From assembly GCA_014871385.1 (NCBI GenBank), contig CM026425.1, forward strand, positions 7,169,243 through 7,233,242: a DNA stretch of 64,000 nt, given 5' to 3'. The translations under genes were made by a program, and so were the position numbers. Positions 1 to 64,000 of the stretch are shown piece by piece. How positions within the stretch are numbered: the first letter of the stretch is position 1; each line of letters opens with the position of its first letter. The notes beneath the pieces were generated by a model. That model did no database searches and was not told the origin of the DNA. It saw only the letters and a program-made list of their open reading frames with translations. Source of the stretch: Ceratodon purpureus. Lineage: Eukaryota; Streptophyta; Bryopsida; Pseudoditrichales; Ditrichaceae.

Positions 1-1201
1 TACCGAGGTGACACCAGAAATGCAGTAATCAGGATGCCTCATCAAGGCCAAGCATGTCTCTGCAATAAAAAACATCGAGGTCTTAATCAGAACAACGGAC
101 TTCCCACTGCTATTAAAACTTCAGACTTCAAGAAGTCAAAAAATGTAATGAAGATTCGAGTATAGGATATGTAATTGCGCACCAGTAAGAATGTAGTGCA
201 GGCCCTCTACTGTCGTTGTATCAGCTTGCCCTGCAATTCTATCCAAATCTTTTTGGAGCGAACGACCCATGCCCAATAAACCGACCTGAATTACAACCAT
301 GATCCTTCAATGATTAAGTTTTATATTCTACTAACATGTATATCAAATGAAGGTCAATTAAGTATGCAGTCGTTGAATTCAATCCAGCAAAGAAATTACA
401 CTTGAATTAGAACATTCTTTAAACCCTAAACCCAACTGCTAAAAGAGAAATAGAAGATACACACACCTGCAGCTTCAATACGCTGACGGGCTGCGTTCCA
501 GACAACACCGAGGATCCGCGCAGCCCCGACCGCTCCGACAAAAACCCATAAAACGCTTGTAAAACAATAAATCCCACAATGAGCAGGAAGAACACCCCGC
601 CTGCCCCGAGCCCAAGTCCATAAGCGGGTGCGGCGTATACACCACCTCCGAAGAATGGCGAAGGCGCGGCATATGGCACAGCATACGAAAATCGTGGGCT
701 CGGTGCAATATACTGCCTAGGCGCCCCGTACCCACCCATAGACGGGCCGGAGTAGGGACGACTCGGCGCAGAATACGATCGGCTCGGGGCAGAGAACGAC
801 TTGCTCGAGAATGAGCTCCCGCCGCCCACACGCCCACCCACTCGCCCGCCACTCGCAGCCAGCGCTGCCATGTCCGGACTGCTCTCCAACAACATCAAGC
901 TCAGCATCACAGCCATCGTAGGCTTCGAAACTCGCTTCATGCTCTCCCCAACCCTCTCCAACCATGAGCCCCCCTTCTCCACTCCCTCCTTCTCATCCCC
1001 ATCCCCACTCACCGCCTTCACACACCTAGAAAACTCCCTCCTTTCAGAACTCCCAACCGCGATCCTCCTCCTCGGAAACGCAACTCCCGTACCGAAGATA
1101 CTACTGTGTCTCTCACCCAAACCAGCCGGTCGCACCATGCTCCCATGCATGCAACCTGTAGCCATCATAGCTCCTAGCTGCGCCATGACTCCGAATTCCA
1201 A
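1..1201 (-). CDS. FLAP1: FLAP1-like chloroplast DUF1517 protein, 3' end outside window
   Basis: Three exons are visible on the minus strand: 467-1201, 183-285 and 1-59 (continuing beyond the window). Donors and acceptors are GT/AG and the phases join (exon 1 to 2 in phase 0, exon 2 to 3 in phase 1). The first about 70 residues are Ser/Arg-rich like a chloroplast transit peptide. A Ser/Tyr/Pro/Gly-rich stretch follows, then one hydrophobic segment (about residues 205-225). Exons 2 and 3 give GLLGMGRSLQKDLDRIA and ALMRHPDYCIS, which match my memory of the plant DUF1517 family (Arabidopsis FLAP1, a chloroplast membrane protein affecting non-photochemical quenching in fluctuating light). The start is the Met at 1201; an in-frame Met at 1186 is an alternative. 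The family call is recognition from motifs; the function is inferred from the family. Confidence 0.82.
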
Positions 1202-2298
1202 ACCTGATCCTCAATTCGCCGCACACAACGTCTTCACTCAGTCGAACTAACCAACAATCCAGTGACTGCACTTAACCTGATCGAACACTACTAGCCGAAC
1301 TCTGACTCCGAAACTCTGAGCTCAGTACCATGGAAATAAGCTAGTCGATCGCTAGCAAACGCGGTCGCACGCAGCAGACGCGGAAGGTACGTCTCCGACC
1401 CCGCAATATTGAGTGGCTAGCAAAATCTGTTGGCCTGGTGGACTCACCGCAATATTGAGGGAAAAAGGTCCCGGAAAAGCTAGACACGGCACCAGTTGGA
1501 TGCCATTGATGAGATATTCTAGACAGCCGGAGAGCTCCCACAGGCGATCTGAACTGCATCGAAGGCGGTGCGATCAATCGATCGATCGATCGAACCATCG
1601 ATCGATGGTGGCTTCCGGAACCTGATCGAAGGGACGCTAGCTAGCCGCAGAGTTCTGCGCTGCTTTTAATCGTCGTCGACGATCGATGAGCGGAGATCGG
1701 ATCCTAGATGGATACCGAAATCGGACACTTAGGGTGATCTAGGAAAGAACTAGATCTTGGTTTTTGGATTCTATTGGTTTGGGTTGATGGTGGCGGTTAT
1801 GTGTGTAGTGGTGGTTTTGTGAGGGGGGTGGAGCGGGTGGAGATCGGAGGGTGGGGGTGGCGCACGAGGTGGTGATGCGGCCCACGCTGTTTGGATGAGG
1901 TGAGGGCGTGGCGTTGTGGGAGTGGAGGGAGTGAGCGGGCACCGCATTTCCGCTACAACAGATTAGGCCTGAACGCCTGGACCTATTACCATGGAGTTCA
2001 ATTTTATGGCCTTATTGGGTCGTGGATGCTTTTGCTTCTTCATATCTGCTTCCCCATGAAGCTTTTCGTTATCACAGATTTTTAGTTGATGGTTCGTGAA
2101 ATTGTTGTCCTATTATGTGGTTGGAGTTAGTGTTATGATAAAACTATGAATGCTAAAGTTTGTTAAACTTGTACCAAGTAAAAATTTGCATTGACTTTAG
2201 TTTCAAAATGATTTTGGAAAAATTAATAGATTCTAGATCTAAGCAAGGATTTTTTTTTAATTTTTTTAAAAAAAAAGTTGATAATTTTTTAATTTTAA
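1202..2298. other. Upstream region of the FLAP1-like gene, no gene seen
   Basis: This stretch should contain the promoter and 5' UTR of the minus-strand gene. A short GATC/ATCG run lies at about 1577-1608. A G-rich segment (1795-1935) gives way to AT-rich DNA after about 2030. Short open frames here have no recognisable domain. Confidence 0.5.
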
Positions 2299-3353
2299 CC
2301 TCTAAAGCATCAACTCAACAATTTTGGTATGATTTTGGGTCCGGTCAGGCTCCCTATGAGTCAAATTTTACTGGATGAGGTTGTAACTTTGGCACAACAT
2401 GGGAAATTGTCATATCTTTCTAACAAGACCAAAATTTACTTTCATCGGGCCCGTAGTTAAGAAACAATTCGTGTTTAAAGATCAAAATTCAATTCAGGGC
2501 AGCTCGGGCAGGTTTAAAGTGGTGTACCAAATCTGTGGCACTCTAGAGTGACTTCCAAATGATCCTTTCTGAAATCGTTTCACAATGTTTTTTAAAACTT
2601 GATTCTGAAAAATCCAACCGTAGGATCGTGTTTACAGCCATCCAATTAGTCTACGTACCAAGTTTTGTAAAGTTTGACCGTACGGATCTTGAGATATATT
2701 CAGTCAAAGTTCCAAGTTTTATAAAAACTTTCAAACAGCTTCGTCATCCATTTTTCCTTCACCATTTTCTCCTCCTAAACCACAGTATATGCTGTAAAAT
2801 TCATATCTATTTTGGATTTATTTATTTTTTGGATTTTTTTCCTCTACAATTTCTTTTCCATACAAATGCATGTATACACCGCTCGGATTTCAAAAAATAG
2901 ATGACCTTCTTAGGCATTTGTAGTGTGGAAAAAGAGCCAGTGTATATGCATTTCATTTGACTCCCGTCACTAGAAATGTGGTTTTCCAATGCTTCTGTGT
3001 GTTGTATTGTCTTCAAAGTTTTTGAGCATACTCCCAACTCACATTAGAATCTAAAACTGAAGAGCCTCCAACCATACAATCTCAAAAATTTGGCTGTTTC
3101 ACTCTCCAAAGGGTGGCTGTCCCTGCCGAGCAGTACCAAAAAAAACTTTTTTCTCATGTTCAAACCTTACGATCTTCTAAAAGGCGAGGAGTTACAATCT
3201 AAAATTTTGTGTACACATACATGTATAAGTTAGGTACTAGATCCTACGGTTAGATTCTTTAAAATACGTTTGAATTGGCTTACTTCTACCTTGAACTAAA
3301 ACAGGGCAGAATTGAGGCAGAATTTGGGATTTTATGGCCAAATGCTTTAGGGG
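2299..3353. mobile_element. Non-autonomous piggyBac-type element (MITE), TTAA target site
   Basis: The left end reads TTAA then CCTCTAAAGCAT (TTAA 2295-2298). The right end, read inward on the other strand, is TTAA then CCCCTAAAGCAT (TTAA 3354-3357). That is a 12-bp inverted repeat with one mismatch and the TTAA duplication of the piggyBac superfamily. The nearby 5.4-kb piggyBac element has the same terminus, CCCCTAAAG. Both also carry internal ACCGTAGGATC-type sequence, suggesting a deletion derivative of one family. No transposase remains. The pairing of the two ends is an inference from termini and spacing. Confidence 0.6.
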
Positions 3354-3357
3354 TTAA

Positions 3358-5225
3358 CTCATTTAAATAAATGAAATGAAAATAATGATGATAATTAGTT
3401 TGTAATCCAATTTAACGGGACTTTCTCATTGTGTCTTTTAAATATTAGAATTGTCATTGAAGCTACTTTGAATTTCTAAGAGACACCATGTGTTTTACTT
3501 TGTTCTATCATTATTTTTTAGTGCAAATAATTAAAAATTACAGTATATCTTGGTGGTCTGGCTACATTATGTGTGTAAGAGCTTGGTGATCTTTAAACTC
3601 AAGAAAAAATTAGATTTGCCGCATCATTTTATTCTTCAAATTTTTATTTTTTTAACTTAAAGACCACCAAGCTTTTACATCAAATACGGAAAGACTACCA
3701 AGTTCTTCATATCTATTAAATATTTTGGATAAAGAAATAAGATTATATTTAACCACAACTTGTGGTATCTAAGTCAAATGCCAGATGCTTTTACAAGTAA
3801 CTAATATGTGATAAACTAGTGATGATAACATTATGAATCTAGCTCTATACACATAATCTAAAATCCGAAGTCAAGATCAAGTTTCATTTATGCTAGTGTA
3901 TACTTGATAATGGTCTACATATTTTAGTTCATATACGCTCCATACGCTACCAAATATACAAACCAATTGAAAACCTTATTGATAGTTTAAAGTCATTACA
4001 AAAACTTCTAAAGGCATAAATTATATAAATTTCTAAATAAAAATAAAATAATTAAATAAAATAAAAAAATCCTTCTTTAAATGTTTGGTTAAGAATATTT
4101 TTTCAAAAAATTTAATATCAAGGACATTTCTAATTTATTGTTTCTTCCCAAATATTCAACATACTAAAAAGATTTTTTTAGCTGTGTATGTTTTATTTTT
4201 ACCCAAATTTAATCACCACTTATATAAAATTATTTTGATTTAAAAACATATGCAAAGATGAAGTTGATTGACATAGATTAAAAATAATGTAATAAGATTA
4301 TGATCTATATATGGAATCAATGGAAATTTAATTTGTTAAAAGTAAGACAATTAAAAACTAAAAATTATTTTGAAACAAATACTATCCATAAATCAAGAGC
4401 ATGTAAATGGTATGTTAAAAGGACATATGAAAATTTCAAACGTCAACAATGCCTTCTACTAAAAATTCATATATCTAAAATCAAGTTTTCAATAGGAAAT
4501 TTTCCATATATTTTATATTTTTAAAATAAATTTTGAATGAAAATTTGAAAATAGTCTATGAATGTTCTAAGGGGCGGTTTACACCATGGATTAAGAATTG
4601 TGCCCAAGGAAAATGGATGAATTCCATGGTCACACTTAGTAATCACACTTCCACAATCACATTTTAGAAAAAATCAAATCAAATCAAAGCCTTTGGGCCT
4701 CTTACTAAGTATAAACCAAACTTAGACTGGTAGGAATGACTATTATTAAGAAGTAGGTGTGCTTTTAAATGATTTCCTATCAATGGCAGTTGTAGAACAT
4801 TAGCCTCCCTTCAAAAAAATTGTTTTAAAATATTAAAAGAAATTTTATTACCTATGGATTATTTGTTTTTCAATGAGAAAACCATTTTTGTTTCTTCCAC
4901 CACAAAATTCAAAGAATCCTTCAACATTATGTATTAGGCCTATTTTCAAGCCTTTTGAGGACCTCAACTCCTTTCGTCACTTTCTTTTTCTCTTGTAGTG
5001 TAAACCTAAGGCGTCCCAAGATGAGTTCAAGGAGCCAATCGTAGATTTTATACCTCTATAGAAGCAGCTCTTGATCTCCGGTATAAACTGCCTCTAAGAC
5101 ATCTTATAGATTTGATTTGTAAAATTATCAAATCAAACCCTCTTGTTAGCATGAAGAACACAATTATATTTTTTGATTGTTCAATCAAATCAAATAATTT
5201 ATATGGATTATTTTTATTTTAGTAA
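3358..5225. other. AT-rich intergenic DNA, no gene seen
   Basis: Low-GC sequence with short homopolymer runs. Open frames are short and without recognisable domains. I see no RNA gene or clear repeat boundary. Confidence 0.5.
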
Positions 5226-6469
5226 TTAACCCCTAAAGTTCCTTGACAATTTAGGTCCCCAATGCCTCCAAATCGGCCATTTTGGTTAAGAATGGTATGA
5301 TTTTTTTTAAAAATTTAACCGTAGGATCTTAGAGAATAGGATATTTGAAGCATGCTCTATTTTTTTCAAGATATTTCACCGCACGGATTAGAAGATTATA
5401 GCGTTTGATGGGTTTGTTTTTACTTTTTTTGCCACTGCCCGACCAAATGAGGTAGGTTTGACCTCTTGTGGTGTGTGATTTCTCCACTTGACATTTTGGT
5501 GTTTCGAGAATTTCAGAAACTAGACATTGTGAAGTACATGTCTAAAAAAAAAATCGAAAAAAATACTCTAATTAGAATGAAATAAATGTTTCTAATTTGT
5601 TGGGAAATTCTACCATACATTTACAACTTCTGGCTATTAAAATTCTAGAAATTTCAATTTGTGCAAAAATTAAAATCCAAACGGTGATGACATCACCTAT
5701 ATTATATACTTCAAGTCGGGGAAAAAAAAATATTCAAAATATTTAAAACATAAGTTTTAAAAATTAAATTGCAAGAAGTACAGAACATATGGGTTGGGCA
5801 GGGGGTTGGAGCCTGGAAATAAAGGGCCTAGCCCCGCGCCCTCTACCCTGCACCTCCCCCCCCCTCATACACCCCGCCCCAACGTATCCCCACCCCTACC
5901 CCACCTCTGCCCCACCCCGCTTCCCGAAACCCGACCCTCCCCCTAGCCCGACCCTGTACCCCCCTCCCAGCCCACGTGGCTCCACTGACCCGACCCGTCC
6001 CCCACTCCCGAGGTTCTGAAGAACTGATGACGGAGCAGGAGCTCTTCACCGGACCCTCGTCCCGCTCCGCCCCTCTCTCTGTCGCATCGCCCCCTTCCTG
6101 CAGCCGCAACTCCGCCACTCCCCCAAAGCTGCCATCGCGCCTTATCCCGCCACCTTTCCACTCCCAAAGGCTTCTAATTCCGTCTCTGTTTTGGAGACCG
6201 TGGCTGTGAGCAGTGGAAAAAAACGCAATTTCTCTTTCCTATCCCTTCTACATCATTTCACATGTAAAACTAGGTGGAGACACATATAAGCTAATTTTTT
6301 TAGGACTTTGCTTCTATGGAATCATTGTTAGGCAAATTCAAGGTTTAGAGTTCACAAATTTTATAAATTCCCATACACAACAAACGGACAATTTACAAGA
6401 AAAAATTAAAATTATCGATCGGCATAAATGTAGTAAAACAATTGGACACATTTCATAGAGCTCATAACT

Positions 6470-8340
6470 TTAGAGAATGGAAAATAAGGAACTTATATTT
6501 TCAAGCCATCGCCGACGTAGTTCCTCATGGTACTTTTGAAAACATGTACCATTTGTCACACACATATATTTGTTACCACATGGTCCACAATAGAAATGAG
6601 GCCTCTTCCCGGAGTTAGTCTTTGCTTTGTTGCATACAACACAAGGATTTCTCTTCCTTGAGTAAACCGGAAAACATAAACCACGACCCTGTGGTATTGC
6701 TACAATGTCTTCGCATTCACATCCATTCCAATTCTGTAGTAAAGCCTCACACAATTCCGTTCTAAATTGTAAGTGTGTCATAGGCTTACAAATAGGAGTA
6801 GAAAACTTACATTTGTCCAAGTATACCAAGAACATGTTGACCACGGTCATGTCTAATAAGAAAAAGAAAATCCGATGCCACCACTTGTGCGATCGATTTT
6901 GGGTGCAATATGAGGCCCGAAGTTGATCCGCGACATCAACTCCTCTCATGTGGGTCGTATACTCTAGGTGCATCGGTGAAGTAGGAATGTTGTCACGGGT
7001 TGATCCATTCCTACGCGGTACGGTTTGGATAGGTAAACATGGAGCTATGATTGGTTGAGCATGAGTTGATAAAAGAAGTACCGGTTTCTTGTCTTTCCAT
7101 ACCACCGTTGAAATGGACCGAGATGAATGCATTCTTCAATCCATCCACCCTTGATCCATCTTCATAAAACCCTTAGTGTTTCGAAATACAACCGGCAACC
7201 CTATGCGATTAGAACGCATCGTACCCGTGGCATAAATCCCTTTACTCAACAAGTCCTTGAAAAGTCCAATGCTAGTAAAAATTGTCCATGGCTATCACAT
7301 GTCCCTTGTCGCATATATCACCCGTGAGGTCCAATACTACTTTGTGTGCCAATTTTGGCTCACCTCTACCAATCCGGGGCCCTTCTTCTTCTATTTGAGA
7401 TTTTCCACAATATATGGAAAAATTCCACACATATTTCGATGTGGAGCATGCAAGACACCACACCTTTATACCCCATTTTTGTGGTTTCTGTGGCATGTAC
7501 TGGCGCAAAGGGCAATAAGAGCCCTTGTAACGTATCATCATCTCGTCAATAGTGCAATACTTCCCCAATGTCCACGAATTTCTACAATTATCTCTAATGC
7601 AATCTATCAACCACTTTACTTGCCCTAGTTTGTCATAGCCCGGTAAATCCTTATCACGGACATATGATGCCGGATTTGTAATATGCAAACACCTAGTCAA
7701 ATCCATAAAACGGGTACGTGTCATGATGCTCGATATAATGGAACAATGGAAAATCGAACCCCTCTTGTGCCAATGTGATTTGATATTTGGTTGACGCTTC
7801 ATTCCCCATATACAACCAAATTGCCATAAAAGCTTTGAGTTCCGACATCGTAAATTCTTTCCACTCTTCGCCTCCCATTGTATTTCCCTCTCCATCAACC
7901 TCCGTAGCATAGCGGTTTGTCTCTCTCACAATCTCCCGAAGTATGGTATGTGTCCAAAATATACCAAATAATTGCAACATCGTGGGAAAAGTCCTCCAAA
8001 AAATATTTGCCATAGACATACCTACAAATTCTATAGGCCTTGGGTCATATGTGAAATGCGTTTTGCTCCATGTCTCATCATGATACACATACTTCACGCT
8101 ATCATGGTCTTCCAATCCGTCCTCCACATCCTCTTCGTCAATAAAATCGTCCTCATATTCCGAATCCTCACTTCGACTCTCAAGGGTAGGGACTTCATAC
8201 GTATTTCCTCTTCTCCTTTGCCGGAAGGGAATGGTTGTGTCATCAACATCAACTCTTGTACGTCTTCGGGATTGAGTTTGTGGAATTTCGTCAAAAAATT
8301 CCTCTTCATTATCCAAGAACCTATCCCCCATCCCATTCAT
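6470..8340 (-). pseudogene. piggyBac-type transposase (DDE_Tnp_1_7), frameshifted
   Basis: The protein is split over frames: 8340-7693 (acidic N-terminus, then the start of the DDE domain), 7910-7272, an unlabelled stretch 7272-7133, and 7132-6470. Family marks are TIDEMMIRYKG (first Asp), HVIAMDNFY followed in the next frame by FTSIGLF and RSNRIGLP (second Asp), VVWKDKKPVLLLST (third Asp), the GVDVADQ motif, and a C-terminal Cys-rich finger (CVVCNKAK...CGPCGNKYMC). Breaks seen are a frame change near 7700-7740, a frame change right after DNFY at about 7270, and an in-frame TGA at about 7138-7140. The enzyme would cut and paste at TTAA, but this copy looks inactive. The upstream exons described next probably belong to it. 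Confidence 0.8.
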
Positions 8341-8980
8341 CTCTCTCTCCCGGTCATCCCATTCACCTCCCTCTCCCTCTGTAAACAGTCTCTTCCTCCT
8401 CCCAACAGAGTCTCTCCCTCCCCCAATGACCCCGACCCGCCCCCAATTACCCCAGCCTCGCCAATAATTCCCCCGCCCCCGTCCTCAATTCCCCTCATCC
8501 CGCCCCCAATTTCCCCGACCCCACCTCCAATTCCCCCGACCCAACTCCCAATACCCGCAGCAAGCACCTCTCCTTCCCCAACCCCGCTCCCTTGGCCCAT
8601 GTCCCAGTCCCCTCACAGCCCGTCCCCAACCCCACTCCCCTCTCCCACGTGGCCCCGTTCTCGCAGCCCCTCCCGAACTTCCCCTTCGCCATCCATGCGC
8701 TGCCCCACTGCCTCGCTCCGCCCCCCACTGCCGCGCTCCCACTGTCCGCCTCCTACTGCCGCGCTCCCAGTTCCCAGCTCCCATGGCCGCGCTCCCACTG
8801 TTGCATTCGCTCCGACCTCCCCTTGGCCACTCCGATGGTCTACCTCCCCGGCACTGTCACTGTTGCTCGCAGCATGCAGTCCACTGTGAGCTCCCTCTGT
8901 GCTCAACAGAGCAGCTCTCTCCCTCCTCTCCCTTTGCACCCTCCTTTGCTGAATTTTTCTTTGCCTCAGTGAATTTGCAC
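8340..8980. repeat. C-rich low-complexity block inside the piggyBac element
   Basis: A run of CCCC/CTCC-type pyrimidine sequence on the plus strand produces long proline/serine frames on one strand and Gly/Arg frames on the other. Similar blocks occur at 5790-6200 and 10010-10320. Amino-acid composition is driven by base composition, so I do not call genes here. Confidence 0.55.
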
Positions 8981-8999
8981 TGTATGTAGCAACCTTGTA

Positions 9000-9530
9000 G
9001 CTTGATTCTTGAGGCCACCATAGGTCTTCTAGAGTTCTATCTTCATCAAATGCGTAATCACCTTCATCAAAACTATCTTCACTTGGTTCCTCACATGAGC
9101 TCTCTCTTCCTCCATTTCCCCCAATTTCTTGACTATCAAGAAAATCCGAGTTGAACTCTTCTATTGCTTTCTCAAGTAATGTGTGGATGTCTTCCTCATT
9201 TGAAATCTATAGGGAGTGAAGAAGCATGTAGAAGAGGTGTTGGAAGAGGAGGTAGAGGTAGAGATGGAGGTAGAGTTGGAGGGAGGGGTGGAGGTGATGG
9301 TGGAGGAGAAGGGTTAGAGGTAGATGCTACCTCCCTAGAGTGCAATCTTAGACTTCGACGTGGGGCTTCTAAAAAACTCTCCTATACATTTCCAACATTG
9401 ACATGTGTTAGTAAAATAAATGCAAAAATTCTATATAGATGTGACAATGAAGGTAAGAACAAAAATTCCATGAATGCATAAGGTTTCTCACCTCCTTCCC
9501 CCTCCATGATGATCCACTCTTCCTTGGCAT
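9000..9530 (-). pseudogene. Probable 5' exons of the piggyBac transposase
   Basis: A short exon at 9492-9530 starts MPRKSGSSWRGKE and ends at a GTGAG donor. It joins in phase 0 to a second open segment starting at 9206 after a TAG acceptor, reading ISNEEDIHTLLEKAIEE and onward into a strongly acidic stretch down to about 9000. Basic start plus acidic N-terminal region suits the transposase that begins at 8340. The link to that reading frame runs through a C-rich block (8340-8980) and is not resolved. It could instead be a separate small element gene. Confidence 0.35.
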
Positions 9531-10607
9531 CTCTAATTTGCTAAAGAATTGAGGAAAGACAAATGAATTCAAATTGCAAATGTGGAAGAGGAAACTAGTG
9601 AATACATGAAATTGTGGAGGATGATATGAATTCAACTCATGAAGAGTACTTAATATAGTATTGTGATTAGGAAGGTCACATTGTTGTAAAGCATCTCAAT
9701 TGCTCATAGTGGCTCAAACTAGCATGAGAGTTTTGACTTGGTACAAATTAGAGTCAATTCCATTATTCCGCACTAATGTCACCTTTGAAGGAGGATTTTA
9801 TTTTGGGGTTTTTTTAGACTTGGCATGCAAGAGGAGGGCGTTGAAATGTATTGGATACCCCTCCTCTACTTCAATGTTGAGACAAAGGCGATGTGGATTT
9901 AATTTCTGGGTCTCCAAAAAATAAGTCACAGCGACTGCTGCAACAGATAGAGGCAAGGCTCTGAGCTTGAAATGCTGCCACCAGCTTGCAGGCTCTCTGC
10001 ATGTTGCAGCTCCTAACCCCGCCCAGTCAGCAGCCATGCTACCACGTCCCATAAGGACTTCGGATTCCCCTCCCCCCCTTCTCTCGAACTCTCTCCCCAA
10101 CCTGATCCTCGCCCCTCATCCTCCTCTCCCTGACCCAGTCCACTCTCCCCCGACCCCGCCCCGACCCCGCCTCCTAAACCCGACCTTGCTCCCATACCCG
10201 GTTGACCCGGTGCCGGGGGCCCCCTCTCCCCTCGCGACCCCTGCTAGGCCATCGCGGAACCCGCCCTCGCCATCGCGGACCCCGCCCCTTTTCTCCACAT
10301 TTCCCACTGCCCTATACCTGAAGAGAATATTTTGGGGTAGGTGCCCCTTCAAAAATTCAACGCACCCCCTCCCATTGATTGGTCCTAGAATAAAATCCAG
10401 CTGCCCTTATAGCAGCGTTCCACACTCAGACCTCAATAACTTTTGATCCCAATGTTCAAATTCAAAAAAAAAAAAACGTGCACGTAGCCCTTGAAACAGC
10501 CTACTTTCATTAAAATTTTCAAAAAATCTCGACTTAAATTGAAGTCGTAGGTACATGCCCAATTTCAAAAAAAGCCCAAATGTGGAAGATTGTCCTTTAG
10601 GGGTTAA

Positions 10608-12760
10608 CTAATTTCAAGTTCCTAACATTTTTATTGGGTTGATTTTCATTTTTTTGGGATAAATGACATAATTACATATCATAATTCTAGTAACATCACC
10701 ACTTTTTAAATTCTCTATATGTAAAGGAATGTGAAATTTTTAAAATTTCAACAAATTTATTTTATGTATGCTTGATGTTGATGATGTGGACCTTAAACAT
10801 GAATTAATCCTTAGAGAGCGGAAACAAATGATGTTTTAACATAAAAAAGACTAATAGAATTTGGATGATTTGACATATTCAAGTTGAAATACTCTAATAA
10901 TTTATTTCTATAAATATATTTACAACTACATGTTGCTTATTATCATTTTAAAAACACCTTTATACTTGAGAATTTGGAAAAACATTGATTTATTTCAAAA
11001 CATTAAGTTCTTCGTTTAAGTTCCTTTATGGAAAAACGCGCCTTATTGTTGTGAGTAGATAAATACATAACATCAAATACGCATAAACTTTAAAGAGTCT
11101 TGAATTGAAATGAACTAACTATGTAAAGTAAGGTCTTAGCGTCCCTTCACACTAAGAATAATTAGCATTGAAAACTTGTCGGTTGGTACCAATTAGATTA
11201 CAAAATCCGACCTTTTGGCCTTCAGATTAAAAACCAAAGTCCAAATGCCATTGTCCCCTAAAAAGCCTACATAATAAAAATTTTGGAAAGTGTTGGTGCT
11301 CAAGCGACGACCCCTTGAGTAAAACTTGGTCATCCGTTTTGATAAGATTTAAACTTTTATTTAGAGGTTGTGAGATTTTTTGAAAAAAATATGTACAAGA
11401 AGGCAAGGCTCTTAGGCTATTAAGGGCTGATCATGTTCTACAAGCCTTGTCATGCTCTATTGTTTCACCCCTTGACATTCATAATTTGGCAAAGTTATGA
11501 CTAATCAAAATTCATTATGAGTTGAATTTTGATTGGTCATAACTTTGTCATCATAATCAATATATTGTTGAAGTGTTTTCTTCATGTTCATCATTAGTTT
11601 TTATACCTTTCGGGCCTTATTTTTTCAGAACTTTCCGATTTTCTATAACTTTTCAAATATGCGGCTGATAAGTGTTGGTTTTTAAATTTGGCCTTTAGGG
11701 CTTCACAATGAAACTCGCTAAAGGCTTCTAAAGGTTTGTCTCTCCGCTCGGTCATAGTATCAAACATCCTTTATTCTTTATTGATCTATTCACATTTAAT
11801 GAGTGAGAGCTTGCTTGTCTCTAAATTCAAAGGTAACAAATTTCTAAGGATAGAATGACCGCAAAATTAGATTTCTTCAAATTTAGAAACCATCACTGGA
11901 GATATAGTGAAACCATCAAACTATTTGGAGCAAAAAACACAAAATACCAAAAAGCAAAACTCATGCCATGTTATAAAAAACCAAGGTGGATAAACCAATA
12001 AGTAAGTTACTGGCACCCGGCCTTCGAACAACATTCTTAAAGGATTAAAGGGCCCTTCATTCACGCTGGTATTTTTATACAAGAGTTAACTACACATACG
12101 GTATGCTGGCACGACTTTCTTACAGAGCTATCAATGGACTGAGACTGACAGTTTCGCCCTGGCCGATGCAGGATGCGACCAGAGTGAGTAGGTTCTCGCT
12201 GGGAGTAGTAGATCGGGAAAAGACCGGTCCTATTCTAGCTTGTGTTTTGTGGCCAGTGATAGACCTAAGTCTTGGCACTCCACTCGCATGGACTCAGTGA
12301 TATCGGGCACAAGGTTCACGTTTCTATCCCTTTCACGGCATTCTTCTGTTGAACCCACATTCCAGCATTTTTCCTGTTGAACTTACATTACGACATTCTT
12401 GAGTTGAAGAATGCCACATTTACATTGTAGTCGGATCCACACCTTGATATGTCAACAGATGCGTGTGAAATAGAAGAGATGATCAACTTCAGCCTTTCAC
12501 TGATTCCATCAGTCTTCTACTTAGTTTGATAAACCATGCATCTGAGATCATACACAGATTGTCAGCATTTACCAGCTACGATGTTCACTTGGTTTACGTC
12601 TGCTGGCTGTTGATGGAGCTGCTCCGTGTCCACCAGTTGCATGATCTCACTTTAGACTTCGTCACTATTGCGCCTCTGCTATCTCCTGGCATCAGTAGCT
12701 GATTCATTTTCCAGGTCGAGTTGGGTCGTCCTGCAACGCAAGACTCCAGATTAGTTAACG
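10608..12760. other. AT-rich intergenic DNA and upstream region of the gulonolactone oxidase gene
   Basis: No convincing gene. 12100-12300 has a 65-codon open frame without recognisable features. The last 400 bp should hold the promoter and 5' UTR of the gene starting at 12761. Confidence 0.45.
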
Positions 12761-15121
12761 ATGGTACTCGTGTTAGGGACTAGGCGTTGTGATAGCTCGC
12801 GGATGGTATACGCTGGTTGTTGCAGGAGCTTGAAGATTACAGCGACAGTTCTATTATTGTTGGCTAGCCTTTCTACGAGGTGGGATTGTGTAGACGCGGA
12901 TGGCGCAGCGCCGGTGGAGAATTGTGACAAGACAGGATCCCGGTGCACCCTCACCAATGCTTACGCAGCTTGGAACGATCGGTCTACTTGCACGGTATGT
13001 ATATACTATTCTGCAGATTAATTCACAGTTTGCATTGAAAAGTTTGAATTGCAATGGCATCAAATGACATTGCTCTACGGCTAGTCCATTGACCTTTCCT
13101 TTCAACCTTCTTATATACTTGCGATGGCAATTCTTTGATAGTTTAGAGCTTAGCTAATGCTTCGAGAACTGGTATTCATGTTAATTGAAACTCCACTTAA
13201 TTGTTGACATCCAGATATTGTGTTGGACTTATACATGAACAGGCAGCGGCGGTGGTTTACCCAACTACAGAGGAAGAGATACGTCGAGCGGTCGCATCCG
13301 CAGTGAAAGCCAAGCAAAAAATCAAAGTGTCAACAGCCAGTGGCCACAGCATTCCAATTCTAGCATGCCCAGGCTCCCCTACCGGAGTTATTTTGAGCAC
13401 AAGGAAGTACGCCTCCATCGTCAACATTGACATCGAGAAGCGCACTGTGGAGGCTCAGGGCGGAATCAGGTTACGAGCCCTCATCGACTCCATCGCCAAG
13501 CAAGGTCTCGCGCTTCCAGTGGCTCCTTACTGGGAAGGCGTCACCCTTGCGGGGTTGCTCGCCACGGGTGCTCACGGCAGCTCCCTCTTCGGCAGAGGTG
13601 GCGCTGTCCACGAGTATGTCACTTCCATGCGGGTCGTCACACCCGCAGGTGCCAACGAAGGCTTCGCTAAGGTCCGAGTTCTGAACCTGGGTGACGGAGA
13701 TTTGAAGTCTGCCGCAGTTTCCCTGGGAGTGCTCGGGGTCGTGTCTACCGTGACGTTGCAGCTAGAGCCCGCGTTCAAGCGCAACCTCACGCTGGAGATT
13801 GTGCGGGGATCGGACGACGGGCTGGAGGATGAGGTGCTTCGGATTGCGCAGAATGTGGAGTTCGGGGATGTGACTTGGTACCCCGGGTTGCGTCAGGTTG
13901 TTTATCGGTATGATGACCGCGTGCCGGTGGAGACACTAGGCGAGGGGCGGAACAATTTTGTTGGGTTCCAGGCCCAGCAAGCGGCAGTGTCTGCTGGTAT
14001 AAGAGCTTCTGGTAAGGATCTCATCCTTGAAAGTCATTTTCAAATTATAATTTCATTGTTAATAGGATCGCTGGAACGTCGGTGTCTAGAACCTGTACTG
14101 TAAGGACGCAGTCACAAGATATCACTTAGTGTTTCAATGACATAGTGGTCAGATGTTGACATTCAATGTGGGGGTTTAAAGCTGAAATGCAGGGTTTAAG
14201 GTTTTAGTGTTTTTTGCAATCAAGATTTGAACCTGGATCACAATTGAGTGAGAATGTTTCGCAAACATGATAACACGGCATATTACATTTGCCAACTACG
14301 CAGAGGAACTGGCGGATGACGCTTCCAACCGGAAGCTCAAATGCGACCAGGCTTTCACGCAAGTCAGTGCGCAGCAGCTCACAGGTTACGGATACCACCA
14401 AAATGGTAAATTCTTCACGGGCTTCCCCGTCATCGGCCACCAGAACCTCATGATGTCCTCTGGCGGATGCCAAAATTCTCCACTACCCACGTTCTACTGC
14501 CCCTGGGACCGCCGCGTCAAGGGACTCTTCTACGCCGACATAGGCGTCGCGCTCCCACTCCACAACCTCCGCCCCTTTCTCAACGACGTCAAACGCCTCC
14601 GCGCCGCACTCCCCAACAGCCTCTGCGACCTCGACCTCTACACCGGCATCCTTATCCGCTTCGCAAAGCGCACTGCAGGTGCGTATCTGGGTACCGCCCA
14701 GGACGACGACGCTGCACTGCTGGACTTCGCATTCTCCCGCGGCGATGACGCGAAAGACATCCGTCTAGACGGCGACGTGTTCCAGGAACTCGAGCAGATC
14801 GCAATCTACAAGTACAATGGAAACCCACATTGGGGCAAGGGCAGGAACTATCTGTTCGAGGACGTAGCCAAAAGGTATCAGTTTATGTCTAGATTTGTGG
14901 ATACAAAGACGAGGTTCGATCCGGACGGATTCTTCTCCAGCCCATGGTCGGATGCCATGCTGGGCGTCAACAACGCGACCTCGGTGGTGGACACGCCCGG
15001 CTGCGCGCTCGAGGGCCTCTGCCGGTGTTCAAAAGATGAGCACTGTTCGCCTGGTAAGAAGTCGTTCTGCCGGCGTGGTAGAGTGTATCCTGAAGCTCGA
15101 GTCTGCCGGTTTGAACTTTGA
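12761..15121 (+). CDS. L-gulonolactone oxidase-like FAD enzyme (plant GULLO type)
   Basis: Exons 12761-12994, 13243-14011 and 14304-15121 join in phase 0 and phase 1 and give about 606 aa, close to the roughly 590 aa usual for plant GULLO proteins. Residues about 25-40 are hydrophobic (ITATVLLLLASLS), a likely signal peptide. A Cys-containing segment (TNAYAAWNDRSTC) follows, then the FAD-binding PCMH region (YPTTEEEIRRAV, STASGHSIP, GVTLAGLLATGAHG). The C-terminal half carries the ALO domain (FTGFPVIGHQNLM, NPHWGKGRN, FDPDGFFSSPWSD) and a Cys-rich tail (CALEGLCRCSKDEHC). The family oxidises L-gulono-1,4-lactone to L-ascorbate; the plant members are secretory-pathway proteins. The frame is uninterrupted apart from introns, so the gene looks functional. 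Which paralogue it is cannot be told. Confidence 0.88.
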
Positions 15122-15320
15122 ATTATGCAGAGGCCCTTCAATGTTTCACATAACATTGTAAAAATTGGGAAATTCATCATTATTCCTGTTTAGATTTAAA
15201 GGACTTAAGATCTTCGAATTTTGGTCGAATCGAGTATTTGACTTTAGCTGCGATATGTATGCGTGGACCTGACGATGAACCGAGTGCTATGATTGCAATC
15301 TACACATGGTACTCGACGTT

Positions 15321-15775
15321 TTGATTCAAGCTGAGGTCCTTCATTTGCAAGCGTCAGGTAGCATCAGCTTGGAGTCATTGCAACGGGCAATGATGCGGAA
15401 CTGGTCTGGAATCTGGATGAGTTCTTTCAAATGTTGGAAAAGTTTCAGTTGCATGTGTGCAACGGGAAGCAAACCAGCCATTTGGTCATAATTCATGTAA
15501 TCGATTGCATAGTTATGAGGGCCTGCAGTGACGCACAATTGCAGGCGTCCCCTTGGAACCCTGTGTATGCATGCATTCCCAATGCCTGCTACATGCGTGC
15601 ATTTTCCATTTGGAGGCGAACAGGTTGTGTGCTACCCTGAACTGAAAATACCCCCCATTGTGTGCTACCTACAATTCCAAGAAGTGATTCAAAATCTCAG
15701 TTGGGGGCTTGCGAGACCCAGAAAGCAGTATCTCTTTTTTCTCCAGTATCTCTTTTTTCTCCAGTATTTCTTTTT
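15321..15775. repeat. Left part of large inverted repeat arm A', cut by the giant MULE
   Basis: This segment is the reverse complement of 61285-61748, nearly identical by eye (one difference noticed). Both copies encode the same 65-codon frame (15341-15538 minus, 61531-61728 plus), whose coding status is doubtful. The arm resumes at 49641 beyond the giant MULE; in the other copy the two parts are contiguous. It ends in tandem 18-bp units of the type TATCTCTTTTTTCTCCAG. Confidence 0.8.
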
Positions 15776-15865
15776 GGGGAATGCTAGAGCATGAGCACAA
15801 AGCCATGAGCACATGAGCCATGAGCAGGTTTTCATGAGCCATGAGCGAATGAATTACTTTATTTA
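15776..15865 (+). repeat. Left terminal inverted repeat of the giant MULE
   Basis: Starts GGGGAATGCTAGAGCATGAG and continues through several ATGAGC/CATGAGCC repeats. It pairs in inverted orientation with 49545-49640. Confidence 0.8.
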
Positions 15866-16308
15866 GTAAGATAGTTTCATTCTGTATATGAGGATGAAAT
15901 CATCCATGAGTAATGAACTATTTGACAATTATCAAAGTATACTCCAATTGAAATGATGACTGTACACCAATATGTCAAATACAATGAAGTTGATTGTCAA
16001 TTTAGAGTAAAAAAATGGCTGCTGGGGAACAACAATAAATGATGATTAATAAAATTCAGACCTGTCCAATGTCCATGGCCATAACCACTTAGCAACCATG
16101 GCCATGGCCGGTGCGACAGAACTCATCTTCCTCGACCTCTTGAGACACAATTAGTATACAAAACAGGTATGGAGTAGTCACTGCTCTCGCATACGATTCG
16201 CAACAGCTTTCAAGTTCATTATAGTATCGTAGTTGCTGGTTATGGATTAGCGCCACAACCTAGTTTCGGGAAAGGAATCTGTAGATGTTATCAATTTAGT
16301 TTCCTTTT

Positions 16309-18134
16309 GTCGTTACCCGCGTTGGATGCCACCTCGGTATTGACATGCTGTGTCATATGTGCTACGCAATTGTTCGTCGCAGAAACTACCCACCTCAAGG
16401 TATCTCAGTTCAGTACTCCATTCTTGAATTCCAGAATATCTTGTTCGTGTGAATTTTCTAGCATTAAGTTGTTATTGTGTAGCAGGCCAAAGGCGGAGCA
16501 ATCTTTCAAAAACTTTGAGTATTACAAATAAGGCAAGTACCTTAGGTAAGAATCTGAAGTTTTCGCGCGGCATTGATCTTGCTGCGTGATATGGGATTAT
16601 GATATGGGATTCTCGATCGGTTTCAAATAGCTGCGTTTGCTTGTTTTTCATCTGGGTTCTTACCCATCTCATTGCAATGTCATATTTGTGCTACGTACAA
16701 GTAAACCAGCTGTAAATGCTTCATGCTAGTTGAGTGCAATAGTCTGTATGCTTCAAAATATTTGCAGCGCAATGTGTATGATTTCTTCTTTACAAATCTC
16801 TGGTTCATGTCCTTGGTTCAGTACTGAGAAGATATTGAGAGAGATCATCGAGGCGACTGGTTCCTCTGTACTAACCGATTTCCTCATATATTTGTGCAGC
16901 TGATCAAAGTGTCTAACTGGAATCATTTGAAAGCTGTCATTGCGGCAAGCGACACCTGTGCCACATTTGATCAAATCTCGGTACGCAATTTACTGTTTGT
17001 GTAAAAGATCTGTGATGTGTACAAGTCACGCCAGTAATACACTTAAGGAACTACAGATTGTTGATGGTAGATCAGCAGTCATCTTTAACATTGTTACACG
17101 GTGGTGTACTTTAAATGGAAGACTCGGTATTCTGCTTGAATTATGCAAAATAAAACTCTTTAGTCATGAATTTTCATGAATCAAATGTAGACCTGATTTC
17201 TTTGACTTCATTTTGATTGTTGCAGCCGGTGGATTACCCCTACTCGAACTTGAATTCGTTACAGTCTGGCTGCTGCCGCCGGCCTGCGGAGTAAGAATTC
17301 TCACCATTTGAATAGCTTCGATACCTTCTGCCTCTCGTTGAGCACCTCCTTGAAGTGATTCCACGCTTTGCAGCGATACATATTATAATTCATGTGTGCA
17401 TAGACCACAGTAATGTACAATGGAATTGGCTCCTGAATTGAATGTGCATTGATATGGATGCAGGTGCTGCTACACTATGAACGGGAACGGCACCTGCACA
17501 AAGTTACTCAAACGATGACTCCATTAAGTGCTACGACTGTGATTCTTGCAAGTAAGTTACTAATTGTTTTCATGCTTAGTCTGAATGAGACAGGCTTTAT
17601 TTTCTTCAACTTTTCCTCGATCTGCAATTTGATGCGCGGCCAAGGACGATGAGAGTTACACCTTTAAACAAGGATGACCTGCATTGCTGTCTGATTCCAG
17701 TATGATAATTTACATTGAGTGGTTTGGTACGCAGGGGTGGAGTAGCACAGAATCTTAAGAGAAGTGGCAAAATTGCAGGCATCGTCACGCTAGTGATATT
17801 CGTACTTTTGGTAAGCTTCTGATTGCACTAGGTAGCTCATTTGAAGTCAGATTAAGTGTTATGTATTCTCATTTGAATCATATATCTGATGCGGATCCCT
17901 TGAAATTACACGGGTTGGTATTATGGTGGTTGCTTGTCAGTGGGGCAACGCGTTGCGCGGACACAACGTAGATAGTATCTGGTTAGATGAAACATTTTTT
18001 CTCTTTTACATGTGATATAGTTGGTGTTCTCCTTTTGTTGAGGATATGAGTTCTGTTACCAAAACTCACGTGGTATTTCTGTGGTACAGTATGCGTTAGG
18101 TCAAATCTCGAGTATCATGGAAGTTTTCGACTGA
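16309..18134 (+). pseudogene. Captured tetraspanin gene fragment, introns retained
   Basis: Five exons of a plant tetraspanin can be read: 16900-16980 (VSNWNHLKAVI), 17226-17290 (YPYSNLNSLQSGCC, the large-loop CC motif), 17464-17551 (ECCYTMNGNGTC, then SIKCYDCDSCK in another frame), 17735-17810 (GVAQNLKRSGK, then fourth membrane helix IAGIVTLVIFVLL) and 18090-18134 (YALGQISSIMEVFD, stop). All junctions are GT/AG and phases agree, except for a one-base frame slip within 17464-17551. A hydrophobic stretch ending at a donor (about 16309-16398) and a piece at about 16484-16530 may be remnants of earlier exons; no intact N-terminus was found. Tetraspanins are four-helix membrane organisers. Retained introns plus a location inside a MULE suggest DNA-level capture as in Pack-MULEs. 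Confidence 0.65.
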
Positions 18135-18263
18135 ATCATTGGAATCCATTGGCGGGTTTAGGTGGTTTTTTGTGCTAACTGATGAAGATGTTTTTGTACA
18201 ATGTTTTTTGCAGAAGTAAAGAAATGTCAATTGCTCGGTTTGGAAGGGCATAAGTAAAGGGTG

Positions 18264-19631
18264 ATGGAGAGGGGTAATATGGAGAGAGGAAAGGAGTCGT
18301 GGTTTGCATTGGAAGTATCATTGCCCAACTATGGGCTAGATCCTTCCAGAGATGTAAACCACGTTCAAAATGAGGAGCTGCTCCAAGTGTTTGGTGCCAG
18401 ACAGCAGAACTTAGGATACTTCTACCCAGGTGCTAAGTCGGATAGAGTGAAAAGCCGTGTATCAGAATTGTATCCAGCTGTCTACCAGTTCACTAATATG
18501 CCCAAAAATCAGTGTATTACAGAGAGTTTTGCTCGAGCTATTGTCTCAGAAGTTAACCATGGGTACCCAATGAATTGGGCCCAGTACGCAGCTGAGAGAT
18601 GGAGTACTTGCAAGAACTTAGACTTGAAGAGTGAAACTGTGATAAAGTATGTTGGAGCAGAATCACTGAAAGGGACATACTATGAAGTAGCCAAGTCCAA
18701 AATCGAGGGCGAGATTGAGGATTTGAGGGTAGCTTACAACAAAGCAGACGCAGATTACACTAATACGCATGTGTTTATAAGTTCACGGATGACATCACCC
18801 AAAGACCCAAGTGAGGGAGCTGAAAGAGAAGGTCTGCTGGAGCAAATCTCGGTGCTCAAGACTCAGTTGCAGGAGGCAGAGGAGGACTTAGAGAAGTGCA
18901 AGGAGAAGTCAGGTAATGGTACCTATAGCGAGCAGATCTCGAAGAAGATTGGTGAGAGGATGGTCAAGGAGGAGAGGCGAATCATCAAGCTAAAATACAA
19001 AATTAAACATAAAGAGATAGCCCTAGTCGACTCAAAGGGTGAGATTCTTGAAGCCCTGAATCAGCTGGATCGATTGCAGACTGTAAAGGTGAATCTTGAA
19101 GGAGACATGGATAGATTGAAAGGCGTCCTCAAGAAAATGGAAGAACGGGTTCGATTACCCATGAACCTGCGACCTAGTCAACATGTACAGGAAGAAATAC
19201 CAAGCCACAGTACAGATATGATAACAGTAAATCCGTGTGCATTGTGCAATGGCAAATTCCCACACATGGACATCATTGTTGCACCTTGCACTTGCATGTA
19301 TCATCCTTGGTGTATAGTGATGCAGACTTGGTTGGAAGATCGATGCGCAAAGACAGAATGTCGATCAGCCTTCACCAAAAATTGGAAGAGGAGCGTAGGT
19401 CTGGACAGAATGCCAGGTATGTTACCACTATATTTGAAATAAAATGTAAATTCTGATCAGATCATTGTCATTTATGAAACTTAATTTGAATTTGAATGTA
19501 CAGATATCACGAAGGAAGCTACGGTTGGTGAATGTTCCAATCCGAAGACAAAGAGAAGATTCCTCAACAGTGACATAGGGGGCAGAAGTTACACTCCCAA
19601 TAAAAATAAAAAGCGTACAAGATCCAAGTGA
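18264..19631 (+). CDS. Coiled-coil protein with C-terminal RING-like Cys/His cluster (MULE cargo)
   Basis: Exon 1 is 18264-19416 and exon 2 is 19504-19631; phase 1 is preserved, giving about 426 aa. Residues about 140-305 are rich in Glu/Lys/Leu heptads, a likely long coiled coil. From Cys325 there is a pattern C-x2-C, then C-x-C-x2-H-x2-C, then C-x3-C, which resembles a RING or related zinc finger but does not fit the canonical spacing. The last 43 residues are basic (KTKRRF, NKNKKRTRSK), like a nuclear localisation signal. The frame is open and splices cleanly, so it looks expressed. I do not recognise the N-terminal domain. Possible roles include a partner of the transposase or a ubiquitin-ligase-like factor; both are guesses. 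Confidence 0.7.
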
Positions 19632-21496
19632 AAGGTAAAACTATAGCTCTGTCCATGCTTTGATCTAATCATATTAAGATAATTGTATTCTCTTTTTGCA
19701 TCAAGATCGGTATATATGTTCTGTGATTTTTCTAACATACTTGTTTATGCTTGTGCAGATTACTGAAATGAACTTTATGTGATACTTCTTTTCGAGCTTA
19801 ATGTGGTCATCTTCGGCAAACTCTATCATGTTGCTCCCTGGAATAATGAATCATGCTTTACAGACAACTATTTCTTTGTGACATGATATACTAGTTCTAT
19901 GCCAAACTGGATCGAAATGAAAAGCTGATATCATATAAATTGTAGATGCATTAAACAATCACCACGACACCAAAGACATCAGTGAACATTTAATCCACTA
20001 GAATATTTGGATGAGATGATCAGAAATGTGTACATATTAGTTAGTGCTATGTTTCTCATTGCTCTGCTCAGAATGCATAATCTAGACAATGTATGTGGTA
20101 ATGGTGAAATTAGCTAGACTTGTTGAAACAACATTTGTTGAGACAATCATCCATTGACACTGATCATTCTGTGCCGAACAAGTAGTGTAGAATTAAGTTA
20201 GACCATGATTTACTAATGACAAAAGAGATATGTTAATGAGGCCAAATTACTAAAAATCTTCAACTCAGGAAACTTAAGGGAACAACTTCAAATTTGCTTG
20301 CTGATGACTGTTCTGCGTCGAACACGAAATCTCAATGCACAAATCTGAAGCACGTACTTAAAGGTAACACCTGAGGTTCCTAAACCATTTAGTACCTGAT
20401 AATCAGATTAGTAAATGCTTAACTTAAGGAGGGGAGGAGTGAAGAACTCCAGAATCCATATCGAAAATTTTTTAATGCCTAGTTCGGTGCCGAATGTGAG
20501 AATTTGAAGATCAGTGCTCCAGAGAGTAAAACATGAATGCCATGGGAGTCATTCCTTTTACATCGCCAATGAATGAGGTTAAATGGCAAAGGGCACCCTC
20601 TGCCCCAATAATGTGGCTCCTCCCTGCAGCCTGCAGGTGCTTCACAATGTGCCACCTGGGCCTTTACAACACCCTGCACCCACCTGCCACGTATACTGCT
20701 GACTCACACATACTCATTCCATGCTGTACTGTACAGTGTTCCGCTCCTGCCCATCTATCCATTTCCCATCTTCAAATTCTCAATCGCCTCCTTCGGTGCC
20801 GAACAAGGACATCACTTAGTGCAAAATAACACTCTGACCATTCCTGACGGGCCGCTCCTCTCCCTTTACTCACTTTCTGTACAGAACACCAGCTCATGAC
20901 GTAATGGGAATCAACCCAGGAAGCCAATATTCTGGAAATACTTGGTTATTTTTAGACTTTATTCACGCAAAATATTGGTGTTCGTGCCGAACACCTATTC
21001 ATGGGCGCAATTGTAATCGTTTTTAGATATATTAGAACATGTATTTAAGCCAATAACAATAGTGTTTATCCACTATACTGTTTTGTTGTAGATTTCTTCT
21101 GATTATTTATAGATAAAATAGAAAAGCTAACAATTGGTTTGATTAAAATAATGAGTCTACAAATAGAATACATAATTATAAAATCATTTCAATTGATTTA
21201 GTGTTTGGCCGTATTCACCTATTCATATATTGTCGTATTCACTTCATAAACTCTTGTCTAGATATAGTAGAAATGGCAAAAAACATAATGGAATTTTGTT
21301 ACAACCTCTATATATACTTTAAAATTCATCATTATAATAAAAATGTATTATTATTGATAAATGTGTATGTATATGTAAATGTCTACAAATAATACTCAAT
21401 CTTACACTTTATAGGCTACATCTTCAATTGTTTGATAAGTTTAATATATAAGTATATGCGTGTATATACATATATATACATATATAAATGTATATA

Positions 21497-21499
<3 letters not shown>

Positions 21500-21566
<67 letters not shown>
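21500..21566. repeat. (AT)n microsatellite
   Basis: Uninterrupted AT dinucleotide repeat of about 66 bp. Confidence 0.95.
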
Positions 21567-21568
<2 letters not shown>

Positions 21569-22445
21569 ACGCATAGCTGTAAAATACTTATTCAAAATTT
21601 ATCTTTAAAGACAATACATTATTAGCCGAATGTGTATACGAATTTTATTTTATTGAAAAATGTCTAATAAATTTTATTGAGATGCATAAAATTTATATGT
21701 CAAAGTAAAGTCATATAGATATTTATTGAAAACAATGTTCTATATGTAAAAGTAAACATGGTGTTCTTGCTAAATTATAAAAAATCCAAATTTATGAATA
21801 CAGTGTTAGAAGTTAGACAAAATATTGGAGTTAAATTGTATGTTATTATATATACATTATAAGTAATATCGTTTTGTAAATATTAAATAGGGTGTAATAA
21901 TTAATATATATCTATCTATATACGTTATGAGGAGTTAGTACATCTAGTTACATTCCAAATATACAACACCAAGGATTTCTCCATGCCTAAAATGAGTAGA
22001 TCCAATTCAAATCTAAAGGCCTTACTTGGAACGTATATAATTACACGTATTGCAAGGGTTTAGGTCAGATGTATGTAGATTATATGAAGCAAACTTCTAT
22101 ATAAAATTACGTATATAAATATATAAATACAAAGAAATTTAGATTAATTATGTACATCAATATATATGTATATATGTATATATATATACATATATGTTTA
22201 TATATTTATATTAATATAATATATTTATATAAATAAACATATGTCATACATGTATATAAATATCTACATTCATTTATGTTTAAATTTTTATCCATATAAA
22301 AATAATTATAAAGACATAAATTATGTACGTGTCGATATGGAAATATTTCAAAACTATGTTATAATTATTTTAAATTATGTAATAGACATTAACATATAAA
22401 TGTATGCATTCTTAATTATATATATTATATTAATATTTCAATTAA

Positions 22446-22501
22446 TATACATATAATTAATGTGATAAATATATATATATATCACATTAATTATATGTAT
22501 A
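22446..22501. repeat. Perfect 22-bp-arm AT-rich hairpin
   Basis: 22446-22467 is the exact reverse complement of 22480-22501, separated by a 12-bp AT loop. It would extrude as a cruciform or hairpin. It lies about 180 bp from the Gypsy insertion. Confidence 0.85.
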
Positions 22502-22680
22502 TATATGTATAGGAATATGAAATTAGAAATATTACTGGAAATTTGGATTTATATTATACCTCAATAAACACTAAAATAACACTTAACGTGATAAATTCTA
22601 TGTACATATGCATGTATATATATATATATGTATGTATATAATTGTTACTTTATATAAACAATAATACTAAGATTCACTTA

Positions 22681-23365
22681 TGTTATCTGGGAACGTGCGA
22701 TGGAGCTGCTGGAGGCGGTGATAGGCAGGGGGAGCGTGGGAACCGGTGACCAGCAGCCTCGGGCAAAAGGGGCAGGAGATAGGACCACGGTCATGGGTTC
22801 CTTGGGGTCCTTGGACCAGGACTCAGACCGTTAGGACTTCCTAGACTTACAAGGGACTCGAGGAAGACGAATGTCTTAGGGCAGGCGAAGGGGGTATTAC
22901 AGAGGAGCACGAGACTCTTTAGGAGATACAGACTGACCCGGGACGACAAGGCAGAGATGACAGTGGTGCAGGACCTTAGCCTGTGAGACCTCACGCATCA
23001 CTAGGTAGTTCAAGGTTAGGGTTAGAGAAGTGATCACGCAAACAGTCTAAGGGGCATTAGGTAAGGAGCATCAGAGGAGATGGGTAGAGAAGCAAGTCCA
23101 TTAGCAAGAAAAACCCTGAGTCCTCACAGAGTAACGAGGCTCGGGAGTACAAGGAAAAACAAGCAGACCGTGACACTGACTCAACATTGTCTAGTAATTA
23201 CGAAGAGTCCCAGTTTCTCCTAGCTACCCTGCTTTATACTCTAAAGCTATCCTATTTTTCTGCTTCAACTACTACTATGCTTCTTCGACTGCTCCTTCCT
23301 TGGCTTCACTGCGAGTTCCCACCGCCCCCTGTTTGCCTTGATCACCGTGGCTGTGGTTGGTAACA
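22681..23365 (-). repeat. 3' LTR of the Gypsy element
   Basis: 685 bp, TG...CA ends, matches 31191-31875 with no difference seen by eye. Confidence 0.95.
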
Positions 23366-23408
23366 TTTAGCCCTTCCTTCGAGATTGCAATCCGTCCCGG
23401 ATTGCAGG

Positions 23409-26400
23409 TCAGCCACGGGTGCGTCGGTGGGCGGGTCGTCGGTCCGGTCGGGTTTCTTCTCTGGGCACCTGTGCAAGTCTTCGCGGAGGAGCTTGGTTCC
23501 CGTAGATGTCGGCTATGGCTGCACCCACACCTCGATGAATTAGGTTGTGCTGTGTCCTAGAGGTTAGCGCATGTTGGTAAATATCATAGACCGTCTTGCC
23601 TAATGTTTTATTGCATGCAGGGCATTGCACATGGTTAGCCTCGGGGTCACTGTACATGGCAATGAGGTCAGGGTTAGCATGAAAATATTTCTTGACTTCT
23701 GCAATTGCAGTCGCTAACTCTTCCTCGGCTTCCTCTTCATCGCTGTTTGGTTCCTCGAGGTTAAATTCTTCTTCTATCTGTTTCAAGGCATCCTTATGTT
23801 TTTTAAAAGACTTGGGGCGCAGGGATACCATGGAATTCACCTGTGGGGGTGAAGCTCGGGTTTGTGAAGGGAGGTGTGGTGACGGTTGTGGAGTGTCCTC
23901 GGGATCTGTAAACTGGTCAGGGATATCCACGCGCTCTTGGTCCTCGGAAATGTGAATGCTTGGAGGTCGTGGTTCTGCCTGGGGCATCTGGAGGGGGCTG
24001 ATCGGGGCTGGCTTGGAAGTTGGTGGTATAGACAGGGCCGCTACCTCCAAGTTCTCGAAGTCTATGTTGTCGAACTCCATGTTTTCCCAATCATTTTCGG
24101 ATTGTTCTAACTCCATGGTGGCCAATGTAGAATCGATGCAATGATCGAGAAATTCTTGTGGGGGATCTGCTGCGGTTGAAGGGTGCTCCCGGAGCCATGC
24201 ATACGCACTGTTGGTGATTAGTTTGGCTGCCATGTGAATCCATCCTGCCTTGTTAGCCTCGAACTCTTGGAGGGCTTGCTCAGCCGTGGTCCTCTGATCT
24301 TGATGGTATAAGCTCTCCTCTCCGCCCTGTGACTTCTGTCCTTGCCTTAATGCCTCGTTTTGTGATGTAAGAGCCTTGCACCTTGCTAAGTACTCTTGTC
24401 CTTGCTGTTCCAGGTGTTGGACGCGCTCCACAGCACTGGCTTTTTCCTTGGCGAGCATGTCGACGTGGTCTTGTGCTGCCCTGATCTCCAGTTCGAAATT
24501 AGCAACTTGGTGACGCAAGTTGTCCAGGGTTTGATCCTTCTCCTCTATCTGCTGGCGGTACTCACTGTGTGTTTTGTCGAGGATCCGTTGGGCCTGGTCC
24601 CGGGCACCCTGGATGGCCGAGGTCACCTTGCGTCGGTATCGTTCCTCCATGTCTCTCTGCTCCTCTTTCTCCTGTTCTGCTGTGCGAATCCATTCCAGCA
24701 TCTCCCCTACGCATTCCGAAAGAGCCGTGCTCTTGGTGTGGAATCTTGTTGCACATGGCCCCCATGCAGTTGCTGTTTGCGATACTGATGTTGTTCCTGT
24801 TGGCTTGGCAGGTTCCTCGCTGCGTGGACGCTTGCTTGGTCCTGGGAGATTAGGGTCGCGTGCCGCAGCCGTGGCGAGCTCTCGCTGAATGTCAAAGAAG
24901 GTCCCCATCAGAGGGCCTTTGCCATGCCTCCGATAGAATGCCAGGTAATTCTGGATGTACGCGCTGAGGAATGGCCCAATGGGGCTGTGGTAGTCAAGGT
25001 CCTTCCGATGCCCAAGCAGCTGAACGCGGAAATTCTGCTCTACTAACATTCCCCAATTGATTTTTTCACCCTGGTCGGCCATGAGGAGTAGGGACAACTG
25101 TTCTGGCAGGATGCCATTACAGTTGTTCTGAAAATACACCTGACTTAAAACTCCACGCATACGTGAAAACCATGGGTCTGTCAAATGATCACCCAAAGCG
25201 AATACATCGTACCTCTTGTCCTCCTTGAGCTGCAGATTTCCGACGCGGGCCGCTATGTCGGGCTGTGGGTGTCGGCAGTCGCTGCTCCAAGTCGTGACTC
25301 CCAAGCCGTCCCAGCCGAAAAACTTGTGCAGATAGCGCGCGGAGAACTGCACCAGCACTCCTTCCACCATCCCGGATGGGTAAAGTTCTGTCTCATCCCG
25401 AGTTCGCATGGACGCCATGAATTCGTTGCAGTGCTTGATGTTCACCTTGCCTTCTACCAGGGTCCAGTATTTGCCTAGTCCGACCTCGGTGTGCCAAATA
25501 AGATCCGGCTTACGTTTCCACTCTAAAATCATACGCGGGACATAGAAGGGAGGGTATGTTTTTCTAGCTGTCTTCATGGTGACTAACAATGTGTGTGCTG
25601 GGTGTGAGAGCCAGGGCAAGAGGAGAGGAAGACGGGGCTGCAAGGAACTACCAGGAGAAGAGATGAGGACAGGGGCGTCGCGGACTGAGCCAGCGCGCAA
25701 TGGCAGCAGTGGAGGGTGAAAAACAGGGAGACTTGAGAGAGGAGAAGGAAGATGAAGTGACCCAGGGTGTGCTGATGATGATCCCTGGAGCCTTGGCGGC
25801 CGAGACTGGACTGATGGGCAAGGGCTGGCATGGTGGAGATGATCGTGCCTACATCCTAGCGTAGACGGTGGCGGCGGGAGCCTATGGATGCGGAAACCTG
25901 TAGGTCCTGGGTATGTCCCATCGTTGGGACATTCAAGTTGGCCTTGGCCAGCTGGAAGGCATACGCTGATGTGGCTTACATGTATGTCCACGGTGTCATT
26001 TGTTTCCTTGGAGGCCGAGGGGATGGATGGATCCACATCATCTAGATTTGTCTGAGCTTCCGTGGCTAATCTGTTGTAAATTTCTCCTAAGCTGAGTGTG
26101 GGCGTGGTTACTGGTGTGTCCGAATGATAATGTTTTAATTTTGTGGAATTTACTATAGTGGCGTAGGTATCAAAATTCTCGCTGTTTACTAGTAAAACTG
26201 TGTTGTTGGGAAGCACTAACTGGACCCTATACGGTCCATGCCAAATTGATTCGAACTTGGTCTTTCGTATCTTGGGGTCCCTGGGACACCATAATACCTG
26301 GTCACCCTTTTGAAAATTCCTGATTGGTTTGGTAGACTGAAAATGTCTTGTGGTTAGCTCCTGTTTGTGCTGTATGTTTTGGATGGCTTGGGCTCGGATT

Positions 26401-29400
26401 TCCTCTAAATGGTGTATATCCTGTATCCGAGCAGCCAAGACCCTGTGCGGCGTGTAATCCTTGGTGCGTAATGATTGGAAAGTGGGAGCAATATATTCTG
26501 TAGGTAGTAATGGTTGGGTCCCATAGACCATTTCAAATGGACTGACTTGAGTAGCTGTTTTCGTCGCTACGCGGTATGCCCATAGAGCAGCTGGTAAGCA
26601 GTCATCCCAATCGCTTTGGTTAGCATGAATGAATCTACGTAACATGTTTATCAAGGTTTTGTTAGTGGATTCCGCCTGGCCATTTCCTTGGGGATAATAG
26701 ACGGTGCTGGTCCTGTGCTTGATAATGTGATTATCTAACAAGTCTTCTATGACTGCATTAACGAAGTGAGAACCTTGATCTGACACGATTTCCAAGGGGC
26801 ACCCGAAGCGAGTGATAATATTGTCATATATGAAAGACGCTGTTACCAGGGCAGTATTGGTTCTTAATGGTTTGGCTTCTACCCATTTTGTGGTATAATC
26901 CGTGGCAGCCAAGATATACTTGTATCCCTGTTTTGTTACCGGACGTATTGGGCCAACAAAATCCAGCCCCCATCGTTGGAATGGGCCTAATGGTGGAATT
27001 GTTTTTAGAGGTACTTGACCTTGATATTGAAAATTTGTTGTTGACACCTGACACGCATGACAATTCTTGATGTGAGCATGGACATCCTTGTGTAAGGTTG
27101 GCCACCAGTAACGGGCTCCTAAAATCTTTTTTATCGTGGTTTCAGGGCCTTGATGTCCCCCTGCTGGGCCGTCATGAAGGATGGAGATAATGTTCGTTTC
27201 TTCCCCCTTGGGTACGCAGAGCCGGGTCTCCTGGTCGAGACCGCGTCGGTAGAGCTGCCCCTGGATTACTGTATAAGGCAGGGTGGTCCGTACGAAGCTG
27301 ATTTTACGAGAACCTGATAGTCCTGGGGGCGTGGTGCCCTGGGTGAGGTATCGCATAATGTCACCTCGCCAGTCGCTAGGGATCTCGATGTCAATGCGAG
27401 CTGTTTGGATATACGGTTCATTAAATGAATCGTCAATACCTTCCTCGGTGGCCTTGGAATCCCTGGACAGATAGTCAGCCACTATGTGGCGTTTACCAGG
27501 GACATACACCACCTCAAAATCATATTCAAGGAGTATCATTATCCAACGAGCTACCCTCCCTGTAACTAAGGGTTGGTTAACCAGGTAAGACAAGCTGTGG
27601 TGGTCAACCATGAAGCGAAACTTGTTTCCAAGTAGATAATGTCGAAATTTTTTAACAGCATAAATCATGGCCAAGGCTTCCCTTTCAGTGGTAGAGTAAT
27701 TCCTTTCTGCCTGATTTAGGAGACGACTGGCATAGGCTACTGGTTGATCGTATTTGCCGTTTAAATTCTGGGCTAACATGACTCCAACCGCAATGTTGGA
27801 TGCATCTGTATGAACATGAAAGGGCTTGGACCAGTCTGGGGCGATGAGAATGGGAGCGCGAGAATAAGCCAGTTTAATTTTCTCAAGGGCGGCCTGGGCT
27901 TCCACGGTCCAATCTTGAGGGTACTTGTATTTGCTATGATTGAGTGCAGTGATGGGTGCAGTTATGTGGGCTAACTTTTCAATATATATCCTATTGAATT
28001 GTGATAGTCCCAGGAGACGCTGTATCCCCTTTTTATCTGTGGGGGGTGTGATTTCGAGGATGTCCTTGATTTTCTCGGGGTCAGGGAGTTTGCCATATTT
28101 GCAGACAATGTAGCCTAGTATTACTCCGGCAAAAAAGAGAAACATGCACTTGTCAGCGTTTAAGCTTACTCCATTGGCACGGCAAGCTTCAAAGATTTGC
28201 CTGAGTTGGGAAATATGATCTTTAATATGTCCATAAACCGTTCCATCGTCTAGATAAATCCTAAAAAATCTCTTCAAATATGGTCGGAATATTAACTCCA
28301 TGACACGCTGGAAGGTCATGGGGGCGTTCTTGGCTCCGAAAGGCATTCTCTCGAACTGATACGGACCCCATTCCGTGGAAAACGCTGTTTTGTTTTTATC
28401 CTGTTCTGCCATGGCAACCTGGTAATACCCTGAAAAACAATCTAGAAATGAATACATTTCATGGCCTGCTACTTCATCAATGATTTCTTCCATGTAAGGC
28501 AAGGGATAATGGTCTTTCTTGGTAGCAGCGTTTAATTTGCGGAAGTCTACACAAATCCTTAATGTTCCATTTTTCTTGGGAATGATCACCATGGGAGACA
28601 ACCAGGGGGCAGAGTCGACTGGTGAGATAAACTTGGCTTTCAAGAGCTTGTCTAGTTCCGCCTTGACTCTCTCAGCGTAATTTGGATTCATTCGATATCT
28701 TCGTTGCTGCACTGGGGTGGCATTAGGTACTAAATCTATGGTATGCTCTGCTAATGTTGAAGGTATCCCTTTGAGGTCCTCGTGTCCCCAGGCAAAGATG
28801 TCATGATATTCATGAAACAAAGCTATTGCGGCTTGTTTAACCTGATCTGGGGCGTCGGCGTTAATTTTGATATACTTGGGATTTTCTGTGGTTCCAAGAT
28901 TAACTAACTCCACTTTGTCTTTAGCTCCATGGGACCAGCCTGTAACGACTTCCTGCTGTAGGGTTTGGTTGGCAGGAACGGCGTTCACTGTGATGTTTTC
29001 CTGGATTTCCTGGGAAAAATGTGGTGGTATATCCATTCTGTCGTGCTCAGCTACCATACTGGCCAGATGTATTTCTGCTACTGGGATTAAATCAGGATGG
29101 GCCTGGAACACCATGGCTTCTTGTTTGGGAGATAACCCCTTGGTCCAATTAGTCCCAGCTTTGTGTCGAATCTGATTGGCCTTGGCCCTGGTGATACAGC
29201 TATCTACGGGAATAACCATGGTTTTTCCTTGTTGTTGGATACGTATCTGATTCCTGGACCAGTCATGAATTGCATTCATGTCCCTCAACCAAGGTCGTCC
29301 GAGGATTACGGGAAAACTACTGCTATTTGGCATGTCAATTATTACAAATGTTGCAGGAGTTGACACCCCATGTGTAGTAATGTCTACCGCGGATAGTATG

Positions 29401-31142
29401 CCCAAAGGCGTTACCGGGGCATCATTTGCCATTCGCAAAATAAACTGGGCCAACTTGGGTGAAGGTAACCCTAACTGTTTTCTCAAGTGGTTGCTCATGA
29501 CATTTACCCCGGACCCTCCATCTACTAAGACATTGGCTAACTCATGGGTTCCTAGTTGTAAATGGATTACCGCGGCATCCGGATCCAAAGTGGTAGCGTT
29601 AACTTCTATGATCTCTGTATCTGGTGTTCCTTCAGGTGAGGCCGCTTGCTGTAGATATTTTTGAAGCTCTGGGCTTAACTTGATTAATTTGGACAGAGTA
29701 ATCGTGACGTTGGTATCCTCTAAAATCTGCTGTAGATGTGAAGGGGTGTGTGCGTTTTCTAGTCCTTCTTGTAGATCCTGTCGTATTTTATGTAGTCTTT
29801 CCCAGTGGTTTTCGGGAAAAGGTTTCCGATGTTCGACCACATGAGATTCCGTGGGACCCTTGGATCGAGTGGTTACTACCGCGGTGCCAATGGTAGAAAC
29901 ATTGGTTTCGACTCCATGAACTTCAGTTAATGTCACCCCTCCTCGCCTAGGAGTGCCAGGGATCTTCTGGTGGTCCATGGGCCCTTGCTGTCCGGAAGTG
30001 GACCGATATTGAGCCCAGCGTTGGTGTAACTGGGGACATTGGCTTCGTCTATGGGTTAGCGAGCCACATTCCCAGCAAGCATCCCCTCGATTTGCCTGGA
30101 CAGCATCCACATTTATTTCTTCTGGATACACGGCCGCCGTGTTAGGCCGAGGTCGTCGAGTATCCTCTGGCCGGGCCGTGGTGTTTGCGTACCAGCAGCG
30201 TCCTCCATGGATTTTTCCGCAGTTGGAGCAAGGAGCTAGAGAGGGCCTGTTTTCTGGTCGTAAATTAGGCAGGGGTAACAGGGGTGCTTGTACTCGGTTT
30301 AAGGCTCCCAGCTCTCTACTGATATCATTAGCTGCGGTCAAAATATCCTGTAAGGTTTTAACTCCTCGGATCACTATACCTTGTTGAATCCAGGGTAATA
30401 AGCCTTTTTTAAACCATTCACAAAGATAATCCTCTTCAGGACGTTGACTTAGTTTATCAGCAAGCTGTTTAAACCTGTCATAAAACTTGTCTACTGGTTC
30501 GTTTTTGTCTTGGGTGATGCTCCCTAGAGCACGCAGGACTTCTGAGCTCGTTTTGAGCTTTCTGAACTTGTGCAGAAAGCTTCGTTCCATGTCTTCCCAA
30601 GTAGCATGAGAATGCTCTGTCTCAAAATCAATATACCAATTGATGTGATTGCCTTGGAGTGTGGTCCCAAAAATGTTCTGCAGGTCTTCGTTATTAGTGA
30701 CTCCATTAGTCCTAGCAATCACTTTAAACCTTCTGACATGCCAATCTGGGTCCCCTGCTTCATCAAACACCGGGTAGGATATCTTGGGATACTTGATGGT
30801 TTTACTGGTATCACCTTGGCTAGGGAGCGTGGCGGCTGTGTGGTTATCCCGAGGAAACGTAGTGGACCGTAATGCTTCAGGGAGTGCTTCTGAAGCCTGA
30901 TGTGCCGTGTTGACGGCTTCTGGGGTCCGACTTTCTTGGAGGGTATGATATTGAGCACTGAGTAGTTCCAACTTGGCATTAGTAGCCTCATTTTTGTTTA
31001 CCAAGTCAGTCATTTGTTGTTTCATCCATATGAGAAACTCTTTCGTAGATTCCGGGTCATCTTGTTGGGCAGCGTCCTCTGCCTCATTTATTCGTTCTAG
31101 GGGGAGTTTTCTGGGAGGCATGGTGAGCGTTTTGATTTTCAA
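23409..31142 (-). CDS. Gypsy gag-pol polyprotein with extra C-terminal region, 2577 aa
   Basis: One uninterrupted frame. In order: Gag capsid domain (about 130-270), CCHC zinc knuckle [14 protein letters not shown] (about 356), aspartic protease [12 protein letters not shown] (about 540), reverse transcriptase with YLDD (about 962), RNase H with HVHTDAS (about 1108), integrase with an H-H-C-C finger and a DFVGP...SDQGSHF...GQAEST D,D,E core (about 1300-1510). About 900 residues follow: a Pro/Ser-rich linker, a segment starting [16 protein letters not shown] (about 1856) that reminds me of the domain called putative plant transposon protein, a coiled coil and an acidic tail. The stop lies 43 bp from the 3' LTR. 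The real start may be the MPPRK Met seven codons in. An intact frame and matched LTRs suggest a recently active copy. Confidence 0.93.
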
Positions 31143-31190
31143 GGAACCTTAGAATACCTCAGCAATCCATCCCCAGCATGGTCGCCAAAA

Positions 31191-31875
31191 TGTTATCTGG
31201 GAACGTGCGATGGAGCTGCTGGAGGCGGTGATAGGCAGGGGGAGCGTGGGAACCGGTGACCAGCAGCCTCGGGCAAAAGGGGCAGGAGATAGGACCACGG
31301 TCATGGGTTCCTTGGGGTCCTTGGACCAGGACTCAGACCGTTAGGACTTCCTAGACTTACAAGGGACTCGAGGAAGACGAATGTCTTAGGGCAGGCGAAG
31401 GGGGTATTACAGAGGAGCACGAGACTCTTTAGGAGATACAGACTGACCCGGGACGACAAGGCAGAGATGACAGTGGTGCAGGACCTTAGCCTGTGAGACC
31501 TCACGCATCACTAGGTAGTTCAAGGTTAGGGTTAGAGAAGTGATCACGCAAACAGTCTAAGGGGCATTAGGTAAGGAGCATCAGAGGAGATGGGTAGAGA
31601 AGCAAGTCCATTAGCAAGAAAAACCCTGAGTCCTCACAGAGTAACGAGGCTCGGGAGTACAAGGAAAAACAAGCAGACCGTGACACTGACTCAACATTGT
31701 CTAGTAATTACGAAGAGTCCCAGTTTCTCCTAGCTACCCTGCTTTATACTCTAAAGCTATCCTATTTTTCTGCTTCAACTACTACTATGCTTCTTCGACT
31801 GCTCCTTCCTTGGCTTCACTGCGAGTTCCCACCGCCCCCTGTTTGCCTTGATCACCGTGGCTGTGGTTGGTAACA
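31191..31875 (-). repeat. 5' LTR of the Gypsy element
   Basis: 685 bp, copy of 22681-23365. It should contain the element's promoter; the primer-binding site follows at about 31171-31190. Confidence 0.95.
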
Positions 31876-31880
31876 ACTTA

Positions 31881-32677
31881 TCAAATATATATCCCTACAT
31901 TAGTATAATAACATATAGCTATAATAATGATTAATCATGTGACTCTATACTAGATTATTATGTTGCAATCTATTCTATTATATATTATAAATATATATAT
32001 AGTATCGATTTAAAAAGCAAGAATGTTTATTTTTTCCATAAGTGTAGAAGATAGTATAATATATATACAACGAGTAATTGAGAATTATATATTTATAAAT
32101 TTTGAAAGTAACATACTTTGAGAGTAACATATTTTGAGAGTAAATTTTGAGAGTATCAAAATATTATTCAAATATCCAAAAATATTAATAACCAAGATAT
32201 ATTTTCTAATTGCAAATTGTGAGTCTCTTTGATGTCAAATTTAAACTCTAAATATGAAAATTTTTGAATTGCTATGTTCTGATATCATATAATTACTAAG
32301 GTTTTGATATCATATACTAACTACTTGCTATGTTATGATATCATATACTAATTAAATAACATTACAAAAATAGCGAATGTTACTTTAATTAAGAATTAAG
32401 ACTATTTTTAGAGGAATTAGGCTAAATATAATATACTATTTTTAGCTATTTAAGTCAAAATATACTACGATGTATAAGGATTTAACTAAAAATAGGAGAG
32501 ACTACTGTTAGATGATAATATAATTTGAACAGTTTCTGTGTGGAGACTAGAATTGGAATAAAAACTGCTATAAATATGTGTCTTTGCTTCATGATGCAAT
32601 ACTTGTTACATACACACACATTATAAGTGAGGGACGATGGTATGCATGTTTCCCATAAACATCTGAAAACTATGTGT
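31881..32677. other. AT-rich DNA between the Gypsy element and the methyltransferase gene
   Basis: Continuation of the AT-rich MULE interior interrupted by the retrotransposon. It contains short local repeats such as GATATCATATA at about 32280-32350 and should include the 3' UTR of the minus-strand gene ending at 32678. No gene seen. Confidence 0.5.
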
Positions 32678-35600
32678 CTACGAAGATATAGAACTATTCC
32701 CAGGAGACTCAGAGTTCAAAAGATCTATGGTATTCCCACCTTCGGAAGTGGACTCCACTGCTTCAGAATCGACATATACACTTGCTTTGGGGCGGCGCTT
32801 GAATTCTTTGGACTGGTTTTCCGGTGATATTTGAACGGCAAGATATGATGCGAAAGCTGCAGCTGCGGGAGGTAGCGAGAACGTTGGGGATGGACTTCTC
32901 ATAAAAGAAGGATCCGCAAAGAAGGGATTCATCCTGGGCCGGACCTCTGCAGGAATGGAGACACAGTCAGCAATACAGTATTAGGAAAAGACTTAGATGA
33001 GAAATAAAATTTCGTGAGATTATTTCATGGCACTCGTTGTTCCATATTGAGGCGAATCGAAGTTTCTCTGAAGCAGCACTCATTTTTTATGGTGATGTGT
33101 TTTTTAATTTCGAGCTTTCACCACAGAGATTAAACTATGTATAAGTTGAATTTCAGAGCTCATGTTGAAGCGCAGGGAATGGTCTCTTCGTACTGACATA
33201 CATGATAAAATACTGTTGAATCGTTTGATACTTCTCTTGAGGCATTACCCAATAAAGAGACAGTACACACACAATACTTGACGATTCAATATTCAGATGT
33301 GGAGCTCTTCTAACTAGTTAGAATCTGAAGAGACGGAAAGGAATTCGAACCATTTAGACGTAAAACATTTGAACCTAACACAATTCCAAGGGTACACATA
33401 ATCTAGTGCTCCCAAGATCTACTACCGAAATCATTCTATGTAGTTGGTTGCACTGAATTGCAATTTGCCTTGCACTCCCTACCAATAGCAGTCACTGCAA
33501 TAATACTTAGCCCCCGAACCAACTTGGGCATGCATGCATCAGCATTTCCCATACACAGATGCATTAACCTTGCGAAACACAAAGAACCTCTGCAACAGTT
33601 GACCCTTTCCTACATGCTTGTTCTACAGTGCATTCTCTCGGACTTCAGTGGAAAAATAAGTCAATAGACTGGATTGGAGAAACATGACGATAAATTGGAA
33701 TATAAAAAGAAGTCAATAGGCTCAAAAGTATGATAGATATATTATCATTGCATTGTTCTCATAGAAAACATGAATGTACTACAAGCTACAACACTGCGAG
33801 TTCTAAACATAATAAAGCCAAGTAGATATGGATAACATGTAAAGCAACGAATCCAATAAAATACGCAGAGTATGGCACACTGTAGTTCAAGGGCTGAGGT
33901 TACCATCCATACCACCTCGGATTTTCAATGGATTTTTGGCCTCCCCTGCCGTGGTCAGTGGCTTCAAGATAGCATTGTATATGCCAACATCTTCTTCGAC
34001 GCCAAAGAAGTGGCGCCCGGAAGCTCGGCACGCCAAAAGAGATGCCCCTGTAGAGGCATTCAAATCGACAACTATGTCTCCTGGCTTTGAACACATGTCA
34101 ATTAGGATTTGAAAGAAAATTTCTGACTTCTCGTGTGGTCCACGCCAAGGGTTTCCGCTTTTGTCAGTGGAAGGTTTTTCCACATGGTTAGTGAGAGTAA
34201 GGTACCTCAGAGGGTCCTCTGAGGTATTGGCCAACAATGGATCAGCGTTTAACTTCAGAGGAATTGGCAACCTCTCCCACTGCTTGTCCTTGAGCCGTCC
34301 CGTTTTCACTAACAGCACCGCTGAGAAATTGAAAGTCTGAACAGAACAAGACATTTGCAATAGTCAGTTTTATATGTGAGATATGTCAAATAAGCCTGTA
34401 CATGATAATCTCCTCTCACATGCGTCACGATGAAATGAAAAAAAGCAGTTTCACCCATCTTCTCACTGCCAACTCTCGGAATTATTCATTTCCCCCTTTC
34501 TTAATATGTGTCTCCGCTGCATCTCAACCTTTAATCCTTCCTAATGCAGAACGCTAATGCTGGCATTGCAAGAGCCTGAACTCCACATTTGCGTTGCCCT
34601 GCCCCAGGGTTATTGTCACAACAGCAACCCATGAACCAGCAAATCTAAATTTCCTAGTAAAACAAAATTATACAAATTACAAGGACTGAGTATTATCGAC
34701 TTCAGCTAGCACATGGACATGGTTCAGTAATTAGTTGACGAACATGTTCTAATCTTCATTATTAGGATTCAGGAAAATCAAATTCTCTCACCCCACCCTC
34801 GCACAACAAAACTAATAACCTTTATTCTCAACAGTTTCAGAACGCCCTAAAGAGAACCAGCAACTGATTATAATCACTAAAATCACGAAGCCAAGAATCT
34901 ATTCACACTGATACGAGGGAGGCACGGGAATGAAAAAAAAAAATGGAACAGAACCTGTTTGGCGCAGAACCTGTTTGGCACAGCAAATAACTCCACAAGT
35001 TTCAAGAATTAAATTTATCACACACTAAAATGAACGAGGCACCAGAATGTAAAAGGACGATGAGAGGTCAAACTGATCTCCATCAACTTACAACATATAT
35101 CACAGAATTCACGAATTCAACAAAAAAACGATATGGTTATAACACAATAGCCTATGACCAAGTAAAGTTGCGAAGCTGCTAATTCGAACAATCGGACTTT
35201 GCCTGTTTGGCACAGAACAGGCATTATGTAGTCACAGCAGTACTTGTCAAACTGGATTCTAAGAAATTGCAGCACATGGGTGCAATGATTGACTCACCAT
35301 CATGCCCTCATAGGCTGGGTGCGCAAGGGGCTCAGACTGGTGAACTTGCCATTCGCACTTAGTTTTGAGTTTGTACTTCAAAATCCAGTGCAGAATCTCG
35401 TGACTCAATCCCATGGGCATCAATATAAGAATAGCACCATCGTCGTGGAGATAGTCGTTGCAAAACTCGAACCGTGATGAGTACCAATTTCTAATTGATC
35501 CATCCAATGAGTTCCACGCCGGTATGCCATCTCCAAATCCAGCGACACACGTTTCGAAAGGCTGGTCAATAATAACAAGATCCGCTACTGGAAACGTGCC

Positions 35601-38600
35601 TGCCTTGCCGCGAAGAAAGGTCTGCACGTTCTCTCTTGCCTGTGATAGTTACAAGAAAATGGTGTCATTAATAATAGAATTGATATGAATTCACTAAAAT
35701 GATAAGAGATAGGGATATTGTAAGGAGTGTACCAAGGCAGCAAAATCTTCGAACATCGATGCCTCGCTTGCCAAGAAATCACCCACAGAGTTGTTGATGA
35801 CAACTTCGTGGAATGTCTCTCCTTCTTGAGCGCGTTGAACTAGAGAGGTCCGCATTTGTGACAAGTAGCCACCCGCTATACTCCTAGTGACATGTGAATG
35901 GGATTTTGAAGACCTAGCTTCAGACTGAGCTCCATCAGTATGGACAGGCCGATCTGCGATTCCATCATTTTTCTTGCCTCTCTTCGAAGAGGCTGCTTGT
36001 TCATTTTCTACCCCGGCTGTTCGTTTGTTGCCCTTAGCGGTGACATCCTTTGATGTCGCAACAACATTCAAAGGCCCTCTTGCACCGCCTTTGGACTTTG
36101 ATTTTGTGGTCTTTCCAGTAGCTACATCAGGGGCAGCCCGTTGCTCCACGTTTTCCTGAGGAGGACCACATTGGCGCTGGAAAGTTGGCTCAACCAACCG
36201 CCTGTTGTCAATTTCATGAGGAGGGGTATCAAGAGGATCGATTTCCACATACCAATGGCAAGCTCGTAAGTGGTTCTCACTCCAGTCACTTGCTTGCTCA
36301 GCCGTAAACATAGAATCCTCATTGTTGAGATCAAGCCACGCTGCAAAGAGAGGATGAGGCTCTGGCACTAGCCCTTCCTTCATTAATATATGCGTCCAAT
36401 ATCTGCAAACGAAAAGACATCATTAAGTAGCTCTAGAGGAATATTAAACATACGAAATTCCATATGAAAAACAATCTCAATATCTCAGCAAGTGAGTGCC
36501 CCACACCAACCAGCCCACAAGAAGTCAGGCCCAGTCGCACAGTCAACATACAGTACTCTAAGATTATTTTTTCGACTAAATTACCCAAACAAATCCCAAC
36601 GGTATAAGTCACAGCAGTAGCATGTGATTCGAAAACTCAATCATAGACTCTTCTGTAAACTGAGCCGTGACGCGCAAACAGACGCCTCGAACCACAACCG
36701 AAATGATCATACAAGTTAGCTTGGACAAGGCATATGCCAAAACCAGACTCATCAGAAAATAATAAAATTGAAAGAACAGTGCATGCAGGTAACAAAGCTT
36801 TGCAGATTTGTTGGACTTTGGGTGTCTTTTCTTTCACGAAGAAATACAATTGGCATAGCTTGCTAGAGTACTCTAATTTAGTTTATGAAAATAGACCACC
36901 AACAAGCTAACCGGGCATTGGATTGATGTGATAAGCTCAAGGCCAAAATAATATACAAACGAAATTGGTAAGACTTATGTACATAGGGATTCTAAGTCGG
37001 ACAGTAACTCACCGGTAGATTAGGCGGTTCATGGCCCGTTCACCATGGGGCTGCTTTGGGCTCCCCCATTCCTCTGACTTCTGGATCTCCTTGTTCAGAA
37101 TAGCCCGATTGAATGCATAATCCCATTGCCTAACTCGATTTGAGTTAACATATGCCTCGAACTTTATACTAGGAGTTATGTCCTGGAGATCATAATCAGT
37201 AGCAAAAGCCTTGTAAAACCCCATAGAGTTCTCTTTCAATTGATGCCAGAACACATATTTGTGGAGGTACGTGTTGAAGATCTTGTCACTGGGGGCAAGG
37301 GGAAACTTCTTGAGCTTCCTAGTCTCTTTGGAGGAGTTCCAGATTCTCAGAATTTGCTCCTTTTCCGTCGAGGGAATACAAGAAGAAGCAAGATTCTGTA
37401 ATTTTTCTGTAGTCATCTCTGGTGTCAAATTCGCAGACCAGTGCTTAGCAATCTGCCAGACAATACAATAAAAAAAAATTAGTGAGATAAGTCATTCAAG
37501 ATGTATTGCTTAGTACGACATCCATTAATCTAGAGTAAGAGAACGATGTCTTCATTCAATTCATCCTTGTTCGGCATAGAACCCTAGATCAGGCAAACCG
37601 ACTTCGACTGAGTACTAAAGAGTGGAGAATACAGTGAGACACAGAACATGGATCAACCCTTAAGGCGAGGTGGCGAAAGTCCAGTTCGGTCCAGAACAAC
37701 CCAGAAGTATTACTTTTGAACCTCGATGCTTGCTAACCATGAAATCCTCACCAGACGAACATGTTGGCCATCCATACAAATTGTCCACAAAATGGACTAC
37801 CCCGCTTGATAATATATTCCCACAGCACATAGCCTCATCAGCTTATGATGAATCAAGATGGTAACCATGATACAAATACAAGGATGTGCGAGCATGTATC
37901 ACATAGGACCTGCAGAGCAAACGGATGAAGCCATTGTGGGTTGGCCGACCTTACCAACAGACCCAAACCTATCACAGCAAGCTAGACAAATATAACCGAA
38001 TGAATTCCACCTTATCGTGCCCACATGGGTGTTTGACACAGAACGCCCAAAGTTCAATATATTCATATCTCCTAGTTACCATGCAGAAAGGCTGTTCAGC
38101 ACAGAACACCATTAGTGCGATGATCCCCGTGTGGACCCCAGTCGTCCGCAAGATAACCTATTTCAACCAAATCGACTACTAGGAACCCAGATGAATGCAG
38201 CATGATTACTAAAGTCATAAGCTATATGGCAATCTCGAAGTAGACAATGAAATATAATATCATGGACTGAGATGATAGAACAATACCTCGGTGAGGAATG
38301 ATTTTCCATTTGCAGGATTCGAAATGGTCAGGTACTTGGTAAACGCAGCAGACAAGCTCTTCCGCTTTGCTTCCATTGCAGAGTTTATGGCCTGAAGCAA
38401 ACCATCAGCAGTACGCCTACGTCGGGGATTCTCTTCCTCATACCTCCTTTGACCCTCGTCACCTGCCTCACTGATCTCTTGCTGCAGTATAAACCAAAGA
38501 ATAGTGAGTAAAGCATAAACGACACATAAAGTTTAGAAGTGTACATTAAAGAACGCATAGGATATTGCTTACACTGTGAATAATTTCGAGAAACTTTGCT

Positions 38601-40344
38601 CTGGGAATAGGATACCACGGCCTTTTGTCCACAGGCAACTCCTGAGCCTTGATAGCCGCGCTCATCTCATCAGGAGCAAGTAAATCCCGAAATTGCTCAA
38701 TTGGCAAAGATCCGAGTTTTTGAATTCGATGCATAGTATGGACTTGGTTCTGCTTCACATGCGAGCTTTCATTTGATTTGTTGATGTCGTGCATTGCGGT
38801 TAGTACATCCGTCACGTCCTTTTCTGTCTTGAGCACAATGGATCTTACCCTGAAGTGCCAATCATAATCTTTTCTATGCGATTTCTTGATAAAATCATAC
38901 CACGCTACTAGACGGTGATTACCATCCCACACGTAAAAATACTTGTCTGACAACGATGCGAGCTCGCTGTCACGTTTCAAGAACTCCTCAAACTCTAAGT
39001 CTCTTTGCCGCCAATTAGCACTCCATTTTCCTCGATCCTCTGCGGTAACCATCTTCTCTTGACCTTCAAAGTTTGTTGTTGAAACATAAAAAGCAGCTGC
39101 TCCATCGCGGTAGCCATGGACAAACTCAGCTTGCATCTTCGTGATGTCATTCTCCAGCGCAGGGCGTACCACCTGCAACTTCCTCATTCTGCACAATGGT
39201 ATATCTATGTGAGATTTACCACCTTTGAACATCTCCAGGCGCTTCAAGATCTGGGTAGAGTTCACCCTGGTCTGTCGATGTGCTACAATCAAATCGTACT
39301 CTTGTGCCGAATCCAGTGCTGGTCCAGACAGCTCCAGTTCTCCATCAAGGATTCCTTCGTTATCATCTTCCTCATTGTGGTTAAGTACCGGGACTCTGTC
39401 AGGTGCATCATCCTGAAACACGAGTTCCTCTATCATATCATGCTCCTCGTTATCTCCATCGGAGCCAGCATCGTCTTCCATTCCAGAGTCATTGCCACCA
39501 TATCCTAAGTAATGACAACAGTATTATTGTTAAGATATCCATCGTTCGACACAGACCAAGGCAATTGAGCGACGGCAAATGTCGATACTAATGAAGTTAA
39601 TTAGAAAGCACAGATGTTGCATTCGAATGATTACATATATTGCTCATAGATATTCAGAATCTTACCAAGTTCACCTGCTCTCTGTGCTTTAGCAGCATGA
39701 TCGAAGTCAGACCCATCTTCTCCCCGTAGAGCACCCGGTTCTGCAACTGCAAAAGGAAGTCAATATTGTGTACATCGAACATTACAGAATTGTGAGAGGA
39801 CTATGTTCCTTGTTTAAGAATTAAATACCCGTGCTCTCTTGTGTTTGCTGCAAGATTGCACCATTCTCGTCACCAGCGAGTAACATGTCGTTAATATCTG
39901 GGCAAAAAAAATGCATGAGTTAATTTCGGCCTGAGCAAGCTCGTTACAGAACGTACTTTCTTGTGCATACAGATCCTGTCAATTCATGTAGCCTTCAAGA
40001 GCCATTCATATCATTAGCCTTACGAACAATCATTCGTTTGTCACAGAACGGTCCATCATGAATTCAGTCCATTGCCATTCACATAACAAGGCCATCCAGA
40101 ACATTGAGATTCAAACATAAATCAATACACAAGTTAACTCCAAAATGGCCACATACATGCACTCGTCACAGAATACGTCATCTTACATTAACACAATGCA
40201 TCATCTTACATTTTGTTGATTACTGCCAGGGAGACTCAAGGTGATTAACATACCGATTTCTCCTGTCACGACTTCTTCAAGTCGGTGTAATTCCTCAGAC
40301 ATTTTGCTCGACTCTCCCTGTTCTTGCTGATTTCGACTCCCTAT
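32678..40344 (-). CDS. ParB/Srx-like domain fused to beta-class DNA N4/N6 methyltransferase (MULE cargo)
   Basis: Ten exons can be joined with every phase consistent: 40254-40344, 39829-39897, 39666-39740, 38573-39504, 38287-38481, 37013-37452, 35733-36402, 35298-35639, 33904-34336, 32678-32946. Starting at the Met at 40302 this gives about 1157 aa; further 5' exons are possible. Residues about 130-350 look like a ParB/sulfiredoxin fold (IPLCRMRKLQVVRPAL and YVWDGNHRLVAWYDF, with GNHR at 259-262 in place of the bacterial GxRR). A Lys/Arg-rich linker (SKSKGG, SKRGKK) suggests nuclear import. The methyltransferase part has motif IV VIIDQPF (835-838) before motif I GDIVVDLNASTGAS (1015-1023), the beta-class order of prokaryotic N4-cytosine/N6-adenine enzymes. 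Both motifs deviate from DPPY and DPFxGxG, so activity is uncertain. Introns hold many of the 14-bp palindromes. Confidence 0.78.
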
Positions 40345-42447
40345 CTGTAATAAAAAATGCAGGTCTGTGAGTCTTTCGGCACAGAGCATGATAAGTTAGA
40401 AGCTGATGAATGCTCACAAATCCCCTAAGTATAAGAAAATCTATGATTCTCAACAAATATATGGTTAAAATTGCTTAATCTCTTGAAAAACATATGGAAT
40501 TGGCGATTAAATCAATACCAGATGCCACATTCTGTGCAAAACGACAATTCTATATAGAGTCTCTAATACATCTGACCTAGCGAAGCACCAAAGCTGAAAC
40601 ATGAGTAATCGCAGGTGATTATCAACTAACTAAGTCACTGATATCATTGACCTCTGTGTGCCTACATAAGACTGCAAGTATGACTATCACATAACTCATA
40701 TAATGTGCCTACATTACCCCTATTCGGCACAAAACACCATAAGACTCTAAAGAATAAGCATCTCAAGTTTACGTGAATGGTACCCAGAACATGCCCCGGA
40801 CCAATTACTCGGAATCCACATTTGTGCTTTGAACCCCTGTTTGGTACGGAACTTCAATTTCATTTGAACTACTACATTCTACGAATGATACCAAGCGTAC
40901 CCATGTGACCATTGCTCGGCACAGAACGTCACATTAATATTAAATATCATGATCCAAATCTAGAACAGCGCGTAGCCATTCACGAGACCCTTGAGCGTCT
41001 GCAAAATGATGGGCTCCGCATTTCGGCACCTGTTAGGAGTCTTGTAGAAATCTACTTCCAGGGGAGCTGCACTCACCCCTCCATGGCAACTCAACAGTGC
41101 CACTACAATCAAAGTCACGTAACAGAAAGAAGCCCTCATGTCAACCATCTCTGCAAATCAGTATGCCAGTATTCACTCAGTCACGAAGACCTCACCACCA
41201 CACCGATGGTCGACTAGGAAAAGTAATCTGAAATGCAATTGCTCTGCGACGTACCACATTGTACTACTGCCGTAGTCGGGTATTTATATGAACAACTTCA
41301 GAGCACAGTCCACTTGACAAAATGCATGCACAGCTTAGTCCAGCCTACAAGTTCATTCAGTTGCAACTTACGAATCCCTTATTGATCAAGTCTTGCACTG
41401 CACCACCGTGACACGAGCTTCACATTCCGTACCCTAAATGTGGTACGATATGATCCGAGGACGCCTAAACGGGCAGTGACTGTAACTCCTAAATCTACTG
41501 CTGATCGATCGACCACCTCGTCGTAGACTTTTCCAATCCCAAATGTCAACTCCGGAGTTCTCCACTGTTGACAGAATCCCCTCTCTTAATTTGCACTATG
41601 ACTGAGCCAACTGAAGTACCTAGAAACCCATGTTCGGCACCACTCCATTACATTTATTCAAACCATCTGAATCCACATCTAGGAACTATCAATCAATCTG
41701 AATCCACATTTGAATGAACTAAGCTAAAAGCCTGCCTCGTTATACGCAGAGTAGAACATAGTATCATTCTTAGTTATCCCTGTTCTGCACAGAAGTATCA
41801 TTCACTCTCATATCGAACAAAATTCCTGAACTTATTAGGTACCTGTAAACTTCTACTTGGTATAAAACACCTAAGGATGTCTACAGCGTGGACCCAATAT
41901 CACGACACATACTCCGAACTTTTCTATCGAAGAAGCCAAGAATCCAACCATGACCTGCTAAGAACAATGTGGACATGGAGCAAGAGCGCCCCTGGATCTG
42001 AACCAAAATTACTACATGGAAACATAGTTCGAACACACTTACATAACAAGCATCAAGCATCAAGGATCACAAGCAGTCTGAACAATTCATCACATATAAG
42101 TGAGCAATCACGCACCCAAACGATTACAAACAGCGCAAACCAAATCGACACTTGCCGACCCTAAGCAGAGTAGATTCAGATCCTCGACCTTGTACAGAGC
42201 ATAGTACCTTCACGATATTCATTACTTTTGCTACTTCCATCCACCAGATCGCATCAACGAAAAAGAAAAATAAATATAGATAACTATAATTTGAATTACA
42301 TTTGAGCTACATTACTGTCACAATTCTATTTGCTCACTAGGCTAGGCCAACCGTCATTATTGCTTGATACGATATTATTTTGTATAATCAAGGTATCATA
42401 CATGTGTACTTATTCTGTCGCTTTAACGATACTCATCCAATGTACTT
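40345..42447. other. Region upstream of the ParB-methyltransferase gene
   Basis: Besides the peroxidase-like fragment, this 2.1-kb stretch contains several 14-bp palindrome variants (near 40372, 40725, 40842, 40913, 41790). It may hold 5' exons, UTR or promoter of the methyltransferase gene. I could not place them. Confidence 0.4.
40960..41148 (-). pseudogene. Captured class III peroxidase first-exon fragment
   Basis: The frame begins MVDMRASFCYVTLIVVALLS, a clear signal peptide with hydrophobic core. It continues LEVDFYKT...CRNAEPIILQTLKG, resembling the mature N-terminus of plant class III peroxidases (typically L-x-x-x-FY-x-x-x-CP-x-AE-x-IV). The distal catalytic histidine region is absent and the frame stops after 62 residues. 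No further peroxidase exon was found nearby. It sits inside the giant MULE, so a captured fragment is likely. A short secreted-peptide gene is the alternative. Confidence 0.45.
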
Positions 42448-43064
42448 CTACTCCATCATGTTTTCTACATTGTGAATTGCTTCATCGTCGAGCCCTTCAT
42501 AAAACTCACAATACATGTGATATGATTTTTCATGGCTCCAAACCTCATCGGCTTCACTGAAGTGACTCTCATAATTCAAGGTGCCATCGGGGTTGTCTAA
42601 TGAGACGTCTGATGGGAGTGGTGCTGTTATTTGAAGTTCAATATTTTCTCTCTCTCTAGGAGCATCTCTAGGCCAAACTATAAAATATGTAACAAAGACA
42701 GCCAAAACCGCAACTAGAACAAGTGCCTCAGATGACATCTCCAGTAATATGTATACACTGAGCGCTCTGTCTGGCATCATCGCAGTCTGGAAAAAACAAA
42801 TATGGCTGCAGATGTCATCTCTATATTCTTTTTGAAATAACATATGTCTATATGCTAATGAAGAAGTTTGAAATATTGCGTGTGGCAAAACGATACCTCT
42901 TGAAGTTGTAGCATAGATGCAGCTAATCTTCGTCTGGAGTAAGTCCTTGAGTAGTACTCGACTCCTGAATCATGCGCCTCTAGAAGGGACCTCTCCTCAC
43001 TCAAAGATCTTCCCACAGACTCTAGTAATGCCTTTGCTCTCCTAACAGCTCTCGTCTCGACCAT
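42448..43064 (-). CDS. Small single-pass membrane protein (MULE cargo), function unknown
   Basis: Exon 1 42897-43064 and exon 2 42448-42786 join in phase 0 (GT donor, CAG acceptor) to give 168 aa. The N-terminal about 55 residues are charged and helical (RAVRRAKALLESVGRSLSEERSLL). Residues about 72-92 form one hydrophobic helix (ALVLVAVLAVFVTYFIVW). The C-terminal about 75 residues are acidic. No family recognised. The clean splice and intact frame inside the MULE suggest a real cargo gene. Its membrane location sets it apart from the nuclear-looking neighbours. Confidence 0.55.
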
Positions 43065-44614
43065 AACTCAGGAACACATCATAAAAACTGCTCACCTATG
43101 ATTGTGAGAAGTACGGGACTTGACCAAGCTTATATTGATGGAGATGCGTCTTAGGAGGGTTTGTTTCTTCCAATATGTTTAATAACCATATTTAATAAGT
43201 TTTAGCTGTAACCCTTCGCATTATAGTAGGTCCTATATTCGATCCTATATATTTGCTGAAAAGCGATTACCAAATTGGCTAATGTATTATTCTCTCATTG
43301 GATCTCAAACGCATAGGCGGCGTATGTAATTTTTAGGTGTTTATTTGCATAATCTTCGAATAAGCAGCCGTCAGTAAAAGATTGGCCTATGACTCTATCA
43401 ATTATGATTTGTCCTAATTCTTGTTGGCGCACTGTATACTGTTGCTGCACTTTCGGCCATTACTTTCCAACTATACAGTTTCCTATATAATTAATCTACG
43501 CCTTTCTATATGAATATAATCATTATTAGTTATATGAGTAACTTTAATCTTAATCATGATAGATGCAAATTAGAGTAAAAGATGGACTGAGCATTGTGCC
43601 CATTGTCATTTTAATTATTATATTGATATAAATGTTTGAATTATGAATATTTGAGACTTATTATTATTAAACAGTAAATGATATATTTGTGTATACTGTT
43701 CAATGGCCATGAATTTAATGGTGTATATGTTATTGTCTAGATAAATATGTCCATAGATGGTGGGCGTTTTGTACAGAACGCTATAAATCAAGCGATCTAA
43801 AAGGTTTGTGTGATCCAAGAATTGTTCTAACCAGATGGGCACAAGTAAGATTATGGCTCTAATGTTGCCCTTCAAACATGCATTTGGAATGCCTTAAAAG
43901 AATCCAGTCTATGCATTTTGATGTCGTAATATAAACATTTTAATTTCTAATCTTGTTTACACAAATGAATGAAATACATTTCAAATACTTTAAAGTACAG
44001 CCGTCACTAGAGAAATGTCCAGGGCAATGACTACTTCATATCTTACTCAGCGTCTAGAAAGAAGTCATGACAACTTGTTAGGCATTTTACCACCTAGAGA
44101 GATTAGTTTCCATATTACTGTAAGACCTGTTCTGTGACCAAATTTATTGTAATGTAATTGTATAGTGTGTTATGTCTATAGGTGATGGTCATTCTGTACA
44201 GAATGCTATAAATCAAGGGACCTCAACTGAATGCATGTTCTATGTATTTTAGAACCTTACAAGCCCAATTCTGTAAATGGACTTTCGTTCGCATCATGTG
44301 TGCTTTTAGCGGCTCTGATGGGCCACATTAGCTGTATATGTCAGACATTCTGTGCCGAACGATGGTAGCCTAAGAGCTCTATTTCAGCTACAGACATTTT
44401 GGTTAAATATACATATCAGCCGTTCTGTGCCGATAAGACCACTTAATTTATTTTTGCTCAAATAAAGGTAACTATTATTATGTCTTGCTCTATCAGATCC
44501 GAACAAGGATTCATTCATTCTATTGTAAATGGATCCCAATCTCCACATCTTATTTCGTAATAAGTATAAAAGACATCAGTTCTAGTTGATTGCTCCACTC
44601 TTTCTGATACCACC
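43065..44614. other. Intergenic DNA between the membrane-protein and transposase genes
   Basis: This region separates two divergently transcribed genes, so it should contain both promoters. It carries four strong copies of the 14-bp palindrome (43766-43779, 44191-44204, 44347-44360, and about 44430). No gene seen. Confidence 0.5.
44564..44572 (+). promoter_or_regulatory. Candidate TATA box of the MULE transposase gene
   Basis: GTATAAAAG lies 42-50 bp before the ATG at 44615. This spacing implies a short 5' UTR. Confidence 0.45.
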
Positions 44615-47600
44615 ATGGCTAGCCAAGTAGTATCGTTCAGGCTCTTGACCTCTTCGATTCCATTCATTCTTCTTGTTGATGACACAGGCTTTGTTAGTGT
44701 TGATGAGAGGTTGCTGTGTCTTAAGTTTCAGTTACATGAGAGCTCTTTAATTGTGGAGAAGGAGGAACTGGGAGCTGATGGAGTGGTTCTCAGGACTATC
44801 TATCAGAAACCAGACCTTATAGATGGTAGGACAGTTTACACGCTTCGTGCAGGTAGCTACACTATCATAGGTGGGTTATCTACTCTAGACATGTCTCAAT
44901 CTTCTACTCTGACTCCTCGGTCTAAAGCTACATTTGAGCGACGAGGTCGTGATTATCTCAAGCGAGCGTTACCAACTGTGAAAGAGTCTCCGGAGAATAC
45001 TATCAACTTGTTGAGTTCTGATGATGAGGATGATGAGGATGACATAGTAATGCAGTCATTTCATTTTAGTGCAGATGGACCATGTGATCAGAAAGAACTC
45101 ATCAGTGAATCCTGTGAGGCCATTGCTGACGACTCTTTCGTGGTTTCTGAGACGCCATCACGGAATATAGTTTCAGAGTCCTTCTCTATGGACACACCAT
45201 GCTCGGCATCTGTACAACGTGGTCCTAGCTATCCAATAGAATCTGAGACCTCTATGCCAGTGAAGTCAGAAACTATTGAAGTGACTGCTTCAGTTGAGAT
45301 CAAGTCTTCAAAACTTTCTGTGGCAGATACCACAGAGACATCCACAATAAGCATCTATGACTTGATTGTGGCCCTTGGCAATCAAGGATCGTCGAAGAGT
45401 ATTTTGAAATCTGCGGATTTATCATCCTTTTCCCATTTGAAGGTGAAGTATTTACCTGTTCAATACAATGGGAATGTTATTTTCGAGTTGCCACCTCTGC
45501 CTTGTGTCAAGGAAGGAGGAGCAGGATTGCTTGAAGGTATGGATCGAAGAAGTGATGGACATGCTTGGACTGAGACTGCAACAACAAACATCTCAGATCG
45601 AAATTCGGAGCTCTCATTCAAGTACGTCAAGTGTTTAGGACATCTTCGATGTTTAAATCCTACATGTCCTCATCTGATCCGCAATGGCGACTATAACGAC
45701 ATGTACTGGGAAGGATCCAGCCCCGAGATTTTGACACCTGGACCAACACCTCTTCTACCAAAGAGATGTTCTGTCCTCTGCCGATTCTGCAGAGTTGCTC
45801 CCGCTTGTTTGAAGTTGTGCACGTGTAGAATGTTCTATATTGTCTCTAAGAATCCTTGCATGTCCAGGGCTGCTGTTCACATAGGAACACATGATCATCC
45901 AGTTGCTAATGGAGAATGTAGAGAGGCTCTAGATCTTATCAAGGAGGAGATTTTGACCCAAGTGGCCCGAACACCAGGAGCTAAGGTTTCAGCGATAGGA
46001 ATGGCAGTAGGTCGGGAGCTTCTACTAAAAGGCCTCGTTGATGTAAGTGGCGACGGCAAGAAGCTGACAGAGGCAGAAATATCCCAGGTGTTTGACAAAT
46101 GGGCAAAACTGAGCACTCCAAGCATCCGTAATATGATTGCAGAGGCTAGGCGCTTTTGTGGTGAGGGCGGATTCATTGACAACATTCTCAAGTTGAAGAA
46201 GGCTTCAACTTACGATTATATACATGATAGTGTTTTCCCCGGACAGGGGAGTGACTTAGTGTATCTATTCAAGATGTCGACTTGTGGCGTAGGAAGCGGT
46301 GTTGGTCTTGTGAAGAGAATGCAAACTGGAGGAGACCTTGAAAATGAGTGGGTCATGTTTGACCATGTCAGGAGAGTGAAGGAGTGGTCGACCCTGGGAA
46401 TCCATGTCTATGACCCTGATTATTGCAAGGTTATGACCATAGCAGTCTGCGACATGCAGTCTGAGACAACTGAGGCGCAAGAGCGTATGTGGTTGTCTAT
46501 GCTAAACGTCTTGGAAAAGCATGGGGTCACAAATGTGAACTTCAAAGGCTTCATGGCAGATTCGGCTCAAGCGAACTTCAATGCTGTGAGATCCATATTT
46601 GGATCAGGAAACTCGAAAGAGCCAATGGAAGGTAGGGAGCGTACATGCCAATTCCATTGGACAATGGCGTTAGATCGTCATACAAAGCAACTTATCAAGC
46701 CAGAGCTGCAACAAGTCCACTTGAAGTTGTGCCAAGATTATCGAAAATCTCGCACTAAAGCAGATGCTGATACCGCTTTGGCAGCGATCAAGGCTTGGTG
46801 GTTTTCATCTGGTGCAGTTGCTGAAAGCTCTTTAAAAGAGCTCCACGACTGGATAAATTTTTGGCATTTTCGCTACCATCAATGGGGCTCTCACATCTCT
46901 GAGGTATGTGTCCAAAACTCAAAATTTTATCTATTATTTTAATTTGCTTCTTTAATTATTTCGAAGTTCGCTATTTGCAAAACAAACCTGTTATATGATT
47001 ATGGATCGAAAAGGGTGTTCTATTCCTTTTGTTCCTACACAAAAAAAATAGGGTGTTCTGCACAGAACACATTCTTTTCATCCAATTTGGTTCTCCTTGT
47101 TTTTGCCCCCTAGAGGTGTTCTGTGCAGAACGCTACTTTCGTTTACCTTCCCTTACACAAACTTGGAACTGAAGTGGAGTTCTGTACAGAACGCTGTGTG
47201 TCTAGGCATCCAGTGGCTCCAAGTATTGGGAACTCAATGATGTTCTGTACAGAATACCCTCCACTTCTGCATTAATGATTTTCAGGCATCCAGTGGGTCC
47301 AAGTATTGGGGAATAGATAGTGTTCTGTACAGATCACCGTCATCCACTTTTGCATTAAAGTTTTTCAGGCATCCAGTGGGTCCAAGTAGTGGGGAATAGA
47401 TAGTGTTCTGTACAGATCACCGTCATCTCATGCATTCTAGATTTTCATTCGACTTTATGTTGAATAAGCACTAAGCCGAGAGGCTGAGATCTTTTATAAG
47501 TTGAGATATGATAGAAGTATATCCTTATCTATAATGAAGAGCATCTGTGCTTGTTAATGAATTATTTACCTTGATTGTCTTTCCATTTCAATTGCATTTC

Positions 47601-49121
47601 TTTTGTACTTTATGATGTTGACATTTATATTAATCTTTATGATTGCAGTTTCTCTCCTTTGAGGAAGAGGCTTCTATGCCAACATGCAATCTGTCTGAGA
47701 CAGTACACAACAAATGGCTGCAAGCATCTGGGAATGATATGGTGGATCTCTACAATGCCACACTTGATGACTATTGCAGAGCCGCATTACAGTCAACACA
47801 ATATCACAACTTCCTCAAGGGGCGTATTGGTGGACAAGGGCCATCTCGGAATGTGTTGGCGCTTCGTCTCGCTACTCGTAAGGGTAACCCTGTAAAAGTG
47901 GCGCAGATTGTTGGTCAAATTTCAGGCGAGGCCGGTTTGAATTCGAGGTTGCCTCATCTTGAAGGTGAAAACATTTTTGGTTCAGCAAAGAGGAAGTTAG
48001 ATTTGGCTCCTGGTGATGATGATGATTCACATCGCCATGACCGAGTGAATTTCACTCTTCCCAAGTTAGGGAAAAATATGACGCCTGGACAAAGCCGGTC
48101 GTTGAATCAGAATTCCACCACAAGCAATCCTTCACTCACTGAAGGCTCTGTAGAAGGACTTGTGGTTACTCGCAACGGCCTTCCAATCCGTGAGACTCCT
48201 TGTTACAATCCCATGGACTGGCGGATTGAAAGAATTTCACCTCAATCCAAGGACCAATGCAGAGGCTATAACAGCGAAGGCAAGAGATGCAATGCGGTGA
48301 TGGCAAAGTATCGAAGGGCTACAGCTGCTCCAACATTTACTGGCCTTCAAAGGAAATTCAAATCTCAAGATACGGAGCAGAAGCAGTTCTGGTTTTGCCC
48401 ATCCAAATTGGCAACTTGTGTAATGGGGAGTCGATCTAAGTCTGTTATGCATTATCCTATTGTTCCTAATGTCTGGCCTATTAAGGAGGGGACTAATTTA
48501 TCACAAGCAGAGGTCGACAGATTGGAATCTGCAGGTTTCATGTTGGAGGAGGATCACCTTCTTCCATCTAAGGGGATTGAAGTTGACAAGGAGGATGTCC
48601 ATCGGCCTAAAGAGAAGTCCTCTGATGCCTTTCATTGGAGCAATCCTATCTACGCTCCAACTGAGCCTGTTGATGGTCCAAGACCTCCTAAGTCATCTGG
48701 AGATTACCGTCCCACCATGAGAGATGGTAAGAAATTCAAGAATGTGTCTGAACCTTCACCTGAGCATGTTGCCAAGTTTGTCAAATCAATTACCACCGAC
48801 TGCTCTGTGGTAAAATATGTGAAGGTTCCATACCCAGGCTATGGAGTTGTTTACACTATCCACACTCCTGGCTCCATTGCCAAGAATCAATTGTATGAGG
48901 TTTCAATTGGAGATTTTCCTGCCTGTACATGCCTTGATTTTATTACTATGAAGACCACAGCCCTTGGTCGTGGTCAGAAGAAGTGGATCCTCTGCAAGCA
49001 CCTTTATTGTCTTCTTCAACGATACATGGGATGTACGGTGGACGATAAGTTCATTCACCGGCCAGCTTGGACATTCAATGAAGTTGGCATGCTTTTAGAC
49101 AGATGGAATTGGGAGATCTAA
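44615..49121 (+). CDS. MULE transposase with SWIM zinc finger, intact, two exons
   Basis: Exon 1 44615-46903 and exon 2 47649-49121 join in phase 0, giving 1253 aa. The N-terminal third is acidic and Ser-rich. A Cys-rich DNA-binding-like cluster follows (CLGHLRCLNPTCPHL...CSVLCRFC...CTCRMF, about 345-410). The MULE catalytic domain has AVCDMQSET (D613), FKGFMADSAQANFNAVRSIFG (D649), the C/H motif CQFHW, and a C-terminal Glu candidate in NLSETVHNKW (E780, in exon 2). Near the end is a SWIM finger with Cys1189, Cys1191, Cys1212, His1214 (C-x-C-x20-C-x-H), a common partner of MULE transposases. It should bind the terminal repeats and catalyse cut-and-paste with 9-bp duplications, matching the element's ends. 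The exact assignment of the DDE residues is inferred. Confidence 0.85.
47203..47430. repeat. Three tandem ~82-bp units in the transposase intron, each with a palindrome
   Basis: Units begin GGCATCCAGTGG at about 47205, 47285 and 47368. Each contains TGTTCTGTACAGA. Three more palindromes (47054-47067, 47118-47131, 47179-47192) stand just upstream in the same intron. Confidence 0.75.
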
Positions 49122-49544
49122 TTCTTTATTTTGTTCACAGTATCTTTTATCTTGAGAGTATTCTAAGGATGCCTTATCGCTATAAGTATAGTGTTAGAAG
49201 GTCTTAGAGAATGATGCGTATGTTTCATTCTCCATTCTAGTATTAATTGGCAAGTAGTTTGGATTTGATTGGATTTGTGCCAATTAAATAAGCATCCTTC
49301 ACTATTTCTTGTAAGCCATATATTATCTATATATCTCCTTATTTGCTGTTAGCCTCTTATAATTTACGTATCTTCTTACTCTTTGTAAGCCTTTTATAAT
49401 CTATGTATCTTATTTTATGTCCTGTAAATTCATACCTACTACCTTTTATGTGTACACTTGGAAACCTGGCCCTTGAAATATTGGATGAAAATCATTCGGC
49501 GCAAGTTTTCAGTCATCAGTGATGCAAATTTTCATTAGGTCGTA
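49122..49544. other. Transposase 3' UTR and MULE right subterminal DNA
   Basis: AT-rich, with imperfect repeats of a TGTAAGCC...TTATAATCTATGTATCTT type at about 49310-49420. No gene. Confidence 0.45.
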
Positions 49545-49640
49545 CTTACTATAATTAAATAAATTTCATGAGCCATGAGCGTAAAAAGTACGCTCATGGC
49601 TTACAGCTCATTGCTCACTGCTCATGTCATAGCCTCCCTC
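49545..49640 (-). repeat. Right terminal inverted repeat of the giant MULE
   Basis: Read inward it starts GAGGGAGGCTATGACATGAG and continues through ATGAGC-type repeats to TTTATTTAATTATAGTAAG, mirroring 15776-15865. Confidence 0.8.
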
Positions 49641-49734
49641 TTTCTTTTTTCTCCAGTATTTCTTTTTTCTCCAGTATTTCTTTTTTCTCCATTAAGGGGG
49701 TCCAGCTCAAAAGCACAAAATGAAAATGAAGTGT

Positions 49735-49797
49735 GTGGCTGCTGGGATTCGGGCCCAGGTCTCCACGGCCACAACGTGGAATTCTCACCACTAAACT
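49735..49797 (-). tRNA. tRNA-His(GUG) 3' portion, gene split by insertion (arm A')
   Basis: Contains part of the D arm with the A-box region, anticodon loop TTGTGGC, a T arm GGGCCCGAATCCC and the 3' acceptor strand CAGCCAC. The matching 5' strand GTGGCTG is missing here and lies at 52724-52747 with the start of the D arm. A non-functional, interrupted gene. Confidence 0.75.
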
Positions 49798-50293
49798 CAG
49801 AAACGCCATCTTCGGCTTAAGTGGAAAGAAGAGAACACAAACGGGCAAAAGCCCGGGAAGGCCCAGAGGGCCGCCACGCCCCACACAGACGGGGAGCCCA
49901 CCCTCGCCACTAAGGGTGGGGCAAAAGAGAGGGTCCGCGGAGGCTGCCCCGCCCTCGCCCTGCCCGCACCCTCCCTGCTCCACCCTGGCCCAGGCAGCTT
50001 CCCAATCGGGCTCCCTCGCCGTTGCCTCACCCGCCCTGTCCCCTCGACCCGGGCTCCTCTCCCGTCCCGCTCCCCATCATCGCCTTGGTCCACAGCCCGA
50101 CTCCGCTCTCTATTATTTTTTTAAATTTTTAAATTTTTTTAAATTTTTTGAAGACACGTAATCGTATTAGAATTACTGCAAAGAGGTTCTCTATTGTTTG
50201 AAACTCAGTCGTCTGAGTTGAGTCATAATTAAAAAGGGATATAACATTATCATCATGTCTTCGTCTTCCATGTAATGGAAGTATCATGCACCT

Positions 50294-50670
50294 AAAAAAA
50301 TAAAAAATTCAATTGAAGTATCTTGTCTCTGCGGCGTAGCCGCAGTAGTTCCCTACGCCGGAACGGCGTCTTAGGGTTGATGACTCCTTTGTCGAATATT
50401 CTTCATCCTCTTTGGGTTTATAACATGTTTTGGGTTTTAGGTTTAGGGTTTAGGGTTTAGGGTTTAGGGTTTAGGGTTTAGGGTTTTAGGGTTTAGGGTT
50501 TAGGGTTTAGTTCCCAAAATACTAACCAAAACATGTCATAAACCCAAAGAGGATGGAGAATATTCGACAAAGGAGTCATCAACCCTAAGACGCCGTTCCG
50601 GCGCAGGGAACTACTGCGGCTACGCCGCAGGGACAGGATAGTACAATTGAATTCAGTTTATTTTTTTATT
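50294..50670. mobile_element. Fold-back element with central telomeric repeats
   Basis: Two inverted arms of about 140-155 bp (50294-50431 and 50512-50670) are highly similar (shared GCGGCGTAGCCGCAGTAGTT and CTTAGGGTTGATGACTCCTT). They enclose about 80 bp of TTTAGGG repeats. Nested in the 1,056-bp MITE. No clear target duplication was found. Confidence 0.75.
50432..50511 (+). repeat. Interstitial telomere array (TTTAGGG)n
   Basis: About eleven units of the plant-type telomere repeat, with a few variants having one more T. Flanked by inverted arms, not at a chromosome end. Confidence 0.95.
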
Positions 50671-52397
50671 TTTTTGCGTACGGGTATGTGCTCGGGAACG
50701 TGGGAATGTGCTTGGGAACGCGGGTATGTGCTTGGGAACGGGAAGGGCCCACGAAGGGGGCGAAAGCCACGAGCCCTAGCTTGGGAGCGGGACATGAGCG
50801 GGGAGCGGGAGAGCATCGGGGAGCAAAACGGCAGCGGGGAGCGGGACGGGAGCAGAGCCCGGTCGAGGGACAGGGCGGGCCTGGCAGAGGGTGCGGGCAG
50901 GGCCAGGGGCGGGCAGCTCCGCGGACCCTCTCTTTTGTCCCGCCCTTAGTGGCCAGGGGAGCCCACGGCCGAAGCCGGAATGATAGAAGGGAGCCAACTA
51001 CCATAAAACTAATTTGAAAACTGTCAATGCAGACAGAGAGCAAAAGCTGTCAATGCAGACAGACAAGGAGCTAAAAATCAAGCACAACCGGGGTTGAAGC
51101 TAAAGTCACATCCAAGACCATCTGAGGTCAGGGGAACGAGATCCAGCGCAGAGCCGGCATCATAACAGAGTAATACCATCATCTAAGAGGCCAAAAACTC
51201 CAAGTGAAGGCGAGGAAAGCCCTGCCCTGAGACTGTGCAAGCAGAACTACTCTACCAACCAGTCAAATATTTAATGCTCGCAAGATCTGAGAGATCAGAA
51301 GATAACTGATTGCCAGTCGGAGCAAAGGTCCACTAAGCCGGAACCTGAAAAAGACTCGTTAAAACTAGAGCCACGAAACCCTGCCCTGGGATAGGAAAAG
51401 TGGATCAGTTCAACTATGAAGCCAAGATCCTGAAGCTGAGAGCTTTGAAGAAGATCCGAAAGCTTGCTAGAGCTGAGAGCTCTGAAGTAGACTGAAGGTC
51501 AGTCATGAGCTTGAAGAAGTCCTCGAATTCTCCTCTTTGATGTCGACGGCCAGAAGACAGGTCCTCAGAGCAAGAAGACAGCAAAAAGAAGGTCGGAGTT
51601 GAAGTCGTCCACATGATCACCCGAAGACGAATCAGCGTGTGTGGTAGAAGAAGCCAGAAACAGAGGGTCCCATGCAGAAACAAGAACCTCCAAATCTTGA
51701 AGCAAGAAAATAAGAGCAAAGGCGTCTTGCACGCCTGCTCTGCAAGAACGTCTCAAATTGTCCCCACCTTGAGAGAACAAAAACAACCTGTGAAGCTTGG
51801 TTGCTGCCGAGGCATGCATAGCGCAATGCCAACGGCACTTGAATGAAAGAAATCCCAAGAAAGTGAGCTCCGTCTTGAAAGACCACGGCTACTCCCGTAG
51901 TCTTGAAACACCACGGCTACTCCCATCGTCTTGAAACTCCAAGTTCATCCTCCGAGTTGAAGCGATAAAGAATCCCACCTCCGGTCGACAGTGCTGCATA
52001 GTCATTGAGGATGTCTCCTCTCAGTCTTGATGCGCTCGCGTCTGGTTGAGTTCAACAAAAAGAATAAAGAAACCCTTGCGATGGGGTTGGTGGTGAAGAG
52101 CTAGCTCACTCCGACTCTGCTCCTACCGGGTCGAACAAAACTACATCCCTTTACCCTCTGCACCAACCTCCATAACTCCAAGAAAATCTGAAATCCTATT
52201 CTGTAAGGGAAAATAAGCTTAAACTAAATTCTCCCAACCCAACGGAGATGAGGATCGAGCAAGAAAGAACTACAGCTTCTCAGAAGCCACAAAAAGATTG
52301 AAGAAACCCTCCACCCTCCAGACTTCCTGTCCTCTCTCTCCTCTGCTTACCACTATACTACAACTAATTTAGGGTCCATCTGCTGAACCGAGCGAAA

Positions 52398-52722
52398 CCT
52401 TCCCCCGCCTCTGTGAGAGGAGAGCAGTGACCCCGCCTCTGCGAGAGGAGAGCAGCGACCCCGCCTCTGCGAGAGGAGAGCAGCGACCCCGCCTCTCCGA
52501 GAGGAGAGCAGCAACCCCGCCTCTGCGAGAGGAGAGCAGCGACCCCGCCTCTGCGAGAGGAGAGCAGCGACCCCGCCTCTGCGAGAGGAGAGCAGTGACC
52601 CCGCCTCTGCGAGAGGAGAGCAACGACCCCGCCTCTGCGAGAGGAGAGCAGCGACCCCGCCTCTGCGAGAGAAGAGCAGTGACCCCGCCTCTGCGAGAGG
52701 AGAGCAGCGACCCCGCCTCTGC
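52398..52722. repeat. 28-bp minisatellite, about 12 copies
   Basis: Unit of the type GACCCCGCCTCTGCGAGAGG plus AGAGCAGC. It creates artificial repeated frames on both strands. It lies in a roughly 500-bp insertion present only in this repeat arm. Just before it (about 52346-52372, minus) is a tRNA-Asp-like 5' half, GTTGTAGTATAGTGGTAAG. Confidence 0.85.
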
Positions 52723-53386
52723 CTTCTCACCACTAAACTACAGCCACATTTTGGATGAATGAAGAGATGATGACGTTAGTCAACTAGGTCAAACTCATCT
52801 TTTGGTTCCGGAAAGTGGATGAAAATACACCCAAGTCACACTTATGTAGAACCTTCAAATCCCCACCGGGGCTAAAACACAAAAGAACACAAGCTCATAA
52901 CAAAGCGGTATCAAGACCGCCTAGAGGCCACAAGCTCGAGAGCTTGGAGCCGAGGCCCTGCTTGTCGGCCAAGATCCAAAAAATGCGGCAAGATCACATA
53001 CCACTAGCAAGCAGAGTCCGGGAAAGGAGAGTTGACAAAAGATGTGATCGTGAAAATGAAACTGCTCCTTGAGATGCTCACAATCAAACAAAGCAAGCCA
53101 GTGCAGCTAAGTCGAAGAGACCTAAAGTACCCCTAGCATCAACCTTGCAAAGCCTCAAGAAACTATCCTGCAAAACCTCACAAAGAAGAAAGGAAGAGCA
53201 ATCTTGTCTGATGAGCTAACTCCGCTAAGTAACCACCTCCACTCACGTCCATCTTGAAAGTGGCATAAGCACACTAGAGCTCCAAAGATTCTAGAAACTA
53301 GCATCCTCGGAGTAGCACCAAACACCACTTGAGTAAAGATCAAAGGAAGAACAAAAAGAAGAAACTACATCCATAGTCGGCTTGCA

Positions 53387-55034
53387 AACACAGAAGAAAC
53401 TACAGCCTCATAACGCTTTCATCTATTCCATTGGACAGCTCTACCTAATGAGTTCTCGCACTTTGCAATATGTAGAGCCGATACCCAGGTCCCCTTCAGC
53501 CCCACGGTTGAGCTGTATGCTCCAACACTTGGCTTTCTTGCTTTGAATTCTCCTACCCTATTTGATATGCATTTGTATGTCAGCCTCTCGAAACTTCTCT
53601 TTAACGCTGAGAACTTGAGCATGTGCCTTGCTGCGCTTTTCAAACGACTCATTCTCTCTCCATGCATCTACAACACTCACGTCCGCATTCTCTCGTCTTC
53701 CCCTCACGATGCACTCCTTCTCTCAACCGAACTTGATGCTCTCGTGTCCCAACCCCACTTCATGGTCTCCCTCTCTTATCTACTCATATTGTTGTTTTCT
53801 TATTATGCGTTGGTAAGTGTGATTTGGAGAGAAAAGAAGATCATAAGGCCATGCAAGCTGCATCTCATCCAATTCCACTTCTAATTTTGTACTATTTAAA
53901 TGCTCACAATACATGAGTCTTCACTATACTCCTCACAAGTACAGTCAGGTACACTTCATTTATGAATTCTTGCCCCCAGCCTTCCCTACTCGTCACTAGT
54001 CCGAAGACTTTTTTCTCCACTATCAAATGCAATACCATTTTGGGATGAAAAATTTAAATCTCATAATGGGCTTCACATGGCCGTGCCGCCCCCTCATGCT
54101 TATTGCCACTGCTCTCCCGATTGAGGGATATACCATGCCCAATTTCTCAATGCAGGCATGCTCTACACATACTTGCCAACAAGGTTCCCGAGCCGTAGGA
54201 CATCTCCTCTGCTCCTCTGCCCTGCATTTCCCAAAATCCATGGGATGCACTTAGTAGACAAACTTCTCTGATTCTGCTCAGTTATGCCCAGTAGCTCAAG
54301 GAGGGGGTATTTATTACTGTGAGATTGCAGAGCGCCGCTGCCCATGGGATAATCTAGGTGGACCTATTCTGCATAGATCTGTGTTAGCAGTGTTGTGACA
54401 GGGTGGTCGTCTAAATTGCGAAGTGACTTGGTAGCGGAAGACAATGTGCTGCACAACTTCGGTCAATCTTCAATAACTAATTGCCTCCTCTTCCCAAAGA
54501 ATTCTTAATCGTTTATTCTTTGTGTCGCCATGCTACGTATTTGTAGGCTTTGTGTAATAGTTTGATGATTCATGATAGCATGTTCAAGAGACAAAGGTTT
54601 CAGCATGTGCAATTCGAATTTTTCTGCAAAGTACTCTACTCTGCAAATCGATTCTGCTGCAAAGCGAGAAATTAATAATCTTCATATCTCTTCTCAGCAG
54701 TTTGGTAGCAATTCAAGGGAGTTCACTGGTTTTGTTCCTGAATTTTTTTCTCTATAGACTCTGATTTAAGAACACCTAAAAGAGGTCTTGGCCGAAATGG
54801 AGTGCTTGAAGCAAACCTCTGCCTGCAGCGGACCTTGGTAAGGTTGTCTGTGAACAATGCAAACCGCCTCAGTCAGTGATGTCACATATATTTCAAACAG
54901 ATCGTCTCCGACAACTCCTCACTCCGAATATACTTGGTAAGTTTCATATCCATATCTTCTTTGGTCGAATGTTACAATCAATTCTCAAATGTTTCTTCAA
55001 TTCTCATAGACTTAATTGCAATCTACAGATCATC
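53387..55034. other. Spacer between inverted repeat arms, no gene seen
   Basis: No recognisable coding sequence. Short frames without domains. It ends where the Tc1-like pseudogene starts. Confidence 0.45.
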
Positions 55035-55995
55035 ATGCGCACACGAACATTGAGCAATCATGAGAGGGGTGTAATCATAGAGTTGAGGAATGCTGGGATT
55101 AAATCTGGACGAATTGCAAAATTACTACGAATGCTTTGTTCTACCGTTTCCACGGTTTTGATTAAGTGGAAGAAATTTGGGTTGAATACCACTCAGAAAC
55201 CTAAACCGCGACCACCAAAGCTATCTAATTGTACAGTTAGGGATCTAGCACGCCTTGTTCGTAGGGATTGTCGATTAAATTTAGTATCAATTGCAGAGAG
55301 TTTTGGTGTTCATAGAAACACCATCCGCAAGCACATCCGACAACTTGGATTTGGAGGTCGAGTAGCTGTAAGGAAACCTTTCCTTAGTGTTATTCATAGA
55401 AAAAAGAGATTAACATTTGGTCGTAGATATAGGCATTGGACAGCCGAGGATTGGTCAAAGATTATCTAGAGCGATGAATGTTCTTTTGAATTAGGTAAAG
55501 ATTCTCAACGGATTCGAGTTTGGAGGAAAAGTCATGAAAAATATGTGGACCAATGTCTTGCGCCAACATTCAAATTAGGGAGAACATCCGTTATGGTGTG
55601 GGGAGCATTGAATTTCACAGGTTTTGACAAGAGTCCTCTCGTTTTTTTACCAAAAGGGGAGCAAACAACAATTTCTTTTGTGGAACATGTCTATGATAGT
55701 GTTCTCTGTGGCTTTTATTTCATGCAGGATGCATCACATGAACTTCTCTTACTGGAAGATGTGAAGTTCAGAAAGCTTAGCACGATACACCCTAAATCCC
55801 ATTGAGAACCTTTGGAAAACCATGAAAAACAAGCTTCGTTATTACAAGAGATCGAGCAAGAAGGAGGAAATGAGGGCACTCATTCAAGTCATTTGGAATG
55901 GCATTTCTCTTGAACAACTCCAACGGCTGATTTAAACCATGCCTAGACAAATGCAAGCTGTGATTTCAGCAAGGGGGGGTAGCACTAGATGGTAG
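55035..55995 (+). pseudogene. Tc1/mariner (IS630-type) transposase, dead copy
   Basis: The N-terminus is a helix-turn-helix pair (RTLSNHERGVIIELRNAGI...IAKLLRM and SIAESFGVHRNTIRKHIRQLG). The DDE domain starts at WSKII, is cut by a TAG (55467-55469), and continues SDECSFEL (first Asp), GRTSVMVWGAL and YFMQDASHE (second Asp). LNPIENLWKTMKNKL follows in another frame (55790-55840) and the frame ends ARGGSTRW. The stop and at least one frame change inactivate it. No terminal repeats were identified. Confidence 0.82.
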
Positions 55996-57432
55996 GTAGT
56001 TTGCACGTTAATTGTACAATGCTTCATTATTTTGAATTTTTTATGTAAGTTTTTCTTTTGTAAATAAATTACTCCTCAGTAGGAACCCATAGCAACTTTT
56101 GGTTTGAAAATCAGACTGTTTTTGAGCATGATACAGCTTTGTCAAGTTCATGAACTTCCATGTGCATTTCGGCTGCAGACAAGAATTCGTAAATGAAGTG
56201 TACTTGACTGTACTCTCTCTAGCCATGTTTGATGCATTTTCTTGACTTTGAACAAAACCTAAGTTTGGGTCTCCAATGATGTCTGCTAGTATGTCTTCTA
56301 AGCTAGTTTTTGCATGGTTGTTTTCATGGATGGATAGGTTGTGTGAAGTATAAGATTAAGATTTTGAAGTGTGTGTATATCTCTTTCCAACATTGTAAAT
56401 GTAGGAATACACTATAGATGCCCTCGTTAAGTTGGACCTCAAGAGTCCACCATATGCGGCTTGCATTTTTCTCCAATCGTGCTTCCGTTGTATTTCATCC
56501 TTTGGGCTTTTCTGTTGGGATGGAGATGCCATGCAGGGCATCCGCCATTGGCACTCCTATTATACTGGATTCCCGAGATAGAGAGTGTGAACGCAGAACA
56601 GGGTCTTTCCGAGGATAGAACCGTGGTAGATAACGAGGGAACCTCTGATACCCAGGGTCGGCCTTGGTGGTTGGACGTCAGGGGCGGGTGTCTCAAGTAT
56701 TGGACATCGCAGTTAGGGTTAGGCTGAGCCCCGTGGGGAGAAGGTCGAGGAAGGGAACAACATTAGCTGTCGTAGAGGAAGTCTGAGAGTTGATCAGAGG
56801 GGAGAGGGAACGACCAGAGAGGCCATGGTGTCTTAGGCAGAGGCGCAGGGACGGCTTGTATGCATAGAAAGAGTAAAGGACAAAAGAAGGAGGTGAGAGC
56901 AGTCAAACAGACAATTCATTGAGACAGGAAGCAAACAGGGGTTAAGAGAGCGACAGCAAGAGGGAACGAGTTTAGCATCAAAGGGAGTCTTTCATAACAT
57001 TGTAGCTAGAGTGCTGAGTCAATACAAAAACGGAGGGTGTCCATGGTCCTAAGGCGGCACTGAGGCTTAGCCTAGTCCTAAACTCCTACCAAAATTACCC
57101 AGAGGAGAGAGAGAGAGAGAGCTCCTAACTACGATGCTTTTTATACTAATTTGGACGTCCTTGAAGCTCGCTGTTCACTGCAGTCTAAGTCGATGTTGCC
57201 GTCCACGACTCTTAGTGAGATGGCTGTTCTAGTAACAACTCCCTTCGGCCCAACATATTCATGCTAATGTAGTCTTAGGAGTGCTAGACCTTTCAAGGCT
57301 CGCACCATCTTTAGTACTCCCTCAACTCCAAAGTAGTTACGCTAATGTAGTCTCGAAAGTGCTAGTTCTTTTGAGGTCCGCACCGTCTTTGGCAATGCTT
57401 GTTCCTCACATGGACCTTCTGATCGATTACTA
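55996..57432. other. Intergenic DNA with a (GA)n tract and a small tandem duplication
   Basis: A (GA)n run lies at about 57107-57120. A tandem pair of roughly 78-bp units (GCTAATGTAGTCT...GCACCATCTTT) covers about 57262-57395. 56400-57100 is mid-GC sequence without a recognised domain, possibly old transposon remnant. Confidence 0.4.
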
Positions 57433-57832
57433 CATTAGGAGAAAAATCAGGTCACAAAAAGGCCGTGTAAGCGGCACGTGAGAGAAAAAAACGGGCGCTG
57501 CCCGCGTACTTTTTGACATGGCATGTGAGGTGCCACCTTGCTGCCAGCAACCGCCACGGGGGTTCGAACCAATGACCTCCGAGGGAGGCGTGTGGAGGGC
57601 ACATCTACAGTGTCGGGCTGACACAACCTGCCCACTTGGGACCAAAGCCCGAGCTGAGGCATTCATGTCTCACCTACTATTCCGAGGACCTTTGTTGTGA
57701 GTGCGCCACGCAGTTCTGTGCGGGCAGCAACTCTGGCATCCGTTGCCAGCGGCAGAGGTGCCCAAAGTAGGGAGTTCACCTAGAAAGGGCAGGCTTACAC
57801 GGCCTTATTTTGAGCTCATTTTTCTCCTAATG
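57433..57832. mobile_element. 400-bp element with inverted ends CATTAGGAGAAAAAT
   Basis: 57433-57447 reads CATTAGGAGAAAAAT and the right end is its reverse complement. Similarity extends further inward (AAGGCCGTGTAAGC on both sides). It contains GGGGTTCGAACC, a pol III B-box-like sequence. No target duplication was found. Confidence 0.55.
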
Positions 57833-59015
57833 CCGGTGTCCTCAATTAAACCTAGACTCTTTTGCCTAGTTTCTCACATTGTCTAATACTATCGGCACCC
57901 CTTGAGATAGACCTTTGCCCCATTCCGTTCCTTCCTCTCTCTACTTCAATGACTCTAGACTGCATTATCTAAGATTTGCACTTATCTCTCTCAACAACTT
58001 TCTAGTTCTCACGTTGTTGATAAATGCACAACGACTACAAAGTTTCATTCATATCACAAAATGGTGGAAAATCATGAAATTGCCTTCACTTGAAAAATAC
58101 TCCTTTGATCTACAGAGTGGAATCCTTTGACTAAAGAACACACTACACTAAATGCACCAAACCAGAACCAACTACAAAACGCTAAGCACTCCCATACTAT
58201 ATCCGTTTTCTTCAAAGTATTGTAACATTTGCTTGTCTCATTTAAATACTCGTAATTTAGAAATGGTATGATTCATTCTTGATAGTTACAATGTTAGAAT
58301 GGACGTTGCCTACAGTCTCCGAAACTTCAAACCAAACTTTTAATCAATACAAAATGACAGATGAAGTATAACAAAAATAGAAATGGAATCTTATGCTATT
58401 GAAATGGAATCTTCACTAAGAAAAATTATAAATCAAAAATCCAAGATTCAACCTTCATTTCGGAATATATGCCTCAAAGATTTTTAATAAAAAATCATTC
58501 AATGATGTTTATAGGATAGTAAGTCTTAGCTATGATAAGTTGGTTACTCTAGTTTAAAGTGGTTCTACATAAGTATGGTAGGAGGGTGCTCTCTTGCAAA
58601 GGGGGATGGTTTTGCTAGGGTTTGTCCGAGTCATAGGCGACTGCACCTCCACCAAACATGGGCAACCAGCTCCATCCAAACGGCCACACTCAACTTCGAC
58701 AAGGACGCTCCACTCTCCCTCTCATTTTTATTTATAGTAGTGGTTTTTAATCTCATGTTTTCTTAGGTAGCAGATAGCTGACTTCATTTGCGGTACAAGC
58801 TTTCATCTTGCTCTTGTTGATGCAAGGTCAAGGAATATAGTCTGATTCCTTCAACTAGAAGTAGTACATTTCTGGATCGGTTACGTTACCAACTTGCTTA
58901 GCAATTGTGTCGAGTCTCTTGAGGCACAGAGGATGAATCTGTGCCCAAGCCACGCAGATTTGACAAGGTCACTCTCGTTTAGCTAACCTGATGGTGCCTC
59001 CAAATGGAGCGTGAA
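57833..59015. other. AT-rich spacer, no gene seen
   Basis: No supported coding region. Ends at the start of inverted repeat arm A. Confidence 0.45.
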
Positions 59016-59654
59016 GACAAGCCGACTATGGATGTAGTTTCTTCTTTTTGTTCTTCCTTTGATCTTTACTCAAGTGGTGTTTGGTGCTACTCCGAGGATG
59101 CTAGTTTCTAGAATCTTTGGAGCTCTAGTGTACTTATGCCACTTTCAAGATGGACGTGAGTGGAGGTGGTTACTTAGCGGAGTTAGCTCATCAGACAAGA
59201 TTGCTCTTCCTTTCTTCTTTGTGAGGTTTTGCAGGATAGTTTCTTGAGGCTTTGCAAGGTTGATGCTAGGGGTACTTTAGGTCTCTTCGACTTAGCTGCA
59301 CTGGCTTGCTTTGTTTGATTGTGAGCATCTCAAGGAGCAGTTTCATTTTCACGATCACATCTTTTGTCAACTCTCCTTTCCCGGACTCTGCTTGCTAGTG
59401 GTATGTGATCTTGCCGCATTTTTTGGATCTTGGCCGACAAGCAGGGCCTCGGCTCCAAGCTCTCGAGCTTGTGGCCTCTAGGCGGTCTTGATACCGCTTT
59501 GTTATGAGCTTGTGTTCTTTTGTGTTTTAGCCCCGGTGGGGATTTGAAGGTTCTACATAAGTGTGACTTGGGTGTATTTTCATCCACTTTCCGGAACCAA
59601 AAGATGAGTTTGACCTAGTTGACTAACGTCATCATCTCTTCATTCATCCAAAAT

Positions 59655-59680
59655 GTGGCTGTAGTTTAGTGGTGAGAATT
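59655..59680 (+). tRNA. tRNA-His(GUG) 5' portion, gene split by insertion (arm A)
   Basis: GTGGCTGTAGTTTAGTGGTG and the next six bases are the 5' acceptor strand and D arm of plant tRNA-His. The anticodon part follows only 1.5 kb later at 61182. Confidence 0.75.
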
Positions 59681-61181
59681 TAGTTTAAGCTTGTTTTCCT
59701 TTACAAAATAGGATTCAGAGTTTCTTGGAGTTATGGAGGTTGGTGGAGAGGGTAAAGGGATGTAGTATTGTTCGACTCGGTAGGAGCAGAGTTGGATTGG
59801 GCTAGCTCTTCACCTGCAACCCCATCGCAAGGGTTTCTTTATTCTTTTTGTAGAACTCAACCAGATGCGAGCGCATCAAGACTGAGAGGAGACATCCTCA
59901 AAGACTATGCAGCACTGTCGACCGGAGGTCGGATTCTTTATCGCTTCAACTCGGAGGATGAACTTGGAGTTTCAAGACGACGGGAGTAGCCGTGGTGTTT
60001 CAAGACTGCGGGAGTAGCCATGGTATTTCAAGACGGAGCTCACTTTCTTGGGATTTCTTTCATTCAAGTGCCGTTGGCATTGCGCTATGCATATGCCTCG
60101 GCAGCAACCAAGCTTCACAGGTTGTTATTGTTCTCTTTGAAGGGGGGGTCAATTTGAGACGTTCTTGCAGAGAAGGCAAGCGAGACGCCTTTGCTCGGAT
60201 TTCTTTGCTTCAAGATCTGGAGGTTTTTTCTGCAAGGGACCCTCTGTTTCTGGCTGCTTCCACTGCTCTGGCTTTGGTTTCGCTGCTTACTTTGATTCTG
60301 GCTAACGATTACAAAGAGGAAGAATGTGTTTCTGGCTGCTCCGAACATGCTCAACACTTCTTTTTCCATCTTTGTCTCGGAGGCAACTATTCTGCTCTGC
60401 ACTCTGCAGCTTTCGAGCGACAGGCTGATTTGCTTGCGAAGGCTGTTTTGCTTCAGCGGATTCTTTTGGGTGATCATCTGGTCGACTTCAACACAAGATC
60501 ATCTTTCCTTTTCAGGTCTTCTTGATCAGGGACAGGCCAACGACTACGAAGAGGAAGTCTTCGTTCTCTGCTCCGACTGGCAATCAGTTATCTTTTGATC
60601 TCTCAGATCTTGCGAGCAATTAATTTTTGACTTGTTGGTTGAGTAGTTCTGCTAACACAGTCTAAGGGTAGGGCTTTCCTCGCCTTTGCTTGAAGGAGTT
60701 TTTTGCCTCTTAGTTGATGGAATAACTCTGTTTAGATACTGGCTCTGTGCTGTATCTCTTTCCCTTGGCCTCAGATGGTCTGGGACATGACTTTGGCTTC
60801 AACCCCGGTTGTGCCAAGTTAGTCTGTCTGCATTGACAGCTTCTAGTTGTTGGCTCTGTGCTTCATGCTAGATTAATTGCCTGGTTCTGGCTCTGTGCTT
60901 GATCTCTTTGCCTTGGCCTTGATTGGTCTCGGATTTGACTTGGGTTTCAACTTTGGTTGTACCGGGTCACACTGCTCCTTGTCTGTCTGCATTGACAGCT
61001 TTTGTTCTCTGTCTGCTTAGATAGTTAACATTCTAGTTTTATGATAGTTTGGCTCCCTGCTATCTGTCCGGTTTTGGCCGTGGGCTCCCCGTCTGTGGAG
61101 GGCGTGATGGCCCTCTGGGCCTTCCCGGGTTTTACCCGTTTGTGTGTTCTTTTTTTCAATTAAGCCGAAGAGGCGTTTCTG
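59681..61181 (+). mobile_element. 1.5-kb insertion in tRNA-His with 18-bp direct repeats
   Basis: Flanked by direct copies of AGTTTAGTGGTGAGAATT (59663-59680 and 61182-61199). An 18-bp duplication is typical of target-primed retroelement insertion, though other mechanisms are possible. No reverse transcriptase or other domain is visible. Inside, roughly 190-bp units with CTGTCTGCATTGACAGCTT occur twice (about 60735-61010). The insertion lies between D and anticodon arms, not at a tRNA intron position. Confidence 0.6.
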
Positions 61182-61244
61182 AGTTTAGTGGTGAGAATTC
61201 CACGTTGTGGCCGTGGAGACCTGGGCCCGAATCCCAGCAGCCAC
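61182..61244 (+). tRNA. tRNA-His(GUG) 3' portion (arm A)
   Basis: Same 63-nt segment as 49735-49797: D arm part, GTG anticodon, T arm with GGGCCCGAATCCC, 3' strand CAGCCAC pairing with the GTGGCTG at 59655. The upstream seven bases do not pair, so this half alone cannot fold a full acceptor stem. Confidence 0.75.
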
Positions 61245-62025
61245 ACACTTCATTTTCATTTTGTGCTTTTGAGCTGGACACCCTTAATGGAGAAAAAAGA
61301 AATACTGGAGAAAAAAGAGATACTGGAGAAAAAAGAGATACTGCTTTCTGGGTCTCGCAAGCCCCCAACTGAGATTTTGAATCACGTCTTGGAATTGTAG
61401 GTAGCACACAATGGGGGGTATTTTCAGTTCAGGGTAGCACACAACCTGTTCGCCTCCAAATGGAAAATGCACGCATGTAGCAGGCATTGGGAATGCATGC
61501 ATACACAGGGTTCCAAGGGGACGCCTGCAATTGTGCGTCACTGCAGGCCCTCATAACTATGCAATCGATTACATGAATTATGACCAAATGGCTGGTTTGC
61601 TTCCCGTTGCACACATGCAACTGAAACTTTTCCAACATTTGAAAGAACTCATCCAGATTCCAGACCAGTTCCGCATCATTGCCCGTTGCAATGACTCCAA
61701 GCTGATGCTACCTGACGCTTGCAAATGAAGGACCTCAGCTTGAATCAAAGTGTATATTACGCATAGTGAACATTTTTCTTCTAGTTCGCGTGCTTATACC
61801 GTGAATTGATTTAATTAAAAAGGTCATGGGGATTTTATATTCACTTTGAATGCCGTGATGTGTTTATTTTGACATGAGCCATGGGGAGACTCCGACAGGG
61901 GTAATATAATAGTACAGCCACCGGGCTCTGCATAGCTGAAAGTAATAATAATGTTGGTGATATGATATAGGTTCTCAGCTTATTCTGAGTGGCACAGTCA
62001 TGAAATATATAACAGGTTCAAGGTC

Positions 62026-63905
62026 TTAAGGTTTCCAGTATGTAGAACTTGGGTCTCCAGACATTGCCTCAGGGTATTGCTTCACCCAATTAACAAATTC
62101 TTGGTCTCGCTTCCGCTTCTCCTCCGGAGATAGGTTTCGCACCCACTCGGGGATAACATGAGGCCAGCCCGTACTCTCCGCTGCATAACCTTGAATCTTC
62201 GTAGTGCGAGGTATGCGTATCTCCTCATATCTGAACAAGAGTTTAGGCATGATTGAATGGATAGTAATTACGAAGTGACCGCTGGCAGTATTCACAAGGT
62301 TTCGATTAGTTACGCGCATAAGATCAAAGTGCAAATATGTTGGAGGTTGCCATAAAATAAGGTGTGAATCATGGACCATACCGTCTAACGGCGTCAGCAA
62401 TGGAGGTTTCCGGAGTTGCACTGTCAAGTGCTTCTTGGAGTAGAATCGAGAGCTGATGGGCATCCTCAAAAGCTGTGCGAGCACCCTCTCCAGGACCTGG
62501 ATACATCCCATGGGCAGCTGTACACATCCATGAAATCCATTTTAAGAGTGGTCTACTCGCGTCCCATATCTCAAATATTAAACGTGAGAATAGTTAAGTT
62601 TTCAGCTTTAAGAAAACGCAGAGAGAGTTTCGTGTAAAATACCATCACCAAGAAGCACCACGCGCTTGCTAGGATCACTCCAAGTTGTGAGTGGAAGTCG
62701 GTCACACGCTCTGGCTTCACGGACTGCATCAGGATGGGTACCTTCCATCGCTGATCTCATATTCTCCAACCCCTCCCCACCTTCCATTTGTCTCAGTGCA
62801 CGAACTTTCCTTACATCCCGACCATGGTGCTCCAGATCCTGAGAATAAGCTTTCGTGATCTCCCCTTTTACATCAGGTACTCGCACTAGCCACATAGATA
62901 ATCCCGCACCTGACATTACCATCACGCCACTTAGAAATCATACCTACACGATGATTGATCTGTCCATAATCGGACATCAAAACGAGTCTGCATCCCCTTA
63001 CACCGTATTCCGGACTACCGAATCATTCACTGCAAGACTGCAAGTGAAGCTCATGGACAAACTAATACAGTCGTTACGGTGCCTACCAGCATCTAGAAGA
63101 AACACAGTTTTTTCTCGGTCTTTGTTCGTGATGCGCATGAATTTAATCGCGCGTTCCTCGTGTAAGTTTAATGGTCTGCACAGACATATACATAACTCTA
63201 CATTAAACTCATCCGACCAAGAATTTAAGTCGTCAAAGATCTCATTCAATTACTTGAAAAAGATTCCTCTAAAATGATCCATGAATTGAACGTAGAAAGA
63301 CGGGAATCATCACCTCACATCCTCCGCAGGAACGAGAGCGTTCCAAGTGACGAGCAGAAGATCCCGAGGCTCATCGCCCACCAATGCCTTCCGTACCTGA
63401 GACTGGATTCCGTCGACGCCCACAAGCACCTTCGCTCGCACCACCTTTGTATGTATAGAGGGTAAGCCCTCGGTGTCCTCATCTGCCGCTACTTCAAAGC
63501 GTGCCTCCACACCTCCCTTACCCAACAATCACCACACTACTCAGTTCTTAGAAACCCAAAAACTAACTTAGTTCGAGAGGAAGCATGGCTGTCGGAACAA
63601 CAAGAACTGCAGAAACGACATTGATCACGACCAGCTCATAGGACATAGTCGTACCTCAACAATGGTGAAATCAAGAAAGGAATGCCTCCAATGCAGCAAG
63701 GTGTGGTCTGTAATTTCCGCTGCCAACACTTCTTGCGCACATCTCCATGGCGTCATCAACAACGCGCCAAATGGCCACGGTATATGCAACACCCTCTCTG
63801 GCTCGCTATGGTGGCGAAACACTAAAGTGCTTCGGTTCACGTAGTGCCCATCTCGTAGGAATGCTTCGCCTAACCCTGGCTTTATCCCATTTAACGCCTT
63901 GATAC
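62026..63905 (-). CDS. FAD-dependent aromatic-ring-type monooxygenase, 5' end outside window
   Basis: Six exons with matching phases: 63655-63905, 63314-63516, 63087-63175, 62643-62909, 62382-62517, 62026-62230 (stop 62026-62028). The N-terminal GxGxxG exon must lie beyond the window. Visible marks are LMTPWRCAQEVLAAEI (substrate/FAD region), the DG motif KVLVGVDGIQSQVRKALVG, and the second FAD motif VVLLGDAAHGMYPGPGEGAR followed by TAFEDAHQL, split across an exon junction. This is the PHBH-fold group that includes zeaxanthin epoxidase, salicylate hydroxylase and kynurenine monooxygenase relatives; they use NAD(P)H and O2. The substrate cannot be told. The acceptor at 63517 is an AAG, the weakest of the joins. 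The frame otherwise looks intact. Confidence 0.82.
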
Positions 63906-64000
63906 CTGCACAGGACTTCCATGACTTCACCCCTTGCCTTCCATGACTAACTCCATCACCCATGCAATCTTAATTACAGCCTTACTCAGTAGGAAGAAAT

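What the first reader, a model, noticed from the sequence alone, without database searches (positions are those of the whole stretch)
15776..49640. A 33.9-kb autonomous Mutator-like element with cargo genes, proved by an internal empty site
The window shows both ends, a perfect 9-bp duplication (TTTCTTTTT), related inverted termini opening into ATGAGC repeat arrays, an intact transposase, and a paralogous copy of the target in reverse orientation at 61.25-61.75 kb without the insert. Most plant MULEs are far smaller. Even without the nested retrotransposon this one is about 24.7 kb and carries at least three other intact genes, so it is comparable to giant cargo transposons.
Basis: partly seen in the sequence, partly recalled or inferred. 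Interest (0 to 1): 0.95.

Follow-up and report, generated by a model that had tools for sequence, protein, structure and literature searches.

The report
Giant moss transposon with methylase-like gene
A moss genome carries a family of unusually large cut-and-paste jumping genes, about 25 to 29 thousand bases long, that keep a bacterial-type DNA methylase-like gene next to their transposase, which suggests that this gene helps the element move or stay active rather than being accidental cargo.

Summary
The element is 15776-49640, with a perfect 9-bp TSD and an inverted paralogue at 61.3 kb that lacks it. The genome (362 Mb, inferred Ceratodon purpureus) gave 40 left-end and 40 right-end matches (capped lists). 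32 pair into elements of 15.6-74 kb, the window's included; 20 of 32 are 22.8-28.7 kb. 18 of 19 other pairs tested have perfect 9-10-bp TSDs. A sister copy (24,692 bp) is colinear except for one left segment and lacks the nested Ty3/gypsy insertion, so the base size is about 24.7 kb.

Three corrections. (1) Besides the transposase I find two genes, not at least three: a RING-like gene and one long spliced gene ending in an N6/N4 DNA-methylase-like domain. (2) They look like core genes: the methylase gene lies divergently upstream of 71 of 90 transposase loci (0.5 expected), in three clades down to about 50% transposase identity. (3) Mutator membership rests on TSD length and by-eye motifs; Pfam's MULE model misses this transposase.

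Best reading: a divergent MULE-like giant transposon lineage whose methylase-like helper probably acts on the element's own DNA. Its catalytic motifs are atypical, so methylation is uncertain.

The parts
15767..15775 (.). left copy of 9-bp target-site duplication TTTCTTTTT
   Evidence: exact word once at the empty site (61294-61302, reverse strand)
15776..49640 (+). giant MULE-like element, 33,865 bp (24,665 bp without the nested LTR retrotransposon and its TSD)
   Evidence: borders supported by 40 left-end and 40 right-end matches in the genome; TSDs in 18 of 19 other pairs
15776..15846 (+). left terminus with six ATGAGC subterminal repeats
16006..18258 (.). left segment not shared with the C3 copy; parts shared with the C2:14307 and C6:96681 copies
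18264..19442 (+). RING-like/coiled-coil gene, ORF 394 aa stop to stop; the zinc-binding pattern is read by eye (only Pfam hit: zf-SAP30, below cut-off)
   Evidence: dN/dS 0.17-0.32 in 17 comparisons; upstream on the transposase strand within 80 kb (median 20-21 kb) in 25 of 28 clade A and 19 of 27 clade B loci
22676..22680 (.). TSD ACTTA of the nested LTR retrotransposon, left copy
22681..31875 (-). nested Ty3/gypsy LTR retrotransposon, LTRs 100% identical over 686 bp aligned, one 2579-aa ORF
   Evidence: absent from the copies in L012, L013, L022, L026
31876..31880 (.). TSD ACTTA of the nested LTR retrotransposon, right copy
32678..43064 (-). methylase-like gene: probable start exon at 43064 (MVETRAVRRAKALLE), unresolved exons, then seven exons 39523-38573, 38481-38287, 37452-37013, 36402-35733, 35639-35298, 34336-33904, 32946-32678 with GT-AG introns (1,099 aa open)
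   Evidence: annotated C. purpureus protein P0131 (1147 aa) matches 100% of the query region at 60%
33904..35639 (-). exons coding the PF01555 N6_N4_Mtase-like region: motif IV DQPF, motif I region DLNASTGAS
   Evidence: PF01555 E 6.6e-7 for the 33890-34363 frame; PHROGs DNA methyltransferase E 7.3e-8; match spans profile 2-217 of 221 in P0131
38573..39523 (-). N-terminal conserved region with WDGNHR motif (ParB/DndB-like only by eye; DndB E 0.03, below cut-off)
44615..49121 (+). transposase gene, two exons (44615-about 46903 and about 47649-49121), 1253 aa in one of several open splice models
   Evidence: exon 2 aligns with the C-terminal half of P0046, whose N-terminal half aligns with exon 1
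49558..49640 (-). right terminus with ATGAGC/GCTCAT repeats
49641..49649 (.). right copy of the 9-bp TSD
61080..61749 (-). paralogous uninterrupted target (empty site at about 61294-61302), part of an inverted repeat

Best explanation
15776-49640 is one copy of a family of giant, probably autonomous cut-and-paste DNA transposons of a moss. A divergent MULE-like DDE transposase (44.6-49.1 kb) presumably binds the ATGAGC subterminal arrays (inferred), excises the element and inserts it with a 9-10-bp stagger (duplications shown). The element carries two further genes: a RING-like protein, and a long spliced protein transcribed divergently from the transposase and ending in a prokaryote-type N6/N4 DNA-methylase-like domain. 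Recurrence of the methylase-transposase pair across three clades, and low dN/dS where it can be measured, indicate that these genes serve the element lineage (shown statistically). The most likely role of the methylase-like protein is to recognise the element's own DNA and counter silencing or assist transposition, as VANC or MURB do for other MULEs (inferred, perhaps 40%). Actual base methylation is possible but doubtful. A Ty3/gypsy element inserted later, raising this copy from 24.7 to 33.9 kb.
For: Borders and empty site. 40 left and 40 right ends, 32 pairs. Perfect TSDs in 18 of 19. A sister copy of 24,692 bp colinear apart from the 16006-18258 segment and without the retrotransposon, and a 27.5-kb copy with the same genes. 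Of 32 pairs, 26 contain a transposase hit, 26 a methylase-gene hit and 25 both, all in the expected orientation. 71 of 90 transposase loci have the methylase gene divergently upstream within 30 kb; random placement mean 0.47, maximum 3 in 1000 trials. 29 of 32 PF01555 matches in the genome lie in this arrangement. The seven methylase-gene exons recur in order in one locus each of clades A, B and C. 20 of 24 full-length clade A transposase-core matches have no stop. dN/dS: transposase 0.08-0.38, RING 0.17-0.32, first large methylase exon 0.10 in its one measurable comparison.
Against: No Pfam MULE or SWIM hit in the 23 members of A1 or in exon 2, and no PDB sequence hit for the transposase profile. 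Motif IV is D-[QT]-P-[FY] rather than DPPY, and DVPE in a clade C copy; motif I lacks FxGxG, so catalysis is unproven. The best PDB hits of the methylase exon were 28 residues of designer PPR proteins (E 4e-4), ahead of DpnA methyltransferase (E 1.4e-3). Several dN/dS values rest on 0-4 changes, one methylase exon gives 0.75 and the 42448-42969 frame 2.8. The C3 sister copy has a stop in the transposase and one in a methylase exon. One of 19 pairs lacks a TSD. 5 of 32 pairs have neither gene in the scored lists. No expression or mobility data. TSDs were checked only in clade A.
Confidence: 0.85

Rival explanations
1. True Mutator superfamily (MuDR/MULE) element, only very large, with accessory genes.
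For: 9-10-bp TSDs fall in the 8-11 bp range given for MULEs (PMC6446971 passage); by-eye order D...D...CxxH...NLxExxxN and CxC-x20-CxH (SWIM-like).
Against: PF10551 gives 93 matches in this genome and none lies within 10 kb of the 94 transposase matches; no Pfam MULE hit in the 23 members of A1 at E up to 5. Long TIRs, usual in MULEs, are absent (about 21 bp, imperfect).
Confidence: 0.65
2. A separate superfamily of cut-and-paste transposons that converged on 9-10-bp duplications.
For: No recognisable Pfam or PDB sequence relative despite 92 related database proteins.
Against: Catalytic signature and SWIM-like finger read like a MULE (by eye).
Confidence: 0.3
3. Captured-cargo element: RING and methylase genes are host genes picked up by chance (Pack-MULE style).
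For: Left segment 16006-18258 differs between copies; one clade A copy carries a RING relative at only 32% identity (L028); RING relatives at 32-40% also lie away from the listed transposases, so exchange occurs.
Against: Same gene order and orientation in separate clades; 29 of 32 PF01555 matches are in this arrangement, so no obvious host donor of the methylase gene was seen.
Confidence: 0.08
4. Segmental duplication or assembly artefact around a minisatellite, not transposition.
For: The site is an 18-bp minisatellite inside one arm of an inverted repeat.
Against: Same borders at dozens of unrelated sites with different perfect TSDs.
Confidence: 0.01

Closest known systems
VANDAL/Hiun MULEs with VANC anti-silencing genes, Kaonashi (ULP1) MULEs, maize MuDR with mudrB (PMC6446971, PMC13317346: passages read)
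   Same: MULE-type transposase plus extra element-borne genes, 9-bp-class TSDs, helper gene thought to act on the element's own DNA
   Different: Helper here is a DNA-methylase-like protein; most elements are 22.8-28.7 kb; host is a moss; transposase not matched by the MULE model
Transposons encoding epigenetic enzymes: TET/JBP transposons of fungi, SET-bearing MuDR/HarbingerS of Phytophthora (PMC12730594, passages read)
   Same: DNA transposons carrying chromatin- or DNA-modifying enzyme genes beside the transposase
   Different: Prokaryote-type N6/N4 methylase-like domain instead of dioxygenase or SET; different transposase
Enlarged En/Spm families of Chondrus crispus, 16-20 kb (PMC6431247, passages read)
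   Same: Oversized eukaryotic DNA transposon with several ORFs
   Different: Other superfamily and smaller
Lanisha (Maumus, McDaniel and Carey 2020, seen only as a reference in PMC12730594; its use for C. purpureus elements is recalled)
   Same: Proposed cut-and-paste superfamily, recalled from the same moss
   Different: Lanisha is EnSpm-like, in a clade with mostly CA..TG ends and 2-5-bp TSDs; here GGGG/GAGG ends and 9-10-bp TSDs
Ghost MULE of an aphid with a RING-finger ORF (PMC6446971, passage)
   Same: MULE with a second ORF carrying a RING finger
   Different: Truncated transposase, no TIR/TSD found
Starships of fungi (search listing only)
   Same: Giant mobile element with several genes
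   Different: Starships are classified by a tyrosine recombinase (search listing); here a transposase with DDE-like motifs and 9-10-bp TSDs

Membership tests
Mutator/MULE superfamily | 8-11-bp target-site duplication | tested here: met
   18 of 19 other pairs: 9 or 10 bp, perfect; the window copy 9 bp
Mutator/MULE superfamily | MULE transposase domain (PF10551) | tested here: not met
   0 of the 23 members of A1 (window plus 22 database proteins) at E up to 5; 93 PF10551 matches in the genome (150 of 384 candidates scored), none within 10 kb of the family's 94 transposase matches
Mutator/MULE superfamily | DDE triad with CxxH between the second D and E | tested here: inconclusive
Mutator/MULE superfamily | SWIM or other zinc finger | tested here: inconclusive
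   CxC-x20-CxH in exon 2, a similar finger in P0046; no Pfam hit; PF04434 genome search did not complete
Mutator/MULE superfamily | long terminal inverted repeats | tested here: not met
   about 21-bp imperfect TIR (15 of 21) plus ATGAGC arrays; non-TIR MULEs exist
Lanisha/CMC (EnSpm-like) | CA..TG termini and 2-5-bp TSD | tested here: not met
   GGGGAATG / GAGGGAGG ends, 9-10-bp TSD
Pack-MULE (gene-capturing non-autonomous MULE) | no transposase, host gene fragments | tested here: not met
   transposase hit in 26 of 32 pairs
N6/N4 DNA methylase family PF01555 (for the second gene) | score over the curated cut-off | tested here: met
   29.9-35 bits against 26.7 for the window frame, P0131 and P0132, 27.5-28.2 for clade B and the C5 copy; but a clade C piece only 15.5 bits
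N6/N4 DNA methylase family PF01555 (for the second gene) | catalytic (D/N/S)PP(Y/F/W) and FxGxG motifs (motifs recalled) | tested here: not met
   D-[QT]-P-[FY] and DL[NSA]ASTG in the window, C5 copy, clade B copy, P0131 and P0132; DVPE and DCTAATG in a clade C copy
ParB/DndB-like domain | significant model match | tested here: inconclusive
   of 27 members: DndB E 0.03 in one, ParB C-terminal model PF18064 E 0.12 in one, among other chance-level families; NCBIfam no ParB or DndB model
autonomous transposon | demonstrated transposition | not testable with these tools
   open genes and perfect TSDs only

The most novel reading that the evidence does not exclude
Mosses host a distinct deep lineage of giant DNA transposons, possibly its own superfamily, whose defining helper is a prokaryote-derived DNA N6/N4-methylase-like protein. 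The element uses it to mark or read its own DNA and escape silencing, and the methylase-transposase pair has been inherited as a unit through divergence to about 50% transposase identity.
Probability: 0.3. Interest if true: 0.85.

Novelty: new variant of a known kind. Interest (0 to 1): 0.72.

Why it matters
In the review passages read, the Pack-MULEs of a 2004 survey did not exceed 7 kb and enlarged DNA transposons of a red alga reach 16-20 kb (PMC6431247). A multi-copy family mostly of 22.8-28.7 kb, with mostly open transposase genes and perfect TSDs, suggests that cut-and-paste transposons can stay this large in a plant. The linked methylase-like gene gives a directly testable case of an element-encoded DNA-modification or anti-silencing factor, and a possible source of prokaryote-type methylase domains in plant genomes.

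Tried and rejected
Rejected: artefact or segmental duplication; chance cargo; Lanisha/CMC (TSD and termini); treating the 42.86-43.07 kb ORF as a separate gene. Led nowhere: viral-contig scan with the transposase profile, 27 pattern matches and no relative; PDB searches with A1 (none) and A2 (two chance-level hits); NCBIfam scan of A2 and PHROGs scan of the N-terminal region. Contig lengths of the database hits, compared by eye, shared no value, so co-location in other species was not shown. Paper searches for giant MULEs, methylase-bearing transposons, C. purpureus transposons and MuDR in bryophytes listed no title or abstract that describes this element; the C. purpureus genome paper tried by a DOI from memory is not held.

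Counts: genome lists are capped (one search scored 92 of 2415 candidates, 123 of 3051, 106 of 2685, 40 of 85 each, 150 of 773), so totals are lower bounds. One search used 90 of the 94 rows (four partial rows left out) and the rows down to E 4.3e-35 (eleven short rows left out); its random placement used guessed lengths for C1 (30 Mb) and C11 (17 Mb) and left out the small contigs. One search used the rows except the last and had no random control. One search used 46 methylase-exon rows and 48 transposase rows typed from those tables, so its '29 of 32' and '44 of 46' are for that subset. L018 and L019 (C101, C13) look like the same locus twice.
Full report
Observation. The element runs from 15776 to 49640 and is flanked by TTTCTTTTT. 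A self-comparison shows 15320-15775 matching 61749-61294 (99.8%, 456 bp) and 49643-49901 matching 61336-61080 (94.6%), so the 61.3-kb copy is an uninterrupted paralogue. It belongs to an inverted repeat that also includes 51.0-53.4 kb against 59.0-60.8 kb. When the flanks are joined, they align through the site with two extra 18-bp units on the filled side. Because the site is a minisatellite, I did not rely on this TSD alone.

Genome-wide proof. The window lies in a held genome (G000, 362.5 Mb, C5:7169243-7233242). A 201-bp query across the left border gave 40 scored matches (of 85 candidates); 32 of 40 start at the predicted first base or 1 bp before it. A query across the right border gave 40; 30 of 40 stop at the last base or 1 bp after it. 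Pairing by contig and strand gives 32 elements of 15,574-73,968 bp, the window's included; 20 of 32 are 22.8-28.7 kb. I checked duplications in 19 pairs other than the window: 10 have a perfect 9-bp and 8 a perfect 10-bp TSD, each a different sequence; one (C7:1917252-1894093) has none. The copy at C3:10689679-10714370 (24,692 bp) is colinear with the window element except for the left segment 16006-18258, small gaps and the retrotransposon. It is not fully open: one stop in the transposase and one in a methylase exon. Without the retrotransposon and its TSD the window copy is 24,665 bp.

Species. I therefore infer C. purpureus, with C6 the V sex chromosome (the locus tag of P0128 contains VG).

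Genes. (a) Transposase: two exons, 1253 aa in one of several open splice models. Exon 2 aligns (36%) with the C-terminal part of P0046, a single database protein whose N-terminal part aligns with exon 1. The core gave 94 matches in the genome, chiefly in three groups at 91-100, 78-85 and 49-51% identity; 20 of the 24 full-length matches of the first group have no stop. 92 database proteins are related. (b) Methylase-like gene on the opposite strand: seven exons with GT-AG introns give 1,099 open residues. An annotated C. purpureus protein of 1,147 aa aligns over 100% of the query region at 60%, and its N-terminus matches a frame starting at 43064 (51% over 45 residues), so the gene probably spans 43064-32678, with exons between 42.9 and 39.5 kb unresolved. 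PF01555 is met above cut-off, and PHROGs DNA methyltransferase families match (best E 7.3e-8). Among PDB sequences the exon's best hits are 28 residues of designer PPR proteins (E 4e-4), then DpnA adenine methyltransferase (E 1.4e-3). Motif IV is DQPF in the window, the C5 copy and the clade B copy, DTPF in P0131, DQPY in P0132 and DVPE in a clade C copy; motif I reads DL[NSA]ASTG, and DCTAATG in clade C. The N-terminal region has a conserved WDGNHR motif, but the model matches are at chance level (DndB E 0.03 in 1 of 27, ParB C-terminal E 0.12 in 1 of 27; NCBIfam), so 'ParB-like' in my working notes is only a by-eye label. (c) RING-like gene 18264-19442: Pfam gives only zf-SAP30 below its cut-off, so RING is by eye. 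In the first 10 kb of 20 other left ends it is near full length in 15 (76-94%, one with a stop), present at 32% in one, partial or broken in three and not found in one.

Core or cargo. Of 90 transposase loci, 71 have the methylase gene divergently upstream within 30 kb (26 of 28 in clade A, 21 of 27 in B, 24 of 35 in C); random placement gives a mean of 0.47 and a maximum of 3 in 1000 trials. The seven exons recur in order in the C5 copy, one clade B and one clade C locus. Of 32 PF01555 matches listed for the genome, 30 have the N-terminal exon upstream and 29 also the transposase; the exceptions are C8:9595672, C1:5958254 and C5:15306119. The RING gene lies upstream on the transposase strand within 80 kb in 25 of 28 clade A and 19 of 27 clade B loci (medians 20.5 and 21.1 kb), but in only 2 of 35 clade C loci, at 47 and 56 kb and probably chance (no random control, capped list). 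RING relatives at 32-40% also occur away from the listed transposases. dN/dS against the window is 0.17-0.32 for RING in 17 comparisons. In the two full copies it is 0.08-0.13 for transposase exon 1 and 0.11-0.38 for exon 2. The first large methylase exon gives 0.10 in one comparison and is saturated in the other. The shorter methylase exons give 0.11-0.75 where computable, some from 0-4 changes, and the 42448-42969 frame gives 2.8 from 12 changes. I read this, taken together, as long-term selection on the element's own genes.

Autonomy and decay. 25 of the 32 paired elements have both transposase and methylase-gene hits, all in the expected orientation; five of 15.6-16.9 kb have neither in the scored lists. 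One of these, C4:7780596-7796169, holds transposase remnants with stops and traces of the last methylase-gene exon. The long copies (40-74 kb) probably hold nested insertions; I did not read them through.

Superfamily. MULE TSDs are 8-11 bp (PMC6446971, passage), and the transposase shows D...D...CxxH...NLxExxxN and a CxC-x20-CxH finger by eye. Against this, neither PF10551 nor a SWIM model matches; PF10551 gives 93 matches in this genome, none within 10 kb of the 94 transposase matches. I therefore call it MULE-like and leave membership open.

Mechanism. Shown: insertion with 9-10-bp duplications, shared ends, recurrent gene set. Inferred: transposase binding to the ATGAGC arrays, and a helper role of the methylase-like protein on the element's DNA. 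VANC and MURB are the nearest known analogues by role. Not shown: expression, methylation, current movement.

Literature. Passages of PMC6431247, PMC6446971, PMC12730594 and PMC13317346 were read; other papers were seen as search listings only. PMC6446971 has no occurrence of moss, bryophyt, Physcomitrella, methylase or methyltransferase in its main text. That this element is undescribed rests on the searches named in Tried and rejected and on an open-licence library only; Repbase and the C. purpureus genome paper could not be checked.

Noticed in passing
window 22681-31875: Ty3/gypsy LTR retrotransposon with identical LTRs and one 2579-aa ORF; the last 1,030 aa, after the integrase region, match no Pfam model.
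   Followed up: partly
window 15320-15775 with 49643-53384, against 59018-61749: Large inverted repeat with patchy identity (78-99.8%) around a 5.6-kb spacer holding a Tc1-like transposase fragment (PF01498, 54810-55469); no TSD seen at its outer ends.
   Followed up: partly
window 50427-50510: About twelve tandem GTTTAGG units, a plant-type telomere repeat (recalled), inside one inverted-repeat arm.
   Followed up: no
window 49734-49804 and 61175-61245: tRNA-like sequence (Rfam 36.8 bits, histidine-type by recall) in both arms, not called by ARAGORN; perhaps a SINE.
   Followed up: no
G000 C6: Giant-family transposase matches seem under-represented on the presumed V chromosome (18 of 94; 16 of 90 used, p 0.008 against 30% of the genome), while PF10551 matches are mostly on it (60 of 93). 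Both lists are capped.
   Followed up: partly
G000 C8:9595672-9600584: Methylase gene copy with no transposase in the list; probably the annotated protein P0132: remnant or candidate domesticated gene.
   Followed up: no
G000 C1:5958254 and C5:15306119: Two PF01555 matches in long open frames (567 and 569 aa) with no methylase-gene exon upstream in the list.
   Followed up: no
L028 (C10:9058547-9068546): Copy with clade A ends and transposase but a RING gene at only 32% identity: gene exchange within the family.
   Followed up: no
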